In this document: piece after piece, positions 1 through 42,959 of the stretch | Position numbering within the stretch: the stretch's first letter is position 1 | Layout: each line of letters starts with the position of its first letter | IMG/VR virus record: IMGVR_UViG_3300049811_000649 | Coordinates: 1-42,959 of that record | DNA: 42,959 nt | Direction: 5' to 3' (one strand) | Origin: a virus | Notes under the pieces: generated by a model | Seen by the model: the letters and a program-made list of their open reading frames with translations, nothing else | Told to the model about the DNA's origin: nothing | Databases searched by the model: none | Position numbers and translations under genes: made by a program

Positions 1-1080
1 GCCGATAGCTGTGATAAAATACCGTTCTAGGTGACGTTTAGCCATTTCCACCTGTGAAGGCGGAGAATAGAGGGAATCGGGCGGTAAATCTTCCCCTAGA
101 ATCGCTAAACTAGCTAATCCAGCTGCTCCTCTTGCGCGTGCATTCCAGTTACTAGCAGCCTCTCCATTCCATCCATCTTTCGGTGAACCACCTTTGAGAA
201 GTTTTTTACTTTCACTGGACAACCAGCGAGTAATTTCCTGTTGCCGCTTTTCTCCCCAAAAATCATAGCAAAGATCGTAAGCTAGGGCGACTCCGGCGAC
301 AATTGGTGCTTGTTCTAAGACTCTCCTTCCGCGATTTTGACGGGTTTTTTCGATAATTTCCCAAGCGGTTTCCGCTTGTTTCCTATCTTGATTTAAAATT
401 GCTAGAAAACAATGACCCGCGGCATGATAACCACCATTGGGAACATAGCCATCGTAATAGATTTTTTCCTGTAAACTGTTGTTTAATTGGGCGATAATGG
501 TTTGACCAATGGGAGTTTTAGCTTTTTCTCTGAGATTATTTAATTCTGACTTGCGAAAGATTAAGCGGGGATGTTCTCGCAGTTGTAGGGGTTGATAATT
601 AGGGACGGGATTCGGCCATATAGGGGCAATTGTACCGTTAACTTTATTTTGTAGTCTTCTTCCCTCTAAAGTGCCTTGATAACTGCCGATAAGTTGGTCT
701 TGATGGGGGACAATTTCGATGTTATAGATAGCTTCTCTGACTTCCGCTTGCCAGGGGTGAGTTTGAATCCTCATTTTTACCTGTAATCGCCAAGCATTGT
801 CTAATTTAACCGCTTTTATTGTGCCTTGGTGATCCACTTCTTTGTTAAATTTGGGCGCGTATCCCCACACCGATGGCTGACAAATTGAGCGGTCGCAGGT
901 TAAATCTAGGCTAAGATTTTGATAAACGGGTTTATTTTCCCACAGTTTCCAAACGCCGTGTTTTAGGGTTAAACGAATATTTCCGGTCAATAATTGCGGA
1001 TTGATGCTTTCTTGACTAGGTGCGCTTGTACCGCCGAGGAAAAGTAGGGGAATTGCCACTAAAAAAGGAGATATTTTCAC
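1..1080 (-). CDS. Secreted heparinase II/III-like protein, partial
   Basis: The minus strand is open without a stop from a GTG at 1078-1080 to the window edge (360 codons), so the C-terminus lies outside. The first ~20 residues (MKISPFLVAIPLLFLGG) look like a signal peptide, so the protein is probably exported. Around residue 170 comes HPRLIFRKSELNNLREKA, which resembles the start of the alpha/alpha-toroid region of heparinase/alginate-lyase-like proteins, followed by Trp- and His-rich helical segments (GGYHAAGHCF, DLCYDFWGEKR). I therefore call it a polysaccharide-lyase-like host protein; substrate unknown. Its GTG overlaps the hpt stop codon (GTGA), which suggests translational coupling downstream of hpt. 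The window lacks the C-terminal half needed for a firm family assignment. Confidence 0.6.
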   Translation of the reverse strand, partial: MKISPFLVAIPLLFLGGTSAPSQESINPQLLTGNIRLTLKHGVWKLWENKPVYQNLSLDLTCDRSICQPSVWGYAPKFNKEVDHQGTIKAVKLDNAWRLQVKMRIQTHPWQAEVREAIYNIEIVPHQDQLIGSYQGTLEGRRLQNKVNGTIAPIWPNPVPNYQPLQLREHPRLIFRKSELNNLREKAKTPIGQTIIAQLNNSLQEKIYYDGYVPNGGYHAAGHCFLAILNQDRKQAETAWEIIEKTRQNRGRRVLEQAPIVAGVALAYDLCYDFWGEKRQQEITRWLSSESKKLLKGGSPKDGWNGEAASNWNARARGAAGLASLAILGEDLPPDSLYSPPSQVEMAKRHLERYFITAIG

Positions 1081-2018
1081 AGTAAACAAGCTAGGGGAAA
1101 AATTAAGTATTCTAGGAAAAATAATTTCCAGATAAACTGGTAAAATTGGCTGATTTCGCCTTTATTTTCTAAATTTACGCCCCGACTACGCCACCAAAGG
1201 AGAACAAGTAACAGTAGATGCGCGACAATGGCCACAAGAGAATTAATTCCCGCTATCCCCAATAAACCGACGGCGATCATTCCTGCATAACACAGGGAAA
1301 TTGTCAATAGGGAGATTGTTAAGATTTTTTCTGGGCCGAGGAGCAGGGTAAAAGTGGTAATTTGGTAAATGCGATCGCCTTCTAGGTCGGGAACATCCTT
1401 AAAAATAGCGATCGCAATGGTGAAAACGAGAATAAAAGCGGTTAAAACCCAGACTGAGGGGTATATAGACTGATTTTGATTAATAACCGTGTTGTAGTGG
1501 CGAAAAAGACCTAGATTGACGATGACACCCCGGACGGTAAAAATACAAAAAGCAGCCCACAGGGGAAAGCGTTTTAAACGCACTGGAGGCAAGGAATAGG
1601 CAGTACCGATAAGTAAACTGATGCCCACAGTCATTAAAAGCCAAAAACCACCGACAAAAGCCAGTATAATTGCCAAAATGCCTGTAAAACCCACGATTAA
1701 CCGTCCTGTCAATGGGGAAAATTCACCCCCAGCGAGGGGAAGATGGGGTTTATTGATTTTATCGATGTCGATGTCTTCTAATTGATTTAAACCGACGATA
1801 TAGACATTGCCAGCGAGACAAGCGACCCAAGTGATTAATAAAACTAACCAATGGCTGAAAAGCTCGTTAATATTGCCTAAAGCAATTAAATATAAGGTTA
1901 AAACACTTAAAGATGTGCCGATAATTGTATGGGGACGGGAAAATTTCCAGAGACTCCCTAACCAGTTAAGGGGATTCGGTTGGGGATGGTTAGCGGGAAG
2001 AAAAGGGGCTTGATTCAT
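1077..2018 (-). CDS. hpt: Homogentisate phytyltransferase (tocopherol synthesis)
   Basis: A 313-residue UbiA-family membrane prenyltransferase. It should condense homogentisate with phytyl diphosphate to give 2-methyl-6-phytylbenzoquinol, the committed step of tocopherol synthesis, at a cyanobacterial membrane. The two Asp-rich Mg-diphosphate motifs are visible: NQLEDIDIDKINKPHLPLAG (about residues 78-97) and KDVPDLEGDR (about 207-216). The N-terminal FSRPHTIIGTSLSV and the C-terminal FYQFIWKLFFLEYL match the Synechocystis Slr1736 enzyme as I remember it, and the length is close to that protein (~308 aa). Eight or nine hydrophobic segments fit the family. The start is ATG at 2018. The tRNA-Ser gene begins about 60 bp away on the opposite strand. 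The stop overlaps the start of the next gene. Host gene, not part of the prophage. Confidence 0.92.
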   Translation of the reverse strand: MNQAPFLPANHPQPNPLNWLGSLWKFSRPHTIIGTSLSVLTLYLIALGNINELFSHWLVLLITWVACLAGNVYIVGLNQLEDIDIDKINKPHLPLAGGEFSPLTGRLIVGFTGILAIILAFVGGFWLLMTVGISLLIGTAYSLPPVRLKRFPLWAAFCIFTVRGVIVNLGLFRHYNTVINQNQSIYPSVWVLTAFILVFTIAIAIFKDVPDLEGDRIYQITTFTLLLGPEKILTISLLTISLCYAGMIAVGLLGIAGINSLVAIVAHLLLLVLLWWRSRGVNLENKGEISQFYQFIWKLFFLEYLIFPLACLL

Positions 2019-2079
2019 AAAAAAAATCAGTCCTAGGGCAATTAATCTGTTAAAATGATAGTCCAGACTAGACTACCCT

Positions 2080-2166
2080 GGAGAGGTGGCAGAGTGGTTG
2101 AATGCGGCAGACTCGAAATCTGCTTTAGGGTCACACCTAACGTGGGTTCAAATCCCACCCTCTCCG
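2080..2166 (+). tRNA. tRNA-Ser (anticodon CGA)
   Basis: An 87-nt class II tRNA. The acceptor arms GGAGAGG (2080-2086) and CCTCTCC (2159-2165) pair perfectly and are followed by discriminator G2166; CCA is not encoded. The anticodon stem GCAGA/TCTGC encloses the loop CTCGAAA, giving anticodon CGA (serine, UCG codons). A long variable arm (TTAGGGTCACACCTAA region) fits serine tRNAs, and the T arm is GTGGG-TTCAAAT-CCCAC. The prophage attachment core begins inside this gene at 2105; the 3' 62 nt are phage-derived but identical, so the gene remains functional. Confidence 0.97.
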
Positions 2167-2181
2167 TTGTTTAAAAGCTTT
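2105..2181 (+). repeat. attL core (77-bp direct repeat, left copy)
   Basis: Positions 2105-2181 are identical to 41120-41196. The core starts just before the anticodon stem of tRNA-Ser and runs 15 bp past the tRNA end. Bases outside differ at once on both sides (G versus T at the left; T versus A at the right). This copy belongs to the intact tRNA gene. It is the classical arrangement for a tyrosine integrase using a tRNA 3' half as attB. Confidence 0.95.
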
Positions 2182-2249
2182 TTAAACCTAGATCAACGCG
2201 CACAGCTAAGGCAATTTTATTTACTTTTGCAGACTTTTGTTAAAGCAAG

Positions 2250-2284
2250 ATTAGGGAAGGATTAGGGAAAAGAGTTTCCCTAAT
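2250..2284. promoter_or_regulatory. Candidate integrase arm-type sites near attL
   Basis: Two direct copies of TTAGGGAA (2251-2258, 2262-2269) are followed by an inverted copy TTCCCTAA (2276-2283), about 70-100 bp inside attL. The same octamer is on the phage side of attR at 41060-41067. Lambda-type integrases bind short repeated arm sites flanking the core, so these are candidates. The octamer also occurs just outside attR at 41236-41243, so chance cannot be excluded. Confidence 0.35.
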
Positions 2285-2326
2285 AGTACAAATAGATTAA
2301 CCCAAGTCGTAGCCTACAACATAGGT

Positions 2327-2704
2327 TTACTTTTCCATTTTAAGCCGCTCTTCCGCTTCCCGACTAATTCTTTTAGCGGTTTTAGGCAGTTCAAAAGTCA
2401 CAAGGCGCTCGTAAACAATTCGCCCCGATTCGTCCTTTCCCACAGAGCGGCTAAACCAGATCGCCTCACTAAAGTTATTAGAGGGCGATCGCCTAGTGTA
2501 TAAATAATTATTCCAGGAAACGCTGGCCACTCCATCTTTATCTTGCTCCACCACTTTGGCACCGATCGCTTCCCAGTTAAAAGAAGGAAAATCTGCAATT
2601 AAGTAACGATAATTAGGAGGTTTAATTTCTTTGCTACTACTCAATAAGGTTTTTATTTCCCTTAACTCACGCAGTATTGCCAGTAAAATCTCGGTGTTAT
2701 TCAC
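2327..2704 (-). CDS. Hypothetical phage protein, possible lysogenic-conversion gene
   Basis: A 125-residue soluble protein with GTG start at 2702-2704, transcribed away from the tail genes. An N-terminal amphipathic helix (ILLAILRELREIKTLL) precedes a compact beta-rich domain (FPSFNWEAIGAKVVEQDKDG, VSWNNYLYTRRSPSN, EAIWFSRSVGKDE, IVYERLVTFEL) and a charged C-terminal helix. The NWEAIGA...AIWFSR pattern looks like a conserved small domain I recall from cyanobacterial plasmids and phages, but I cannot name its function; a nucleic-acid-binding role is only a guess. Its position right inside attL and its opposite orientation are typical of moron genes expressed in the lysogen. Confidence 0.6.
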   Translation of the reverse strand: MNNTEILLAILRELREIKTLLSSSKEIKPPNYRYLIADFPSFNWEAIGAKVVEQDKDGVASVSWNNYLYTRRSPSNNFSEAIWFSRSVGKDESGRIVYERLVTFELPKTAKRISREAEERLKMEK

Positions 2705-2749
2705 GGCGACAGAATGATTTAATTTAATTAAACATTTCCATTTTAAATT

Positions 2750-2914
2750 ATGTTTGATTTAAAACCCGCCACGGTGTGCGTTATTATAGTGTCAGGGTGC
2801 TTGCTTTTCTCTCTTTTTCGAGAGTCTGGTTTAGTGATTTTAAAAGATTTAATGATTGCGGCTGTTAGCGGTTATTTTGGTTACTTACATGGCTCTAAAG
2901 ATGAAACCAATTGA
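2750..2914 (+). CDS. Small membrane protein (54 aa), holin candidate
   Basis: A 54-residue ORF from ATG 2750 to TGA 2914. It has two hydrophobic stretches: VCVIIVSGCLLFSLF (about residues 9-23) and an amphipathic LVILKDLMIAAVSGYFGYLHG (about 28-48), then a short charged tail SKDETN. Two membrane segments and a charged C-terminus fit small holins or tail-module membrane proteins, but nothing proves it. It overlaps the next gene by 26 bp, and a chain of overlapping small ORFs follows, so it probably opens the distal tail operon. The 45-bp gap to the divergent upstream gene is AT-rich and should hold the promoters. Confidence 0.5.
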   Translation: MFDLKPATVCVIIVSGCLLFSLFRESGLVILKDLMIAAVSGYFGYLHGSKDETN

Positions 2915-3155
2915 AGCTCCTCTCGATAAACTTCTCAGACAAGATGCCGAACAGTGCATCTGTTACAAGTTGCCCACCCATCCCGATGGTTGGGTTATAC
3001 AGGGATTGGGGCAGATCACCGTAGAGCCAGCAGACTTTTATCGCACTTTAGAAGCAAGCGAGCCAATGGCGAGAATCAGTGAACCGTCTGGGTTAATTTT
3101 GCCCATTGTTTGCACAATAGGAATAACTTTAATTTCTAGCTTTTTTGAACAATGA
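2889..3155 (+). CDS. Hypothetical protein with C-terminal membrane segment
   Basis: I take ATG 2889 as start (MALKMKPIEAPL, 88 aa); a second ATG at 2901 and a TTG further upstream are alternatives. The body is soluble and contains CICYKLPTHPDGWVIQGLG, followed by QITVEPADFYRTLEASEPM, and ends in a hydrophobic segment (GLILPIVCTIGITLISSFF). The stop overlaps the next ATG (ATGA), which suggests coupled translation. No family recognised. Position between att and the tail-tip genes suggests a phage structural accessory or lysis-related membrane protein. Confidence 0.5.
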   Translation: MALKMKPIEAPLDKLLRQDAEQCICYKLPTHPDGWVIQGLGQITVEPADFYRTLEASEPMARISEPSGLILPIVCTIGITLISSFFEQ

Positions 3156-3391
3156 GTTATAAATTAATTAAAGTGATTGAAGATGGTAATGCTAAAACAT
3201 TTATTTATGAGAAAACCGATAGCCCTAAGAGAAAACCGATGGTTACTACTATATTTAAGCTTTTGTCCTGTAGTGGGATTATAGCGGTTTCAACGCTTTT
3301 AATCCTAACTTGCCTTTATGGGATTTATCTGATTTTGATTTACACTTCGGTGGTGTTAGCAAATCTTTGGAATATGTGGGGTGGGAATTGA
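3152..3391 (+). CDS. Small single-pass or hairpin membrane protein
   Basis: A 79-residue protein with ATG at 3152 overlapping the upstream stop. The N-terminal half is polar and basic (YKLIKVIEDGNAKTFIYEK), followed by about 35 hydrophobic residues (IIAVSTLLILTCLYGIYLILIYTSVVLANLW), enough for one long or two short membrane passes. It ends in MWGGN, whose last codons supply the G-rich ribosome-binding stretch for the following TTG start. Function unknown; being embedded in the tail-tip operon it may be a holin or spanin-like component. Confidence 0.5.
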   Translation: MSYKLIKVIEDGNAKTFIYEKTDSPKRKPMVTTIFKLLSCSGIIAVSTLLILTCLYGIYLILIYTSVVLANLWNMWGGN

Positions 3392-4245
3392 AATTAATCA
3401 ATCAATCTTTGCTGAACGCTTTATCCTCTCAAGTTAGGACTATCACCAGATGCCTGCTTATTACTCGTACCGATGGGGAACAATTCGGCTTCACCGAGTT
3501 TGATCAAGACTTAACTTTTGCGGGGGTGACATATCGATCGCTCGCTGGACTTTCCCCGACGGCGGTGCAGTCGAGTTTAGGATTTGAGAGTAATAATCTA
3601 GAATTTTCCTCGCTAATCGTGGCGGGTTTTGTGACGGAAAGCGATTTTAAACTGGGCTTATTTGACTACGCTAGGGTAAATTTATTTTTGGTAAATTTTG
3701 CCGATTTACCCACTTCCCTGAGTGAAACGCCGCCCAAGTTTTTGAGTTTGCCCGTGCGAACTTTGGGCAAGGTTTCCTACTCGGAATCTGATTATTCTGT
3801 GGAATTGATGGGGCTTTCTCGGTTCCTAGAGGGGCGAATCGGGGAAGTAACGAGTGCCACTTGTCGCTACAATTTTGGTGACTCCCGTTGTGGGGTGAAT
3901 GTCGAGACTTTCGAGACGAATATCGCTGTCACCACCAATCGGGATAGATTGAGTTTTTTCACCACCTGGCAAGGGGAAAACGATCGCTTTACGGGAGCTA
4001 GGGCGACTTGGGAATTAGGGGATAATTCGGGCATCGAGTTTACAATAATTAGGCAATTGGGTAATACTTTTTTTCTAGCGGCTCCCATGGCGATCGCTCC
4101 CGTTGGTGGGGATACTTTTCTGGCAATTCCTAATTGTCAAAAAAGTTTTGAAAATTGCCGAAGTTTTGATAATACAATTAATTTTGGAGGGGAAGATAAA
4201 CTCCCCGGATTAGATGCCCTTATTAGTAATGAAAATCAAGAGTAA
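3388..4245 (+). CDS. DUF2163-type tail-tip protein (GTA gp13-like hub)
   Basis: A 285-residue baseplate/tail-tip protein of the DUF2163 / phage BR0599 kind. The N-terminal part is beta-rich (TRCLLITRTDGEQFGFTEFD, YRSLAGLSPTAVQSSLGF), and the hallmark Cys-rich segments follow: TSATCRYNFGDSRCGVN (about residues 175-190) and the C-terminal IPNCQKSFENCRSFDNTINF near the end with GGEDKLPG. In alphaproteobacterial GTAs and related siphophages this protein forms part of the distal hub together with the NlpC/P60 and DUF2460 partners, which also follow here. I choose TTG 3388, overlapping the upstream TGA (TTGA), with a GGGGTGGG stretch just upstream; the open frame extends further 5' but that part lies over the previous gene. 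Confidence 0.82.
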   Translation: MKLINQSLLNALSSQVRTITRCLLITRTDGEQFGFTEFDQDLTFAGVTYRSLAGLSPTAVQSSLGFESNNLEFSSLIVAGFVTESDFKLGLFDYARVNLFLVNFADLPTSLSETPPKFLSLPVRTLGKVSYSESDYSVELMGLSRFLEGRIGEVTSATCRYNFGDSRCGVNVETFETNIAVTTNRDRLSFFTTWQGENDRFTGARATWELGDNSGIEFTIIRQLGNTFFLAAPMAIAPVGGDTFLAIPNCQKSFENCRSFDNTINFGGEDKLPGLDALISNENQE

Positions 4246-4433
4246 TGGAATTATTTATAATCATCAGCGTTGCTTATACTTCTTTTTCGCTTTTCTGCCT
4301 ATTGCTATTAATTTCTTTAGCTTTCTTGTCGAGATACGACGAAATTTCTAATCCCACTTCTAACGTGGTATCTATTGGCAAGTCCCCAAAATTAGGAGTT
4401 ATTCGTGTCAAAAAAAGAGCAGATTATCGCTAA
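4245..4433 (+). CDS. Small N-terminally anchored membrane protein
   Basis: A 62-residue ORF whose ATG overlaps the previous stop (TAATG at 4243-4247). Residues 2-28 (ELFIIISVAYTSFSLFCLLLLISLAFL) form one strong membrane segment or an uncleaved signal anchor, and the rest is polar with a basic end (GVIRVKKRADYR). It overlaps the NlpC/P60 start by 29 bp. No family recognised. The repeated pattern of small membrane proteins between tail-tip genes suggests that one or more serve in lysis or DNA entry. Confidence 0.5.
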   Translation: MELFIIISVAYTSFSLFCLLLLISLAFLSRYDEISNPTSNVVSIGKSPKLGVIRVKKRADYR

Positions 4434-4896
4434 AGCTAGGGAATTTATTGGGACTCCTTACGTCCACCAGGGTCGAGTCAAGGGGGCGGGAATAGATTGC
4501 TGCGGCTTGATTATCGAAGTGGCCAAAGAGTTGGGGCTATCCGATTACGATGTGACGGGTTATTCCCGTTTCGGGGATGGGGTCGATTTTTTACAGGAGT
4601 TTTTAGAGCAGTGCAGTTTGAAGGGTGCAGGGGGTGCAGGGGAAGCAGGGGAAGCTCCCTCCGCTTCCTCCGCTCCCTCCGCCTCCTCCGCTCCCTCTGC
4701 ACCTCTTTTTGAGCCAGGAGATATTTTGATTTTTGCCATTCGTCGCCGCCCCCAACACTGTGGGATCGTGGCAGAATTAAATGGGAATCTTTCCCTGATC
4801 CACGCTTACACGGCGATCGGTCGCTGTGTGGAGCATAACCTTGATCGAGCGTGGAGCGATCGCATTATTCAAGTTTTTGAGTTTCCTAATGTTTAG
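4405..4896 (+). CDS. NlpC/P60 tail-tip peptidase with repeat insertion
   Basis: A 163-residue cysteine peptidase of the NlpC/P60 family, GTG start at 4405. The N-terminal IIAKAREFIGTPYVHQGRVK and GAGIDCCGLIIEVAKELG contain the catalytic Cys (about residue 33); the His is in RRPQHCGIVAEL (about residue 118), and a later polar residue follows in LIHAYTAIGRCVEH. In GTA-like tails this enzyme sits at the tail tip and cuts peptidoglycan peptides during entry. Between Cys and His there is a low-complexity GAGGAGEAGEA then PSASSAPSASS stretch encoded by a palindromic repeat at 4624-4703. It lies in a surface loop between catalytic elements, so the fold may tolerate it. The end overlaps the next gene by 8 bp. 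Confidence 0.85.
   Translation: MSKKEQIIAKAREFIGTPYVHQGRVKGAGIDCCGLIIEVAKELGLSDYDVTGYSRFGDGVDFLQEFLEQCSLKGAGGAGEAGEAPSASSAPSASSAPSAPLFEPGDILIFAIRRRPQHCGIVAELNGNLSLIHAYTAIGRCVEHNLDRAWSDRIIQVFEFPNV
4624..4703. repeat. 80-bp imperfect palindrome inside NlpC/P60 gene
   Basis: The left half is purine-rich with GGTGCAG and GCAGGGGAAGC units; the right half is the pyrimidine-rich counterpart ending in CTGCACC. The outer arms GGTGCAG (4624-4630) and CTGCACC (4697-4703) are perfectly complementary. The insertion keeps the reading frame and encodes Gly/Ala/Glu then Pro/Ser/Ala repeats. It resembles G-rich minisatellites common in cyanobacterial intergenic DNA. Confidence 0.75.
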
Positions 4897-6433
4897 CGAA
4901 GAGCGCCTCGATCTTGGATACGACTACGGAACGGTGGTAACGATCGCCGCTAAAACTTCGATTGTAGAAAGGGGCAACGGACGGGAGCAAAGGACGATCG
5001 ACTGGCATCATCCCTTACTGACTTTTAATGTGGGGCAGTACAGCACGATCAACGAACAGTTAGAATATTTTATTAACTTCCACAGAGCGAGGAAGGGAGC
5101 CTTTGAGGGGTTTCGGTTTAAGGATTGGTCTGATTATTTGGTGGTAAATCAGTTCTTGGCGATCGGTGATGGGGAAGTGACGGAATTTCAACTTTACAAA
5201 ACCTATCAAGTTGGCAATTGGCAAGCGCACCGTCCCATCACCAAACCAGTGGCGGAAACCTTGAGGGTGTTTTTGGATAGCGTGGAACTCACCGAGGGCT
5301 GGGAACTTGATACCACGACGGGGATACTGACCTTTGATGAGGCACCCGATGGGGAAATCTGGTTTAGTTGCGAGTTTGACGTGCCAGTGCGGTTTACCGG
5401 GGACGAAATTAACTTGAGGTTTGAGGCTTACGAGCAGGGAACCCAAAATAAGATTTTTAATTGGGAGGGGTTGACCCTACAGGAAATCAGATTGCCATTT
5501 GGCAATATCCCCGTGGCTACGATTCCGCAAAATCTCGATCACCAGATTAATCTCGGTTACGATTACGGGACGGTAGGAGGTGCTAAGTTTTCCACTCGGA
5601 TCGATGGCAGTGCCAATGGTCAGGAAGTGCGATCGAGTAATTGGTCAAGTCCGAAAGCACGGTGGGAAATCGGTCAAAGAAGCTTGCTGCTTGAAGAGTT
5701 AAAATACCTGATTTCCTTGTTTCGAGTGGCCCGGGGTCGGGCTGTACAGTTTAGTTATCTTGATCGAGCCTCAGAAACCGTTTGTCCGGTTCGCTTTGGG
5801 GAAGATAATATCGCTTTTCGGTTTGATGCTTATGACCGCTTTACGGGAGCGGCGATTTTCAATTTGTCGGGAGTGCCGTTGGTGGGGCTGCCTTTTAATA
5901 ATTTTTTTGGGATTTTAAGCGGACTTCGCTGGGAATTTCCTTGTATTGGCAGCGTGCCAAATCGCCCAGACTTGTGCCAATGTCCTCAATCTGTCAATAT
6001 CGAAACGACGCTACAAGGAGACGATTCGTTTTATTTTGTGACCTTAAGATTTAGAGGCGTGGTTGAATTAAACAGCCATTATGAAAACGGTACGGCAGAT
6101 GGGTTTTTTCAAATTGGAGGAAATGTTGGAAGCGGAAATAATGCTCAAGGGCTTAACATTTACCGATTAACAATTTCCAATCCAGCGCAAATTTATTATT
6201 TAAATAGAGGTAACCCTGTGGCTGGAAGGTTAACTGCAATTGATTACTTGGTCACAATTCCAATTTACGGAAACGCCACTGTCTCTTTAGATGCTCTTGC
6301 GGATCCAGACTTTGGGCAACAAATTGGGTCACAAATTAACAACGCTTTAAATACTTTAATGCCTGGTGTCCCACCATTCCCAAGTGCTTTTAACGGGCAA
6401 TTTCTGCAAATGGACGTGGAAAACGTTGACTAA
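4889..6433 (+). CDS. Tail-tip protein with tandem DUF2460 domains
   Basis: A 514-residue protein, ATG 4889. Two copies of a DUF2460-like domain are visible: the first begins with LDLGYDYGTVVTIAAKTSI and the second, after residue ~230, with INLGYDYGTVGGAKFSTRI. Each continues through an RGxxQ/FxxxD pattern and a matching VPVRFTGDEINLRFEAYEQ / CPVRFGEDNIAFRFDAYDR block. DUF2460 normally occurs once, in ~200-aa GTA gp12-type proteins next to DUF2163 and NlpC/P60. The C-terminal ~140 residues (from about 375: NIETTLQGDDSFYFVTLRFR) are a different, beta-rich domain encoded by visibly more AT-rich DNA, possibly a receptor-binding or glycan-contact add-on. It converges with the minus-strand tail-tip gene, 86 bp away. 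Confidence 0.75.
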   Translation: MFSEERLDLGYDYGTVVTIAAKTSIVERGNGREQRTIDWHHPLLTFNVGQYSTINEQLEYFINFHRARKGAFEGFRFKDWSDYLVVNQFLAIGDGEVTEFQLYKTYQVGNWQAHRPITKPVAETLRVFLDSVELTEGWELDTTTGILTFDEAPDGEIWFSCEFDVPVRFTGDEINLRFEAYEQGTQNKIFNWEGLTLQEIRLPFGNIPVATIPQNLDHQINLGYDYGTVGGAKFSTRIDGSANGQEVRSSNWSSPKARWEIGQRSLLLEELKYLISLFRVARGRAVQFSYLDRASETVCPVRFGEDNIAFRFDAYDRFTGAAIFNLSGVPLVGLPFNNFFGILSGLRWEFPCIGSVPNRPDLCQCPQSVNIETTLQGDDSFYFVTLRFRGVVELNSHYENGTADGFFQIGGNVGSGNNAQGLNIYRLTISNPAQIYYLNRGNPVAGRLTAIDYLVTIPIYGNATVSLDALADPDFGQQIGSQINNALNTLMPGVPPFPSAFNGQFLQMDVENVD

Positions 6434-6519
6434 TAAGGTGCGAGGCAATTTGTGAATCGGTTGAGATTTTGAGCGTGGTGCCGGTTTAGTTTGTACTCAA
6501 CGAATTTAACCCAAAACCA

Positions 6520-9500
6520 TTAATTTCTGCTTAAGTTAATAGTATTTATTTGAGATTGTGTAAGTGCGTAATCGCACACAAAAACGTTAGAGAGATTAAA
6601 ACTGTTTACACCAGCCCCCGAAAAATAGCCAAAATAAAACTTGTTTTGAGCATTAATTGAATTTATGTTATTCCCATTAGTTGATGAAGTAAGCACTGAT
6701 AATCCGTTAAGATAAATTGTTAATTGAGTGTCATTTAAGGTCAAGCATAAAAAATTTAATTCATTTAAAAATATTCTTGCGCTTGAATTATAAAAAGCAA
6801 CATTTTGTGACAAGGGTATTAAAAAATTACCAGCCCCACTTAAATTGGGGTTATTTCCAATAAATAAATTTATTTCTGCTCGAATTCCTCTGATTAATAA
6901 ACTTGCTCCAAAAACGCGCCCAAGAATTGAGTCGCTGTTTAATCTAATTAAAGCACCAATAGTAAAACTGTTAGAAAAAACATAATTACCTATTAATTGA
7001 GTGCTAAGTTCTGAAGGATTAAATTGTACGCTTTTCCCTTGTCCAGATGCAAGTAAAGAAGATTGATTTAATATGTTATTAACTCCCACGCTAGGATAAA
7101 CCAAATTTTCTCTACTGATTTGATCTACGGCTGTATTGCCGCTAGTTTCTTCTAATAGATAATAAGATATTGGATTAATAGAAAGTATTGTATTGGCAAA
7201 GTTACTAGACAAGGGCGGACCTTGTACATTGTTACTTATTTCGATTGTTATCCCTACATTGAGACAGCTATTTGAAGTAATCGAGATAAACTGAACAAAA
7301 TTATTAGGTTCAACTGTATTGTTATTAGTAAGACTAACTTTGTTTAAAACTGTCCCTACAGCTAAATTGCTTAAAATAATCGTGTTCTGCACACTAATAT
7401 TTACAGTGGCATTGCCAGAAGAACTTCTTACCGCAACACTATCGATCCGATAGGGAAATGCTGCTGCTACATCAAGCCAATATGGTTTGTTTTCTAATAC
7501 GTCAATGTGGCGAGTAATAAAAGTTTTATTACTACTATGTTGATTGTTTTCAGGTACTGTCAGACCTTGAACGATCGTGAAATCAACGGCGCTCACCCCG
7601 ACCCCCAAGGGAGCGGTGACTTTGATTTTGCCTGTGGTAGTTCCCGTGGCCACGACGGCGGTAATCGTGGTGTCGTTGACGACGGTGAAGCTTTGAGCGG
7701 CAATCTCGTTAAAACTAACGGCTGTGGCTCCCGTGAAACCCTGTCCGGTGATAGTGACTGTTATGCCCACCGCTCCCTGACGGGGGGAAAAATCGTTAAT
7801 GACCACCGTAAAAGCTTTCCCCTCAAAGACGATAATCACCGGATCCACGTCGTCTAGGGTTTGCCCTGGGGTGATCGCTTTAAAGTAGAAAGTTTTCCCG
7901 ATGTCTGTCCTTTGTACCGGGATATTGAGCTTATAGCCAGAGAGCAGGTAAAAATCTTCCCCCGCCCCGTGGGTTTGGGGTGTGCCACTGATTCCCCTAG
8001 TGAAGGGCGCGGTTAGCTGAAATATCCTATCGGTTCCCGATGTCCCCGTCAGAGCGGCATTTTGAAAGTCGAGGATTTCGTCCCCAATTAAAGCCCGATT
8101 GCGACCGGCTTCAAAAAGCGCTGAACTGATCGAGGACAGAGAAGCGTGGAAAGGGACTTGAACAGTGACGCTAGTGCCGTTAAAGGTGGTGGTACAAGTG
8201 CCGAAAACGCTTCGGGTAACGATCGTCCCCACGGGCTGATAGGTGACTCCTAGATCGATCGAATAATAAAGAAAAGCATTCCGCCATGTGGCATCGCCGT
8301 CGGCAAAAACGTAAAGCCCCGGGGTATCGGTGGGATAAGCGAGGGGAATATCCAGCACTCGCAGATCCGTCTCTGCCGGAACTGGGAGCGGGGTATCGGT
8401 GACGGGGGGTATGGGGTCGGGAACTGGTGAGGGTTCGTAGTCGGGATCCGTCTCGATAATTTCGGTGTTGTCCCACCCGTAGATAGCGGGGTTATAAAGC
8501 CACGATTTGACTAAAAGCAGGTGATTCGCCCCATATTCAAGCTGATTTATCTGTACCTGCTGAGGATTGCCCGCTATCTCCACTTCTACCACGTCGCCTA
8601 TCTCTAAATTGGCAAATCGTGGCGAAAGGGCGAATTCTTGAGTATAGGCGCGCGTCCAGGTTAGCCAGAGATTTTTGTTGACAATATCTTGCGCTTGGTT
8701 ACGGGAAAGCGCACCGGGATAATCAACGGTTTGGAGGTTGACGTGGGTAGCGGTGGGATAGGAAGGCGATCGAATGACGGCTTCGAGAAGGTTGTTATCC
8801 ACGTCAAAAAACCGAGCCTCGATCTGGGTCGGGAGTTCTGTCACTTCCTGACGGCTTTCTCGGTAGCGCCGGGGAACCTGTTCTCCCGACTCATGGGCTG
8901 CCAGTTCGGAGTTAGGCAACAATAAGCCCGCGGGTCGAAATTGGTTTTGAAATTTTAGTTTTTCGCCGTCATCAACTAAATCGAAGAAATATGCCTGCTG
9001 TAATTTGGATAAGGCTTCGGTAATAGTGGTTTGATTATCGATTTGGTAGCCCGTGACGATAATCTGGTCTAATTCGTCAGTATCTAAATCTTCAATGGTT
9101 AAATAGGGTGATTCCAAGCAAATATCTTGAATTACCGTGCTTAATGGTACGTTATCCCCGTTTCTGACCAGCGCCGAACACTGGGGGTACTGATTGTTAA
9201 ATTCGGCTAGGGGTAAATTTTCACAGACTAAAATTGTTCTATTGCGGTAAGCGATCGCTCGGTCGTTTAATTTAACTTGGAGCAGGGAATCGATCTGCTG
9301 ATTGTCCGTGCCGTTATAAATTCGGAAAGTACAGCCGCTACTGGACAAAAGGGGCGATAACTGCCCGTCTTTGTACACCAGTTTGCTGTTAAAGCGAATT
9401 TCGTCAATATTCGTGGTTTTGCCACAGAGGATAAACGCACAATTTCCCCAGTAGGTATAATTTACTTCCTCGGTGACGGTGGTGTTACTTCCGCCGCCCT

Positions 9501-9759
9501 TGCCCCCTTGGGTGGTTTCGGTGACGGTTTCCGAGACCCGTTCCTCTGGGGGAAAGTCGCCATAGATTAAGATTCCCCCCACCCGCGCCTTTCCCCAGAC
9601 CTTAGGAATTGAATCCCCAAAGCTTGATCGAGGGGTGACAAAATTCTCTATTTTTCCTTCTTCTACACGATTGACCGTGCGAATTTTCGCCGCAAAGAGT
9701 GAGGAGATGGCCGAAGCTCCAAGACTGACGGCTCCGGCGATTAAAGCACCTGTGGACAT
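6520..9759 (-). CDS. Tail-tip / host-specificity protein with TIG and LamG-like domains
   Basis: A 1079-residue protein on the strand opposite to the other tail genes. The N-terminus (MSTGALIAGAVSLGASAISSL) is hydrophobic and Gly/Ala-rich, as in many tail hub proteins. It continues with RSSFGDSIPKVWGKARVGG, WGNCAFILCG, an NIDEIRFN block and a Phage-tail_3/gpJ-like domain. A TIG/IPT fold follows (SPRQGAVGITVTITGQGFTG, about residues 650-735). The C-terminal ~230 residues (YYLLEETSGNTAVDQ, VQFNPSEL, FTIGALIRL, LTIYLNGLSVL) have the pattern of a concanavalin A-like LamG domain and are the likely receptor or glycan-binding tip. The DNA for that last part (6520 to ~7560) is markedly more AT-rich than the rest, suggesting domain exchange. 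Start ATG 9759. Confidence 0.78.
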   Translation of the reverse strand: MSTGALIAGAVSLGASAISSLFAAKIRTVNRVEEGKIENFVTPRSSFGDSIPKVWGKARVGGILIYGDFPPEERVSETVTETTQGGKGGGSNTTVTEEVNYTYWGNCAFILCGKTTNIDEIRFNSKLVYKDGQLSPLLSSSGCTFRIYNGTDNQQIDSLLQVKLNDRAIAYRNRTILVCENLPLAEFNNQYPQCSALVRNGDNVPLSTVIQDICLESPYLTIEDLDTDELDQIIVTGYQIDNQTTITEALSKLQQAYFFDLVDDGEKLKFQNQFRPAGLLLPNSELAAHESGEQVPRRYRESRQEVTELPTQIEARFFDVDNNLLEAVIRSPSYPTATHVNLQTVDYPGALSRNQAQDIVNKNLWLTWTRAYTQEFALSPRFANLEIGDVVEVEIAGNPQQVQINQLEYGANHLLLVKSWLYNPAIYGWDNTEIIETDPDYEPSPVPDPIPPVTDTPLPVPAETDLRVLDIPLAYPTDTPGLYVFADGDATWRNAFLYYSIDLGVTYQPVGTIVTRSVFGTCTTTFNGTSVTVQVPFHASLSSISSALFEAGRNRALIGDEILDFQNAALTGTSGTDRIFQLTAPFTRGISGTPQTHGAGEDFYLLSGYKLNIPVQRTDIGKTFYFKAITPGQTLDDVDPVIIVFEGKAFTVVINDFSPRQGAVGITVTITGQGFTGATAVSFNEIAAQSFTVVNDTTITAVVATGTTTGKIKVTAPLGVGVSAVDFTIVQGLTVPENNQHSSNKTFITRHIDVLENKPYWLDVAAAFPYRIDSVAVRSSSGNATVNISVQNTIILSNLAVGTVLNKVSLTNNNTVEPNNFVQFISITSNSCLNVGITIEISNNVQGPPLSSNFANTILSINPISYYLLEETSGNTAVDQISRENLVYPSVGVNNILNQSSLLASGQGKSVQFNPSELSTQLIGNYVFSNSFTIGALIRLNSDSILGRVFGASLLIRGIRAEINLFIGNNPNLSGAGNFLIPLSQNVAFYNSSARIFLNELNFLCLTLNDTQLTIYLNGLSVLTSSTNGNNINSINAQNKFYFGYFSGAGVNSFNLSNVFVCDYALTQSQINTINLSRN

Positions 9760-9804
9760 GGGGGGTTAGGGGATTGGGGAAATGGGGAGGTGGGGTAATG
9801 GGGA
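9760..9804. repeat. G-run tract upstream of tail-tip gene (G-quadruplex candidate)
   Basis: At least six runs of four or more G on the plus strand are separated by 3-5 nt immediately upstream of the minus-strand start at 9759. It could fold as a G-quadruplex on the template strand, or simply be a cyanobacterial G-rich minisatellite. No convincing promoter for the tail-tip gene is visible here. Confidence 0.6.
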
Positions 9805-9832
9805 GAAGAAATAAAAGCTAATAGCTGACTGC

Positions 9833-9881
9833 TGATAGCTGATAGCTGATAGCTGATAGCTGATAGCTGATAGCTAAAAAG
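9833..9881. repeat. Seven perfect tandem copies of heptamer TGATAGC
   Basis: Seven exact consecutive TGATAGC units span 49 bp, flanked by degenerate AGCTAATAGC and AAAAGCTAAC. This is the style of the short tandemly repeated heptamers (STRR) described in cyanobacteria. It fills the spacer between the integrase stop and the tail-tip start. The copy number is likely to vary between strains by slippage. Confidence 0.9.
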
Positions 9882-9894
9882 CTAACTGTACTAC

Positions 9895-10950
9895 TCATTC
9901 TATACTTAGGCGCTCCCAAATTTTTTGCATAGCCGCCGCGTCTATATATTTCTGGTAATGCTTGCAGTGGGTAGCAATATCGTGACCCATCCACTTAGCG
10001 GCAATGCTCGAATCAATCCCGTTGACAGCACAGCGAACGGCGTAAGCATCGCGCAAGCCGTAGGGAACCACGGGCAAACGGCGCGCCCTAAATCCCTGAC
10101 TAATTTTTTCTCCCAAGTCTTGGTTTGATTTGTCCTCGGTTACAATCTTAGGGAAAGCTAAACTCGTCAATTCAAATTCCTTCACCCAGTGACCGGGGAC
10201 GGGATAGACCAATCTTTCCCCGGTTTTTGTTCCTTTGTTAACGCGGACCACGGGCAACTCGGTTAAGTCAAGAAAAAAAACTTCGTGGGGTCGCAAGCCG
10301 TAGGCCGCTAGAATTCCAAAAACCCACCGCCATCCGGGGTTAGCGATCGACTGCCAAATTTTTTCGATTTCTTCATCCTTGGGAATATAGCGATCGCTTG
10401 CCGGTTGGTATTTTCCTTTTAAGTATTTCCAATCCGATGGCAGTTCGATTTTTAAAAAACGAGCGATCGCTCCATAGGCTAGATGGGCGCGTTTCCTTTT
10501 GTCGCTGTCAGCCGGAAATTTAACCAAGTATTCCCGAAGCAGGTCAGCATCGATGCGAGTTGCCGTCGGTAGTAAATCGAAGTATCGCTGATAACCGTCG
10601 AGATAAGCCTGTTCTCGCCCTTTTGTCTTGCCTCTTGTTTCCCAATACCAATTCTCAAAACGGGCGATCGCTTCTTGTACTGTTAGTCCTTTGTCTGGAT
10701 CGGCAATCTCGATCCAATCTGACCAATCAAATTTTTCTAAGTTTAAATCGGCTTCTAATCTTTGGGCGCGCGCCTTGGCTACTCGTAAGCCGTCCTGATT
10801 GTCCACCAACCCCGTGGATACATCATATTGTTTCTTGCCTATCCCCTCTTTAGCGGGTAGTGTTGCTCTTAAATATAAGCGATCGCCTTTTACTCTAATT
10901 TTAACCCGGACAAAACTTAAATTAATTTCGTCAATAGAAAGTTTTTTCAC
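9895..10950 (-). CDS. int: Tyrosine recombinase, phage integrase
   Basis: A 351-residue site-specific tyrosine recombinase that should integrate and excise the prophage at tRNA-Ser. N-terminal arm-binding region (1-80), helical core-binding domain (~90-180), catalytic domain (~190-351). The catalytic residues read R220 (AAYGLRPHE), R300 (PYGLRDAYA), H323 (MGHDIATH) and Y332 (KHYQKYID); the H-to-Y spacing of nine residues matches lambda Int. The usual box II histidine three residues before R300 is replaced by Tyr297. The GTG start (10948-10950) overlaps the upstream TGA (GTGA), so it is translated in coupling with the small membrane gene. The first 34 codons are duplicated at 11649-11750. It is unusually far (~8 kb) from the att site. 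Confidence 0.93.
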   Translation of the reverse strand: MKKLSIDEINLSFVRVKIRVKGDRLYLRATLPAKEGIGKKQYDVSTGLVDNQDGLRVAKARAQRLEADLNLEKFDWSDWIEIADPDKGLTVQEAIARFENWYWETRGKTKGREQAYLDGYQRYFDLLPTATRIDADLLREYLVKFPADSDKRKRAHLAYGAIARFLKIELPSDWKYLKGKYQPASDRYIPKDEEIEKIWQSIANPGWRWVFGILAAYGLRPHEVFFLDLTELPVVRVNKGTKTGERLVYPVPGHWVKEFELTSLAFPKIVTEDKSNQDLGEKISQGFRARRLPVVPYGLRDAYAVRCAVNGIDSSIAAKWMGHDIATHCKHYQKYIDAAAMQKIWERLSIE

Positions 10951-10964
10951 CGGTTTTCGTATTT
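10849..10964. repeat. 116-bp direct repeat, copy 1 (integrase 5' end)
   Basis: Positions 10849-10964 are identical to 11649-11764, offset exactly 800 bp. The repeat holds the last five codons and stop of the small membrane gene and the first 34 codons of int. The two copies bracket one repressor cassette. Confidence 0.95.
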
Positions 10965-11165
10965 TCTCAATTCCTCTAAGCTTCTTTCTAATTCGTCTGC
11001 TCTCTGTTGAGCTTCTTGGTTTTGTCGCTCTAAGCCGGTTTCACTTCCCGCTATGTCTGCCACGTTTCGCCACGCTTCTAAGGCAAAAAACCCCAATAGT
11101 AAAATCAAGCCAATTCTGACGATAATGCTGTCTATTTTCTTCTTTTCGTTGTTATTTAGGCTCAT
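10947..11165 (-). CDS. Small membrane-anchored coiled-coil protein
   Basis: A 72-residue protein encoded between repressor A and integrase. Residues 13-27 (IIVRIGLILLLGFFAL) form one membrane segment; residues 38-72 (TGLERQNQEAQQRADELERS and on) form a short coiled coil. Its ATG overlaps the repressor stop (ATGA) and its own stop overlaps the integrase GTG, so repressor, this gene and int look like one translationally coupled operon. A superinfection-exclusion or signalling role would suit a lysogen-expressed membrane protein, but this is inference only. No family recognised. Confidence 0.65.
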   Translation of the reverse strand: MSLNNNEKKKIDSIIVRIGLILLLGFFALEAWRNVADIAGSETGLERQNQEAQQRADELERSLEELRKYENR

Positions 11166-11527
11166 ACCACAATCTCTAATAGCATTTTTGCGAGTCTGAT
11201 TTTCTCTTGATTATCAAGAGAATCGGTTAAAACGAGGATAAAATCCTCAGCTTTTCGTGTTTGCGAATCGACTTGATATTTATTAGCAGTTTCTCTGGCT
11301 TTTGTAAAAGTGCCTCCTTCAAGGCTGCTTCTTAGTTGCGCTAACTCTATCCCTAAATAATCGGCAATTTTTTGTAAATTGTCGGTATCAGGGAAAGAAG
11401 CACCTCTAACGTAGGTTCCGAAAGCTGCTCTCTCAATATCAAGTTTTTTAGCAAAATCAGTCTGACTTTTAAAGTTTTTGGCATGAAGCTTTAAAAGTTG
11501 ACTCAACCTTTCCTTACGGATGTCCAT
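11162..11527 (-). CDS. CI-like repressor A (HTH_3/XRE type)
   Basis: A 121-residue DNA-binding protein. The helix-turn-helix is in KSQTDFAKKLDIERAAFGTY (about residues 20-39), followed by a conserved NLQKIADYLGIELAQL helix pair. The C-terminal region contains YQVDSQTRKAEDFILVL and ends EKIRLAKMLLEIVV, which is shared with the second repressor at 12502-12870, so the two are paralogs. There is no S24/LexA-like peptidase domain, so RecA-driven self-cleavage is not expected. It heads the coupled operon repressor A - membrane protein - int. A candidate operator with AAGTC/GACTT arms lies just upstream at 11546-11567. Confidence 0.85.
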   Translation of the reverse strand: MDIRKERLSQLLKLHAKNFKSQTDFAKKLDIERAAFGTYVRGASFPDTDNLQKIADYLGIELAQLRSSLEGGTFTKARETANKYQVDSQTRKAEDFILVLTDSLDNQEKIRLAKMLLEIVV

Positions 11528-11545
11528 ATTTTAACACTTCAATAG

Positions 11546-11567
11546 AAGTCGTCAAGAGTAATGACTT
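11546..11567. promoter_or_regulatory. Candidate operator upstream of repressor A
   Basis: An inverted repeat AAGTC (11546-11550) and GACTT (11563-11567) with a 12-nt spacer lies ~20 bp upstream of the repressor A start. On the minus strand it overlaps TTGACG, a possible -35 box. The matching -10-like TAAAAT abuts the ATG, too close for a standard leader, so the promoter assignment is uncertain. Confidence 0.35.
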
Positions 11568-11615
11568 TTACAATAGCAATTTTTTTTAAAAACGGCACGG
11601 TTGTTTAAATTTTCT

Positions 11616-11750
11616 TTAAAACCGAGTCTTGTATTGACTTACGGCACATTTAGCGGGTAGTGTTGCTCTTAAATATAAGCGATCGCCTTTTACTCTAATT
11701 TTAACCCGGACAAAACTTAAATTAATTTCGTCAATAGAAAGTTTTTTCAC
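11616..11750 (-). pseudogene. Duplicated integrase N-terminus, truncated
   Basis: The second copy of the 116-bp repeat recreates the GTG start and the first 34 codons of int (MKKLSIDEINLSFVR to LPAK), after which the frame runs into unrelated sequence and stops at TAA 11616-11618 (44 codons in all). It keeps the KYENR-TGA tail of the small membrane gene directly upstream, which has no gene of its own there. It is a recombination scar rather than a functional integrase, although a short peptide could be made. Confidence 0.85.
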
Positions 11751-11764
11751 CGGTTTTCGTATTT
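11649..11764. repeat. 116-bp direct repeat, copy 2
   Basis: Identical to 10849-10964. Recombination between the copies would remove exactly 800 bp, including repressor A and the small membrane gene, and leave int intact directly behind the 11769-12434 gene. Confidence 0.95.
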
Positions 11765-11768
11765 ATTG

Positions 11769-12434
11769 TCATCTGTTTGGAGTTGGCAAATAAGTTGGCT
11801 GATTTTCTGGTTGTTTTGTACAATTCTGAACAATTCCGCTTGTTAGGGCAAAAAGAAAAAACCCGATTGTGCAAATTTGAATCAAATCAAACTTAGGGGG
11901 TATTTTTAACCCACCTGTATCTGTTTGTAGTAAAACCCGTTCTTTTCGTTGTTCCCAAAAATATCGCTCAATTTCTAGCTTAAATAGTTTGTGCAATGCC
12001 ATTTCTAGACGTAAATCGCCCCAAAGCTCTTTTAAACTTTTGCCGCCCGAGTCAAAATTTAAAACGTCTCCAATCCTATCAGTTTTAACCACTTTTCCCC
12101 GTTTGAGGCTGGTAAAGTCAAGCCCAAAATCAACATAATCCTGCTCTGATTTACGATGCTCTATTCTCCACGCCCACACGAAAATCTCGAATTTTAAATC
12201 TTTATCTTTGCAAGTGATGGTTTTCTCGCTACCATCTTCAAAATGCACCGTACATTTAACGTTTTGTCCGTTTCCCTGCGTTAATCCCCCAATGATGCCG
12301 CCCACTGGGCCAGCTAAGAGAGAGCCAACTGTGTAACCTACTGTTGTCCAACCAATGCTTTTTTTAAATTCTGTCCCTGCTATCTCTATTTTGACAGGAA
12401 TTCGCTTATCTCGTGTGTTTTGTAGTCCAAACAT
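11769..12434 (-). CDS. Hypothetical membrane protein with glycine-zipper motif
   Basis: A 221-residue protein following repressor B by 67 bp. Residues ~30-55 (GYTVGSLLAGPVGGIIGGLT) form a Gly-rich hydrophobic segment of glycine-zipper type. The middle is soluble (KCTVHFEDGSEKTITCKDKD and then a charged helical stretch), and a second membrane segment is near the C-terminus (LIQICTIGFFLFALTSGIV). It is in the same position in its cassette as the small membrane protein is behind repressor A, so a phage-exclusion role in the lysogen is plausible but inferred. The stop lies just before the second repeat copy. No family recognised. Confidence 0.6.
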   Translation of the reverse strand: MFGLQNTRDKRIPVKIEIAGTEFKKSIGWTTVGYTVGSLLAGPVGGIIGGLTQGNGQNVKCTVHFEDGSEKTITCKDKDLKFEIFVWAWRIEHRKSEQDYVDFGLDFTSLKRGKVVKTDRIGDVLNFDSGGKSLKELWGDLRLEMALHKLFKLEIERYFWEQRKERVLLQTDTGGLKIPPKFDLIQICTIGFFLFALTSGIVQNCTKQPENQPTYLPTPNR

Positions 12435-12501
12435 ACTCGCTTCTTGAAATCTTTATCTCTATCATCGTTATTCTAATTTTCTTTGTCTGCGATCAAGATC
12501 A

Positions 12502-12870
12502 CTAAGTGACGGCAACATCTAACAAATGTTTAGCCAATCGAATTTTCTCTTCTGATGGCAAATCAGCGCAAATAACAAATAATCCCTCAGCTTTTGAAGT
12601 ATCAACCTGATAAACTGCTCCTTTTTCTTTGACTTTTATCGATTTTGGTACATTTGGATTTGTCAGTTGATGTTCTAGCTGCTCAAGAGAAAGCCCCATG
12701 TACTGAGCAATTTTGCTTAAATTTCCTCTCTCTGGGTATTTATCGCCTTGAATATAGGTGTTTAGCGTTCCGACCTTAATTCCAATCTGTCTAGCTAACT
12801 CAGATTGAGAACCACACTTTAAAACGTGAGTTTTCAATAAAGTTTGGAGGTTTTCTTTCGGTACGGACAT
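12502..12870 (-). CDS. CI-like repressor B (XRE type), paralog of repressor A
   Basis: A 122-residue HTH protein (SQSELARQIGIKVGTLNTY, about residues 22-40). I choose ATG 12870 (MSVPKENLQTLLKTHV), because it aligns with the start of repressor A; a GTG at 12894 would add eight residues. The C-terminus YQVDTSKAEGLFVICADLP then EKIRLAKHLLDVAVT is shared with repressor A. There is no autocleavage domain. It is divergent from the rightward early operon across a 158-bp control region that contains a palindromic operator and a good promoter, so this is probably the repressor that controls lytic transcription. Confidence 0.85.
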   Translation of the reverse strand: MSVPKENLQTLLKTHVLKCGSQSELARQIGIKVGTLNTYIQGDKYPERGNLSKIAQYMGLSLEQLEHQLTNPNVPKSIKVKEKGAVYQVDTSKAEGLFVICADLPSEEKIRLAKHLLDVAVT

Positions 12871-12913
12871 AGCGTTTTTGTAGTTTTTACCCACTACCCT
12901 AGCATTTTCTTTT

Positions 12914-12929
12914 AGTGATTGTCATCACT
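12914..12929. promoter_or_regulatory. Palindromic operator in immunity region
   Basis: AGTGAT-TGTC-ATCACT is a perfect 6+6 inverted repeat with a 4-nt centre, situated between divergent repressor B and the early operon, ~24 bp upstream of the -35 box. It is the best candidate binding site for repressor B. Its half-site differs from the AAGTC arms in front of repressor A, suggesting the two paralogs have different specificity. Confidence 0.6.
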
Positions 12930-12952
12930 TTTGTAAAAACTTTTTAAGTCTG

Positions 12953-12982
12953 TTGACTTTTATCCAAAGACATAGGTATAGT
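12953..12982 (+). promoter_or_regulatory. Rightward early promoter (PR-like)
   Basis: TTGACT (12953-12958) and TATAGT (12977-12982) are separated by 18 bp, a near-consensus sigma-70 promoter reading into the early genes. A short GTA trinucleotide run follows the -10 box. It should be the lytic promoter controlled by the neighbouring repressor. Confidence 0.65.
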
Positions 12983-13028
12983 AGTAGTAGTAGTAAACCT
13001 TCACTGCTACCTTTTGAGCATTAACATT

Positions 13029-13334
13029 ATGAGCGTTACGGCTTTAATTAACAGAATTGAAGAGCTAGAACGCGAGGTTAAGCTTTTAAAAACGTTTATG
13101 GAGGAAAACGTCAAAGTTAGCCAATTTTTACCCGTTTCTAAAGCAGCTTTAGTTCTTGGGGTTTGTACTGCCACTATTTACGATCGAATCAAACACGCTA
13201 AAGCTTTTCCTAAAGAATCGCTTTTTAAAAGAGGAATTCACTGGGAAGAGTACGAAATTGCTTCTAAAACCCCTGGCAAAGACCCCAGTATCCGTTATCG
13301 AGTAAATCCCGTTGAATGGAGGAAAATTTCCTAA
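13029..13334 (+). CDS. Coiled-coil / MerR-like HTH protein, copy 1
   Basis: A 101-residue protein, first gene of the early operon; I choose ATG 13029 (a TTG at 13014 is possible). A short N-terminal coiled coil (LINRIEELEREVKLLKTFME) is followed by LPVSKAALVLGVCTATIYDR, a MerR/excisionase-type HTH, then IKHAKAFPKESLFKRGIHW and a C-terminal IRYRVNPVEWRK. It is a clear paralog of the 14111 gene, and the two flank the antirepressor. Excisionase or Cro-like roles fit the position and the fold; I cannot choose between them. Its stop directly abuts the antirepressor ATG. Confidence 0.7.
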   Translation: MSVTALINRIEELEREVKLLKTFMEENVKVSQFLPVSKAALVLGVCTATIYDRIKHAKAFPKESLFKRGIHWEEYEIASKTPGKDPSIRYRVNPVEWRKIS

Positions 13335-14111
13335 ATGTCTGATTTAACTGTTTTCAATCAAGAATTAGCCCAACGGTTAGTTAACTCTGACGACCAGTTC
13401 CCCGTTGACTTTGAACTGGCTTGGCAGTGGTTAGGTTATGCCACAAAGCAGAAAGCTAAAAACAAGTTGCTCAACAACTTCGAGCAGGACATTGATTACG
13501 CACTTAACCAAACGGTTAAGTGCCATAAAGCTAGTAGTGGCGGCGGCTCCAGTCTTTACCTAGAAATCAAGTTAACCATCGACTGTTTTAAATCTCTGGG
13601 CATGATGGCCGGGACTGAGCAAGGGAAAGAAATACGCAGGTATTTTCTGAACTGCGAACGGATCGTCAAAGAAGTCATACCGGCACAAAGCGATCGCATT
13701 CGGGAATTGGAGTTACAGAATCTTGTCCTCGACAAACAGATCCGCTCCAAGGAGCTTGACCACTCGATGTTGATCCTACACGGCGCGCCTCTTGTCCTTG
13801 CATTAAGAGGACGGGACGACCAGATTGTCGAGGTAGAGAAAAAAATTCTCGAAGTTATTGACGAGCGCTGTGGCGATCGACGGAAAGGAATGACCACCGC
13901 TCAGTTAAACGCTTATCTAAAGCAGAAAACCGGATTTAGTTTTAAATCGGGTGCTGAACTGGAACGGTATCTCCAAAAGCACGCCCCAGAGCTTCTCGAC
14001 TTAGTACAGCGTGCCGTTAATCAGTCTTTCGTCAACGAAGAAAATATTGAGCAAGCGATCGCTGTTCTTTCTCGTGGCAGTCGTCAATTATTAATAGGAG
14101 AGCAAGAGTAA
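13335..14111 (+). CDS. AntA/AntB-type antirepressor
   Basis: A 258-residue protein. Residues ~22-110 match the AntA antirepressor pattern: VDFELAWQWLGYATKQKAKN, then a strand with LYLEIKLTIDCFKSLGMMAG and TEQGKEIRRYFLNCERIVKE. A helical linker follows (DRIRELELQNLVLDKQI) and then a C-terminal domain of unknown type (MTTAQLNAYLKQKTGFSFKS and ELERYLQKHAPELLDLVQ). Such proteins bind repressors and relieve lysogenic control, which suits repressors without a self-cleavage domain. It overlaps the next gene at the stop (TAATG). It sits between two paralogous HTH genes. Confidence 0.82.
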   Translation: MSDLTVFNQELAQRLVNSDDQFPVDFELAWQWLGYATKQKAKNKLLNNFEQDIDYALNQTVKCHKASSGGGSSLYLEIKLTIDCFKSLGMMAGTEQGKEIRRYFLNCERIVKEVIPAQSDRIRELELQNLVLDKQIRSKELDHSMLILHGAPLVLALRGRDDQIVEVEKKILEVIDERCGDRRKGMTTAQLNAYLKQKTGFSFKSGAELERYLQKHAPELLDLVQRAVNQSFVNEENIEQAIAVLSRGSRQLLIGEQE

Positions 14112-14422
14112 TGAACAGTTTACAAGATAGAATCACAGCCTTAGAGCGACAAAACGCCGAATTAAAGCAAGAACTCAAGCAAATTAAGGATTTCTTGCAA
14201 GTAGGGCAGTTTATTAAGCCCCTAGAGGCTTCCAAGATTTTAGGGATTAGCACCCACACCATATACAACCGAATCAAGCACTGCAAGGCTTTTCCCAATA
14301 AATCCAAGTTTAAAGAAGGTGTCCACTGGATACAGAAAAATTTCCCCTCCGCAGAAGAAGGGGAAGTAACAATCCGATACTACGTTAATCCAACAGAGTG
14401 GCAAAAAGCGGAGCAAGTGTGA
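14111..14422 (+). CDS. Coiled-coil / MerR-like HTH protein, copy 2
   Basis: A 103-residue paralog of the 13029 gene. The N-terminal coiled coil is longer in heptads (DRITALERQNAELKQELKQI), then LEASKILGISTHTIYNRIKH, CKAFPNKSKFKEGVHWIQKN and IRYYVNPTEWQKAEQ. The three blocks IKHxKAFP, GxHW and IRYxVNPxEW are shared between the copies. Its GTGA end overlaps the next start. It probably binds DNA, either as an excisionase/recombination directionality factor or as an early regulator. Confidence 0.7.
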   Translation: MNSLQDRITALERQNAELKQELKQIKDFLQVGQFIKPLEASKILGISTHTIYNRIKHCKAFPNKSKFKEGVHWIQKNFPSAEEGEVTIRYYVNPTEWQKAEQV

Positions 14423-14589
14423 TTTCTTACAACGACGACCCCGAAAAAGCGAAAGAAGCGGTGCGTATAGCCAACGAAAACGCAAAACAAGCTTATAAAG
14501 CCGGAAAACGTGACTTTCGCATTCATGGACTCGATCCAGACCGGATCGATAAAAGCGGACTAAGACCTCAGAAAGGATGGGAATTATGA
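14419..14589 (+). CDS. Small charged early protein
   Basis: I choose GTG 14419, overlapping the upstream TGA, with GGAG six bases before it; this gives 56 residues (MISYNDDPEKAKEAVRIANE...). The open frame also allows a GTG at 14398. The protein is a helical, Lys/Glu/Asn-rich domain (AKEAVRIANENAKQAYKAGK) ending in FRIHGLDPDRIDKSGLRPQK. It has no recognisable family. Overlaps with both neighbours argue that it is translated as part of the early operon. Confidence 0.5.
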   Translation: MISYNDDPEKAKEAVRIANENAKQAYKAGKRDFRIHGLDPDRIDKSGLRPQKGWEL

Positions 14590-14918
14590 AGAAACTGGTG
14601 GTTACTCCTGAGTTACAAAAAAAGGCGACTGATTGGGTAGTTGGGCTAAAACGGGCGATTAAGCGCAAAAACGCCAATAACGTAGCCAAGCGTTACAAAT
14701 ACGAAAATACCTATCTCCCCGATATTGCCGAAAACCTCAAAGAAGACGACCTGATCAAGTTCAGCCCTCAACCCAACGCTTCTGTATCGATAGTCCTGGG
14801 TATCGAAAACCCGATTCAGGGGCGACTAACTTTAAAGCTTCAAAAGAAAACCAACGGTGAGATTTTCTACCATCCCACCCCGACAAACCGAACATTTTGG
14901 AAACAACGGGAAGAATAA
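14586..14918 (+). CDS. Hypothetical early protein
   Basis: A 110-residue protein; ATG 14586 overlaps the preceding stop (ATGA) and is preceded by a GGATGGG stretch. The N-terminal half is basic and helical (ELQKKATDWVVGLKRAIKRK), the C-terminal half looks beta-rich (ASVSIVLGIENPIQGRLTLK). A nucleic-acid role is possible from the charge, but no family is recognised. The TAATG overlap couples it to the DUF3102 gene. Confidence 0.55.
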   Translation: MKKLVVTPELQKKATDWVVGLKRAIKRKNANNVAKRYKYENTYLPDIAENLKEDDLIKFSPQPNASVSIVLGIENPIQGRLTLKLQKKTNGEIFYHPTPTNRTFWKQREE

Positions 14919-16117
14919 TGCAGCAACTAACCCTGTTTGACTATAACTGCCTTGATTCCCAGGTTCGGGAAGAAGTGCAGCAGAAAACCGAGGAGATAAA
15001 AACTCTGGTACGGCGTAGCGCCCAAGACGTTATCGACATAGGTGCAAAGCTGGTAGCGATCAAAGCCAAACTCGGTCACGGGTACTTTGGCAAGTGGCTT
15101 GAAGCCGAGTTTGGCTGGACGGATCGCACGGCGAGAAATTTTATCGCCGTTTACGAACGATTCAAAGCGGAAAAAATTACCGATTTAAACCTTTCTCCAT
15201 CTGTATTATACCTGCTGGCCGCCGATGCAACCCCTGATGAAGTCACGGCCGAGGTAATTCAAGCGGCAAAAGAGAAAAAGGTGAGCTTGGCTTACACCAA
15301 AGAACTGATTGCCAAGCACAAAGGAGAAGTCGAGGAAGTCGAGGAAGCTCCGAACACTGTAGAGGAAGCTCCGAACATTTTCGAGGAGGCTCCGAACACT
15401 GTAGAGGAAGCTCCGAACATTATCTTTATTGTTGGGGATAAAGTCCTCTGGCATGACCCCTTCACTAAACAAACCTACAAGGCCACGATCAAGCAACTGT
15501 TTAAAACCAGTGCCAAGTTAACCCTTGGCAATTTAGAAGTGGTCAAGGCAGATTTAGTTGATCTAAAAATCGCACCACCAGAACCCCCTCGCACCCCTCC
15601 GAAGCTTCCCGAACCGATAAGCTTTGATGAACCCAAATCATTTTCTTACGGCGATCGAGTGCTATGGGGTGACAAGTTTGCCAGTGTTCTCGACTTTGAC
15701 GGTCATAGCTGTTTATTGGCTATGGAAGAAACTGGGGTGATTTACCGCTCCCCTGCTGACAAATTAACCAAGCAAGATTCCGAAGCTGAAGCCTACATGG
15801 GATTTAAAGCCGGCGATGAAGTGGTTGTTCATAATTTTCAGGCTAAATACCTTTATCCCATTGGCTTGAACCACTGCTTTATAGATTTTTGCTTAAACAA
15901 TGTCGAGGTTGCTGGACGCACGGCACGCACCCATAAGGTTTTTAACTCTGAACTTAAAACCGAAACTCGTTTTCTGTCTGATTTACTGCGATCGCTTAAC
16001 GCTCTAAAAAAATCAGAGTTAGAGAAGGTGTTAGACACCTGCCTAGAAAAAATCGCTATGTGCGATGAGTCTAGCGTTACCGATTTACTGAAAAGAAAAC
16101 TTAAGGAGTCTAAATGA
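14918..16117 (+). CDS. DUF3102-domain protein with SH3-like repeats
   Basis: A 399-residue protein, ATG 14918. Residues ~20-90 (KTLVRRSAQDVIDIGAKLVA, LGHGYFGKWLEAEFGWTDRT, ARNFIAVYERF) match the DUF3102 helical domain found in phage and plasmid early proteins. A linker of four tandem 7-residue units (EEAPNTV/EEAPNIF) follows at about residues 142-169, encoded by 21-bp repeats. Then come two SH3/KOW-like segments (VGDKVLWHDPFTKQTYKATI; YGDRVLWGDKFASVLDFDG) and a C-terminal helical region. Its layout parallels the 16992 gene: helical domain, repeat linker, SH3-like part. Probable DNA-associated early function; exact role unknown. The stop overlaps the next ATG. Confidence 0.7.
   Translation: MQQLTLFDYNCLDSQVREEVQQKTEEIKTLVRRSAQDVIDIGAKLVAIKAKLGHGYFGKWLEAEFGWTDRTARNFIAVYERFKAEKITDLNLSPSVLYLLAADATPDEVTAEVIQAAKEKKVSLAYTKELIAKHKGEVEEVEEAPNTVEEAPNIFEEAPNTVEEAPNIIFIVGDKVLWHDPFTKQTYKATIKQLFKTSAKLTLGNLEVVKADLVDLKIAPPEPPRTPPKLPEPISFDEPKSFSYGDRVLWGDKFASVLDFDGHSCLLAMEETGVIYRSPADKLTKQDSEAEAYMGFKAGDEVVVHNFQAKYLYPIGLNHCFIDFCLNNVEVAGRTARTHKVFNSELKTETRFLSDLLRSLNALKKSELEKVLDTCLEKIAMCDESSVTDLLKRKLKESK
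15341..15424. repeat. Four 21-bp tandem repeats in DUF3102 gene
   Basis: Units at 15341, 15362, 15383 and 15404 encode EEAPNTV, EEAPNIF, EEAPNTV, EEAPNII. Units 1/3 and 2/4 resemble each other most, so the block probably arose by doubling of a two-unit pair. Confidence 0.9.
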
Positions 16118-16425
16118 GATTTACGATTCTGGGAATTGAATTTGGGGTGTTTTTTGGCGAATATTACCCGCCTTATACTCTCACCACTCAAGCCACAAAA
16201 ACAAGAGATTTATTAGCTTTTTGCTGTGGGGGAATTCGGGGGAAGCGATACACTGATCGCCTTGAAAGCTACGATTTCAACACTGAAGAAGGATTACTGC
16301 ATTTTGCCTTTTTAATAGGCTTGCAAGACACCTTAAGAATTCAAAAAATTCAAGACAAATATCGCTTTGAGTCGATTCTGGATATTTGTCGATATTTCAA
16401 TAAATACACAGATCAACCTTTCTAA
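16114..16425 (+). CDS. Hypothetical early protein
   Basis: A 103-residue protein coupled to the previous gene by an ATGA overlap. It starts with a short hydrophobic stretch (MRFTILGIEFGVFFGEYYPP), has a CC pair (LLAFCCGGIRGKRYTDRLES), and ends in a helical, basic-acidic region (DTLRIQKIQDKYRFESILDI). No domain recognised. Shared operon position is the only clue, suggesting an early phage function. Confidence 0.5.
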   Translation: MRFTILGIEFGVFFGEYYPPYTLTTQATKTRDLLAFCCGGIRGKRYTDRLESYDFNTEEGLLHFAFLIGLQDTLRIQKIQDKYRFESILDICRYFNKYTDQPF

Positions 16426-16429
16426 AGCC

Positions 16430-16768
16430 ATGGAAACAAGAGCAATTGAACACAGCCAAGAAAAATTAGTGAATTTGGAAGTTTATCCGATTAACTGCTT
16501 GCAGATTGAAAACTATCAGAATTCCGTAGTTAACCAATTTTTCAGCGAGATTAAACAGCAATCGCACCTATACGGGGTTCAGCTTAAATGCCGCTATTTT
16601 GAAGCGACATTTGAAACTAAAGAATTTTGGGGATTTTTAGTTACATCCAAAGGGGCAAAACCGATCGCTCTTTATCCCCAACAACAAATCAGCCGCAAAA
16701 GAGAGCAGTTTATTTACTCAAAGCTAATGCGCTTGATTAAGTCCGAATACCACCGAGGATTAAACTAA
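16430..16768 (+). CDS. Hypothetical early protein
   Basis: A 112-residue protein with ATG 16430, four bases after the preceding stop; an upstream extension is open but unlikely. A helical N-terminus is followed by a beta-rich core (YGVQLKCRYFEATFETKEFW, GFLVTSKGAKPIALYP) and a basic C-terminus (ISRKREQFIYSKLMRLIKSE). No family recognised. Its last base overlaps the next ATG (TAATG). Confidence 0.5.
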   Translation: METRAIEHSQEKLVNLEVYPINCLQIENYQNSVVNQFFSEIKQQSHLYGVQLKCRYFEATFETKEFWGFLVTSKGAKPIALYPQQQISRKREQFIYSKLMRLIKSEYHRGLN

Positions 16769-16995
16769 TGCAGCGAATTAACATGATGCAGATTAAAGAC
16801 CTAAAACCCTACGATCAAATCGTTTTAGAAAACGATCAACCAAAAGTTGACTTCCGAACGGTTGACAAGCTTGTTCCTTCAAACTTGCCTGATTGGGTGT
16901 TTATTTACCTAGTAGGAAAAAGCACCCCTGAGTTACTACGTTGCGAGCAAGTTCTTTCCCCTAAAAATTCAGTTTGGCTGAAGGAGCAGCCATGA
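16768..16995 (+). CDS. Small hypothetical early protein
   Basis: A 75-residue protein starting in the TAATG overlap. The pattern IKDLKPYDQIVLENDQPKVD followed by VFIYLVGKSTPELLRCEQVL looks like a small beta-barrel (SH3-like) domain, as in the neighbouring DUF3102-type proteins, but this is only an impression. Its stop overlaps the next start (ATGA at 16992-16995). Confidence 0.5.
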   Translation: MQRINMMQIKDLKPYDQIVLENDQPKVDFRTVDKLVPSNLPDWVFIYLVGKSTPELLRCEQVLSPKNSVWLKEQP

Positions 16996-18260
16996 AAAGA
17001 GCCGTCGTAGTTGATCGAGAAATTACTCATCAAGAGGTTTTTAACCTTATAGAGTCACGGTCGGGCATTTCCAGTGTAGAAATCGCCATGGAACTAGAGT
17101 CAAACGTCCCTGTGGTCAAGAAAATAGTCACGGAAATCGAGGCAGCAGGAGTAATTTACCAAAAAGCAGAGGAATGGTACAAAATCGATGACGGAATTGA
17201 CAATGATGCGAGCGGAACTAATTCTCCTCACGTTCAAGCTCAATCTCTTGATAATTTACCAGTTACTTATCGATCCAATCGACAAAAGCCAATCGATCAA
17301 AGTCCTAAAGCTGCACTGGCAAACGATAGATCTGCGCTATCGACTCAAGAGACTCTTACAGACGACGAAATCAAGAAGCTCCTCTGGCTCGAACGCAAAA
17401 TCGAAAGGGGGTTCTATGAAGCGGGCAAAGCTTTAAAAGAGATTCGGGATAGCCGTCTCTATCGCAGTAATTACCGAAATTTCAACGAATACCTTGAGGG
17501 TCGTTTCGGTTGGAAACGCAACTATGCCAATAAACAAATAGCCGCCGCCGAAATTTTCGACATTCTTGCTTGTACTACAGATGTAGAACAGGGTACCATT
17601 GGTACCCTTAGTGTCACACCAACTGGCACAGATGTAGAACAGGAGACCAATGGTCTCCTTAGTGTCACACCAACTGGCACAGAAATAGAAATGAGTCCCA
17701 TTGGTACCCTTAGTGTCACACCAACTGGCACACCAATTCTACCCAATAACGAACGTCAAGTTCGCCCCCTAAGCCAAATTGAACCCGAACTGAGAAAAGA
17801 AGCTTGGGAAGAAGCGGTGAGAGAAGCGGGGGGGAAAGTACCAAGCGAGAAAATCGTGCGGGCGATCGTCAATCAGCGAAAAGCCAAAGATATCTGCAAA
17901 GCTCCCAACCCTTTCCAAGTGGGGCAAGTCGTCACAGCCAAATTTAAAAAAGGATGGTTTGTGGTCAAAGACGCGGGCGAATTTTCCTGTACCTTAGAAT
18001 CCCCTACTGGGGAAAAAGTACAGGTTAATCACTTCGATGTGCGTTCTGTGGAACTGCCAAAAGAGCAGCGTGACTTCATGGTCAGCCTACAGGAACGATT
18101 AGCAAGCCTATGGCAAACCTGCGACGAAATCCCCAACTTACAGGAAAGCGCAACCGCTAAAGCAGTTATTGAGGCGATCGCTTTCAACTTAGGGGGCGGT
18201 TTTTTGAGTGAACTTCAAGAGCTTCTTTTAGACCTAATTGAAAAATCAGTGGAGTTTTGA
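16992..18260 (+). CDS. Winged-helix early protein with 17-residue tandem repeats
   Basis: A 422-residue protein, ATG 16992 (an ATG six codons upstream is possible). N-terminal winged helix (LIESRSGISSVEIAMELESN, VKKIVTEIEAAGVIYQKAEE). Next a helical domain (LLWLERKIERGFYEAGKALK, FNEYLEGRFGWKRNYANKQI) similar in layout to DUF3102. Three 17-residue repeats follow (...GTLSVTPTGTDVEQ...), then RPLSQIEPELRKEAWEEAVR, an SH3-like stretch (FQVGQVVTAKFKKGWFVVKD) and a C-terminal helical region. It is probably a DNA-binding replication or partition-like early protein; function not proven. The repeats are encoded by palindromic 51-bp units at 17577-17729. Confidence 0.65.
   Translation: MKRAVVVDREITHQEVFNLIESRSGISSVEIAMELESNVPVVKKIVTEIEAAGVIYQKAEEWYKIDDGIDNDASGTNSPHVQAQSLDNLPVTYRSNRQKPIDQSPKAALANDRSALSTQETLTDDEIKKLLWLERKIERGFYEAGKALKEIRDSRLYRSNYRNFNEYLEGRFGWKRNYANKQIAAAEIFDILACTTDVEQGTIGTLSVTPTGTDVEQETNGLLSVTPTGTEIEMSPIGTLSVTPTGTPILPNNERQVRPLSQIEPELRKEAWEEAVREAGGKVPSEKIVRAIVNQRKAKDICKAPNPFQVGQVVTAKFKKGWFVVKDAGEFSCTLESPTGEKVQVNHFDVRSVELPKEQRDFMVSLQERLASLWQTCDEIPNLQESATAKAVIEAIAFNLGGGFLSELQELLLDLIEKSVEF
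17577..17729. repeat. Three 51-bp palindromic in-frame repeats
   Basis: Units start at 17577, 17628 and 17679. Each contains a 7-bp stem with a 3-nt loop. In unit 1 the arms are GGGTACC/GGTACCC, in unit 2 GGAGACC/GGTCTCC: both arms changed together, so pairing is kept. Unit 3 has lost part of the pairing (GAGTCCC/GGTACCC). Each unit also holds a second potential hairpin, GTGTCA with TGGCAC, using one G-U pair. Confidence 0.9.
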
Positions 18261-18262
18261 TT

Positions 18263-18457
18263 ATGTCCATAGTCAGGAAATTAATCATTTTTATTTGGAT
18301 GATTCATATTCCAGTTTTTGTCTTTATTGCCGTAGATCGAAAAGATTTAGTTTTGGTTGGTTTTGCCTTGTTAGATTTGATATTTAGCGCTGCATTAATC
18401 CAAGAAATTGGGCAAGAACTCAGACAGTTGCAAGAAATAGAAGAAAGGGAGTTTTGA
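18263..18457 (+). CDS. Small two-pass membrane protein
   Basis: A 64-residue protein with ATG 18263. Two hydrophobic segments (LIIFIWMIHIPVFVFIAV; LVLVGFALLDLIFSAALI) are joined by a short DRKD loop and followed by a charged amphipathic tail (QEIGQELRQLQEIEEREF). The layout (two TM segments, charged C-terminus) is that of many class II holins, but it lies in the early operon, not near the endolysin. It is coupled to the next gene by TGATG. Confidence 0.55.
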   Translation: MSIVRKLIIFIWMIHIPVFVFIAVDRKDLVLVGFALLDLIFSAALIQEIGQELRQLQEIEEREF

Positions 18458-18648
18458 TGCACATTCTCATTAATGCCGAAAAAGAGATTCGCAAAACCTA
18501 TTTTCATCACCGCCCCGAAATAGAACTGGAATCTCGTTACTACCCAAGAGTGCAAAGAGTATTAATTCGAGCTTACTCTCTTTATGACCTAACCGAGGTT
18601 TACGTTTTTTCCCAAGATTTACTAACCAAACAAATCACTAAACTATGA
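18457..18648 (+). CDS. Small hypothetical early protein
   Basis: A 63-residue protein starting at ATG 18457 in a TGATG overlap. It is rich in aromatic and basic residues (KEIRKTYFHHRPEIELESRY, YPRVQRVLIRAYSLYDLTEV). No domain recognised. The stop overlaps the next ATG. Confidence 0.5.
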   Translation: MHILINAEKEIRKTYFHHRPEIELESRYYPRVQRVLIRAYSLYDLTEVYVFSQDLLTKQITKL

Positions 18649-18884
18649 TGCAAATTCTAAAGGCTTTTAACCGCGGACAAACCCTAACCCCTCTGGGAGA
18701 CTGGAAATTAATCCTAGTTCACACTGGATCTAACCACCCCGAAATTTATTGGGGAGAATACGACGAATTAATTTCAAAGGCCATCGATCGCAAACACGAG
18801 CTTTTCCACAAAAAACAAGCCGTAGAAATCGCAAAAATAACCTTCAAGGACAACGTGACTATCGATGTCACCGACGCTATCTAA
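18645..18884 (+). CDS. Small hypothetical early protein, last of the operon
   Basis: A 79-residue protein starting at ATG 18645 (ATGATG). The sequence alternates short strands and helices (TPLGDWKLILVHTGSNHPEI, YWGEYDELISKAIDRKHELF). No family recognised. A strong terminator hairpin begins 6 bp after its stop, so it closes the early transcript that starts near 12980. Confidence 0.5.
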   Translation: MMQILKAFNRGQTLTPLGDWKLILVHTGSNHPEIYWGEYDELISKAIDRKHELFHKKQAVEIAKITFKDNVTIDVTDAI

Positions 18885-18889
18885 AAAGA

Positions 18890-18911
18890 AAAAGGGGCGC
18901 GCGCCCCTTTT
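18890..18911 (+). terminator. Rho-independent terminator of early operon
   Basis: A perfect 22-bp palindrome with arms AAAAGGGGCGC and GCGCCCCTTTT directly after the last early gene. The U-tract is short (four T within the stem), but the GC-rich stem is strong and, being palindromic, could act in both directions. Confidence 0.75.
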
Positions 18912-19000
18912 CAAGAAAACAACTTTTTAAGGAAAAACTTTGACCTTTGAACCACAAAGCTTCAATTATTTCCATTATTTCCATCACTCTCATTATACCC

Positions 19001-20017
19001 ATGAGTAACCAAACAATTAGATCGAGAAGAAATCAGCCATTTATCTGGATTGATCTTGCTATAGACGATCTTGGTTTAACCGTGGATGAATTTCGCGTTT
19101 ACGTTCACCTGTGCCGGCGCGCTGGTAAAGATGGTAACGCCTTTCCTAATTACGCCTCGATCGGGGAGCATTGTTTTAGGGCTGATTCCCCTTCCGCTAA
19201 AAACGAAAGCCTTCGCCGGCGCGCAATCCGGACTGTAGCTAAATTACTTGAAAAGGGCTTGATAGGCAAAGGCGAACGAGTCGGCAATTCAGGTCAAGAT
19301 GTCAGTAATATCTACTGGATCAACGATTTAAAGGATTTTAGCAGTGACTCCCCAGTCACCCCCGCAGTGACTCCCCAGTCACCCCCCAGTGACTCCCCAG
19401 TCACCCCCCCAGTGACTCCCCAGTCACCCCTATATATAGAAATAGATCCACTAGAAACAGATCCAAATAAACACCCCCCTACCCCCCAAAGGGGGGATGA
19501 GAGCGAACCCGTAATCGCAGAATTAATTCTCGAATCGGAAAGCGCCGAACCGTATCTGACCACCGGCAAACTCTCGAAAGAAGCGGATCGAGAAAATTCA
19601 AATTTGGGAGAGGACAGATATTCCGCGCTCGCTCCCGTCGATCCGTTTTTAAACCGGCGATCAGGACTCTCCTATCAGAAAGAAAAAGCCCTTACCGAAT
19701 CGTTGGCTGGAAGTCCCTTTGAATCGATCGCCGAACAGGATGATTTTTATGCCAAACACCTCGACTACATCCGGGCTACTTCTCCAAAACTCGATCCGGG
19801 ACAAATCACTGGAATCGCTAAAGCATCGCTTAAAAGAATCATGGCTGGAATTCCCGATCCAGAAGATCGGCGCGTCCTTGTTCTTTGGCAGTCTGGGCAA
19901 TTAGGGAAATTTGAAGGACTTGAATACTCCAAAGAAGCGATCGACAAAGCTCAACGTCGGGCAAAAGGATTAGAAATTCTTGAAAAATTGGAAAAAGGAG
20001 AAGACTTATATGCCTAG
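19001..20017 (+). CDS. Replication initiator-like protein (winged helix)
   Basis: I take ATG 19001 (338 aa); an in-frame TTG at 18947 with AAGGA upstream is possible but would add a low-complexity Ile/Ser leader. The N-terminal ~120 residues look like a DnaD/RepA-type winged helix: FIWIDLAIDDLGLTVDEFRV, YVHLCRRAGKDGNAFPNYAS, RRRAIRTVAKLLEKGLIGKG. A Ser/Pro/Thr linker with two 15-residue repeats (SDSPVTPAVTPQSPP) follows, encoded by palindromic repeats, then a helical C-terminal domain (ILEKLEKGEDLY at the end). It overlaps the next gene by 8 bp, and together they resemble the initiator plus helicase-loader pairs of siphophages. Confidence 0.7.
   Translation: MSNQTIRSRRNQPFIWIDLAIDDLGLTVDEFRVYVHLCRRAGKDGNAFPNYASIGEHCFRADSPSAKNESLRRRAIRTVAKLLEKGLIGKGERVGNSGQDVSNIYWINDLKDFSSDSPVTPAVTPQSPPSDSPVTPPVTPQSPLYIEIDPLETDPNKHPPTPQRGDESEPVIAELILESESAEPYLTTGKLSKEADRENSNLGEDRYSALAPVDPFLNRRSGLSYQKEKALTESLAGSPFESIAEQDDFYAKHLDYIRATSPKLDPGQITGIAKASLKRIMAGIPDPEDRRVLVLWQSGQLGKFEGLEYSKEAIDKAQRRAKGLEILEKLEKGEDLYA
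19344..19427. repeat. Four palindromes in the replication gene linker
   Basis: GTGACTCCCCAGTCAC (6-bp arms, CCCC loop) occurs four times, at 19344, 19367, 19389 and 19412, with spacing 22-23 bp. The repeats encode the Ser/Pro/Thr linker. A cluster of spaced palindromes inside an initiator gene also fits an iteron-like origin, as in lambda O. Confidence 0.85.
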
Positions 20018-20624
20018 CAAATTTACAAAACAGCTTTTTGTGGCAGCCATGGGAGATTTTTTTGATTCCTACGGGGCGAAATTTAATCCCGAATCTAATC
20101 CTCTGGCTTATTCGGCCTGGTACGATTATCTTTCCGAAAACCTAGAGGAATCAGAGTTAATCCCTGCGTTGAGAACCGCTTTAGTTCAGTTTGAGTTTCG
20201 CCCTTCACCAAAACAGGTTATAGAAGCCTTTAAAGGCTCTCGTGAAGTATTTGCCCTTGAAGAGTGGCAGATATGCCTAAATGCCTCAAAAACGGGGCAA
20301 ATAGACCATGTTCTTTTGTCTCCCCAAGGTGAAAAAGCATTAACCTCTATTGGTGGTTTTTCCCGATTGGCGATCGAGGAACCGAGTAAATTGCATTCGT
20401 TTGTATCTAAAGAATTTGTTTCCCGTTGGCTGATGTACGAAAGAGCTTTAATCTCAGGAGCGATCGCCCCACCGCCCAAAATGCTTAAACCCGAACAAGC
20501 CAAAGAAGCAACAAAAGAGGAGTTTGTCCCCGCTTCTAAAGAGTCTATAAAGGAATTTAAGGAAAAATGGCTAAGTTTGGTTGCAAAACGCAAGCTGACT
20601 AGCAAAGCTTACAGTGAATGGTAG
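20010..20624 (+). CDS. Probable helicase loader-like replication protein
   Basis: A 204-residue protein; ATG 20010 is preceded by AAAGGAGAAG at good spacing. The N-terminal domain (FVAAMGDFFDSYGAKFNPES, AWYDYLSENLEESELIPALR, FEFRPSPKQVIEAFKG) has the helical pattern with a conserved W and PSP/PTP motif seen in phage G39P-type helicase loaders/inhibitors. The C-terminal part is Lys/Glu-rich (EFKEKWLSLVAKRKLTSKAY). There is no Walker motif, so it is not a DnaC-type ATPase. It is translated in overlap with the initiator-like gene. Loader is my best reading; it is not certain. Confidence 0.55.
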   Translation: MPSKFTKQLFVAAMGDFFDSYGAKFNPESNPLAYSAWYDYLSENLEESELIPALRTALVQFEFRPSPKQVIEAFKGSREVFALEEWQICLNASKTGQIDHVLLSPQGEKALTSIGGFSRLAIEEPSKLHSFVSKEFVSRWLMYERALISGAIAPPPKMLKPEQAKEATKEEFVPASKESIKEFKEKWLSLVAKRKLTSKAYSEW

Positions 20625-20678
20625 TCAACGGGGTATTGTACAAACGCATTTTCTGGTTAAAATTTTTTCTCTAATGGG

Positions 20679-20707
20679 TTGACAATCACAAAAAGGTATC
20701 CTATACT
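20679..20707 (+). promoter_or_regulatory. Strong sigma-70 promoter
   Basis: TTGACA (20679-20684) and TATACT (20702-20707) separated by 17 bp is close to consensus and reads into the 20741 gene, whose ATG has AAAGGAG eight bases upstream. No operator palindrome is visible, so it may be constitutive. Confidence 0.8.
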
Positions 20708-20740
20708 AAGGTTATAGACAACAAACACAAAGGAGAAATT

Positions 20741-20935
20741 ATGGACAGCAAAGAACAAGAAATAAAAGCCATTTTGTCAATAGAAGACCCTAGTGAATGT
20801 GCAAACGAAGTACACCTATGGGAATTGAGAAATGATGAAAAATTTCCTTATCCCTTCCGCAAATATTCTCCAAAAGAGTATTATGTGCATGAAGATTTTG
20901 GGTTAGTTCCGTACCCTAATGGAAGATGTGGGTAA
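20741..20935 (+). CDS. Small acidic hypothetical protein
   Basis: A 64-residue protein with an excellent promoter and ribosome-binding site. It is acidic and aromatic (MDSKEQEIKAILSIEDPSEC, VHLWELRNDEKFPYPFRKYS, PKEYYVHEDFGLVPYPNGRC). Small acidic, strongly expressed phage proteins are often inhibitors of host enzymes, DNA mimics or anti-defence factors; that is inference only. No family recognised. It overlaps the following Zn-ribbon gene by 10 bp. Confidence 0.6.
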   Translation: MDSKEQEIKAILSIEDPSECANEVHLWELRNDEKFPYPFRKYSPKEYYVHEDFGLVPYPNGRCG

Positions 20936-21153
20936 AACCAACCCTAAAACTAAAGATGCAATGCCCTAAATGTCAATCGCAAAAAATCCATAAGCGGGGT
21001 AAAACTCATTCAGGTAAACCCCGCTTTGGCTGTGTTAATTGTGGTCATGTCTTTTCTGGTAATCCTACTGGTAGGCCACAAATCAAAAATCCCTTATCTG
21101 ATGCTGAGAGATCGCGTCGGTATAGGGAAAGAAAAAAGAAAAAAAATGAATAG
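20926..21153 (+). CDS. Zinc-ribbon DNA-binding protein (InsA-like)
   Basis: A 75-residue basic protein; ATG 20926, or ATG 20956 (MQCPKCQ...). Four Cys in CPKCQS and CVNCGH (about residues 13-40) form a zinc ribbon like that of IS1-type InsA proteins (QKIHKRGKTHSGKPRFGC). It continues with NPTGRPQIKNPLSDAERSRR, an AT-hook-like GRP and the RRYRERK motif common in phage DNA-binding proteins. There is no transposase catalytic domain, so it looks like a stand-alone regulator rather than an insertion sequence. It converges with the endolysin gene, stops 6 bp apart. Confidence 0.65.
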   Translation: MWVKPTLKLKMQCPKCQSQKIHKRGKTHSGKPRFGCVNCGHVFSGNPTGRPQIKNPLSDAERSRRYRERKKKKNE

Positions 21154-21159
21154 TTCCAA

Positions 21160-22416
21160 TTAAAGAAACCGCGCTCGAACCTTAGCCGTCGCTTCAGCCG
21201 CCGTTATCGTGCCGTCACCATTGCTATCAAGCCCTCGGTTTTGGGTGTAAGCAATGGTACCCCGTCTAAACAAAACAAAGTTAGCACCATTACCGATCGC
21301 CACTGGAAACAATATCGCCATATAGCAATCTTCAAGCGATCGAATGCGTCCCTTGTAAGGTTGAAAATATTTTTCCACCCAATCTAACTGCTCGATTTCC
21401 GACATTTGAGCGAGGGCTTGGGTGGTCGTTCCTAACCCTCTAGCAGTAGCGGGCATAAATTGAATTAGTCCAGTAGCTCCTGATCCGGCGGCATTGCGAA
21501 TATCAGAACTAAATCTTCCCCCCGTCTCGAAAGACATACAGGCCATCAGCCAATTTGGATCAATCTGTAACCGCTTGCAAATTTCAATTACCTTTACTCG
21601 GAACGGGCGATCGGTGCGCTCGATCCCGATCACTCTTTTCAACCCATCAAAATTACTTTGAGCCATGAAGGGAAAATGCGCCCAAGTAAAGTCGATGCTA
21701 CCCGTTTGTTCCCCGCAAGCGATCGCTAATTCCTCACCAGAATAAAGCAGATTTTCGCCCCTAGTATTCGTATAAGGGCGCGTTCTGCGGGTCTCAAAAT
21801 TCCACTGACCAAAAGGATCGTTTACCCAAAAATCTCCAGAATTTTCAAAACCTCTCAAAACAATTAGATGTCCTGATCTGGTAAACCTACCCGAAATCAC
21901 GACTGGGTTATCATCGGCTAAATGCTTGCGAATTTCTCCCCAAGTCGCTTGGGTTGTGAATCTATTACCGATGCCGTAGGTTTTTAGTAACCAATCAAGA
22001 TCGGCGTGTACTAATATGTTTTTGCCGCTTCTTTGCATTAACTGGTAAAATTCGTCTTCTAATTGTCCTTTTTTAGCTTTAATCCCAAAATAAGCGGCAA
22101 CCATAGCCATACAGGTAACGTTGCAAGTTCTAGAAGGGTCAAACTTGTTATCACGCTGAGAAAAGTAAGGCACATCTAAATTAACCGTAGTTGCCCTTAA
22201 ATGGGGAACAAAGGCGTGCCAGTTAAACCTTCCTTTGATTGGCTCTTTTAGCTCAAAACGGATGTGATTATTGGCTGCGCTTAACTGCCAATTTATCTCA
22301 ACACTGTCGCCGGCTTTTAACTCAAAGGTATCAAAATCACCGGGTAAATCTAAACTTGCAGAATCAAGTGGATGGGTTTTTAATAAAGTATTGACTTGGG
22401 CGGTTAATCTTTTCAT
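21160..22416 (-). CDS. Bifunctional endolysin: C39-like peptidase plus SLT domain
   Basis: A 418-residue protein. The N-terminal ~75 residues are beta-rich and may bind the cell wall. Residues ~78-200 form a papain-like C39_2 peptidase: VPYFSQRDNKFDPSRTCNVT with C98 (C102 nearby), SGHLIVLRGF with H173 and VNDPFG with D190. Residues ~260-370 form a lytic transglycosylase/lysozyme-like domain with SFETGGRF (E277) and GLIQFMPATARGLG. Near the C-terminus LDSNGDGTITAAEA is a complete EF-hand/dockerin-type calcium loop (D387, N389, D391, E398). The two cuts (peptide and glycan) suit a lysis enzyme, and calcium may stabilise it. There is no signal peptide, so it needs a holin. It is on the minus strand between replication and packaging genes. 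Confidence 0.82.
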   Translation of the reverse strand: MKRLTAQVNTLLKTHPLDSASLDLPGDFDTFELKAGDSVEINWQLSAANNHIRFELKEPIKGRFNWHAFVPHLRATTVNLDVPYFSQRDNKFDPSRTCNVTCMAMVAAYFGIKAKKGQLEDEFYQLMQRSGKNILVHADLDWLLKTYGIGNRFTTQATWGEIRKHLADDNPVVISGRFTRSGHLIVLRGFENSGDFWVNDPFGQWNFETRRTRPYTNTRGENLLYSGEELAIACGEQTGSIDFTWAHFPFMAQSNFDGLKRVIGIERTDRPFRVKVIEICKRLQIDPNWLMACMSFETGGRFSSDIRNAAGSGATGLIQFMPATARGLGTTTQALAQMSEIEQLDWVEKYFQPYKGRIRSLEDCYMAILFPVAIGNGANFVLFRRGTIAYTQNRGLDSNGDGTITAAEATAKVRARFL

Positions 22417-22454
22417 TTTTTTGTGTTATTATTTAATTAGAATTTTTGTTTTTG

Positions 22455-22482
22455 CCCGATAAGTTTTTCAAAATTTATCGGG
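22455..22482 (+). terminator. Hairpin terminator downstream of the antisense strand of the lysin
   Basis: CCCGATAA (22455-22462) pairs with TTATCGGG (22475-22482); the inner TTTT/AAAA can extend the stem. ATTTTGCTTTTT follows on the plus strand. On the minus strand it is followed by A-rich DNA, so it is a plus-strand terminator. Confidence 0.55.
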
Positions 22483-22540
22483 ATTTTGCTTTTTAAGCTA
22501 CTTTTTAATTTAAAATAAAATCAAGATGAACTGTGAGGCT

Positions 22541-22568
22541 AGAGCGTTAAATAAAAACGCTCTTTTTT
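22541..22568 (+). terminator. Rho-independent terminator
   Basis: AGAGCGTT (22541-22548), 7-nt loop, AACGCTCT (22556-22563) and a run of T to 22568. It is a classic terminator for plus-strand transcription, ~200 bp before the packaging genes. Confidence 0.8.
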
Positions 22569-22775
22569 CATTATTATCGCTTGTCAAGGTACTTTCTAGC
22601 CTAAAAACCGTGCACAACGCGAAGCCGCACGATTTTTCTAGAGACTGGGGTTTTTAATCCAATTGTTGATAATTTTATTGTATTTCGGCGATTTTACTGA
22701 TTTAATTAATTTAAAACAGGGAAAAATTAGGTCTAAATAGGCAATAAGTAACACTTTTTGAGAGTAAATAAAAGT

Positions 22776-22985
22776 ATGAACAATTGCAGAAATGACAGAA
22801 GTTGTCATAAGAATCATTTAGAGCGCCACAAAGCTAGATGCCGTTTTGGAGCCACTGAAGTGGCAGAAATTCGCCTTAAAAGAAGCGAAGGATGGACGTA
22901 TCGAGAGATTGGGTCAAGGTTTAATTGTTCTAATTCGATGCTGGAAAGGGTGATTAAACGACGGGGAAATTATGCTTTCTTTTAG
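22776..22985 (+). CDS. Small HTH protein preceding terminase
   Basis: A 69-residue protein, ATG 22776. After a Cys/His-containing N-terminus (CRNDRSCHKNHLERHKARC, possibly metal binding) comes a resolvase/homeodomain-like HTH (ATEVAEIRLKRSEGWTYREI, GSRFNCSNSMLERVIKRRG). It overlaps the small terminase gene by 14 bp. Being first in the packaging operon it may be a late activator or a cos-binding partner; this is inference from position and fold. Confidence 0.6.
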   Translation: MNNCRNDRSCHKNHLERHKARCRFGATEVAEIRLKRSEGWTYREIGSRFNCSNSMLERVIKRRGNYAFF

Positions 22986-23460
22986 GGTTTTGAGCAATTT
23001 GTTAGGCATTCCTGAGTCAACTTTAGCCAATTGGTCAAATAGGGGGCTTTTACCCCAATCAGACGACGCGCTTGAGATAGCAAAGTGGATAATTAACTAT
23101 TACAAGCAAAAATCAGAAACAAAAACTAGGAATGAGGGGAGCGATCTAACTTCGGCTAAAACTAGGTTAGCGACGGTTCAAGCCGATAAAATTGAATTAG
23201 ATAATCAGGTACGCGCTGGTAAGTTGTTGGAAGTGGAACAAGTCAGCAAGTTTTGGGAAAAATACGTCTTGGCTTGTAAAAAAAAATTACTTGCTATCCC
23301 AACTAAATTGGCTCCCGAAGCATCCCATCTAAGCGATCCAGTGGAGTTACACGATCGCTTGCAAGAACTTATTTATGAGGCTTTGCGAGAATTACGTTCC
23401 TTAAATAGTGAAAACTTTGAAGATCCAAAAACCGAGTCAGATAATCAATCAGAAGATTAA
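22972..23460 (+). CDS. Terminase small subunit (Nu1-like)
   Basis: A 162-residue protein, ATG 22972. An N-terminal winged HTH (VLSNLLGIPESTLANWSNRG) recognises the packaging site. The C-terminal half has the Nu1 pattern KTRLATVQADKIELDNQVRA, GKLLEVEQVSKFWEKYVLAC and KKLLAIPTKLAP. The small subunit selects phage DNA (cos) and recruits the large subunit. It overlaps the large subunit gene by 53 bp. Confidence 0.85.
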   Translation: MLSFRVLSNLLGIPESTLANWSNRGLLPQSDDALEIAKWIINYYKQKSETKTRNEGSDLTSAKTRLATVQADKIELDNQVRAGKLLEVEQVSKFWEKYVLACKKKLLAIPTKLAPEASHLSDPVELHDRLQELIYEALRELRSLNSENFEDPKTESDNQSED

Positions 23461-25291
23461 CGATCTTTGGTTGCCGCCCCCAACACTGACAATTAGTGAG
23501 TGGGCCGATCGCTATCGGGTTTTATCTTCCGAGGCAAGCGCGGAACCAGGAGCGTGGAAAACCTCTCGAATTCCCTACGCTCGCGAGGTGATGGACACAG
23601 TGGGAAAAAATCCTTACACGGTTTTTATGGCCAGCGCCCAGGTGGGTAAAACAGAAATTCAATTAAATGCGATCGGTTACTATATGAGCTTGGATCCTGC
23701 TCCCATTTTGCTGATTGAACCAACGGGGGAAATGTCGGAAGCAATTTCTAAGGATCGGATTGCCCCCATGCTACGGGACACTCCAATCTTGTCGGGGCTG
23801 GTTAAGGATCGACGGTCACGGGATGCCGAAAACCAAATTTTACATAAATCGTTTCCAGGTGGTCACTTAACTTTATCGGGGGCTAACTCTCCCTCCTGTT
23901 TGGCCAGCCGTCCGATCCGCGTGATTTTATTAGATGAAGTTGATCGTTACCCTAGTAGTGCTGGTTCCGAAGGCGACCCCGTGGATTTGGTTATCAAGCG
24001 ATCGACCACGTTCTGGAATCGGGTGGTATTTTTGGCTTCTACCCCGACGATTAAAGGAGTTTCTCGAATCGAGAAAGCTTGGGAATCAACGGATAAGCGA
24101 TATTATTTTGTCCCTTGCCCCCACTGCGGCCATCGTCAAAGGTTGATCTGGGAGCAGGTTAAGTGGCAAGAAAATAAAGAGATTGATTTGATAACCGCTT
24201 GGTACGAGTGCCAAAACTGTGGTGGTCGGATTACCGACGCTCACAAGCCGACGTTGTTGGCCCGCGGTCAATGGATAGCGACCAACCCCACCGCTTCCAT
24301 CCCTGGGTTTCATATTTGGGAAGCCTATTCCCCTTGGGTTAAGTTTGCCGATATCGTTCGGTCTTACTTGAAAGCCAAAGATGACAAACAACGCTTAAAA
24401 GTCTTCACTAACACTTCCCTCGGATTGCCTTTTGAAGAAGAAGGCGGGGAGAGTTTGCAGTGGCAAAAACTCCTGGCCAGATCGGAACCCTATCGGCCGT
24501 TACTTGTCCCGGACGGGGTAATGATTCTCACCGCCGGGGTAGATGTTCAGGGGAATAGATTGGTTGTTTCCCTTTGGGGGTGGGGAAAAGGAGAGGAAGC
24601 TTGGTTAATTTACCATGCTGAATTATTCGGCGATCCTCTGCTCGAACAGGTTTGGAGTGAATTAGGGGCAATTTTAGACGCTACCTATACCCACCCGAAA
24701 GGGGTAGAGTTAGCCGTTTCAGCCACGGCGATCGATTCGGGATTTTTACCTCAGCAAACCTATCAATTCGTTCGCAAGCGATCGCGCTGTTACGCCACTA
24801 GGGGGGCTAACGCTTCTAATCGGCCAGTGGTGGGACGGCCATCGCCCCAAGAGGTTAAAGGGAATAATGGCAAACCTTTAAAAAAAGGCGTGAGTTTATG
24901 GCCGATTGGTACAGATACGGTCAAATCTCTAATCTATAATCGGTTAAAATTAGTAGAACCGAGTGCTGGTTATCTTCACTTTTATCAAGGCTTAGAGGAC
25001 GAATATTTTGAGCAGTTATGTGCCGAAAAGGTGGTGACAAAATTTATTAAAGGCTTTCCCCGGCGCGAGTGGGTTAAAACCCGTCCTCGCAACGAGGCTC
25101 TAGATTGCTTAGTTTATGCCTATGCAGCCGCTTGTTTGACTGGGTTAGCGAGAATTAACTGGGATAACCTTGAAAAGTCGCTATTTCCCCCAGTAGTTGA
25201 CAAGAGCGAGGAAATTCCCCCACCAACCCCAGTGATTGCTTCTAAACCGTGGCTAAACAAAAGCTCTCGTGGATTTGTTAAAAATTGGTAA
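23408..25291 (+). CDS. Terminase large subunit (lambda GpA family)
   Basis: A 627-residue ATPase-nuclease, GTG 23408. Walker A-like ASAQVGKT (residues 75-82, K81), Walker B VILLDEVD (D176, E177), then FLASTPTIKG (motif III). Two zinc-knuckle pairs, CPHCGHRQ and CQNCGGRI, are inserted after ~residue 230, as in GpA proteins. The nuclease domain begins at LTAGVDVQGNRLVV (about residue 370) and includes the C-terminal NEALDCLVYAYAA. It cuts concatemers at cos and powers packaging into the prohead. Length is typical of GpA (~640 aa). It is followed 5 bp later by the connector gene. Confidence 0.95.
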   Translation: MKTLKIQKPSQIINQKINDLWLPPPTLTISEWADRYRVLSSEASAEPGAWKTSRIPYAREVMDTVGKNPYTVFMASAQVGKTEIQLNAIGYYMSLDPAPILLIEPTGEMSEAISKDRIAPMLRDTPILSGLVKDRRSRDAENQILHKSFPGGHLTLSGANSPSCLASRPIRVILLDEVDRYPSSAGSEGDPVDLVIKRSTTFWNRVVFLASTPTIKGVSRIEKAWESTDKRYYFVPCPHCGHRQRLIWEQVKWQENKEIDLITAWYECQNCGGRITDAHKPTLLARGQWIATNPTASIPGFHIWEAYSPWVKFADIVRSYLKAKDDKQRLKVFTNTSLGLPFEEEGGESLQWQKLLARSEPYRPLLVPDGVMILTAGVDVQGNRLVVSLWGWGKGEEAWLIYHAELFGDPLLEQVWSELGAILDATYTHPKGVELAVSATAIDSGFLPQQTYQFVRKRSRCYATRGANASNRPVVGRPSPQEVKGNNGKPLKKGVSLWPIGTDTVKSLIYNRLKLVEPSAGYLHFYQGLEDEYFEQLCAEKVVTKFIKGFPRREWVKTRPRNEALDCLVYAYAAACLTGLARINWDNLEKSLFPPVVDKSEEIPPPTPVIASKPWLNKSSRGFVKNW

Positions 25292-25296
25292 AAAAT

Positions 25297-25818
25297 ATGT
25301 CGTTTTTTGTCTTAAAAATCCCCCCTACTATTGTCTCTGGTGACACCGTTACCTGGATTGAAAGCTTGCCCGCTTACCCCCCCGATCTTGGTTGGGTTTT
25401 CGAGTATGTTTTACAGGGAGAAACCCCGATAACACTAACAGGAATAACCGAAAATAATGCCTATAAATTTACGATTGACACGGTTTTAGACCCTGGTTTG
25501 TACTACTGGCAAGCGCAATTAACTAAGGATGGCAGTCGTAACACCCTATCCTCTGGTCGCTTGCAAGTGTCAATCGATTTAAACACCGCTATTGATTACG
25601 ATGGGCGATCGCAAGCTGAGAAAGAATTAGAGGAAGTCAGGAAAGCGATCGACACAATTTACAAGGGTGGTCAATCGTACAAAATTAAAGATCGGGAGTT
25701 TACTAGGGGCGATTTAACGGCTTTAATTGCAAGGGAAAGTCAGCTAAAAGCGCAAGTGTGGCGGGAAAGCCAAGCTAATCTAGGAAAATCCCCTAATATG
25801 AAAGTGAGATTTCGTTAA
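25297..25818 (+). CDS. Connector protein, beta domain plus gpW-like domain
   Basis: A 173-residue protein, ATG 25297. The N-terminal ~105 residues are a beta-sandwich-like domain (PPTIVSGDTVTWIESLPAYP, LDPGLYYWQAQLTKDGSRNT). The C-terminal ~65 residues (AEKELEEVRKAIDTIYKGGQ, SYKIKDREFTRGDLTALIAR) follow the gpW/head-tail joining helix-hairpin-helix pattern. Lambda gpW is a small stand-alone protein between terminase and portal, and the position is the same here. The fusion with an N-terminal domain is unusual. TAATG overlap with the portal gene. Confidence 0.7.
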   Translation: MSFFVLKIPPTIVSGDTVTWIESLPAYPPDLGWVFEYVLQGETPITLTGITENNAYKFTIDTVLDPGLYYWQAQLTKDGSRNTLSSGRLQVSIDLNTAIDYDGRSQAEKELEEVRKAIDTIYKGGQSYKIKDREFTRGDLTALIARESQLKAQVWRESQANLGKSPNMKVRFR

Positions 25819-27317
25819 TGGCTAAGAAAAAGCGGAAAAACCAAGGGTCTGTTCGTCGTTACGATGGTGCTAGGCGCGATCGCTTAACGTCGGATTGGGC
25901 AACTTCTAGCACTAGCGCCGATTCGGAAATTTTTTCCGCTTTAAGGCTTTTGAGAGATCGTTCTAGGGATTTAGTACAAAATAACCCTTATTTAAAATCA
26001 GCCATTTACAAAACAATACCCAATAACGTGGTTGGCCAAGGTTTGAGTTTTCAAAGTCAGGTAAGGCGTAAGCGTATTGACAAACTTGACGACTCTGTAA
26101 ACACCCAAATTGAAGAGGCTTGGAAAGAATGGCAAGAAGAGCCTAAATGGTGTCACACGGCTGGGAAATTAAGTCTGTCGGAAATTGAACGTTTAGTAAT
26201 CAAAAGCTTAGTGGAATCGGGAGAGGTGTTAATCCGAAAAGTAAGTCAAGCGTTTGATGATTCGCCGGTTCCTTTTGCTTTGGAAGTAATTGAAGCCGAT
26301 CAACTGTGCGAAACCCACGCTTACAACAGTTACCAGGGTAATCAGGTAAAGATGGGTGTGGAATTAAACGAGTGGCAACGACCAATCGCCTATCATCTGT
26401 ATCCTTACCATCCCGGAGACAGTGGCTTTTTTAGAGCTAGTTACAACACCCGTTTGCTACGGGTGGAAGCAGAAGAAATCATCCATCTATTTATTAGCGA
26501 TCGCCCAGGGCAAACGAGAGGAGTACCTTGGGTTCATTCAACGATAGGCAAATTAAGACAATTAAACGGCTATGAAGAGGCCGAGGTAGTTGCCGCAAGG
26601 ATTCAAGCCGCTATCGCCGCTTTTGTGCAATCTCCTGACCCCGACAATTTAGCAAGTCCTCACCCAGAAACCGGCGAACGTTTGAAGGATTTAGAGCCGG
26701 GGGTAATCGAGTATTTAGCACCAGGGGAGACATTAGCGTCTTTTATCCCCACACGACCCAATCAAGGATTTGATGCTTTTGTCAGGGCGATGCTCAGGGG
26801 CGCAGCGGTATCCATGGGTGTATCTTACGAAGGCTTTACCGGCGACTTTTCTAATACTTCCTACTCAAGCGCTCGCACGGCTCTACTGTCTGAACGAGAT
26901 TGTTACAAGGTAATGCAAGCTTGGTTAATTCAAAATTTTCACCGGCCTATTTTTAAGGAGTGGCAACAATTGGCCGTTTTATCGGGAAGGCTGAATTTTC
27001 AAGATTTTTTTCAAGATCGTCATCGTTACTGCAAGCCTAAATTCACCGCGCGGGGTTGGGATTGGGTCGATCCCTTGAAAGAAACCAATGCCAACAAAGT
27101 GGCCGTGGAATCCGGGTTTAAAACCTTAACCGATATAGCGGCTGAATCGGGTCGTGATTTTGAGGAACTGGTAAAAACCCGCCGTCGGGAATTGGACTTA
27201 ATGGCCGCTTACAACATCAATTTTGATAGTCAGCCAAGCCCCCCAGAGCCTCTGATCTTAGATGAAAAATCATGGCGGCAAAAAAACCAACAGTTAGCAA
27301 TTAGGAGACAGCAATAA
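25818..27317 (+). CDS. Portal protein (lambda family)
   Basis: A 499-residue protein of the lambda-type portal family. Visible signatures: a basic N-terminus, RDLVQNNPYLKSAIYKTIPN, NNVVGQGLSFQSQ, VIEADQLCETHAYNSY, IIHLFISDRPGQTRGVPWVH, and RGAAVSMGVSYEGFTGDFSN followed by YSSARTALLSERDCYK. The dodecameric portal forms the DNA channel at the capsid vertex and docks terminase and connectors. Length fits (lambda gpB 533 aa). Its stop overlaps the protease-capsid start (TAATG). Confidence 0.95.
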   Translation: MAKKKRKNQGSVRRYDGARRDRLTSDWATSSTSADSEIFSALRLLRDRSRDLVQNNPYLKSAIYKTIPNNVVGQGLSFQSQVRRKRIDKLDDSVNTQIEEAWKEWQEEPKWCHTAGKLSLSEIERLVIKSLVESGEVLIRKVSQAFDDSPVPFALEVIEADQLCETHAYNSYQGNQVKMGVELNEWQRPIAYHLYPYHPGDSGFFRASYNTRLLRVEAEEIIHLFISDRPGQTRGVPWVHSTIGKLRQLNGYEEAEVVAARIQAAIAAFVQSPDPDNLASPHPETGERLKDLEPGVIEYLAPGETLASFIPTRPNQGFDAFVRAMLRGAAVSMGVSYEGFTGDFSNTSYSSARTALLSERDCYKVMQAWLIQNFHRPIFKEWQQLAVLSGRLNFQDFFQDRHRYCKPKFTARGWDWVDPLKETNANKVAVESGFKTLTDIAAESGRDFEELVKTRRRELDLMAAYNINFDSQPSPPEPLILDEKSWRQKNQQLAIRRQQ

Positions 27318-29233
27318 TGGTTACAACAGTTAACACCTTCCCGGTCAATAAAATAATGACGCGAGAATTTAGCGTCAAACTTTCACCCGTAGAAAATAAC
27401 AAAAACCTTTTAGAATTTTCTTTTTCCTCAGAAGAACCGGTGGATCGCTGGTTTTTTAAGGAAGTTCTTAGCCACGATCCAGAATCTGTGGATTTTAGTC
27501 GAGTATCGGGGATGAACTGGCTTTGGAATCACAATATGGATGTGGTTTTAGGTAAGGTTGAGAAGATTTGGTTAGCAGAGGATCGCCGCGCTTACTGTCA
27601 GGTGAGGTGGTCAAAAAAAGACTCGATCGCCGAATATCGTCAGGACGTGGAAGACGGCATTTTAACTAATGTTTCTTTTATGTACGAAGTTCAAGAGTAC
27701 GAGCGAATGGCAACGGGTGAAAAAGATGACGATTATCCTACCTATGTCGGGAAAAAGTGGAAAATTTACGAAGTGAGCTTAGTTTCGGTTCCAGCCGATG
27801 CAAGCGTGGGTATCGGTCGGGCGCTTCTTGAACCAGTCGCTCATGGGGGGAACCACGCTGGTTCGCTGTCCACATTTACTGTAGGAAAGCCGGAATCAGG
27901 AGCAACAGAAGTGACAGAAGCGGTAACTATTGAGCAAATCCGAGAACAGGAAAAGAATCGAGTTAAGGAACTTTTGGCAATTGGGGAATCTTTTAAGATG
28001 CCCGATCTGGCCACGCAATTAATTAACGACGGGACTTCCTTGGATAATGCCCGTAAAATATTCTTAGAAAAAGTTAAACCGGGGCAAGCACCGATCGCCC
28101 GTCCCGTTGATACGTCCCTTGGTATGAGCCACGGCGAACAAAAATCCTATTCACTCTTAAAAGCTTTGCGAGCGATCGCTTATGGCGGGAATTACCTCAA
28201 GGAAGCAAGTTTCGAGATGGAAGTCTCGGAAGCTTTAAGTAAAAAGATGGGTCAACCGCTTACCAGCGAGCGATCGTTCCTTTTGCCCGTGGGAGATTTA
28301 AAAGTAAATCCCAAGACTCAAAAACGGGATTCCCTGTTAGCAGGGACGGCTAACCTAGGGGGCAATATCGTTGACACGGATCTAAGGGAGCAGGATTTTA
28401 TTGAACTGCTCCGTAATCAAATGATGGTTCAGCAGTTGGGCGCTCGAATGCTCACGGGTTTAGTGGGGCCGGTAACAATTCCCACTCAAGCCACGGCTGG
28501 TCAGTCCTACTGGGTGGGAGAAGGTGAAGATGTGACCGAAAGTAATATGACTTTTGGTCAGATTTCTTTGGCTTTAAAGACCGTGGGGGCGATTCAACGC
28601 TACACCCGTGAGTTAATGATGCAATCTGATCTATCTGTGGAAAATCTTATCCGTGAGGATATTTCTCAGATTTTGGCTTTATCGTTAGATCGGGCGGCTT
28701 TAGCGGGAACTGGAACCAGCAACCAACCCCGGGGAATTCTAAATACTTCTGGTATTGGTTCTGTGGCTTTGGGAACCAATGGCGGTCAACCTACTTGGGC
28801 AGCGATAGTTAACGTCACCAAGGCGATTAAAAAAGCTAATGCCATGCTCGGAGAAATTCAATGGCTTGGTAACGCTGATGTGGAATCAAAACTGATGACC
28901 ACCCCCAAACAAGCGAGCGGCGTGGAAGGTAATTTTATTTTGTCTGACCCGGGTAACGGCGATCTGCGTTTACGGGGCTATCGTTTTTATTCTAGTGAGC
29001 AGGTTCCCAGTAACCTCACCAAAGGCACGGGGACGGGGTTAAGCGCCCTAATCGCCGGGGTTTGGTCACAGCTAATTATTGGCCAGTGGGGAGTTCCCGA
29101 AATTCAAGCGAATATCTACAGCGATCAGGTGTGGGGTTCGGGGGCGGTGTCGATTAGGGGGCTAATGTCCGCCGATATCGTTTTGCGTCACCGCCCCTCA
29201 TTTGCTGTTATCACCGATATGATTACCACTTAA
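27317..29233 (+). CDS. Prohead protease fused to HK97-fold major capsid protein
   Basis: A 638-residue fusion. Residues ~12-170 are an HK97 prohead protease (U35): SGMNWLWNHNMDVVLGKVEK (H72), TNVSFMYEVQEY (S120) and WKIYEVSLVSVPADASVGIG (E152). A variable, charged, mostly helical linker (~175-270, EVTEAVTIEQIREQEKNRVK) takes the place of scaffold/delta domain. From ~275 to the end is the capsid protein: RDSLLAGTANLGGNIVDTDL, ARMLTGLVGPVTIPTQATAG, LDRAALAGTGTSNQPRGILN, SIRGLMSADIVLRHRPSFAV. Protease and capsid are usually separate genes; fusions are known in some HK97-like phages. No stop or frameshift separates the parts, so self-cleavage should release mature capsid subunits. Confidence 0.92.
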   Translation: MVTTVNTFPVNKIMTREFSVKLSPVENNKNLLEFSFSSEEPVDRWFFKEVLSHDPESVDFSRVSGMNWLWNHNMDVVLGKVEKIWLAEDRRAYCQVRWSKKDSIAEYRQDVEDGILTNVSFMYEVQEYERMATGEKDDDYPTYVGKKWKIYEVSLVSVPADASVGIGRALLEPVAHGGNHAGSLSTFTVGKPESGATEVTEAVTIEQIREQEKNRVKELLAIGESFKMPDLATQLINDGTSLDNARKIFLEKVKPGQAPIARPVDTSLGMSHGEQKSYSLLKALRAIAYGGNYLKEASFEMEVSEALSKKMGQPLTSERSFLLPVGDLKVNPKTQKRDSLLAGTANLGGNIVDTDLREQDFIELLRNQMMVQQLGARMLTGLVGPVTIPTQATAGQSYWVGEGEDVTESNMTFGQISLALKTVGAIQRYTRELMMQSDLSVENLIREDISQILALSLDRAALAGTGTSNQPRGILNTSGIGSVALGTNGGQPTWAAIVNVTKAIKKANAMLGEIQWLGNADVESKLMTTPKQASGVEGNFILSDPGNGDLRLRGYRFYSSEQVPSNLTKGTGTGLSALIAGVWSQLIIGQWGVPEIQANIYSDQVWGSGAVSIRGLMSADIVLRHRPSFAVITDMITT

Positions 29234-29247
29234 TAGGAGGTGTTTCC

Positions 29248-29421
29248 ATGGCAGAAAAAACCGAAAAATACTTAGTCCGCGCTGGCTTTTCCCCCCAAAT
29301 TTCTAGGGGGCGAACCGTCCAAAATTTTGCAGCCGGCGATATTATTGATTTAACCGCAAGCGAGTATGAAGAAATTAAGCACATGATTGAACCAGTTAAG
29401 GAAATCAAGGAGGTTAAATAG
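29248..29421 (+). CDS. Small head protein (57 aa)
   Basis: A short ORF with an excellent ribosome-binding site (AGGAGG nine bases before ATG 29248). The sequence MAEKTEKYLVRAGFSPQISR, then GRTVQNFAAGDIIDLTASEY and an acidic-basic tail, resembles small head-completion or minor capsid-associated proteins located after the major capsid gene. Its stop overlaps the GTG of the next gene (TAGTG). Too short for a firm family assignment. Confidence 0.7.
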   Translation: MAEKTEKYLVRAGFSPQISRGRTVQNFAAGDIIDLTASEYEEIKHMIEPVKEIKEVK

Positions 29422-29732
29422 TGGATTTGATTCTTGTTAAAGTTAAGCCCAACTGTGCGATCGAACACGATGGCAAGGCTTACGGATCAGAGGATTTAGT
29501 CCAGCTGCCTAAGCAGTATCTTGGTTTTCACAACCAAAATGTTGAGGTAGCGGAAAATGCGGTCTTGGGGTCTCCCCAAGTAGAGCAATTTTCCAAGACA
29601 ACGGAAAATGCGGTCTTGGGGTCTCCCCAAGTAGAGCAATTTTCCAAGACAACGGAAAATGCGGTCTTGTCGGCAGAAGAATTATCGGAAGAACTAGAAG
29701 ACTCGGATACTTGGAGTTTTAAAAATTCCTAA
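29421..29732 (+). CDS. Small head-region protein with 17-residue tandem repeats
   Basis: A 103-residue protein, GTG 29421, AAGGAGG just upstream. The first ~44 residues (MDLILVKVKPNCAIEHDGKA, YGSEDLVQLPKQYLGF) form a small beta-rich domain similar in pattern to its upstream neighbour. The rest is two and one-third copies of a 17-residue unit (ENAVLGSPQVEQFSKTT) and an acidic tail (SAEELSEELEDSDTW). The repeats are encoded by palindromic 51-bp units. A role as a minor head or connector accessory is inferred from position. Confidence 0.65.
   Translation: MDLILVKVKPNCAIEHDGKAYGSEDLVQLPKQYLGFHNQNVEVAENAVLGSPQVEQFSKTTENAVLGSPQVEQFSKTTENAVLSAEELSEELEDSDTWSFKNS
29552..29669. repeat. 51-bp palindromic in-frame repeats (2.3 copies)
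   Basis: Units start at 29552, 29603 and 29654 (partial). Each complete unit has an inner hairpin CTTGGGG-TCT-CCCCAAG (7-bp stem, 3-nt loop) nested in an outer pair GGAAAAT/ATTTTCC. The unit length (51 bp) and inner stem size match the unrelated repeats in the 16992 gene. Confidence 0.9.
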
Positions 29733-29733
29733 A

Positions 29734-30009
29734 ATGGCGATCTCTGAAGATTTAAACGTTTTCCTTGTGGATTTTGGGATTATCGCTACTCACCAAAGTA
29801 GCGATTTTTTGGTTATTTTTGACGAATTTCATTCCCCCATGGAGTTGGGAGCGGAAGGTCGTTCTATCGTGGCTACCGCTCAAACTAGCGACACGGAGAA
29901 TTTTCATCACGGCGATACTTTAACTGTTAATCAGCAGGATTATATAATTGTTGGTATCCGTCCCATTGACGATGGGAAGTTTACCGAATTAGACTTAAAA
30001 TATGGTTAG
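29734..30009 (+). CDS. Head-tail joining protein (FII-like)
   Basis: A 91-residue beta-rich protein, ATG 29734. The sequence (VFLVDFGIIATHQSSDFLVI, FHHGDTLTVNQQDYIIVGIR, PIDDGKFTELDLKYG) has the pattern of a small beta-barrel connector of the lambda gpFII / gp17-type, and the order capsid - small proteins - FII - tail terminator - tail tube fits lambda. Overlaps the next gene by 8 bp. Confidence 0.65.
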   Translation: MAISEDLNVFLVDFGIIATHQSSDFLVIFDEFHSPMELGAEGRSIVATAQTSDTENFHHGDTLTVNQQDYIIVGIRPIDDGKFTELDLKYG

Positions 30010-30391
30010 TACCCGGCAAGAATTCCTCTTAGATTTACAAACTGCCCTCCTCGAAGTTTTTCCAAGCTTCGAGGTTTTTTACTGGCACGATCTAGATTGG
30101 GAATTTGAAAAGAATTCTATCGATTTTCGTGACACTTTTGAAGAAGTAAAAAGAGTTAACAAAAGAAACCAAAAATTATTATCTGTCAAAGTATCGACAC
30201 TTTTTTTTACCGAGGATATACTGACACAAGGGAGTGAGATTTTACAGCAGTTAGAAAACGCCATCGTCGGAATCACGGTAGTAAATGGTGAAGTTTCCTT
30301 AGAATCTAACGAGAAATTCGTAGAAACCAAAGGTAAAAAAAGTATTAAGATTACAGTCAATTGTAAAGTTTCCTATCAAGAATCCGCTTAA
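30002..30391 (+). CDS. Probable tail terminator / minor tail protein U-like
   Basis: A 129-residue protein, ATG 30002. A helix (TRQEFLLDLQTALLEVFPSF) is followed by a beta-rich fold and a second helix (ILQQLENAIVGITVVNGEVS). The alpha-beta order and the place between joining protein and tail tube fit tail terminators such as lambda gpU. No signature motif is decisive. Confidence 0.55.
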   Translation: MVSTRQEFLLDLQTALLEVFPSFEVFYWHDLDWEFEKNSIDFRDTFEEVKRVNKRNQKLLSVKVSTLFFTEDILTQGSEILQQLENAIVGITVVNGEVSLESNEKFVETKGKKSIKITVNCKVSYQESA

Positions 30392-30393
30392 CG

Positions 30394-30825
30394 ATGAAAC
30401 GTTTTTTGTTAACATCCGCTTTGTTTTTATCCGTGTCCTTGTGCGTTCCCGCGCGCGCTGCCGAACCGCCGAAACAAAGTCACAACTCCGAGGCTATTGC
30501 CGGAGCGATCGGGAATTTGTTTTTTAGCAATATCGGAGTGTTGATCGCTGGGGTAGCCTTTATCTACGAGCTAAAAAACCAAGTGGCTAGAATTACCGAC
30601 AAGATCGAAGCGATAAACGCTCTACAAAAAGTAGAGATTGAATCAATTAAAGAGGAGATTGGGCGATTATCGGGCAATTCTCAGCAAGAGTTAACCGAAG
30701 TTACCCAAAAACTTAAGGGAATAGAAAGAACCCTATTTAAGTTAATAGACTTTATCAACAGCGATCGAGCAAAAGAAAGGAAGCATCCTTTTGTAGTGTC
30801 TAAATACGATCATTCGGATAGTTAG
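30394..30825 (+). CDS. Membrane/secreted coiled-coil protein in the tail operon
   Basis: A 143-residue protein, ATG 30394, two bases after the upstream stop. A signal peptide is clear (MKRFLLTSALFLSVSLCVPA, cleavage near ARA-AE). A second hydrophobic segment follows (AIAGAIGNLFFSNIGVLIAG), then a long coiled coil (ELKNQVARITDKIEAINALQ to about residue 125). Exported phage proteins of this shape include spanins, superinfection-exclusion proteins and pinholins. Its location between tail terminator and tail tube is odd for any of these; it may be an inserted moron, though it is in the same orientation. No family recognised. Confidence 0.65.
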   Translation: MKRFLLTSALFLSVSLCVPARAAEPPKQSHNSEAIAGAIGNLFFSNIGVLIAGVAFIYELKNQVARITDKIEAINALQKVEIESIKEEIGRLSGNSQQELTEVTQKLKGIERTLFKLIDFINSDRAKERKHPFVVSKYDHSDS

Positions 30826-30870
30826 CTGCTGTCCACATTTAAATTAATCTTGTCCTTTTTCTTAAAAACT

Positions 30871-31656
30871 ATGGCTGTTAAAAACCGCTATATCGCTGGT
30901 CAAGGTGAGATTTTTTTAGACGAAATCGATCCGATTACAAAAAAGGCTATGGGTAAAGCCCGCTTTGTGGGTAACGTTCCCGATGGCGGCTTTATGGTGA
31001 CGATCGCTGTAACCAAATACGAACACGCCGAAAGTTACACGGGCAATCAGTTAATCGATCTATCGATCGAGAGAAACCCGGTAGTAACTGGGATGTTGCG
31101 ATTGGAAAGCTACGATCTCGACAATTTAAAATTCTGCTTGTACGGGCAATCGAGCAACTTAGCAACGGCAACCGTTAGCGCTGAAGCTCACAAGGCGTAC
31201 AAGGGCTATAGTTTTCAGCTAAATCGACTCAATTTAACCTCTTTTACTAGCCTAACCAATACTGGGGGAACTCCTGCTTCCTACGAAGTGGGAACCGATT
31301 ACACCGTCGATCTTAAATCGGGCATGGTGACAATTTTGGAAGCCGGCGATATTCCCGATAACTCCGATGTGCGCGCTAATTATGTGGCCGGGGCAGCAGA
31401 ACGAGTCAACGGCTTCACCTCTCCCAATAAAGAGCTTTACCTAATTTACAACGGGGTCAATTTAGCTGAAGATCGCAAGCCGTTTAAATTGGAAGTTTTC
31501 CGAGCTAGATTCCAGCCGGCCAAAACCCTTGATCTGATTACTCCTAACAATGCGATCGCTAACTTAGAGTTAGACTTTACAGCCCTTTATGAGGATGCTT
31601 TAAACGATCAGGCAGGTTTTGAGGGTGGTTTCTTTAGAATGACGCAAACGGTTTAA
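30871..31656 (+). CDS. Major tail tube protein
   Basis: A 261-residue protein, ATG 30871 (MAVKNRYIAGQGEIFLDEID); a 21-bp upstream extension is unlikely. It is beta-rich with DGGFMVTIAVTKYEHAESYT, VTGMLRLESYDLDNLKFCLY, YEVGTDYTVDLKSGMVTILE and KPFKLEVFRARFQPAKTLDL, typical of long-tail tube proteins; the middle may contain an Ig-like insertion. It is followed 2 bp later by the tail chaperone pair and then the tape measure gene, the standard siphophage order. Confidence 0.8.
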   Translation: MAVKNRYIAGQGEIFLDEIDPITKKAMGKARFVGNVPDGGFMVTIAVTKYEHAESYTGNQLIDLSIERNPVVTGMLRLESYDLDNLKFCLYGQSSNLATATVSAEAHKAYKGYSFQLNRLNLTSFTSLTNTGGTPASYEVGTDYTVDLKSGMVTILEAGDIPDNSDVRANYVAGAAERVNGFTSPNKELYLIYNGVNLAEDRKPFKLEVFRARFQPAKTLDLITPNNAIANLELDFTALYEDALNDQAGFEGGFFRMTQTV

Positions 31657-31658
31657 TC

Positions 31659-32078
31659 ATGGCTAAAAAAGAATTGTTGGTTTTAATTCCGAATCGCTCG
31701 TTTGCCACCAGTGCCGGGGAAATTGTTCTCAAGCCGTTTAAGTTTAAGCAGTTTTCCCAAGCTTTGGAAATTGTGCAAAGATATTTCGATCTGTTTTCTA
31801 CCTACGAAGGAGCGGAAGCGATCGCAAAAGCTTTGTTTGAAAAGGTTGAGAACGGCAATTTTGAAATCTTAGACGATATCGATCTGTTGATCGATTTGGT
31901 GTCTGGGGTGAAAGTTTCTGAATCCGATCTGGCTTACGACGAAGTTATCGGGCTGTTAGTCGAGGTGATCGATATGAACATGGATTTTTTCTCCCGGATA
32001 AGTCAGAAGATAGCCAAAACGGACGAAAAAGCGACCGAACCGAGTCTGAAGACTGGGGAAGACGAGTTAGCCGCTTAA
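31659..32078 (+). CDS. Tail assembly chaperone G (unshifted product)
   Basis: A 139-residue acidic, helical protein (FKFKQFSQALEIVQRYFDLF, NFEILDDIDLLIDLVSGVKV), similar in size to lambda gpG (140 aa). It should bind the tape measure protein and recruit tail tube subunits. Residues 109-111 (DFF) are encoded at a slippery heptamer, and a minority of ribosomes should shift to give the G-T product. Confidence 0.85.
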   Translation: MAKKELLVLIPNRSFATSAGEIVLKPFKFKQFSQALEIVQRYFDLFSTYEGAEAIAKALFEKVENGNFEILDDIDLLIDLVSGVKVSESDLAYDEVIGLLVEVIDMNMDFFSRISQKIAKTDEKATEPSLKTGEDELAA

Positions 32079-32263
32079 TCCGTTTTGGTCACTCGTGGAC
32101 TGAGATTCAAAATTACACCTATCGGCAAATTCAATTATTTTTGTCAGCCGCCCAAGATATCGAATTGGAACACCGCCGAATCGATTTGATTGAGGCGGCG
32201 ATTGCTGCACAAGGGAACGCAGAAACGATTAAGGAAAGATTTCGAGAATTAGGGGGTAGCTAA
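31659..32263 (+). CDS. Tail chaperone G-T frameshift product
   Basis: Translation as join(31659..31991, 31991..32263) gives about 201 residues. The heptamer T-TTT-TTC at 31985-31991 is in the correct phase (TTT TTC are zero-frame codons), and after a -1 shift the frame stays open for 90 codons to TAA 32261-32263. It has a normal protein-like sequence in its distal part: IRFGHSWTEIQNYTYRQIQL, FLSAAQDIELEHRRIDLIEA, IKERFRELGGS. The T part has no good start of its own and ends right at the tape measure ATG. This is the conserved siphophage G/GT arrangement. Confidence 0.88.
31985..31991 (+). promoter_or_regulatory. Programmed -1 frameshift slippery site (T TTT TTC)
   Basis: A canonical X-XXY-YYZ heptamer, 28 codons before the zero-frame stop. 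Both P-site and A-site tRNAs can re-pair with UUU after slipping. I do not see an unambiguous strong pseudoknot downstream by eye. Confidence 0.85.
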
Positions 32264-35200
32264 ATGGCGCGAGATTATTCTGGTTTTAAGGCAGTTGTTG
32301 AGGCGATCGACACTTTACGAGAAAAAGTAGAAATCGAAAACAACAAACAGCTAACGGTGACTCGCGCCCTCCGTGAGGATCAGCGCTTACAGTTGCCCCT
32401 GCTGCGTTCCGTGGCGCAATCTCTGCGAGCAAGGGGGGCGGGTATTCGCAATAATTTAACGGCGGTTCCTGACCGGGTAGAATTTAGTAATTTAAAGCTA
32501 CAGACTAATTCGATTACTTTATCGGCTAAATCGGTTGTTTTAGAAACAAACGGTAAAGGTGGAGATAGAAGAGAAAGCCAAGATAATGAGCGATTGGCTA
32601 AATCAATCGGGAAGGAGCTTAAAAATATTAAGCTTAAAAGCGATACAGGGTTAAAATTAATTTTTGCGGGAATATTCACTGGAATTGGGTTTCAGATTGG
32701 GGGCGAAATTGCCCGGGGATTTGAAAAATCTTTTGGACAAAAAACAGGATTTACTTCTAGAAAAGCAGGGCAAGCTGTTGGCGACGTTGCTGCATTTCCT
32801 GTAGAAAAAATACAGTCTTTAAAGTTTCCAGAAAAATTAAAAGAATCTGCTGATTATTTTGTTGCAAAAATTAAAAGTATTCGTTACGGAATAGGAGAAG
32901 CTTTAGCAAGTGCAATCGAACAAGACGGGGATTTTTCAACTAAAGCACAAACCTTTGGGGAGATTTTACAAACAGAAGGGAAAAAATTTTCCAATCAAAT
33001 TAACGACGATTTAAATGACAGTGCTGAAAACTTTATTAAATCATTACAGGAAATACCTAGTTTATTAACTTCTCCTTTAGATTCTTGGTTAAGAAGCTTT
33101 AGACAAGAGGCATTAAAAGACATAGGAGTTAATTTAGTCAAGGAAAGAGCAGCTGTTATTTCTAAGGAGAATAAAAGACGAAGTTCTGTTAGAGCTATTG
33201 ACGATAAAACAGAAGAATTAATTATTGCAGTTGGTGGGTACGCTGGTGCTAGGGGTTTATCAGGACAAAGAATTCCCAAGATTTTATTAGAACAAACCGA
33301 GGATAATGTAGCGGCAATTGCTGTTAATAATCCTTCTACGGATATTCCCGGTGAAGTCTTGTCCGATCGAGAAAAGCGATGGAAGGCAACGCTAGGAAGT
33401 GTTGCCCGACCTAATATTAGGGGATATTCTCCCGATGCGATTGAAATGGCCGCTCAAGCAATGGCCGCTTTACAAAAAAATCCTGAAATAAAAATTAGAC
33501 TGGTGGGAGAAAGTGGCGGCGGTTTTGTTGCGGAAGAAGCTACGGCTTTATTAAATTTATTAGGTTATAAGGATCGAGTTGTCGGTGTTGGAATTGGGAC
33601 TCCTGATTTAATTGGTGGGTTAGAGCAAGAAAATTATAGAAAAATTATTTCTCCCGATGAGCCGCTTGGCCATGTCGCTGAAGAGTTACAAAAATTTGGA
33701 TTAGCTAAAAAAACAGAAGATCAACAAATAAAAGGAGCTACTCAGCATCCTATTGAAGGTTATATTAATTTGCCAGAAATTCGCAAGAATTTGTTTGGTG
33801 ATTCTGAAACAACAGCAGGAGAATCTAGAAAAGTTTTAGAATTTGTCGAATTTAATACTAAAGCGGCGGAAAAAGCTAATACAGAAGGTGGGAAAAAATA
33901 TTACAAAGGTCAATTTGAAGCAAATTTAAAAGAGGTTCAAGATCGGATTCAAAAAGCGACAGGTAAAACTGTTTTAAAAAATCTTAAACAAGCGGAAATT
34001 TTATTACAGTCTGCTTTGCAAAAATTAGAGGCACCTGCAGCGAGCGAGCCAAAGGATTTAAAAATATTAGACAAATACATCTTATATCTCGATCAATTAG
34101 TCGAGCAAGCCAAAAAAGAAGCCTCCGAGCGAATTAAAATTCTTGTCCCTAATTATTCTGATTTAACTATTCCAGAAAAAAAAGTCTTTGCCGGAAACTT
34201 TAGCAAAGACATTGATAAAGATATTAAAAAATTTCGCATGGCTGTTGAGGATTCCGAGAACGAAATAGCTGTGGAAATTGGGGAAAGAATCCTAGAAACA
34301 ATTCAGCCAATTCGCAAAATTTATCAAGAGTTATTAGAAATTCTGCCTCCTGATTTAAGTGGGACTCAATCAATCAGAGCGCAAATAGGAAAGCTTACCA
34401 AAATACAAAATGAGGTTTTAAAGGGACAGCCAAAGGTAAAAGGAAACTCACCAATAGGTCTAACTCAAATTGTTGGCAACGAAACCGCCGAGGGATTTGT
34501 GGCAGGAATTGAGGAAAAATTAGGCGATGTTAATGCCAGTGGTGAACAGTTAGGAGAAGAAGCAATTAAGGGGGCTAAAGAGCGTTTAGATATTGCCTCA
34601 CCTTCTAAGGTATTTGAAAAATTAGGAATACAAACAGGGGAAGGTTTTGAGCAAGGAGCGAAAAAATCTTTAACGAAAGCGTCAGCAACTATTAAAAAAG
34701 AAATTGAGGATTTTATTTATGCGATTGGAAATCGTCTAAAAATGGTCGATTCCGATTCATCAGGACTCAACCAAAAAGATTTAATTGAGACTTGGTTTTT
34801 AGGCGTTACACCTTTTAACGATTCTGACAGAATTGTAGAATCAGTACAGTTAGAATCGCAACGATTATCAAGGGGGGGGAAAAAGAAAAATGTAACGGGA
34901 TTTGATGAAAGTATTAAAGCAATTCAAGCTCGACTTAAAACGCTTCACTCAAACATTTCTCGTTTTGAGGAATTAATCGTATTAAACGAAGTATATATTC
35001 GAGCTTGGGAGCGAGTATCAAGAGGCATTAAAAACACAAAAATGCCTGTAATTGACAGTTCTGAGATGGAGCTTAAATCTACTCGTGCTTTCTATAAACC
35101 TAGCAACCACACAGTTAAATTTGACAAGTCAATTATAAAAAATATTGGATCACAAGTTTTTCTGGGCGAAGATTTATCAACAATATTGCACGAGTTAAGG

Positions 35201-38200
35201 CATTCTATTCAAGACGAAATAGAAGACAGGTTAGCTAACGTAGAACAAGTTTTAAATAGCAAAATATCCAAAAAAAGAAAACAAAGAATTTTAGAAGGTG
35301 CAAAATCGAGTAATAATTCAGCTTTAAGTCAATGGGAGAACGTATTTCAATCTCCTTATCCAGAATCAAGAAAGCAAAAGAATTATCAGCGTGAAATTGA
35401 TGCCTATTTCTATGATACTAAAAACTTTTTTAGCTTTAGAAGTCGCATAGAAAAAGAGTTTAGGAATATTGGCACTGCTGCTGTAGAAGGTTTTACTTCT
35501 GGGGTAAACAGTCAAAAAGAAGTAGCTATTGATGTTATTGCTACGGTAATTGATGATGTCGTTGAAACGACCGAAGATATACTAGGAATTCAATCCCCTT
35601 CTAAGGTATTTGAGCAAATTGGGGCTTTTGTGGTAGAAGGGTTTAACAAAGGTGTAGAAAAAGTTAAACAAGTAGAATTTTTAAATAATTTTGCTACAAA
35701 TGCTCAACAACAGATTGATTCTACCAAGGAAGTTATTAACCAAGGACTAGATCAGGTTGTTGACGCTTACGAAAATAAATTTACTACTGTTGATAACTTT
35801 TTAGCTAACACCTTTAATAATATTTATGACGGGTTTAATCAATTAGTTGAGGGATTGTTTGAGCAGTTCCCCGCCTTAAAACAATTGGTTGATATATTCT
35901 TAGGGCTTGGGGCTGGTTTTTTAGTCGGTCAAGCCTTAGAGGGGTTGGTGGGTTGGTTGTCTGGTGTAGCAGATGCGACCTTTGATGCCGTGCTACAAGC
36001 TGAATCTTTAGAACTTGCTTTTACCTCTCTTAGTGGCGGTGCCGAACAGGGTGCCAAAGGATTAGCCTTTGTCAGGCAAGAAGCCCAAAGGTTGGGATTA
36101 GAACTAAAAACCGCGGAAGAAGCCTACGCCGGCTTTACCGCCGTCACCCGGTTTACTCCGTTACAAGGATTTCAAGCAGATAAAATATTTAGTTCTTTTG
36201 CCGAAACCGCCGCGTTGAGGGGATTTTCTTCTGAGGAACAGTCGCGGATGTTTGCCGCGATAAATCAGATGATTTCAAAAAGAAAGCTGTCCGCCGAAGA
36301 GGTGCGTGGCCAGTTGGGAGAAATATCTGGTTTAGCCTTTGAGTCAACCCTAGCCAGAGCTTTAGGTTTAAATGCCGCTCAAATGAACGAACAAATGAGC
36401 GAAGGATTGCTGATCGTGGAAGACGTGCTTCCTAAAGTTGCCGCTCAATACGCCGCTCAAAATTCGGCTATCGCAACGGGTAACGAAACGTTAGCTCAAA
36501 GTTTAAATCGCTTAAATAACGCAGTTGTAACCTTACAAAGGTCTTTTGCCAGTTGGATAGAAAAATTTAAAATTGCTTTCAATGTAGCCACAGCAGTAGT
36601 GGAAAATTTAATTCCCGCTATAGAACTGTTTATTAAAGCTCTTTCTAATGCTGGTTTAACTATATTTTTAGATACTTTAGAATCATTGATTAAATATGGT
36701 CTTAAATCTAATGCTGTTTTAAGTGTTTTTGTTAATTTCCTAAAAGCTGTAGCGTCTCTAATTCAGTATGCAATCCCTCACTTAGTCGAGTTTGCTGGTA
36801 AATTTATTTTAGTTTCCCTTGCAGTTGATTCTTTGTGGAATGCTTGGAAAATATTTCAAAATAATCCTTTTCCAGGATTAAGCAAAAGTATTGAAGATGC
36901 GACGGCAAATGTAAGAGCTTTAGAGCAAGCTTTAAACAAAACGGCTGCGGCTACTCAATCGGTTAGTCTGCCTAAATATGAAGATTTAAAAGTAAAAGAA
37001 GGCTGGAATTTATTCGGAATTGACACAGGGATTAATCTTGAAGGATTGCGGGCAATGACCGCAAGGCAAATTTATAATCCTCGCACGGGAAAAACTGAAA
37101 CCTATGGTGGTACGACTTTAGCTCAATCTAATTTAGGTAGATTTCAAGAGCAAGTAGCGGATCGGTTAGCAAAAGCCGATCAAACTTTATTTCAACAACC
37201 AGAGGTTGAAAAAACTTTAAAAAACATTCAAGAATTAGACAAGGAATTAACCAAGGCTCGTTCTCGTCGTTTTCAAATACCGGCAGGAGACCGTACAGCC
37301 TATGAAGAATCAGTGGCGGCCGAACAGAAGCTCTTAGAACAGCGAGATGAGTATCTCAAAACCACCGCTCAATTTCAGCAGAACTTAGAAGCCGATAAAA
37401 ATGCAATCACCGAGGCAATTAAGTTGTTAGACGGGTTAGTCGCCCGACGGGAAATTACAGCCGATGCTGAGAAATCCCTGCGCGCTTCCCTAGAGGCAAG
37501 ATTAAAGGATGTAGAGACCACCTCTCGAACCTTTGAAGATTTGGCTTCTACCCTAGCCAAACAGGTGAACGCACTCTCGATCGCCCTGCGTAACTTAAAT
37601 GAAAACGCAACTTTCTTTAACGAGAACTTGGAGCGCACCGCCACTAATGCCCGTGTGCAATTTATCCGACGGGCAAGAGAGGCAGGGTTAGGCTCACAAA
37701 TTGCAGACGCGGGCATTGAGCAGATCGAAACTCAAACCTTAGACACACGCCTAGGATTTTTGCGTGACCAGTTGGGAGCCGTTAACGAATACCTTTCTAA
37801 ACCCGATTTTGCCGATTTATTAGAAGAATTGCGGCAACAGGCTGAAGATGCCGGAATTAATCTGGAAAACACCGCCACAATTGATCGCTTAATCGGGGAA
37901 AATCGTTCTCAACAGGAAACGGCGGTTTTAAATGCCCTGAAAGAACAGTTACGCCTAAAAACCGAGATTGGGCAAACTGAGGAGAATTTAGAGCAGTCTA
38001 TCCGACAAATGGGGTCAAATTTGCGTGACCTAAGCAGCTCGGTAGAGGACTTCTTTTTCAATTTAAATCAGCAGATACAGGAGGCGCTAGTAGAAGTCGA
38101 TCGCCTATTGAATAAGTTAAAGTATGCCGATATCAAGGGCAAACTACAAAGAGCGCTCGTTCCTGGATCGGATACTTTCGTTAACGGGCTGGTGTCGCAA

Positions 38201-41041
38201 ATTCAGGGGATTTTCGATCAAGCCTCTGGCATTGTTGAACAGTTATTAGGTCAGCGATCGGCGCGGATTAATTTCGTTGGGGAGCGGCGCGGCTTACAGT
38301 TTGAGTTAGAGAATTTTACTCGTAACTTGGGCGGGGCGACGGAAGCCCTAGAGCTTTTCCGTCAGGGCTTGGTGGGGTCGGGGCAAGTTCAGGCTCCTAG
38401 CAATAATATTCTCCCAGTTCCAAAAGCCCCCGCAAGCGGCCAAGGGAAATTGCCGCCGCCGCCCCCCGCAATGGGGTTAAGGCAAAATATAGGGAATTTA
38501 ACAGATGCTCGCTCCTTTGCCCCTCTTTTTGACCTCCTTTTTAAAGGAGAAGGTAACGAAAATTCTGTTAATCGTGGAGTGGCCGGGGATACACCAGGGG
38601 GACTGAGAGCGCTTTTTGGACGGGATGCAGCACAGTTTACGGTGGGAGAAATTCTTAATTTACAAAAACAGCGCCGCATCTTTGCCGTGGGGATGCCGCA
38701 ATTTATCCCCTCTACTCTTCGCGATGCGGTTAAAAATTCAGGGATTTCTCTTGATACCCCTTTTAATCTGCAAACCCAACAAAAATTAGCGATCGAGCTT
38801 TTCAAAAATAAGCGCCCAGAGATTTGGAAATATTTAAGTGGCAAATCAAATAATTTAATCGAAGCGGCTCAAGGCATGGCCAGAGAATGGGCGGCCATTG
38901 GATTATCCTATCCCGAAGCAGGTCGAGGGGTTGGGGTTAGTCGTTATGCCGGAACTGCTGGAAACGCGGCAAGTATTAGCCCCCAACAGGTTCAACAGGC
39001 ATTAATTCAAACTAGACAAAATTTAACGGGGACAAACGGGGGAAATCTAGAAACGGCATCGGCACAATTACCAAATGTTAATAACGAACAGGCAACCAAT
39101 TTAACCAACACCTTGATCGGCATTAAAAACCGACAAATTAACCTAGGCGACGCTACAGTTCGGCAGGAAATAGAGAATTTTATCCTTAATCTCAATCAAA
39201 CTAAGGAGACAATTCTCCAGCAGATGGGCGACACTATTCGTCAGAGCCGGCAATCGGTGGTTGATGCTCAAAATTCTTTAATTGACGCAAGATCGCAGTT
39301 TTCCCCTCAAACCCAAACCTCTCAATTAGAGTCGGAATTGCGCGGGGTAGAAAATCAATTCCGAGGCCTTGATACTCAGCTATTCGAGCAGGAAAGGGGA
39401 CTACAGGATAATATTACAGGGTTAGATAAGTTACTGTCCGAAATTCAGCCAATTATCGAGTTATTGCAGTCCTCTGGCAATGCCGTCGATCAAGAATCAG
39501 CCAAATTTTTACAAGGACTGATCGGAAAAATTGAAAGCGATCGCACTTCCTATCAAGGAATGCTTACAGAAATTCAAGGACTAAGAGGTGAACTCAAACA
39601 AGGCAAAATTGACGCTGAAAACTTTGTGCAAGCGCAAGCCAAGCTTAGAAGGATTCAGGCTGACCTGGAACGAATCGGCACGGAATTAACGATCGCCCAA
39701 CAGCAAAATAATCTCGAACAGGAACGAGCGATCGCTCTCTTGCAATCTAGGCAGCAGTTAGAAGCGGACATTCTCCAAATCAGCAACGATTTTGCCGATA
39801 ACGAAACCGAACGCACCCGACGGCTTGAACTGGCACGGGAGCAAGCACGTTTACAAGAAAAAGAAATTGAGTATCAATTCCAGTCAAAAACCTTGACCAG
39901 AGAAATTGAGTTAATCAATCAAAGGTTAGCGATCGCTCAAAACCTAACCAATTTGGGTATAACCAACGAATTACAGATCAGGCAATCCCAGAAACAGCTA
40001 GAACAGGAAATCCTCGAAATCAAACAGCAGTATCCTGACTTAGCTGAACAGGAGTTGCGGATCGAGTTGGCCAAACAATCTGCTTTACAAAGGGAAAGAC
40101 AGATCGAGAACGAATACCGAAACCAACGGTTACAGCGAGAACAAGAGATACTCGACATTGAGAACCAAATCGCCGAACGGTTGGCTGAACAGTTAGAGGC
40201 AAGGGGCGATAATTTTGCCGCCGCTTCCCTGCGAGAACAGGCGGCTTTTGCGGCTGAACTCTTACGGTACGAGCAGGAAATCGAAGCGATCCGACAACGC
40301 TACCCCGACGACCAGCAACGGGCTGACGAATTGATCCGCAAGGCGACGACCCTAAGAGATTTAAACCTGAGTGCTATTGATCGGCAGTTTCAAGATTTGG
40401 GCGAAACTTTGCGGGGCTTGGCTACCGATTCCTTTGCCACTTTCCTAACCGATGTTTTGACAGGATCAAAGTCGATTGGTGATGCCTTTGCTGATATGGC
40501 CAAAAATATTCTCGCTTCTATTGCTCAAATAGCGGCGCGAATGGCTATCTCTGGTTTATTCAATTGGCTAAACATCGGATTTGCCGAAGGTGGGACGGTT
40601 CCCAATTTTGCCGAAGGTGGGGAAGTTCGGAAAAATTTACCGATTTTAGATAGTATCCAATCGGCTTTACAAAGCGAGGGGCCGCGAGGAGTTCTGGCAG
40701 TGTTCACCCCAGGAGAGGAAATTTTAAGCCTTCGCACTGGGGAAGCCCAACGCTACCAAAGCTTAAAGGCTAAATTCGGAAAAGACCCGCTTAAACAGTT
40801 TGCTGGTAATTTCGCTTTCGGTGGATCGGTCAGCGATCGCTTGCTAGATAATCTTGCTCCTACCCCGTCGGTAACGTTGCCAATTTCGGCACAATTCGAT
40901 CTGACCAATTCAAAAGCTACCCCGCCGATGGCCAATAATAAGACCGTGGTGGTTAACGTCACCACGCCCGATGTGGCGGGCTTCAAAAAATCCGAGCGAC
41001 AAATTGCCCGGGAGGTTTACGAATATATGCAGCGAGCCTAA
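32264..41041 (+). CDS. Giant tape measure protein with embedded enzyme-like domains
   Basis: A 2925-residue protein that should set tail length and be ejected into the host. In order: basic N-terminus with a Gly-rich hydrophobic segment (~129-150); an alpha/beta-hydrolase-like domain (~316-510; AVGGYAGARG, RLVGESGGGF with S417, GIGTPDLIGG, SPDEPLGH); an IASPSKVFEKLG motif at ~777-788; a zincin-like domain (~800-1060; ILHELRHSIQDE with H976, E977, H980 and QREIDAYFYD with E1044); a second SPSKVFEQIG at ~1111; the conserved tape-measure domain (~1245-1400); membrane segments (~1460-1530); coiled coils; a lysozyme-like domain (~2085-2245; FKGEGNENSVNRG with E2096, VGMPQFIPSTL); Gln/Glu coiled coils (~2290-2720); and a lambda-like C-terminus with FAEGG repeats. 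The ATG directly follows the T stop. Confidence 0.9.
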   Translation: MARDYSGFKAVVEAIDTLREKVEIENNKQLTVTRALREDQRLQLPLLRSVAQSLRARGAGIRNNLTAVPDRVEFSNLKLQTNSITLSAKSVVLETNGKGGDRRESQDNERLAKSIGKELKNIKLKSDTGLKLIFAGIFTGIGFQIGGEIARGFEKSFGQKTGFTSRKAGQAVGDVAAFPVEKIQSLKFPEKLKESADYFVAKIKSIRYGIGEALASAIEQDGDFSTKAQTFGEILQTEGKKFSNQINDDLNDSAENFIKSLQEIPSLLTSPLDSWLRSFRQEALKDIGVNLVKERAAVISKENKRRSSVRAIDDKTEELIIAVGGYAGARGLSGQRIPKILLEQTEDNVAAIAVNNPSTDIPGEVLSDREKRWKATLGSVARPNIRGYSPDAIEMAAQAMAALQKNPEIKIRLVGESGGGFVAEEATALLNLLGYKDRVVGVGIGTPDLIGGLEQENYRKIISPDEPLGHVAEELQKFGLAKKTEDQQIKGATQHPIEGYINLPEIRKNLFGDSETTAGESRKVLEFVEFNTKAAEKANTEGGKKYYKGQFEANLKEVQDRIQKATGKTVLKNLKQAEILLQSALQKLEAPAASEPKDLKILDKYILYLDQLVEQAKKEASERIKILVPNYSDLTIPEKKVFAGNFSKDIDKDIKKFRMAVEDSENEIAVEIGERILETIQPIRKIYQELLEILPPDLSGTQSIRAQIGKLTKIQNEVLKGQPKVKGNSPIGLTQIVGNETAEGFVAGIEEKLGDVNASGEQLGEEAIKGAKERLDIASPSKVFEKLGIQTGEGFEQGAKKSLTKASATIKKEIEDFIYAIGNRLKMVDSDSSGLNQKDLIETWFLGVTPFNDSDRIVESVQLESQRLSRGGKKKNVTGFDESIKAIQARLKTLHSNISRFEELIVLNEVYIRAWERVSRGIKNTKMPVIDSSEMELKSTRAFYKPSNHTVKFDKSIIKNIGSQVFLGEDLSTILHELRHSIQDEIEDRLANVEQVLNSKISKKRKQRILEGAKSSNNSALSQWENVFQSPYPESRKQKNYQREIDAYFYDTKNFFSFRSRIEKEFRNIGTAAVEGFTSGVNSQKEVAIDVIATVIDDVVETTEDILGIQSPSKVFEQIGAFVVEGFNKGVEKVKQVEFLNNFATNAQQQIDSTKEVINQGLDQVVDAYENKFTTVDNFLANTFNNIYDGFNQLVEGLFEQFPALKQLVDIFLGLGAGFLVGQALEGLVGWLSGVADATFDAVLQAESLELAFTSLSGGAEQGAKGLAFVRQEAQRLGLELKTAEEAYAGFTAVTRFTPLQGFQADKIFSSFAETAALRGFSSEEQSRMFAAINQMISKRKLSAEEVRGQLGEISGLAFESTLARALGLNAAQMNEQMSEGLLIVEDVLPKVAAQYAAQNSAIATGNETLAQSLNRLNNAVVTLQRSFASWIEKFKIAFNVATAVVENLIPAIELFIKALSNAGLTIFLDTLESLIKYGLKSNAVLSVFVNFLKAVASLIQYAIPHLVEFAGKFILVSLAVDSLWNAWKIFQNNPFPGLSKSIEDATANVRALEQALNKTAAATQSVSLPKYEDLKVKEGWNLFGIDTGINLEGLRAMTARQIYNPRTGKTETYGGTTLAQSNLGRFQEQVADRLAKADQTLFQQPEVEKTLKNIQELDKELTKARSRRFQIPAGDRTAYEESVAAEQKLLEQRDEYLKTTAQFQQNLEADKNAITEAIKLLDGLVARREITADAEKSLRASLEARLKDVETTSRTFEDLASTLAKQVNALSIALRNLNENATFFNENLERTATNARVQFIRRAREAGLGSQIADAGIEQIETQTLDTRLGFLRDQLGAVNEYLSKPDFADLLEELRQQAEDAGINLENTATIDRLIGENRSQQETAVLNALKEQLRLKTEIGQTEENLEQSIRQMGSNLRDLSSSVEDFFFNLNQQIQEALVEVDRLLNKLKYADIKGKLQRALVPGSDTFVNGLVSQIQGIFDQASGIVEQLLGQRSARINFVGERRGLQFELENFTRNLGGATEALELFRQGLVGSGQVQAPSNNILPVPKAPASGQGKLPPPPPAMGLRQNIGNLTDARSFAPLFDLLFKGEGNENSVNRGVAGDTPGGLRALFGRDAAQFTVGEILNLQKQRRIFAVGMPQFIPSTLRDAVKNSGISLDTPFNLQTQQKLAIELFKNKRPEIWKYLSGKSNNLIEAAQGMAREWAAIGLSYPEAGRGVGVSRYAGTAGNAASISPQQVQQALIQTRQNLTGTNGGNLETASAQLPNVNNEQATNLTNTLIGIKNRQINLGDATVRQEIENFILNLNQTKETILQQMGDTIRQSRQSVVDAQNSLIDARSQFSPQTQTSQLESELRGVENQFRGLDTQLFEQERGLQDNITGLDKLLSEIQPIIELLQSSGNAVDQESAKFLQGLIGKIESDRTSYQGMLTEIQGLRGELKQGKIDAENFVQAQAKLRRIQADLERIGTELTIAQQQNNLEQERAIALLQSRQQLEADILQISNDFADNETERTRRLELAREQARLQEKEIEYQFQSKTLTREIELINQRLAIAQNLTNLGITNELQIRQSQKQLEQEILEIKQQYPDLAEQELRIELAKQSALQRERQIENEYRNQRLQREQEILDIENQIAERLAEQLEARGDNFAAASLREQAAFAAELLRYEQEIEAIRQRYPDDQQRADELIRKATTLRDLNLSAIDRQFQDLGETLRGLATDSFATFLTDVLTGSKSIGDAFADMAKNILASIAQIAARMAISGLFNWLNIGFAEGGTVPNFAEGGEVRKNLPILDSIQSALQSEGPRGVLAVFTPGEEILSLRTGEAQRYQSLKAKFGKDPLKQFAGNFAFGGSVSDRLLDNLAPTPSVTLPISAQFDLTNSKATPPMANNKTVVVNVTTPDVAGFKKSERQIAREVYEYMQRA

Positions 41042-41084
41042 AATAGAATTAGTGAAAAGTTAGGGAAAAATTCATCTTTACCAC

Positions 41085-41110
41085 AAAAGCCTTACCCAGT
41101 AAGGCTTTTT
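41085..41110 (+). terminator. Terminator after tape measure gene
   Basis: A perfect 11-bp stem, 41085-41095 with 41099-41109, closing a CCA loop and ending in a T-run. It lies between the tape measure stop and attR, so late transcription should end inside the prophage before the host genes. Confidence 0.9.
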
Positions 41111-41119
41111 ACTTATATT

Positions 41120-41196
41120 CGGCAGACTCGAAATCTGCTTTAGGGTCACACCTAACGTGGGTTCAAATCCCACCCTCTCCGTTGTTTAAAAGCTTT
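41120..41196 (+). repeat. attR core (77-bp direct repeat, right copy; tRNA-Ser fragment)
   Basis: Identical to 2105-2181. It contains the 3' 62 nt of tRNA-Ser without the 5' acceptor and D arms, so it is a fragment and not a second tRNA gene. It marks the phage-host junction on the right. Confidence 0.95.
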
Positions 41197-41228
41197 ATAG
41201 ATTAACTTTTTTGGTCTAACCAATGATT

Positions 41229-41513
41229 CTAGGGGTTAGGGAAAAAGACGATTTTCCCCAGAATGCCTAGTATTCCTGTCACCAAAATTCCGACAATGCC
41301 AAGAAACCCGTTAGTCGTAATATTCACCCGTGCATTCAGGTCGCCAATGCGCTTTTCTATTTCCATAACTTTAGAATCTAGGACTTTAATATCCCCTCTT
41401 ATCTCTGATTGTCCTATCTCAAGCTTGGTTACGTCTTTCTGTAGAGTGTCGATTTTCCCCTCAATCCTTGTGAGAACAGCTTCAAGGGAATAGGTAACAG
41501 TTTCGTTTGACAT
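41229..41513 (-). CDS. Host small coiled-coil membrane protein (XhlA-like layout)
   Basis: I choose ATG 41513 (94 aa, MSNETVTYSLEAVL...), with AAAGGA upstream; an ATG at 41564 would add 17 basic residues. A coiled coil (RIEGKIDTLQKDVTKLEIGQ, EIRGDIKVLDSKVMEIEKRI) is followed by one C-terminal membrane segment (FLGIVGILVTGILGILGKIV). This is the layout of hemolysin XhlA-type proteins and of many small cyanobacterial hypotheticals. It lies outside attR, so it is a host gene that was originally next to tRNA-Ser. Confidence 0.7.
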   Translation of the reverse strand: MSNETVTYSLEAVLTRIEGKIDTLQKDVTKLEIGQSEIRGDIKVLDSKVMEIEKRIGDLNARVNITTNGFLGIVGILVTGILGILGKIVFFPNP

Positions 41514-41706
41514 TTTGGTAAAATCCTTTTGAGAAGGTTTTTTTGTCCTCAACTCGACTGGCATCGGGTTGGGGATAACTTTAATTATGGGTGCTTTCGA
41601 TGCCCACGCTAATCGGACTCCCAGAACTTCTATTGTGTGGCGATCGCCTTATCCGCAAGTTAGGCACTGTTCACCGATAACCGCTCACTCTAGACCGATT
41701 TGCTAC

Positions 41707-41735
41707 CCTAAAGGATAGATAAACCATCCTTTAGG
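41707..41735. promoter_or_regulatory. Perfect 10-bp inverted repeat before the rhodanese start
   Basis: CCTAAAGGAT (41707-41716) and ATCCTTTAGG (41726-41735) are separated by 9 nt and end 8 bp before the ATG at 41744. The right arm is where the ribosome binds, so the hairpin could lower translation; it could also be an operator. Confidence 0.6.
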
Positions 41736-41743
41736 CTAAATCT

Positions 41744-42082
41744 ATGAGTATTCCTGAAATTAGCGTCCATGAACTCGCTGTCCTTTTAGGCAACAATGAC
41801 CCTAATTTACAATTAATCGATGTGCGCGAACCGGATGAAATTGCGATCGCATTTGTGGAGGGTTTTACCGTCCTACCCTTGAGTCAATATCAAGAATGGT
41901 CTCCCACTATTGCCACCCAATTCAACCCCGAAGCAGAAACCCTAGTGATGTGTCACCATGGGATGAGATCCTTTCAGATGTGCCAATGGCTACAAAGTCA
42001 GGGTTTTACTAATGTTAAAAATGTTAACGGTGGCATCGATGCTTACTCCGCTCTCGTCGATCCTAATATTCACCGTTACTAA
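41744..42082 (+). CDS. Single-domain rhodanese-like protein
   Basis: A 112-residue rhodanese domain. The active-site loop is MCHHGMRS with C70, preceded by the family motif LQLIDVREPDEIAIAF (about residues 22-38) and followed by VKNVNGGIDAYS. The protein should carry persulfide sulfur on C70; the physiological acceptor is unknown. The six-residue loop CHHGMR is of the type found in GlpE-like and MoeB-associated rhodaneses. Host gene, followed 165 bp later by hrcA in the same orientation. Confidence 0.9.
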   Translation: MSIPEISVHELAVLLGNNDPNLQLIDVREPDEIAIAFVEGFTVLPLSQYQEWSPTIATQFNPEAETLVMCHHGMRSFQMCQWLQSQGFTNVKNVNGGIDAYSALVDPNIHRY

Positions 42083-42247
42083 TTTTGATAGCCGCAAAGG
42101 GGAAAATAGAGGAGATTGGGATCATCGCTACTCTTGCAGAGAATACCCTTTCTCCTCCCTAATAAAGGATAGCTGCTAACTGATAACTGATTAAGCGTTA
42201 TACTGTCTGAAAAATTGTTATAAATCTTTTCTTAAGATTATTCTTCC

Positions 42248-42959
42248 ATGTCCGCTAGAAACCATCTCAGCGATCGCTATCAACATATCTTAAAGGCGAC
42301 GATCCAACATTATATCGCCACGGCCGAACCAGTTGGCTCGAAAACTCTCCTTGAAGAATACAAATTTAGCGTTAGTTCCGCCACTATTCGCAACGCCCTC
42401 GGTAAACTGGAAAAAGAAGGCCTACTCTATCAACCCCATACCTCCTCTGGACGAATTCCCTCCGATTGGGGTTATCGTCTCTATGTCGATGAGTTAATGA
42501 CCCCCGATGACCGGATGGGCGAAAAAATCGGTTATTATCTCCATCAAAACGCTAAATCTCCCGCTTGGACTCTAGAAAATCTTCTGCAACGCGCTACCCA
42601 AGTCCTCGCAGGTTTAAGCGGTTATATTGCTATCGTTACCCTCCCCAACACCCTCTCTAATACCCTCCGTCATCTGCAATTAATCCCCGTCTCAGTCCGG
42701 CAGATAATGTTAATTATTGTTACAGATAGTTTACAAACACGCTCAGTTATGATAGAGCTTTCTGAGTCCAGCGAGGCGGATCGAGAAGATTGTTTAGAGG
42801 AAGAATTACAAATACTCTCGAATTTTCTCAGCGAGAAATTAAAAGGTTATTGTTTAGCGGATTTAATTAACCTCGATTGGCAGGAAATCGAGCGAGAATT
42901 TGCCCATTATACCCATTTTCTCAAACAATTAAGCCAAGAAATCAGCACCAGTCTGCAAT
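42248..42959 (+). CDS. hrcA: Heat-inducible transcription repressor HrcA, partial
   Basis: The frame is open from ATG 42248 to the window end (237 codons). The N-terminal winged helix (HLSDRYQHILKATIQHYIAT, AEPVGSKTLLEEYKFSVSSA, TIRNALGKLEKEGLLYQPHT, SSGRIPSDWGYRLYVDEL) is the HrcA signature. The GAF-like dimerisation domain begins at ATQVLAGLSGYIAIVTLP. HrcA binds CIRCE (TTAGCACTC-N9-GAGTGCTAA) in front of groESL-type operons and is helped by GroEL. No CIRCE is seen in front of this gene. Host gene, C-terminus outside the window. Confidence 0.95.
   Translation, partial: MSARNHLSDRYQHILKATIQHYIATAEPVGSKTLLEEYKFSVSSATIRNALGKLEKEGLLYQPHTSSGRIPSDWGYRLYVDELMTPDDRMGEKIGYYLHQNAKSPAWTLENLLQRATQVLAGLSGYIAIVTLPNTLSNTLRHLQLIPVSVRQIMLIIVTDSLQTRSVMIELSESSEADREDCLEEELQILSNFLSEKLKGYCLADLINLDWQEIEREFAHYTHFLKQLSQEISTSLQ

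Follow-up and report, generated by a model that had tools for sequence, protein, structure and literature searches.

Palindromes within the coding sequence of a putative ParB-like protein from a putative cyanobacterial prophage as candidate binding sites of the encoded protein

The in-frame repeats of five genes in an IMG/VR virus record of 42,959 bp (the whole stretch analysed, hereafter the window) are best read as a mix of putative self-encoded binding sites and ordinary repeats. Judged from sequence, the protein of one of these genes, 16974, most likely targets palindromes that lie in the gene encoding it. We consider it quite probable that these palindromes are sites of their own protein with a likely ParT-like parS role, that those of the replication gene are iterons of the lambda-O type, and that the 29421, DUF3102 and NlpC/P60 repeats are separate cases. 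The initial annotation had placed all five repeats in a single family of small palindromic elements capable of in-frame insertion and multiplication. All five exist and all are in frame, but such a family was not confirmed, and one class of inserted elements was rejected in view of the conserved hinge site of the 16974 gene and the origin layout of the replication gene. In-frame insertion suits one of the five, the 29421 unit, and not the two best palindromic arrays (16974 and replication genes). The repeats of the 16974, replication and 29421 genes are palindromic; the NlpC/P60 repeat is an imperfect hairpin, and the DUF3102 array is non-palindromic.

Terminase, portal and capsid genes, the markers of tailed phages, were detected by a Pfam scan of the window proteins. 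The UbiA gene at the left end of the window shares 89-92% identity with seven genomes of one group, and the window therefore looks like a prophage in a putative Microcystis relative. Megablast against phage records returned no close relative of this phage, and its nearest terminase relatives share 47% identity.

Hinge palindromes and the putative recognition code

The 16974 protein comprises, in order, an N-terminal winged-helix-like stretch, a predicted ParB/DUF3102-like HTH, a site-bearing hinge and a C-terminal region. The features of its gene are as follows:

16974..18260, strand +: family-A gene, likely ATG start at 16992
17349..17573, strand +: predicted DNA-binding helices, aa 126-200, pLDDT mostly >90
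17514..17543, strand +: recognition-helix codons, aa 181-190; residues 183, 186 and 187 covary with site positions 3, 2 and 4
17577..17732, strand +: hinge array, 3.1 x 51 bp
17591..17607, unstranded: site 1, GGGTACC-ATT-GGTACCC, a perfect palindrome
17642..17658, unstranded: site 2, GGAGACC-AAT-GGTCTCC, both arms altered relative to site 1
17693..17709, unstranded: site 3, GAGTCCC-ATT-GGTACCC, decayed
17736..17771, strand +: ILPNNERQVRPL motif, aa 255-266; residue 261 covaries with site position 7

Across the family, the hinge lies between the HTH and the ILPTSERQVRPL motif and holds 1-6 palindromes, mostly with an AAT/ATT centre, in almost all relatives; some homologs have no clear hinge palindrome. 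A perfect 7-3-7 palindrome stands at the identical hinge position in 66 of 88 homologs, and a further 13 of the 88 retain 6/7 stem pairs there. Perfect palindromes occur in 0.9% of hinges after codon shuffling, and at a rate of 0.5% in other parts of those genes. The palindromes occur in two reading frames (61 vs 18) and encode different hinge peptides (GTNGSQ, KVPPMVEV and TTNGCQ), indicating that the conserved thing is the nucleic acid. There are 32 distinct half-sites in the family, and half-sites differ by 0.58 of 7 bases within one gene versus 2.96 between genes.

The relationships between protein residues and site bases were learned on 57 non-redundant genes. In leave-one-out prediction, residue 183 gave site base 3 in 52/53 cases (R went with G in 30/30, and Q, S or D usually with C), residue 187 gave base 4 in 50/56, residue 261 gave base 7 in 47/53 (R with C in 32/32) and residue 186 gave base 2 in 40/55 (D tabulated with A). 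The top associations reached z values of 16-20, whereas the 95th percentile among C-terminal columns was 2.55. Raw column z-scores are inflated by shared ancestry, and weight was therefore put on how these columns compare with the C-terminal ones and on a held-out test. The held-out set comprised 21 genes from Cyanobacteriales, other phyla (Bacteroidota and Streptomyces) and IMG/VR loci; site strings were transcribed by hand, and homologs without a clear palindrome were excluded from scoring. In this set, 61/77 bases were predicted correctly, against a mean of 33 and a maximum of 51 in 20,000 shuffles. Positions 2, 3 and 7 were correct in 18/20, 18/20 and 17/17 cases, respectively, and position 4 did not generalise (8/20, equal to baseline). 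The recognition residues of a 16974-family protein appear to predict the site embedded in its own gene.

In the proposed mechanism, the HTH directly N-terminal of the hinge and the conserved ER/GQVRPL motif directly C-terminal of it would supply residues on both flanks that read the half-sites encoded by the intervening hinge codons. The targets in the window would be the in-gene palindromes GGGTACCATTGGTACCC and GGAGACCAATGGTCTCC. The hinge is probably disordered, and for this reason an in-frame change of copy number would be tolerated. A related code is known for ParB/Noc, in which the site is set by a recognition-helix residue together with a downstream Arg/Gly position, residue 201, whose R reads C at site position 6 (PMC7383237). 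R at residue 261 of the 16974 family likewise pairs with C near the site centre. Unlike the two fixed site types of ParB/Noc, the 16974-family sites are diverse and located in the gene itself.

Two readings of the palindromes other than as DNA sites of their own protein were weighed. Insertion and multiplication of small mobile elements, comparable to the Rickettsia RPEs and favoured by the initial annotation, is very unlikely for the 16974 gene. It is true in kind for the 29421 unit, which has dispersed copies, paired outer stems and some copies inside ORFs, whereas the 16974 palindromes vary in step with the protein and keep to a single conserved position in members from several phyla. A genome search for each unit, as the initial annotation had proposed, recovered dispersed copies of the 29421 unit but none above chance for the other two palindromic units: the 16974 unit had chance-level matches in 292 cyanobacterial genomes and none in plasmids, and the replication-gene iteron had no dispersed copies in plasmids, the 292 genomes or viral contigs. 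The 51-bp units of the 16974 and 29421 genes do agree in length and in the 7/3 stem-loop, as had been noticed, but share nothing else, and the likeness is coincidental on all later evidence. Selection for mRNA hairpins that act on translation or RNA stability is likewise very unlikely. Stems of 7 bp with a 3-nt centre could fold as RNA; however, many homologs have centres of 0-2 nt, G-T accounts for only 2/14 broken pairs where an RNA stem would favour G-U, and base identity tracks the recognition-helix residues. The case is also a warning that palindromic repeats within coding linkers need not be mobile elements.

Family distribution and the candidate role in partition

The 16974 family belongs to Cyanobacteriota, and related genes occur in Bacteroidota, Streptomyces and Mu-type phages. 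At E 1e-10, relatives were present in 69/340 Cyanobacteriales genomes; plasmid records with a relative numbered 83-92, and nearly all of those listed were annotated 'hypothetical protein'. An IMG/VR protein search with the single 16974 sequence returned no match, and a profile search of IMG/VR found eight distant loci. Single plasmids may hold several family-A genes. No copy of a gene's own palindrome was seen outside the family-A gene within up to 12 kb in six plasmids; in loci of about 2-4 kb only one such copy was found, 34 bp 3' of the stop codon (L175).

Five non-cyanobacterial plasmid homologs (Spirosoma, Emticicia and three Streptomyces plasmids) lie directly 3' of parA, each with one hinge palindrome of 14-24 bp. 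ParA was not found among the Pfam-scanned window proteins, and none directly adjoined the family-A gene in 5/6 cyanobacterial plasmid regions examined; one of the six regions carries a parAB pair about 2.5 kb from the family-A gene. The ParT protein of SCP2 is ParB-like, is without a CTPase domain, carries its 18-bp parS inside its own coding sequence and works with a cognate ParA; its listed relatives include Cyanobacteriota (PMC12260392). Set beside ParT by description, the 16974 protein shares the in-gene inverted repeat typical of ParT-type proteins and, according to Pfam scans, the lack of a ParB_N/CTPase domain, and it has a candidate ParB-like HTH. It differs in that the family has arrays of 1-6 sites, usually no neighbouring parA and, here, a phage location, and in that its sites vary greatly from gene to gene and obey a residue code that can be read.

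The parA-adjacent plasmid homologs and the SCP2 precedent make a ParT-like centromere the likely role by analogy, with regulation as the main alternative. The protein would be a ParB-like loader without a CTPase domain, the in-gene palindromes would serve as parS, and the parS-bound loader would mark phage or plasmid DNA for partition. Because no ParA partner was found among the scanned window proteins, the protein is filed as ParT-like and not as ParT. The finding of no ParA in the window makes autoregulation possible, with self-binding used for an in-gene transcription roadblock or for silencing. We regard this as an appreciable but lesser possibility. It agrees with the cyanobacterial copies examined, most of which have no directly adjoining parA, with the several family-A genes that a plasmid may hold, with the small HTH regulator gene that adjoins some cyanobacterial copies and with the Mu-type phage homologs just upstream of a transposase. 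Against it stand the non-cyanobacterial plasmid copies directly after parA and the action of ParT with a cognate ParA (PMC12260392).

In structural comparison, the model of residues 129-304 aligned to the HTH region of Spo0J (1vz0) with Z 9.3 and 2.9 A over 111 residues, but helical folds give middling Z by chance and Raf1 scored higher. Raf1 (Z 12.2, but 4.6 A) was judged to share a helical arrangement and was rejected as a relative. A Foldseek search for the 16974 protein gave no significant match, no ParB was recovered when PDB sequences were searched with a profile, and a second structure prediction, of one domain alone, was poor.

If the self-binding reading holds, each gene would document its own target, and the many natural reader-site pairs would give a ParB-like DNA-binding domain a recognition code that can be put to the test. 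Such a code would predict centromere-like sites on plasmids and phages whose genes are now labelled 'hypothetical protein'. We lean slightly towards a broader picture of a multi-phylum family in which each hinge holds its own protein's site, reader and site move together and the code may be read from genomes alone; this pattern may extend to DUF3102 genes and O-like initiators.

Some further arrangements were observed among family-A genes. Two distant homologs (L321 and L322), with hinge palindromes of 16-18 bp, lie directly upstream of a Mu-type transposase gene. The long ORF at L320:1778-4876, which overlaps a reading frame like that of a cytosine methyltransferase, ends in a family-A domain; another such domain is found beneath a dcm-annotated gene in Gloeothece (plasmid hits H63/H106).

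The replication gene and its candidate origin

The palindromes of the replication gene are best read, by analogy, as iterons that give the initiator gene an internal origin of the lambda-O type. The features of the locus are as follows:

18947..20017, strand +: O-like replication initiator gene, PHROG 270 (replication initiation), HTH_36
19344..19427, unstranded: four inverted-repeat iterons GTGACTCCCCAGTCAC, 22-23 bp apart
19429..19475, unstranded: AT-rich tract, 32% GC (gene 47%, iterons 67%), predicted unwinding region
19437-19465: 15-bp direct repeat inside the AT-rich tract

The initiator gene has an N-terminal HTH, and four copies of the unit GTGACT-CCCC-AGTCAC are followed by the AT-rich tract. 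A homolog (L231) shares this layout with different sequences, having 5.5 x 22-23-bp iterons and then 15-bp AT-rich repeats. The ori-lambda iterons are located in the middle of the O gene, and in Stx phages the protein gains 13 residues from additional iterons (PMC7466680). The window gene resembles lambda O in its mid-gene inverted-repeat iterons followed by an AT-rich tract, and in lambda-type O the iteron number alters protein length; unlike lambda O, its iteron sequence is unrelated, and the initiator is related only at PHROG level. The initiator would bind its own in-gene iterons by the same logic as the 16974 protein.

Dispersed and simple repeats

The remaining three repeats are located as follows:

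4405..4896, strand +: NlpC/P60 gene
4624..4703, unstranded: imperfect GA/CT-rich hairpin in the NlpC/P60 linker
14897..16117, strand +: DUF3102-domain gene
15341..15421, strand +: 21-bp direct repeats GAGGAAGCTCCGAACAYT, non-palindromic
29421..29732, strand +: small gene 3' of the capsid gene, its tail holding the dispersed element
29549..29669, unstranded: cyanobacterial REP-like palindrome, two full copies and a 17-bp partial copy

The 29421 array (2.3 x 51 bp, stem CTTGGGG-TCT-CCCCAAG) is best read as an ordinary host repeat insertion, and it comes closest of the five to what the initial annotation had in mind. Its unit is a complete dispersed palindrome found in at least 118 stretches; among the matches listed, the records are cyanobacterial by title and the best dispersed copy agrees at 50/52 bases. 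The outer stems of the copies covary, their pairs being complementary at 91-100% and of many types, and 9/81 copies lie inside long ORFs. The unit is seldom found in the genomes closest to that of the host, and in the literature surveyed it was not printed for bacteria or phages. The comparison with homologs lacking the repeat, by which insertion boundaries were to be defined, yielded no clean empty site, as the tails differ among the neighbours of capsid homologs and no boundary results. In-frame insertion of the unit into a disordered tail is plausible. GTAG-type cyanobacterial REPs are dispersed palindromes (PMC3733652), and the 29421 unit is like them in being dispersed, in having GTAG beside the stem and in occurring sometimes inside genes. 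At L080 and L083, one REP-like copy seems to have been inserted within another copy's loop, an arrangement from which insertion boundaries might be read exactly.

The DUF3102 array (3.8 x 21 bp) is best read as a simple repeat expansion and a separate case. The 21-bp core AAGCTCCGAACAYT occurs with the same period in a host-group genome, where it lies in another frame within a Schlafen/AlbA_2 gene (L378:1501-1599), and also in 23 IMG/VR contigs (L379-L401) in unrelated genes, differing reading frames and short ORFs; the surveyed literature did not print the 21-bp unit for bacteria or phages. A palindrome with arms of at least 7 bp and varying stems follows the HTH, at nt ~290, in 12 of 21 DUF3102 proteins (the window copy included among the 21; L296-L315), against chance rates of 2.2% in shuffled sequences and 1.5% elsewhere. 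The window copy has no post-HTH palindrome.

The NlpC/P60 repeat, which had been described as an 80-bp palindrome, proved to be an imperfect hairpin with 24/38 ungapped pairs, and its folding energy is -49 kcal/mol compared with -32 +/- 3.6 for codon shuffles. Its matches are weak and mostly on Nostoc plasmids, and a weak case can be made for an inserted GC-rich cyanobacterial repeat. By eye, the NlpC/P60 linker hairpin resembles a GC-rich repeat in the tail of a capsid-downstream small gene of L316, an apparent counterpart of the 29421 gene. An intergenic AGCTGAT heptamer is repeated 8.6 times at 9816-9875 of the window.

Follow-up and report, generated by a model that had tools for sequence, protein, structure and literature searches.

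A single uninterrupted frame in a cyanobacterial prophage encodes, as judged from its sequence, a tape measure protein (TMP) in which three enzyme-like domains are embedded, namely an alpha/beta-hydrolase-like domain and a putative metallopeptidase upstream of the TMP core, and a lysozyme-like domain downstream of it. We favor, with a probability of about 0.5, the reading that this is a polyvalent, multi-enzyme TMP of a temperate siphovirus-like cyanophage, whose N-terminal cargo half would be delivered last. The window, i.e., the whole stretch of DNA analyzed here, corresponds to a 42959-bp virus record and contains the whole prophage. An initial annotation of this DNA had already placed three enzyme-like domains within one TMP of a cyanobacterial prophage, and each of the three gained support in the present analysis.

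Setting and identity of the tape measure protein

The frame proposed for the TMP was checked and found to be open over all its 2925 codons, and its identification as a TMP was confirmed by several means. Pfam TMP_3 (PF20155) matched aa 1245-1428 with 61.3 bits against a curated cut-off of 41 (E 1.4e-16), and the 2925-aa protein also matched a large number of tape-measure families in PHROGs and, in a PDB sequence search, three TMP chains of solved structure. Its gene comes after the genes of a major tail protein with an Ig-like domain and of a tail chaperone, within a head-tail cluster that also has terminase, portal and major head protein genes. As a TMP, the product would be expected to set the length of the tail and to be ejected. 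The motifs named in the initial annotation were found at the expected residues (AVGGYAGARG at 322, GESGGG at 415 with S417, GIGTPDLIGG at 443, HELRH at 976, E1044, E2096 and VGMPQFIPSTL at 2142). The genes scanned in the window included none for a sheath, and hence a siphovirus-like tail would be expected. The TMP has no Cys and seven His residues in all, six of which lie within the hydrolase and zincin segments.

The virus is integrated in a cyanobacterial chromosome. Direct att repeats of 83 nt bound a 39-kb prophage (Table 1). In two cyanobacterial genomes the repeat core occurs within an intact tRNA-Ser next to the same UbiA gene (90-92% identity for UbiA). The TMP gene is the final phage gene ahead of attR, and the tail-tip genes (a hub-like gene at 3310 and a DUF2460 gene at 4826) are found at the attL end, so that in the circular genome attP would lie between the TMP and the tail tip. 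Other features of the prophage were a probable tyrosine integrase (9895-10950, minus strand), with its C-terminal sequence judged by eye; an identical 116-nt direct repeat (10849-10964 and 11649-11764), near which lie two similar HTH repressor-like ORFs (11162-11527 and 12502-12894); and short tandem repeats within several phage ORFs (17577-17732, 15339-15422, 19342-19430 and 29551-29652). An endolysin-like protein (21160-22416, minus strand) resembles a C39-type peptidase combined with a lytic transglycosylase, and its C-terminal part matches baseplate-hub families. In a related Nostoc locus (L004), the terminase-like ORF (2107-4716) carries an apparent intein, a HINT-like insert recognized by eye.

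Table 1. Features of the prophage and of its tape measure protein (positions in the window)
Feature	Position	Strand	Basis
attL repeat within tRNA-Ser(CGA) 2079-2167	2102..2184	+	
Major tail protein with Ig-like domain	30850..31656	+	phrog_807
Tail assembly chaperone	31659..32078	+	phrog_1442
Tape measure protein ORF, 2925 aa	32264..41041	+	open frame, TMP_3, PHROGs, solved TMP chains
Alpha/beta serine-hydrolase-like domain, aa 311-514	33194..33805	+	homologue profile, AF2 model, Foldseek
S417, proposed nucleophile (GESGG)	33512..33514	+	Ser in 27/30 aligned copies
D465/E466, proposed acid, either one	33656..33661	+	Asp and Glu each invariant among close relatives
H495, proposed catalytic His (HPIEGY)	33746..33748	+	His in 26/26 aligned copies
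First SPSKVF repeat, aa 779 region, N-terminal of the zincin	34587..34626	+	
Zincin-like metallopeptidase domain, aa 882-1070	34907..35473	+	
HExxH, H976-E977-x-x-H980	35189..35203	+	invariant in zincin alignment
E1044, candidate third zinc ligand	35393..35395	+	invariant in zincin alignment
Second SPSKVF repeat, aa 1111 region, C-terminal of the zincin	35583..35622	+	
TMP core, aa 1237-1523 (Pfam TMP_3 1245-1428)	35972..36832	+	
Lysozyme-like domain, aa 2086-2251	38519..39016	+	
E2096, candidate catalytic Glu (GEG)	38549..38551	+	Glu in 8/9 homologues
Weak Tape_meas_lam_C match, aa 2720-2766, under curated cut-off	40421..40561	+	
attR repeat, 75 bp past the TMP stop codon	41117..41199	+	83 nt, 98% identical to attL

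Three enzyme-like domains

The segment upstream of the zincin had been described as alpha/beta-hydrolase-like with S417 as the nucleophile, and this description is supported by the homologues. A G.S.G motif is expected 0.9 times by chance in a protein of this kind and is uninformative by itself, so the nucleophile was assigned from the conservation of Ser and His among the aligned copies (Table 1). The acid (D465 or E466) and the His (H495), which had been left unnamed, were located from the alignments of homologues. Close relatives (41-52% identity) occur in other long ORFs, and distant ones were reached with a profile built from homologues; Ser, acid and His are kept down to about 20-27% identity, with D at the second position of the acid site (DP motif) in the distant copies. 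The nucleophile is replaced by Cys in one copy, and a Ser-less AHGYG is found in gp048 of the Aphanizomenon phage CL131 and in its relative L053. This loss of Ser in one copy type is what would be expected if the domains had decayed, or served as mere spacers or structural bulk of the tape measure, but the catalytic residues are kept in nearly all the other copies across 20-27% identity, and we regard that explanation as very improbable.

The window segment had no named match in Pfam, PHROGs or PDB sequence searches. Structure prediction of this domain gave a modest result: the AlphaFold2 model, obtained from a five-row alignment, had a pTM of 0.59 and a pLDDT of 56, and was low around the acid and the His. 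In Foldseek searches of the PDB this model matched cutinases, Rv3802c, acetylxylan esterase and LysB (E from 7e-5, probability 0.97-1.00), and in the viral library the best match was a 'tape measure domain protein' (E 2.5e-11), followed by A0A2H4PAQ8/PAQ7 and then by several Lysin B proteins. The length and accession of A0A2H4PAQ8/PAQ7 fit CL131 gp048/gp047, and they were taken as such. The fold part of the proposal is favored by this modest model. No family-level match accompanied it: neither the cutinase family (PF01083) nor LysB matched the window sequence at that level, and the relative L017 reached the cutinase family with an E of 0.0095, below the cut-off. A cutinase or LysB filing was consequently dropped, and the domain was filed as alpha/beta-hydrolase-like only. 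The model favors an alpha/beta-hydrolase fold for aa 311-514, and the alignment supports a conserved Ser-Asp/Glu-His set.

The hydrolase domain recurs with the TMP core. After removal of duplicates (L029, same contig as L018; L052, with matches identical to those of L050), 15 distinct ORFs (window, L001, L003, L004, L005, L012, L014, L015, L016, L017, L018, L028, L049, L050 and L059) combined it with a homologous core, and in all of them the hydrolase was N-terminal to the core. The TMPs of L049 and L050 bear two copies each. Capture of an ordinary cellular hydrolase in the ORF by chance was rejected, since the strong matches were confined to very long ORFs: among 386 cyanobacterial genomes all six of them (E < 1e-50) were within ORFs of 1647-3854 aa, and the long-ORF carriers were TMP or MuF proteins wherever they could be identified.

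For the zincin, the residues chosen in the initial annotation proved to be the right ones. The only invariant columns in the alignment, scored over eight sequences from five contigs with 14-19% identity to the window, were H976, E977, H980 and E1044 together with one Pro and one Ala, and HExxH with the third-ligand Glu was present in every aligned copy, that of L050 included. The chance expectation of HExxH from the composition of the protein is about 0.0015. One family member matched Pfam DUF6782, 'putative metallopeptidase' (E 1.5e-6); the window zincin itself had no named match in Pfam, PHROGs or PDB sequence searches, and a sequence scan of the viral set with it returned no relative. The AlphaFold2 model was poor (pLDDT 50, pTM 0.36) and its Foldseek rows were without significance; selecase, jannalysin and the BlaR1 zinc metalloprotease domain appeared at E > 3 and were set aside as no evidence. 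The conserved residues agree with the claim, and the alignment supports aa 882-1070 as a putative gluzincin-type metallopeptidase with a conserved HExxH...E.

In the window the zincin is flanked on both sides by SPSKVF repeats. Six distinct TMPs bear a zincin (window, L017, L024, L025, L026 and L050), which is upstream of the core in every case; L024 and L026 have two copies each, and hydrolase and zincin occur together in the window, L017 and L050 proteins. Thus, up to two serine hydrolases and up to two zincins were found per TMP. The zincin TMP of L025 is apparently split into two ORFs (11684-14755 and 4935-10985) with one zincin each, either by a frameshift or as two genes.

The lysozyme-like segment also gained support, and its Glu, E2096, was again well chosen (Table 1). 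The domain was matched by phrog_37890 (1e-42) and the region also by the phrog_90 endolysin profile; for phrog_37890/phrog_90 the E-values were 1e-42 with the whole protein and 6e-11 with the region. It matched 92 phage records, for the most part of Synechococcus phages, and homologues are held by the 'late control gene D' protein of S-CAM7 (51% identity), by cyanophage hub/endolysin proteins and by the annotated TMP of Burkholderia phage BgManors32. No curated lysozyme Pfam family matched the domain, and no lysozyme was named among its four PDB profile matches, so that the enzyme class was deduced from the annotations of homologues, and aa 2086-2251 can be described as lysozyme-like and putatively muralytic. 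The family searches gave an endolysin-type PHROG for this part but no lysozyme Pfam, and left hydrolase and zincin unnamed. The muralytic part varies among related TMPs, with M23 plus a DPBB lytic transglycosylase in L001 and M23 plus VanY in L012.

Probable order of exit and proposed fate of the N-terminal half

In lambda, A-1(L), JBD30, T5, 80alpha and TP901-1 the C-terminus of the TMP is at the distal tip of the tail (PMC10721106, PMC10966104, PMC11445458, PMC5099701). By analogy, the chain of the window TMP would run along the tail and have its C-terminal end at the distal tip, so that at ejection the lysozyme would leave first, opening the peptidoglycan, and the hydrolase last. The hydrophobic core would then insert in the inner membrane, and the N-terminal cargo half, with hydrolase and zincin, would be the final part to exit. 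The serine hydrolase might cut an ester (or amide) bond, the most likely target being, as a guess, either a membrane lipid or another host molecule, and its place of action might be at or inside the inner membrane, again as a guess. In all six TMPs that bear it, the zincin is situated C-terminal of the N-terminal region and ahead of the core, in a place suited to processing the cargo, and it would most likely cleave the chain so that the cargo is released or activated. Zincins interspersed in delivered phage proteins have been proposed to process the chain or to act as effectors (PMC5512222). We infer the order of exit, the target compartment, the substrate and the processing from these comparisons.

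The initial annotation had proposed that outer-layer lipids, proteins and peptidoglycan are cut in that order as the protein is ejected, as an adaptation to the layered cyanobacterial envelope. Three enzyme-like domains within one tail protein, and the A-1(L) hub with its several hydrolases (PMC10966104), are in line with this proposal, but the C-terminus at the tip of the solved tails would reverse the order of exit, and the adaptation had the cyanobacterial distribution as its sole basis. Furthermore, copies of the hydrolase borne by MuF proteins are in the wrong position for an initial cut of the outer layers. Ordered cutting from the outside inwards is thus improbable.

The MuF-borne copies were found in two loci (L027 and L057), in which the hydrolase domain follows a MuF-type minor head domain (phrog_115, E 4e-22, in L027). 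In CL131, gp047 and gp048 are directly upstream of the TMP gp049, and gp048 (1811 aa) carries three hydrolase copies, of which two retain Ser and His and the third is degenerate; repeated Cys motifs (KCKVGKxCGDxCIPK) are found near its hydrolase copies (L030, 7435-12903). That the domain is found in TMPs, in MuF head proteins and in the product of a gene adjacent to a TMP gene indicates that it travels among proteins that are expected to be ejected or packaged, and the MuF-borne form suggests a general cargo that enters along with the DNA, more than an enzyme for cutting outer layers. Together with the location of hydrolase and zincin N-terminal to the core, this fits a delivered cargo of the polyvalent type.

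Once delivered, the N-terminal enzymes might be cytoplasmic effectors against the host or competing phages (counter-defence, takeover), instead of envelope enzymes. The MuF-hydrolase fusions resemble MuF polymorphic toxins and polyvalent proteins, metallopeptidase domains occur in 20% of the putative MuF toxins (PMC5576092, PMC5512222), and N-terminal cargo would exit last; the nearest folds, however, are those of lipid or polymer esterases, and the proposal would require a target as well as TMP N-termini that reach the cytoplasm. We hold it to be rather unlikely. Alternatively, the TMP, or other proteins of the virion, could be processed by the zincin ahead of tail assembly or in its course, with the N-terminal domains removed or kept near the neck. 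Its site between N-terminal region and core would suit such a role, DdrB of P1 undergoes processing ahead of packaging, for which its zincin has been proposed as the protease (PMC5512222), and TMP cleavage has been inferred in T5 and JBD30 (PMC11445458). This role would leave the conserved serine hydrolase, often present without a zincin, unexplained, and we see it as unlikely, though worth keeping in view. The cargo reading that we prefer has difficulties of its own: in most relatives the hydrolase occurs with no zincin, which means that release by the zincin cannot be general, and folded 20-kDa domains side by side may be a poor fit for the tail lumen.

Relation to known systems and significance

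Muralytic domains in TMPs, zincins in polyvalent proteins and cyanophage hubs with several hydrolases are all known already. The muralytic TMPs of TM4, T5 (pb2), phiIPLA35 and BgManors32 (gp59) embed, as the window TMP does, peptidoglycan-hydrolase-like domain(s), and that of gp59 is a homologue of the lysozyme-like domain of the window; relative to them, the window TMP has two further domains ahead of its core, a serine hydrolase and a zincin. Polyvalent proteins are likewise large and multidomain, with HExxH...E zincin(s) between their domains and sometimes lysozymes, and are virion-delivered (PMC5512222), whereas the carrier here is a TMP. Their MPTases fall into 12 published clades (PMC5512222), and the words 'tape measure', 'hydrolase' and 'lipase' are absent from the main text of that work. 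The cutinase-fold esterases, mycobacteriophage LysB among them, share the fold match of the model and the Ser-acid-His order, but LysB is a separate lysis enzyme, and the hydrolase of the window is part of a tail protein and has no family-level match. In MuF polymorphic toxins the effector domains are C-terminal on MuF minor head proteins (PMC5576092), as in the MuF-hydrolase fusions found here, while the window carrier is a TMP with its cargo N-terminal to the core. The hub gp15 of Anabaena phage A-1(L) is also a cyanophage tail protein with several hydrolases, comprising lysozyme, endoglucanase and peptidase domains, two of which are active on host cells (PMC10966104); it is a hub and not a TMP, and its enzymes differ from those of the window.

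Among the open-access titles and abstracts listed, none described a TMP that bears a serine hydrolase or a zincin as cargo, an absence of little weight. Hydrolase and zincin are members of a seemingly undescribed set of swappable cargo domains on cyanobacterial virus proteins that are probably sent into the cell. On this basis we tentatively suggest, as a possibility that we would not put above the alternatives combined, that the N-terminal half of cyanobacterial phage TMPs is a modular effector-delivery vehicle, delivered last into the host and with its cargo freed by the zincin, so that the TMP would work much like a secretion system, as a polyvalent carrier of effectors in parallel to the MuF head proteins. 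The analysis points to a recurrent architecture of cyanobacterial-phage TMPs, with conserved serine-hydrolase and zincin domains ahead of the core, that Pfam and PHROGs leave unnamed, and this architecture bears on the role of the N-terminal part of the TMP during DNA entry, for which the isolated phage CL131 offers a laboratory system for hydrolase carriers.

Follow-up and report, generated by a model that had tools for sequence, protein, structure and literature searches.

A predicted gluzincin-type zinc peptidase domain in the tape measure protein of a cyanobacterial siphovirus

The tape measure gene and its parts

The window (the whole stretch of DNA analyzed here, 42,959 nucleotides, positions 1 to 42,959 of IMG/VR virus record IMGVR_UViG_3300049811_000649) derives from a cyanobacterial siphovirus. 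It encodes a 2925-aa tape measure protein (TMP), identified by its core domain, its length, and its place in the gene order after the tail chaperone. The protein matched Pfam TMP_3 at 1.4e-16 as well as tape measure families in PHROG, and the upstream genes for a major tail protein (phrog_807) and a chaperone (phrog_1442) fit this assignment. Coordinates of all features are provided in Table 1.

An HMM built from the hydrophobic segment of the window protein showed that a segment of this type is common to most related TMPs. The alpha/beta-hydrolase-like domain, for which the window copy had no Pfam match, contains an invariant His in a GATQHPIEGY stretch. Part of the region at aa 2085-2255 was 50.9% identical to a protein of Synechococcus phage S-CAM7. 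This region is presumably lysozyme-like, a label that we base on one matched record (P-RSM6) that is named endolysin, and on general knowledge.

Table 1 Features of the tape measure gene in the window
Feature	Residues (aa)	Position (nt)	Strand	Basis or remark
TMP gene	2925 aa	32264..41041	+	One intact ORF
Hydrophobic, glycine-rich N-terminal segment	128-175	32645..32788	+	HMM built from window segment
Alpha/beta-hydrolase-like domain	312-512	33197..33799	+	GESGGG at aa 415-420
SPSKVF unit 1	737-798	34472..34657	+	Repeat alignment, homolog matches; SPSKVFEKLG at aa 779-788 (34598-34627), then GEGFEQG at aa 792-798
Predicted gluzincin-type zincin domain	~905-1064	34976..35455	+	HMM, shuffles, models
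HELRH	976-980	35189..35203	+	Two predicted zinc-binding His and predicted catalytic Glu
Glu of REIDAY	1044	35393..35395	+	Predicted third zinc ligand
SPSKVF unit 2	1069-1130	35468..35653	+	Repeat alignment, homolog matches; SPSKVFEQIG at aa 1111-1120 (35594-35623), then VEGFNKG ending at aa 1130
TMP_3 core domain	1245-1428	35996..36547	+	Pfam
Lysozyme-like region	2085-2255	38516..39028	+	

SPSKVF units and probable insertion history

A sequence-only reading of this DNA had described two SPSKVFExxG motifs near residues 779 and 1111, each followed by a GEGF or VEGF stretch, with HELRH between them, and all of these were found (motifs at aa 779 and 1111, HELRH at aa 976-980). Alignment of aa 737-838 with aa 1069-1161 gave a Smith-Waterman score of 103; the scores of 1000 shuffles averaged 34 and reached 68 at most. 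By this comparison, the two units are a genuine repeat.

The same reading had regarded the zincin as a domain inserted into a duplicated unit and had suggested looking for homologs with a single SPSKVF unit and no zincin. Seven such zincin-free proteins (L201, L202, L203, G289, G014, G085, and G356) each aligned with the two window units at just one location; the zincin and the second unit were therefore probably inserted in the window lineage. This arrangement is real in the window, but it does not define the layout of zincin-bearing TMPs. SPS[KR]VF flanked a zincin on both sides in just two of 19 zincin-bearing genes, those of the window and of G392; several of the other sequences are truncated at contig or ORF ends. 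TMPs without SPSKVF also carry the domain, in every case upstream of TMP_3, and SPSKVF flanks were rejected as a zincin hallmark.

Sequence evidence for the zincin in the window

An HMM built from 13 IMG/VR zincins matched the TMP at 3.9e-10, and the next best of the 254 window ORFs scored 0.43. The match was gone once HELRHSIQ was masked. When the flanks were shuffled and the motif was kept, none of 2000 shuffles reached the real score of 42.0 bits (mean 12.0, sd 3.4, maximum 30.8 bits). Taken together, masking and shuffling indicate that the flanks add real similarity, yet are not detectable alone, and that the window domain is, at the level of sequence similarity, more than a chance HELRH. 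Other motifs of the domain are STRAFY at aa 939 and, downstream of HELRH, REIDAY at aa 1043-1048.

The window zincin is a divergent family member. Its nearest relative is 19% identical, and it lacks alignment residues N81 and G123, each otherwise near-invariant (19/20). These features would fit a copy that is catalytically dead or serves purely as a structural spacer, left over from an active family. The intact ORF nevertheless retains every residue predicted to bind metal or to take part in catalysis, and we consider this reading very unlikely.

The window domain had no match to Pfam PF20573 (DUF6782) in a profile scan, whereas other family members matched weakly. Phages and plasmids searched by tblastn contained no match to the zincin region of the window, and phages none to four other family zincins. 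Searches for related loci with single window proteins found none. A PDB sequence search with the zincin returned nothing significant (best E-value 0.49, 1.6 with the A3 alignment); the best entry (0.49), a virion RNA polymerase, aligned at an HELVH stretch.

Distribution and conservation of the family

The family was found in 19 TMP-type genes: the window, six from cyanobacterial genomes, and 12 from IMG/VR contigs. The H, E, and H of HExxH were invariant in all 20 aligned domains, as were the downstream Glu and an Ala at the third position after it (E..A). A lack of HExxH conservation had been named beforehand as grounds for abandoning the zincin; the opposite was seen, and together with the HMM match these invariant residues support a zincin-type domain.

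The zincin lies N-terminal to TMP_3 in 15/15 ORFs holding both, at widely varying positions relative to it. Two copies are present in G392, L170, and G199b, the G199b pair being split over two ORFs of apparently one broken gene. The order of parts in these TMPs is constant: the N-terminal hydrophobic segment, then one or more enzyme domains (zincin and/or alpha/beta hydrolase), and then the TMP_3 core. Divergence of the zincin tracked that of TMP_3 across 15 ORFs (Mantel r 0.85), but after three near-duplicates were dropped, r fell to 0.46 (12 ORFs, p 0.014). Since the higher value came largely from near-duplicates, no strong co-divergence is claimed.

PF20573 was weakly matched by 12/14 members of the A3 alignment (best 1.1e-5) and matched by 3/7 members of the A2 alignment (best 3.5e-7). 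A PHROG scan of the 14 A3 members matched four families with one member each (best 0.0012); lacking a good match there, the zincin domain tends to be missed by phage annotation.

Beyond these genes, 16 of the 73 scanned stretches gave weak zincin matches only (1e-4 to 7e-3, in ORFs of 96-380 aa, left uncounted), and 45 gave none. The A2 profile weakly matched nine further genomes (2.8e-6 to 8.2e-4), none counted as TMP. Five of these nine loci were covered, with G022, G056, G274, and G296 left out: G316, G079, G063, and G117 had EEIGH and no HExxH, and G364 had a 2968-aa ORF with HExxH motifs. Of 50 genomes from the family to which G001 belongs, one matched the N-terminal part of the window TMP, over a short stretch (aa 737-811, 2.4e-6).

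Predicted fold

A representative family zincin (L195) was modeled with a pLDDT of 93.8 and a pTM of 0.90. The model runs from an N-terminal helix through three strands to the HExxH helix and the Glu helix (helix 2-22; strands 34-37, 46-49, and 54-57; helices 59-67, 72-87, 107-122, and 129-164). HExxH lies on helix 72-87, and the downstream Glu, the predicted third ligand, on helix 129-164. The 50 structural neighbors listed had Z scores of 4.9-7.2 (best 7.2), and all of these listed matches are, as we take it from their titles and from general knowledge, zincins. Foldseek returned no E-value ≤ 0.001 for L195. As modeled, the representative has a zincin fold.

The AF2 model of the window zincin was of moderate confidence (mean pLDDT 66), with HExxH on helix 90-122. 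Structure comparison placed mostly zincins among its top matches; non-zincin entries were also present in the VIA-align and Foldseek lists, at worse ranks.

Proposed role of the zincin

We interpret the TMP zincin as occupying an optional slot for enzymes in a protein that is ejected, by analogy with the zincins of polyvalent proteins. That the window keeps HExxH and E..A despite its divergence, and that copy number varies, supports an optional module. Specifically, the N-terminal arm would carry a small gluzincin-type zinc peptidase domain (HExxH plus downstream Glu) that forms part of the ruler while in the tail, exits together with the TMP upon DNA ejection, and then cleaves a protein on the host side; the target would be a protein of the host envelope or cytoplasm, or else the TMP arm once it has emerged. 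We give this proposal an even chance. Delivery with the DNA is inferred from TMP biology, TMPs being described in the available text of PMC10721106 and PMC10770324 as proteins that exit the tail and form a channel; zinc binding, peptidase activity, and the substrate are likewise predictions.

For the window copy, the missing N81 and G123, its model at a mean pLDDT of 66, and the loss of sequence support upon masking of HELRHSIQ count against a host-side role.

The zincin could instead cut the TMP during tail maturation or assembly. The predicted catalytic residues are conserved, TMP processing is described as common in the available text of PMC1796659, and self-cleavage before ejection has a precedent in P1 DdrB, which, according to the portion of PMC5512222 at hand, has an MPTase of the same kind and is thought to be cut by it before packaging. 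That source also describes the N4 virion RNA polymerase, with its MPTase, as packaged unprocessed. Eight of 10 distinct hydrolase TMPs share the N-terminal arm and the core but have no zincin, which means that assembly cannot in general depend on zincin cleavage, and the location of the domain with respect to TMP_3 differs widely among TMPs. Self-processing in assembly is possible but less favored, given that close homologs lack the zincin, and we judge it unlikely.

Self-cleavage might also occur only after ejection, releasing into the host the N-terminal arm, here with its alpha/beta hydrolase. That domains come free after injection has been proposed (PMC5512222, in the part available), and both the window and G436 carry the hydrolase followed by the zincin. 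These two are, however, the only ones of the 19 zincin-bearing genes (some sequences cut) in which the hydrolase was seen, so hydrolase release cannot be the general role; we regard self-cleavage after ejection as decidedly unlikely. A host-side target is favored over self-cleavage because the zincin is optional and most zincin TMPs have no recognized partner enzyme to release.

More broadly, TMPs of cyanobacterial siphoviruses may hold an enzyme slot between the hydrophobic segment and TMP_3 in which gluzincins and hydrolases are swapped, doubled, and lost, the ruler thereby delivering early effectors. We advance this tentatively, at somewhat under even. If true, the ruler would be the siphophage counterpart of podophage ejection proteins with embedded zincins. 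TMPs are usually regarded as rulers and channels, and a recurrent peptidase-type domain would make proteolysis one more function that a siphovirus delivers along with its DNA. The domain, with its conserved site, is present in numerous phages, including several that reside in cyanobacterial genomes, and the Glu of HExxH offers a defined residue for asking where TMP cargo acts: in assembly, in ejection, or in the host.

Comparison with known systems

The literature text available to us that pairs tape measure proteins with zincins placed no zincin in a TMP; searches there found no mention of DUF6782, and nothing for crAss together with zincin. DUF6782 is a putative metallopeptidase family, and the window domain itself does not match it.

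The TMP of Thermus phage P23-45 (gp96; NC_009803) is likewise giant, and its N-terminal part includes a fused enzyme, a virion RNA polymerase according to the available text of PMC10770324. Gp96 has an annotated metallopeptidase domain; HExxH is absent from its 5002 aa, a peptidase-like GPHLH motif is found at aa 3244, and with no profile match either, kinship was rejected. We take GPHLH to be of M23 type. The TMP of mycobacteriophage TM4 also bears an accessory enzyme motif, which aids infection and is dispensable for viability, but that motif is a peptidoglycan hydrolase and not a zincin (PMC1796659, as far as its text was available). The N4 virion RNA polymerase is described as injected and as carrying a zincin, and as packaged unprocessed (available portions of PMC8472413 and PMC5512222).

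The nearest likeness is to the MPTases that Iyer et al. (2017; PMC5512222, from the text available) describe in polyvalent proteins of phages and conjugative elements and sort into 12 clades. Shared with these are an HExxH helix, a Glu in the next conserved helix, and a three-stranded sheet with an N-terminal helix, and the L195 model has this fold order of N-terminal helix, three strands, HExxH helix, and Glu helix. None of the Pfam families named for polyvalent-protein MPTases was among the matches listed, and the paper's main text never mentions "tape measure". Polyvalent-protein MPTases likewise sit inside giant delivered proteins beside unrelated enzymes, sometimes in more than one copy, but the carrier differs, being here a TMP with a TMP_3 core.

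Genomic setting of the tape measure protein

The ORF of the tape measure protein (TMP) was found to be unbroken, and the SPSKVF and HELRH motifs were located within it where the sequence-only reading had placed them. The gene is preceded by those for a major tail protein and a tail assembly chaperone. The virus record (42,959 bases) is covered entirely by the window, and its host is probably a Microcystis-like cyanobacterium, since the UbiA gene is ~90% identical to Microcystis homologs. The TMP gene is near the right end, well away from this gene and the baseplate genes, and Phage-tail_3 is encoded on the opposite strand, so the record may represent a rearranged or permuted prophage. G+C was low (33-43% per 100-codon block) across TMP aa 100-1200 and higher in most other blocks, which hints at a separate history for the entire N-terminal arm, beyond the zincin alone.

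Features of the window and of its TMP
Feature	Window position	TMP residues	Observation
Left end	1077-9759		Host-like UbiA gene; baseplate genes Gp84_N, DUF2460, Phage-tail_3
Capsid ORF	27317-29230		Single ORF, major capsid protein fused to S78-type prohead protease
TMP ORF (+)	32264-41041	1-2925	
Alpha/beta-hydrolase-like domain	33197-33799	312-512	Also present in 9 further distinct TMPs, from cyanobacterial genomes and IMG/VR contigs
SPSKVF unit 1		737-798	
Zincin		~905-1064	HELRH at 976-980
SPSKVF unit 2		1069-1130	
TMP region	38516-39028	2085-2255	aa 2088-2251 are 50.9% identical to a Synechococcus phage S-CAM7 protein; weaker match, P-RSM6, annotated endolysin

Search for relatives

The window zincin returned no match as a direct query (tblastn in phages and plasmids; related-locus searches). 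Relatives were found in cyanobacterial genomes reached via UbiA loci, using the TMP N-terminal part (aa 1-1218) as query; this matched in 6 of 386 genomes, one of which (G392) carries two HExxH domains. Within the order to which G392 belongs, a three-row zincin profile matched in 5 of 291 genomes (ORFs 988-3414 aa); across the phylum, a seven-row profile matched in 11 of 386, of which only those of G392 and G199 were counted as TMPs. The genomes covered by the profile searches were cyanobacterial. IMG/VR was scanned with a degenerate DNA pattern for HE[LIF]RHA.Q (73 stretches), and 12 contigs with 13 domains matched the zincin HMM at 1.6e-15 or better (ORFs 378-3550 aa).

Conservation of the zincin family

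Conservation of HExxH, on which the earlier proposal depended, was borne out: H, E, H and a downstream E and A were identical in 20/20 aligned domains (19 plus the window), the IMG/VR rows having been preselected by a pattern that itself requires H, E, R, H, A and Q, so that only residues outside it provide independent evidence in those rows. Positions P58, Y76, N81 and G123 were each kept in 19/20, the window copy being the sole row without N81 and G123. The HMM of the 13 IMG/VR domains matched the window TMP at 3.9e-10, and none of 2000 flank shuffles retaining the HELRHSIQ core attained the real score. Because masking HELRHSIQ abolished this match, the window copy is, by sequence comparison, a distant family member. 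Cyanobacterial proteins at L124, L125 and L126 have an N-terminal domain weakly matching the zincin profile, with EEIGH instead of HExxH.

Predicted structure

The AF2 model of the window domain (with 13 IMG/VR rows) was moderate (pLDDT 66), and that of the family representative L195, from the same 14 sequences, was excellent (pLDDT 93.8, pTM 0.90). Foldseek against the PDB gave no significant E-value (best 0.28); its top 18 rows comprised jannalysin/selecase, IrrE/PprI, deuterolysin and one M. tuberculosis transcriptional regulator with no peptidase in its title. The best VIA-align Z was 7.2 among the 50 entries listed, all of which we take to be zincins by title (M1-type aminopeptidases, selecase, abylysin, IrrE/PprI, the VgrG2b effector domain, Wss1-type proteases, leukotriene A4 hydrolase, ArdC and others). 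Single Z-scores are middling; the uniform neighbour list argues for a predicted zincin fold.

Domain order and insertion history

The zincin was N-terminal to the TMP_3 core in all 15 ORFs holding both. Three IMG/VR ORFs (L154, L178, L163) have no TMP_3 within the visible stretch, and G537 has it in the following ORF, separate from the zincin. Zincin-bearing TMPs at L121 (G199:C69) and L102 (G537:C135) are each broken into two ORFs, and are possibly decayed prophages or assembly errors.

The hydrolase is a companion in the same TMP arm, outside the zincin family. GxSxGG and His are invariant in its alignment (A4), single members of which matched Pfam Thioesterase (5.9e-06), PGAP1 and Abhydrolase_6; the best match in a PDB sequence search was a family 5 carbohydrate esterase (0.0024). 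Merging L204 with G289 and L206 with G199a, pairs whose ORFs and contigs agree in length, 10 distinct hydrolase TMPs were counted, and only two (window and G436) also contain the zincin. Among the eight zincin-free TMPs, six have one SPS[KR] unit (G289, G014, G085, L201, L202, L203) and two have none (G199a, L205).

The zincin had been proposed as an insertion between two SPSKVF repeats of a duplicated TMP unit, and zincin-free homologs with one unit were indeed found: both window units align to a single site in these six TMPs and in G356. In the simplest history suggested by these alignments, the zincin and second unit would have entered a single-unit ancestor together, perhaps by recombination between units.

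Possible role and comparison with known systems

PMC10721106 describes TMPs as channel-forming proteins that exit the tail, the C-terminus of the lambda TMP being at the tip; a region N-terminal to the TMP core would thus leave the tail late. That giant ejected proteins can contain zincins is already well established. According to PMC8472413 and PMC5512222, the zincin-containing N4 virion RNA polymerase is injected and is unprocessed at packaging; for P1 DdrB, by contrast, processing precedes packaging (PMC5512222). Roles proposed for such zincins in PMC5512222 are autoprocessing, domain release or host targets. For the TMP zincin, whose activity is putative, self-processing had been suggested; we consider a role as cargo more plausible than a cut required for assembly, because its presence is optional and both its copy number and its distance from TMP_3 are variable.

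The literature searches made on tape measure proteins with zincin, metallopeptidase or protease domains turned up no prior description of TMPs carrying a family of gluzincin-type peptidases, and PHROGs held no good match to the zincin family. Enzymes within TMPs are already known: a peptidoglycan hydrolase in TM4 (PMC1796659) and an RNA polymerase plus metallopeptidase domain in P23-45 (PMC10770324).
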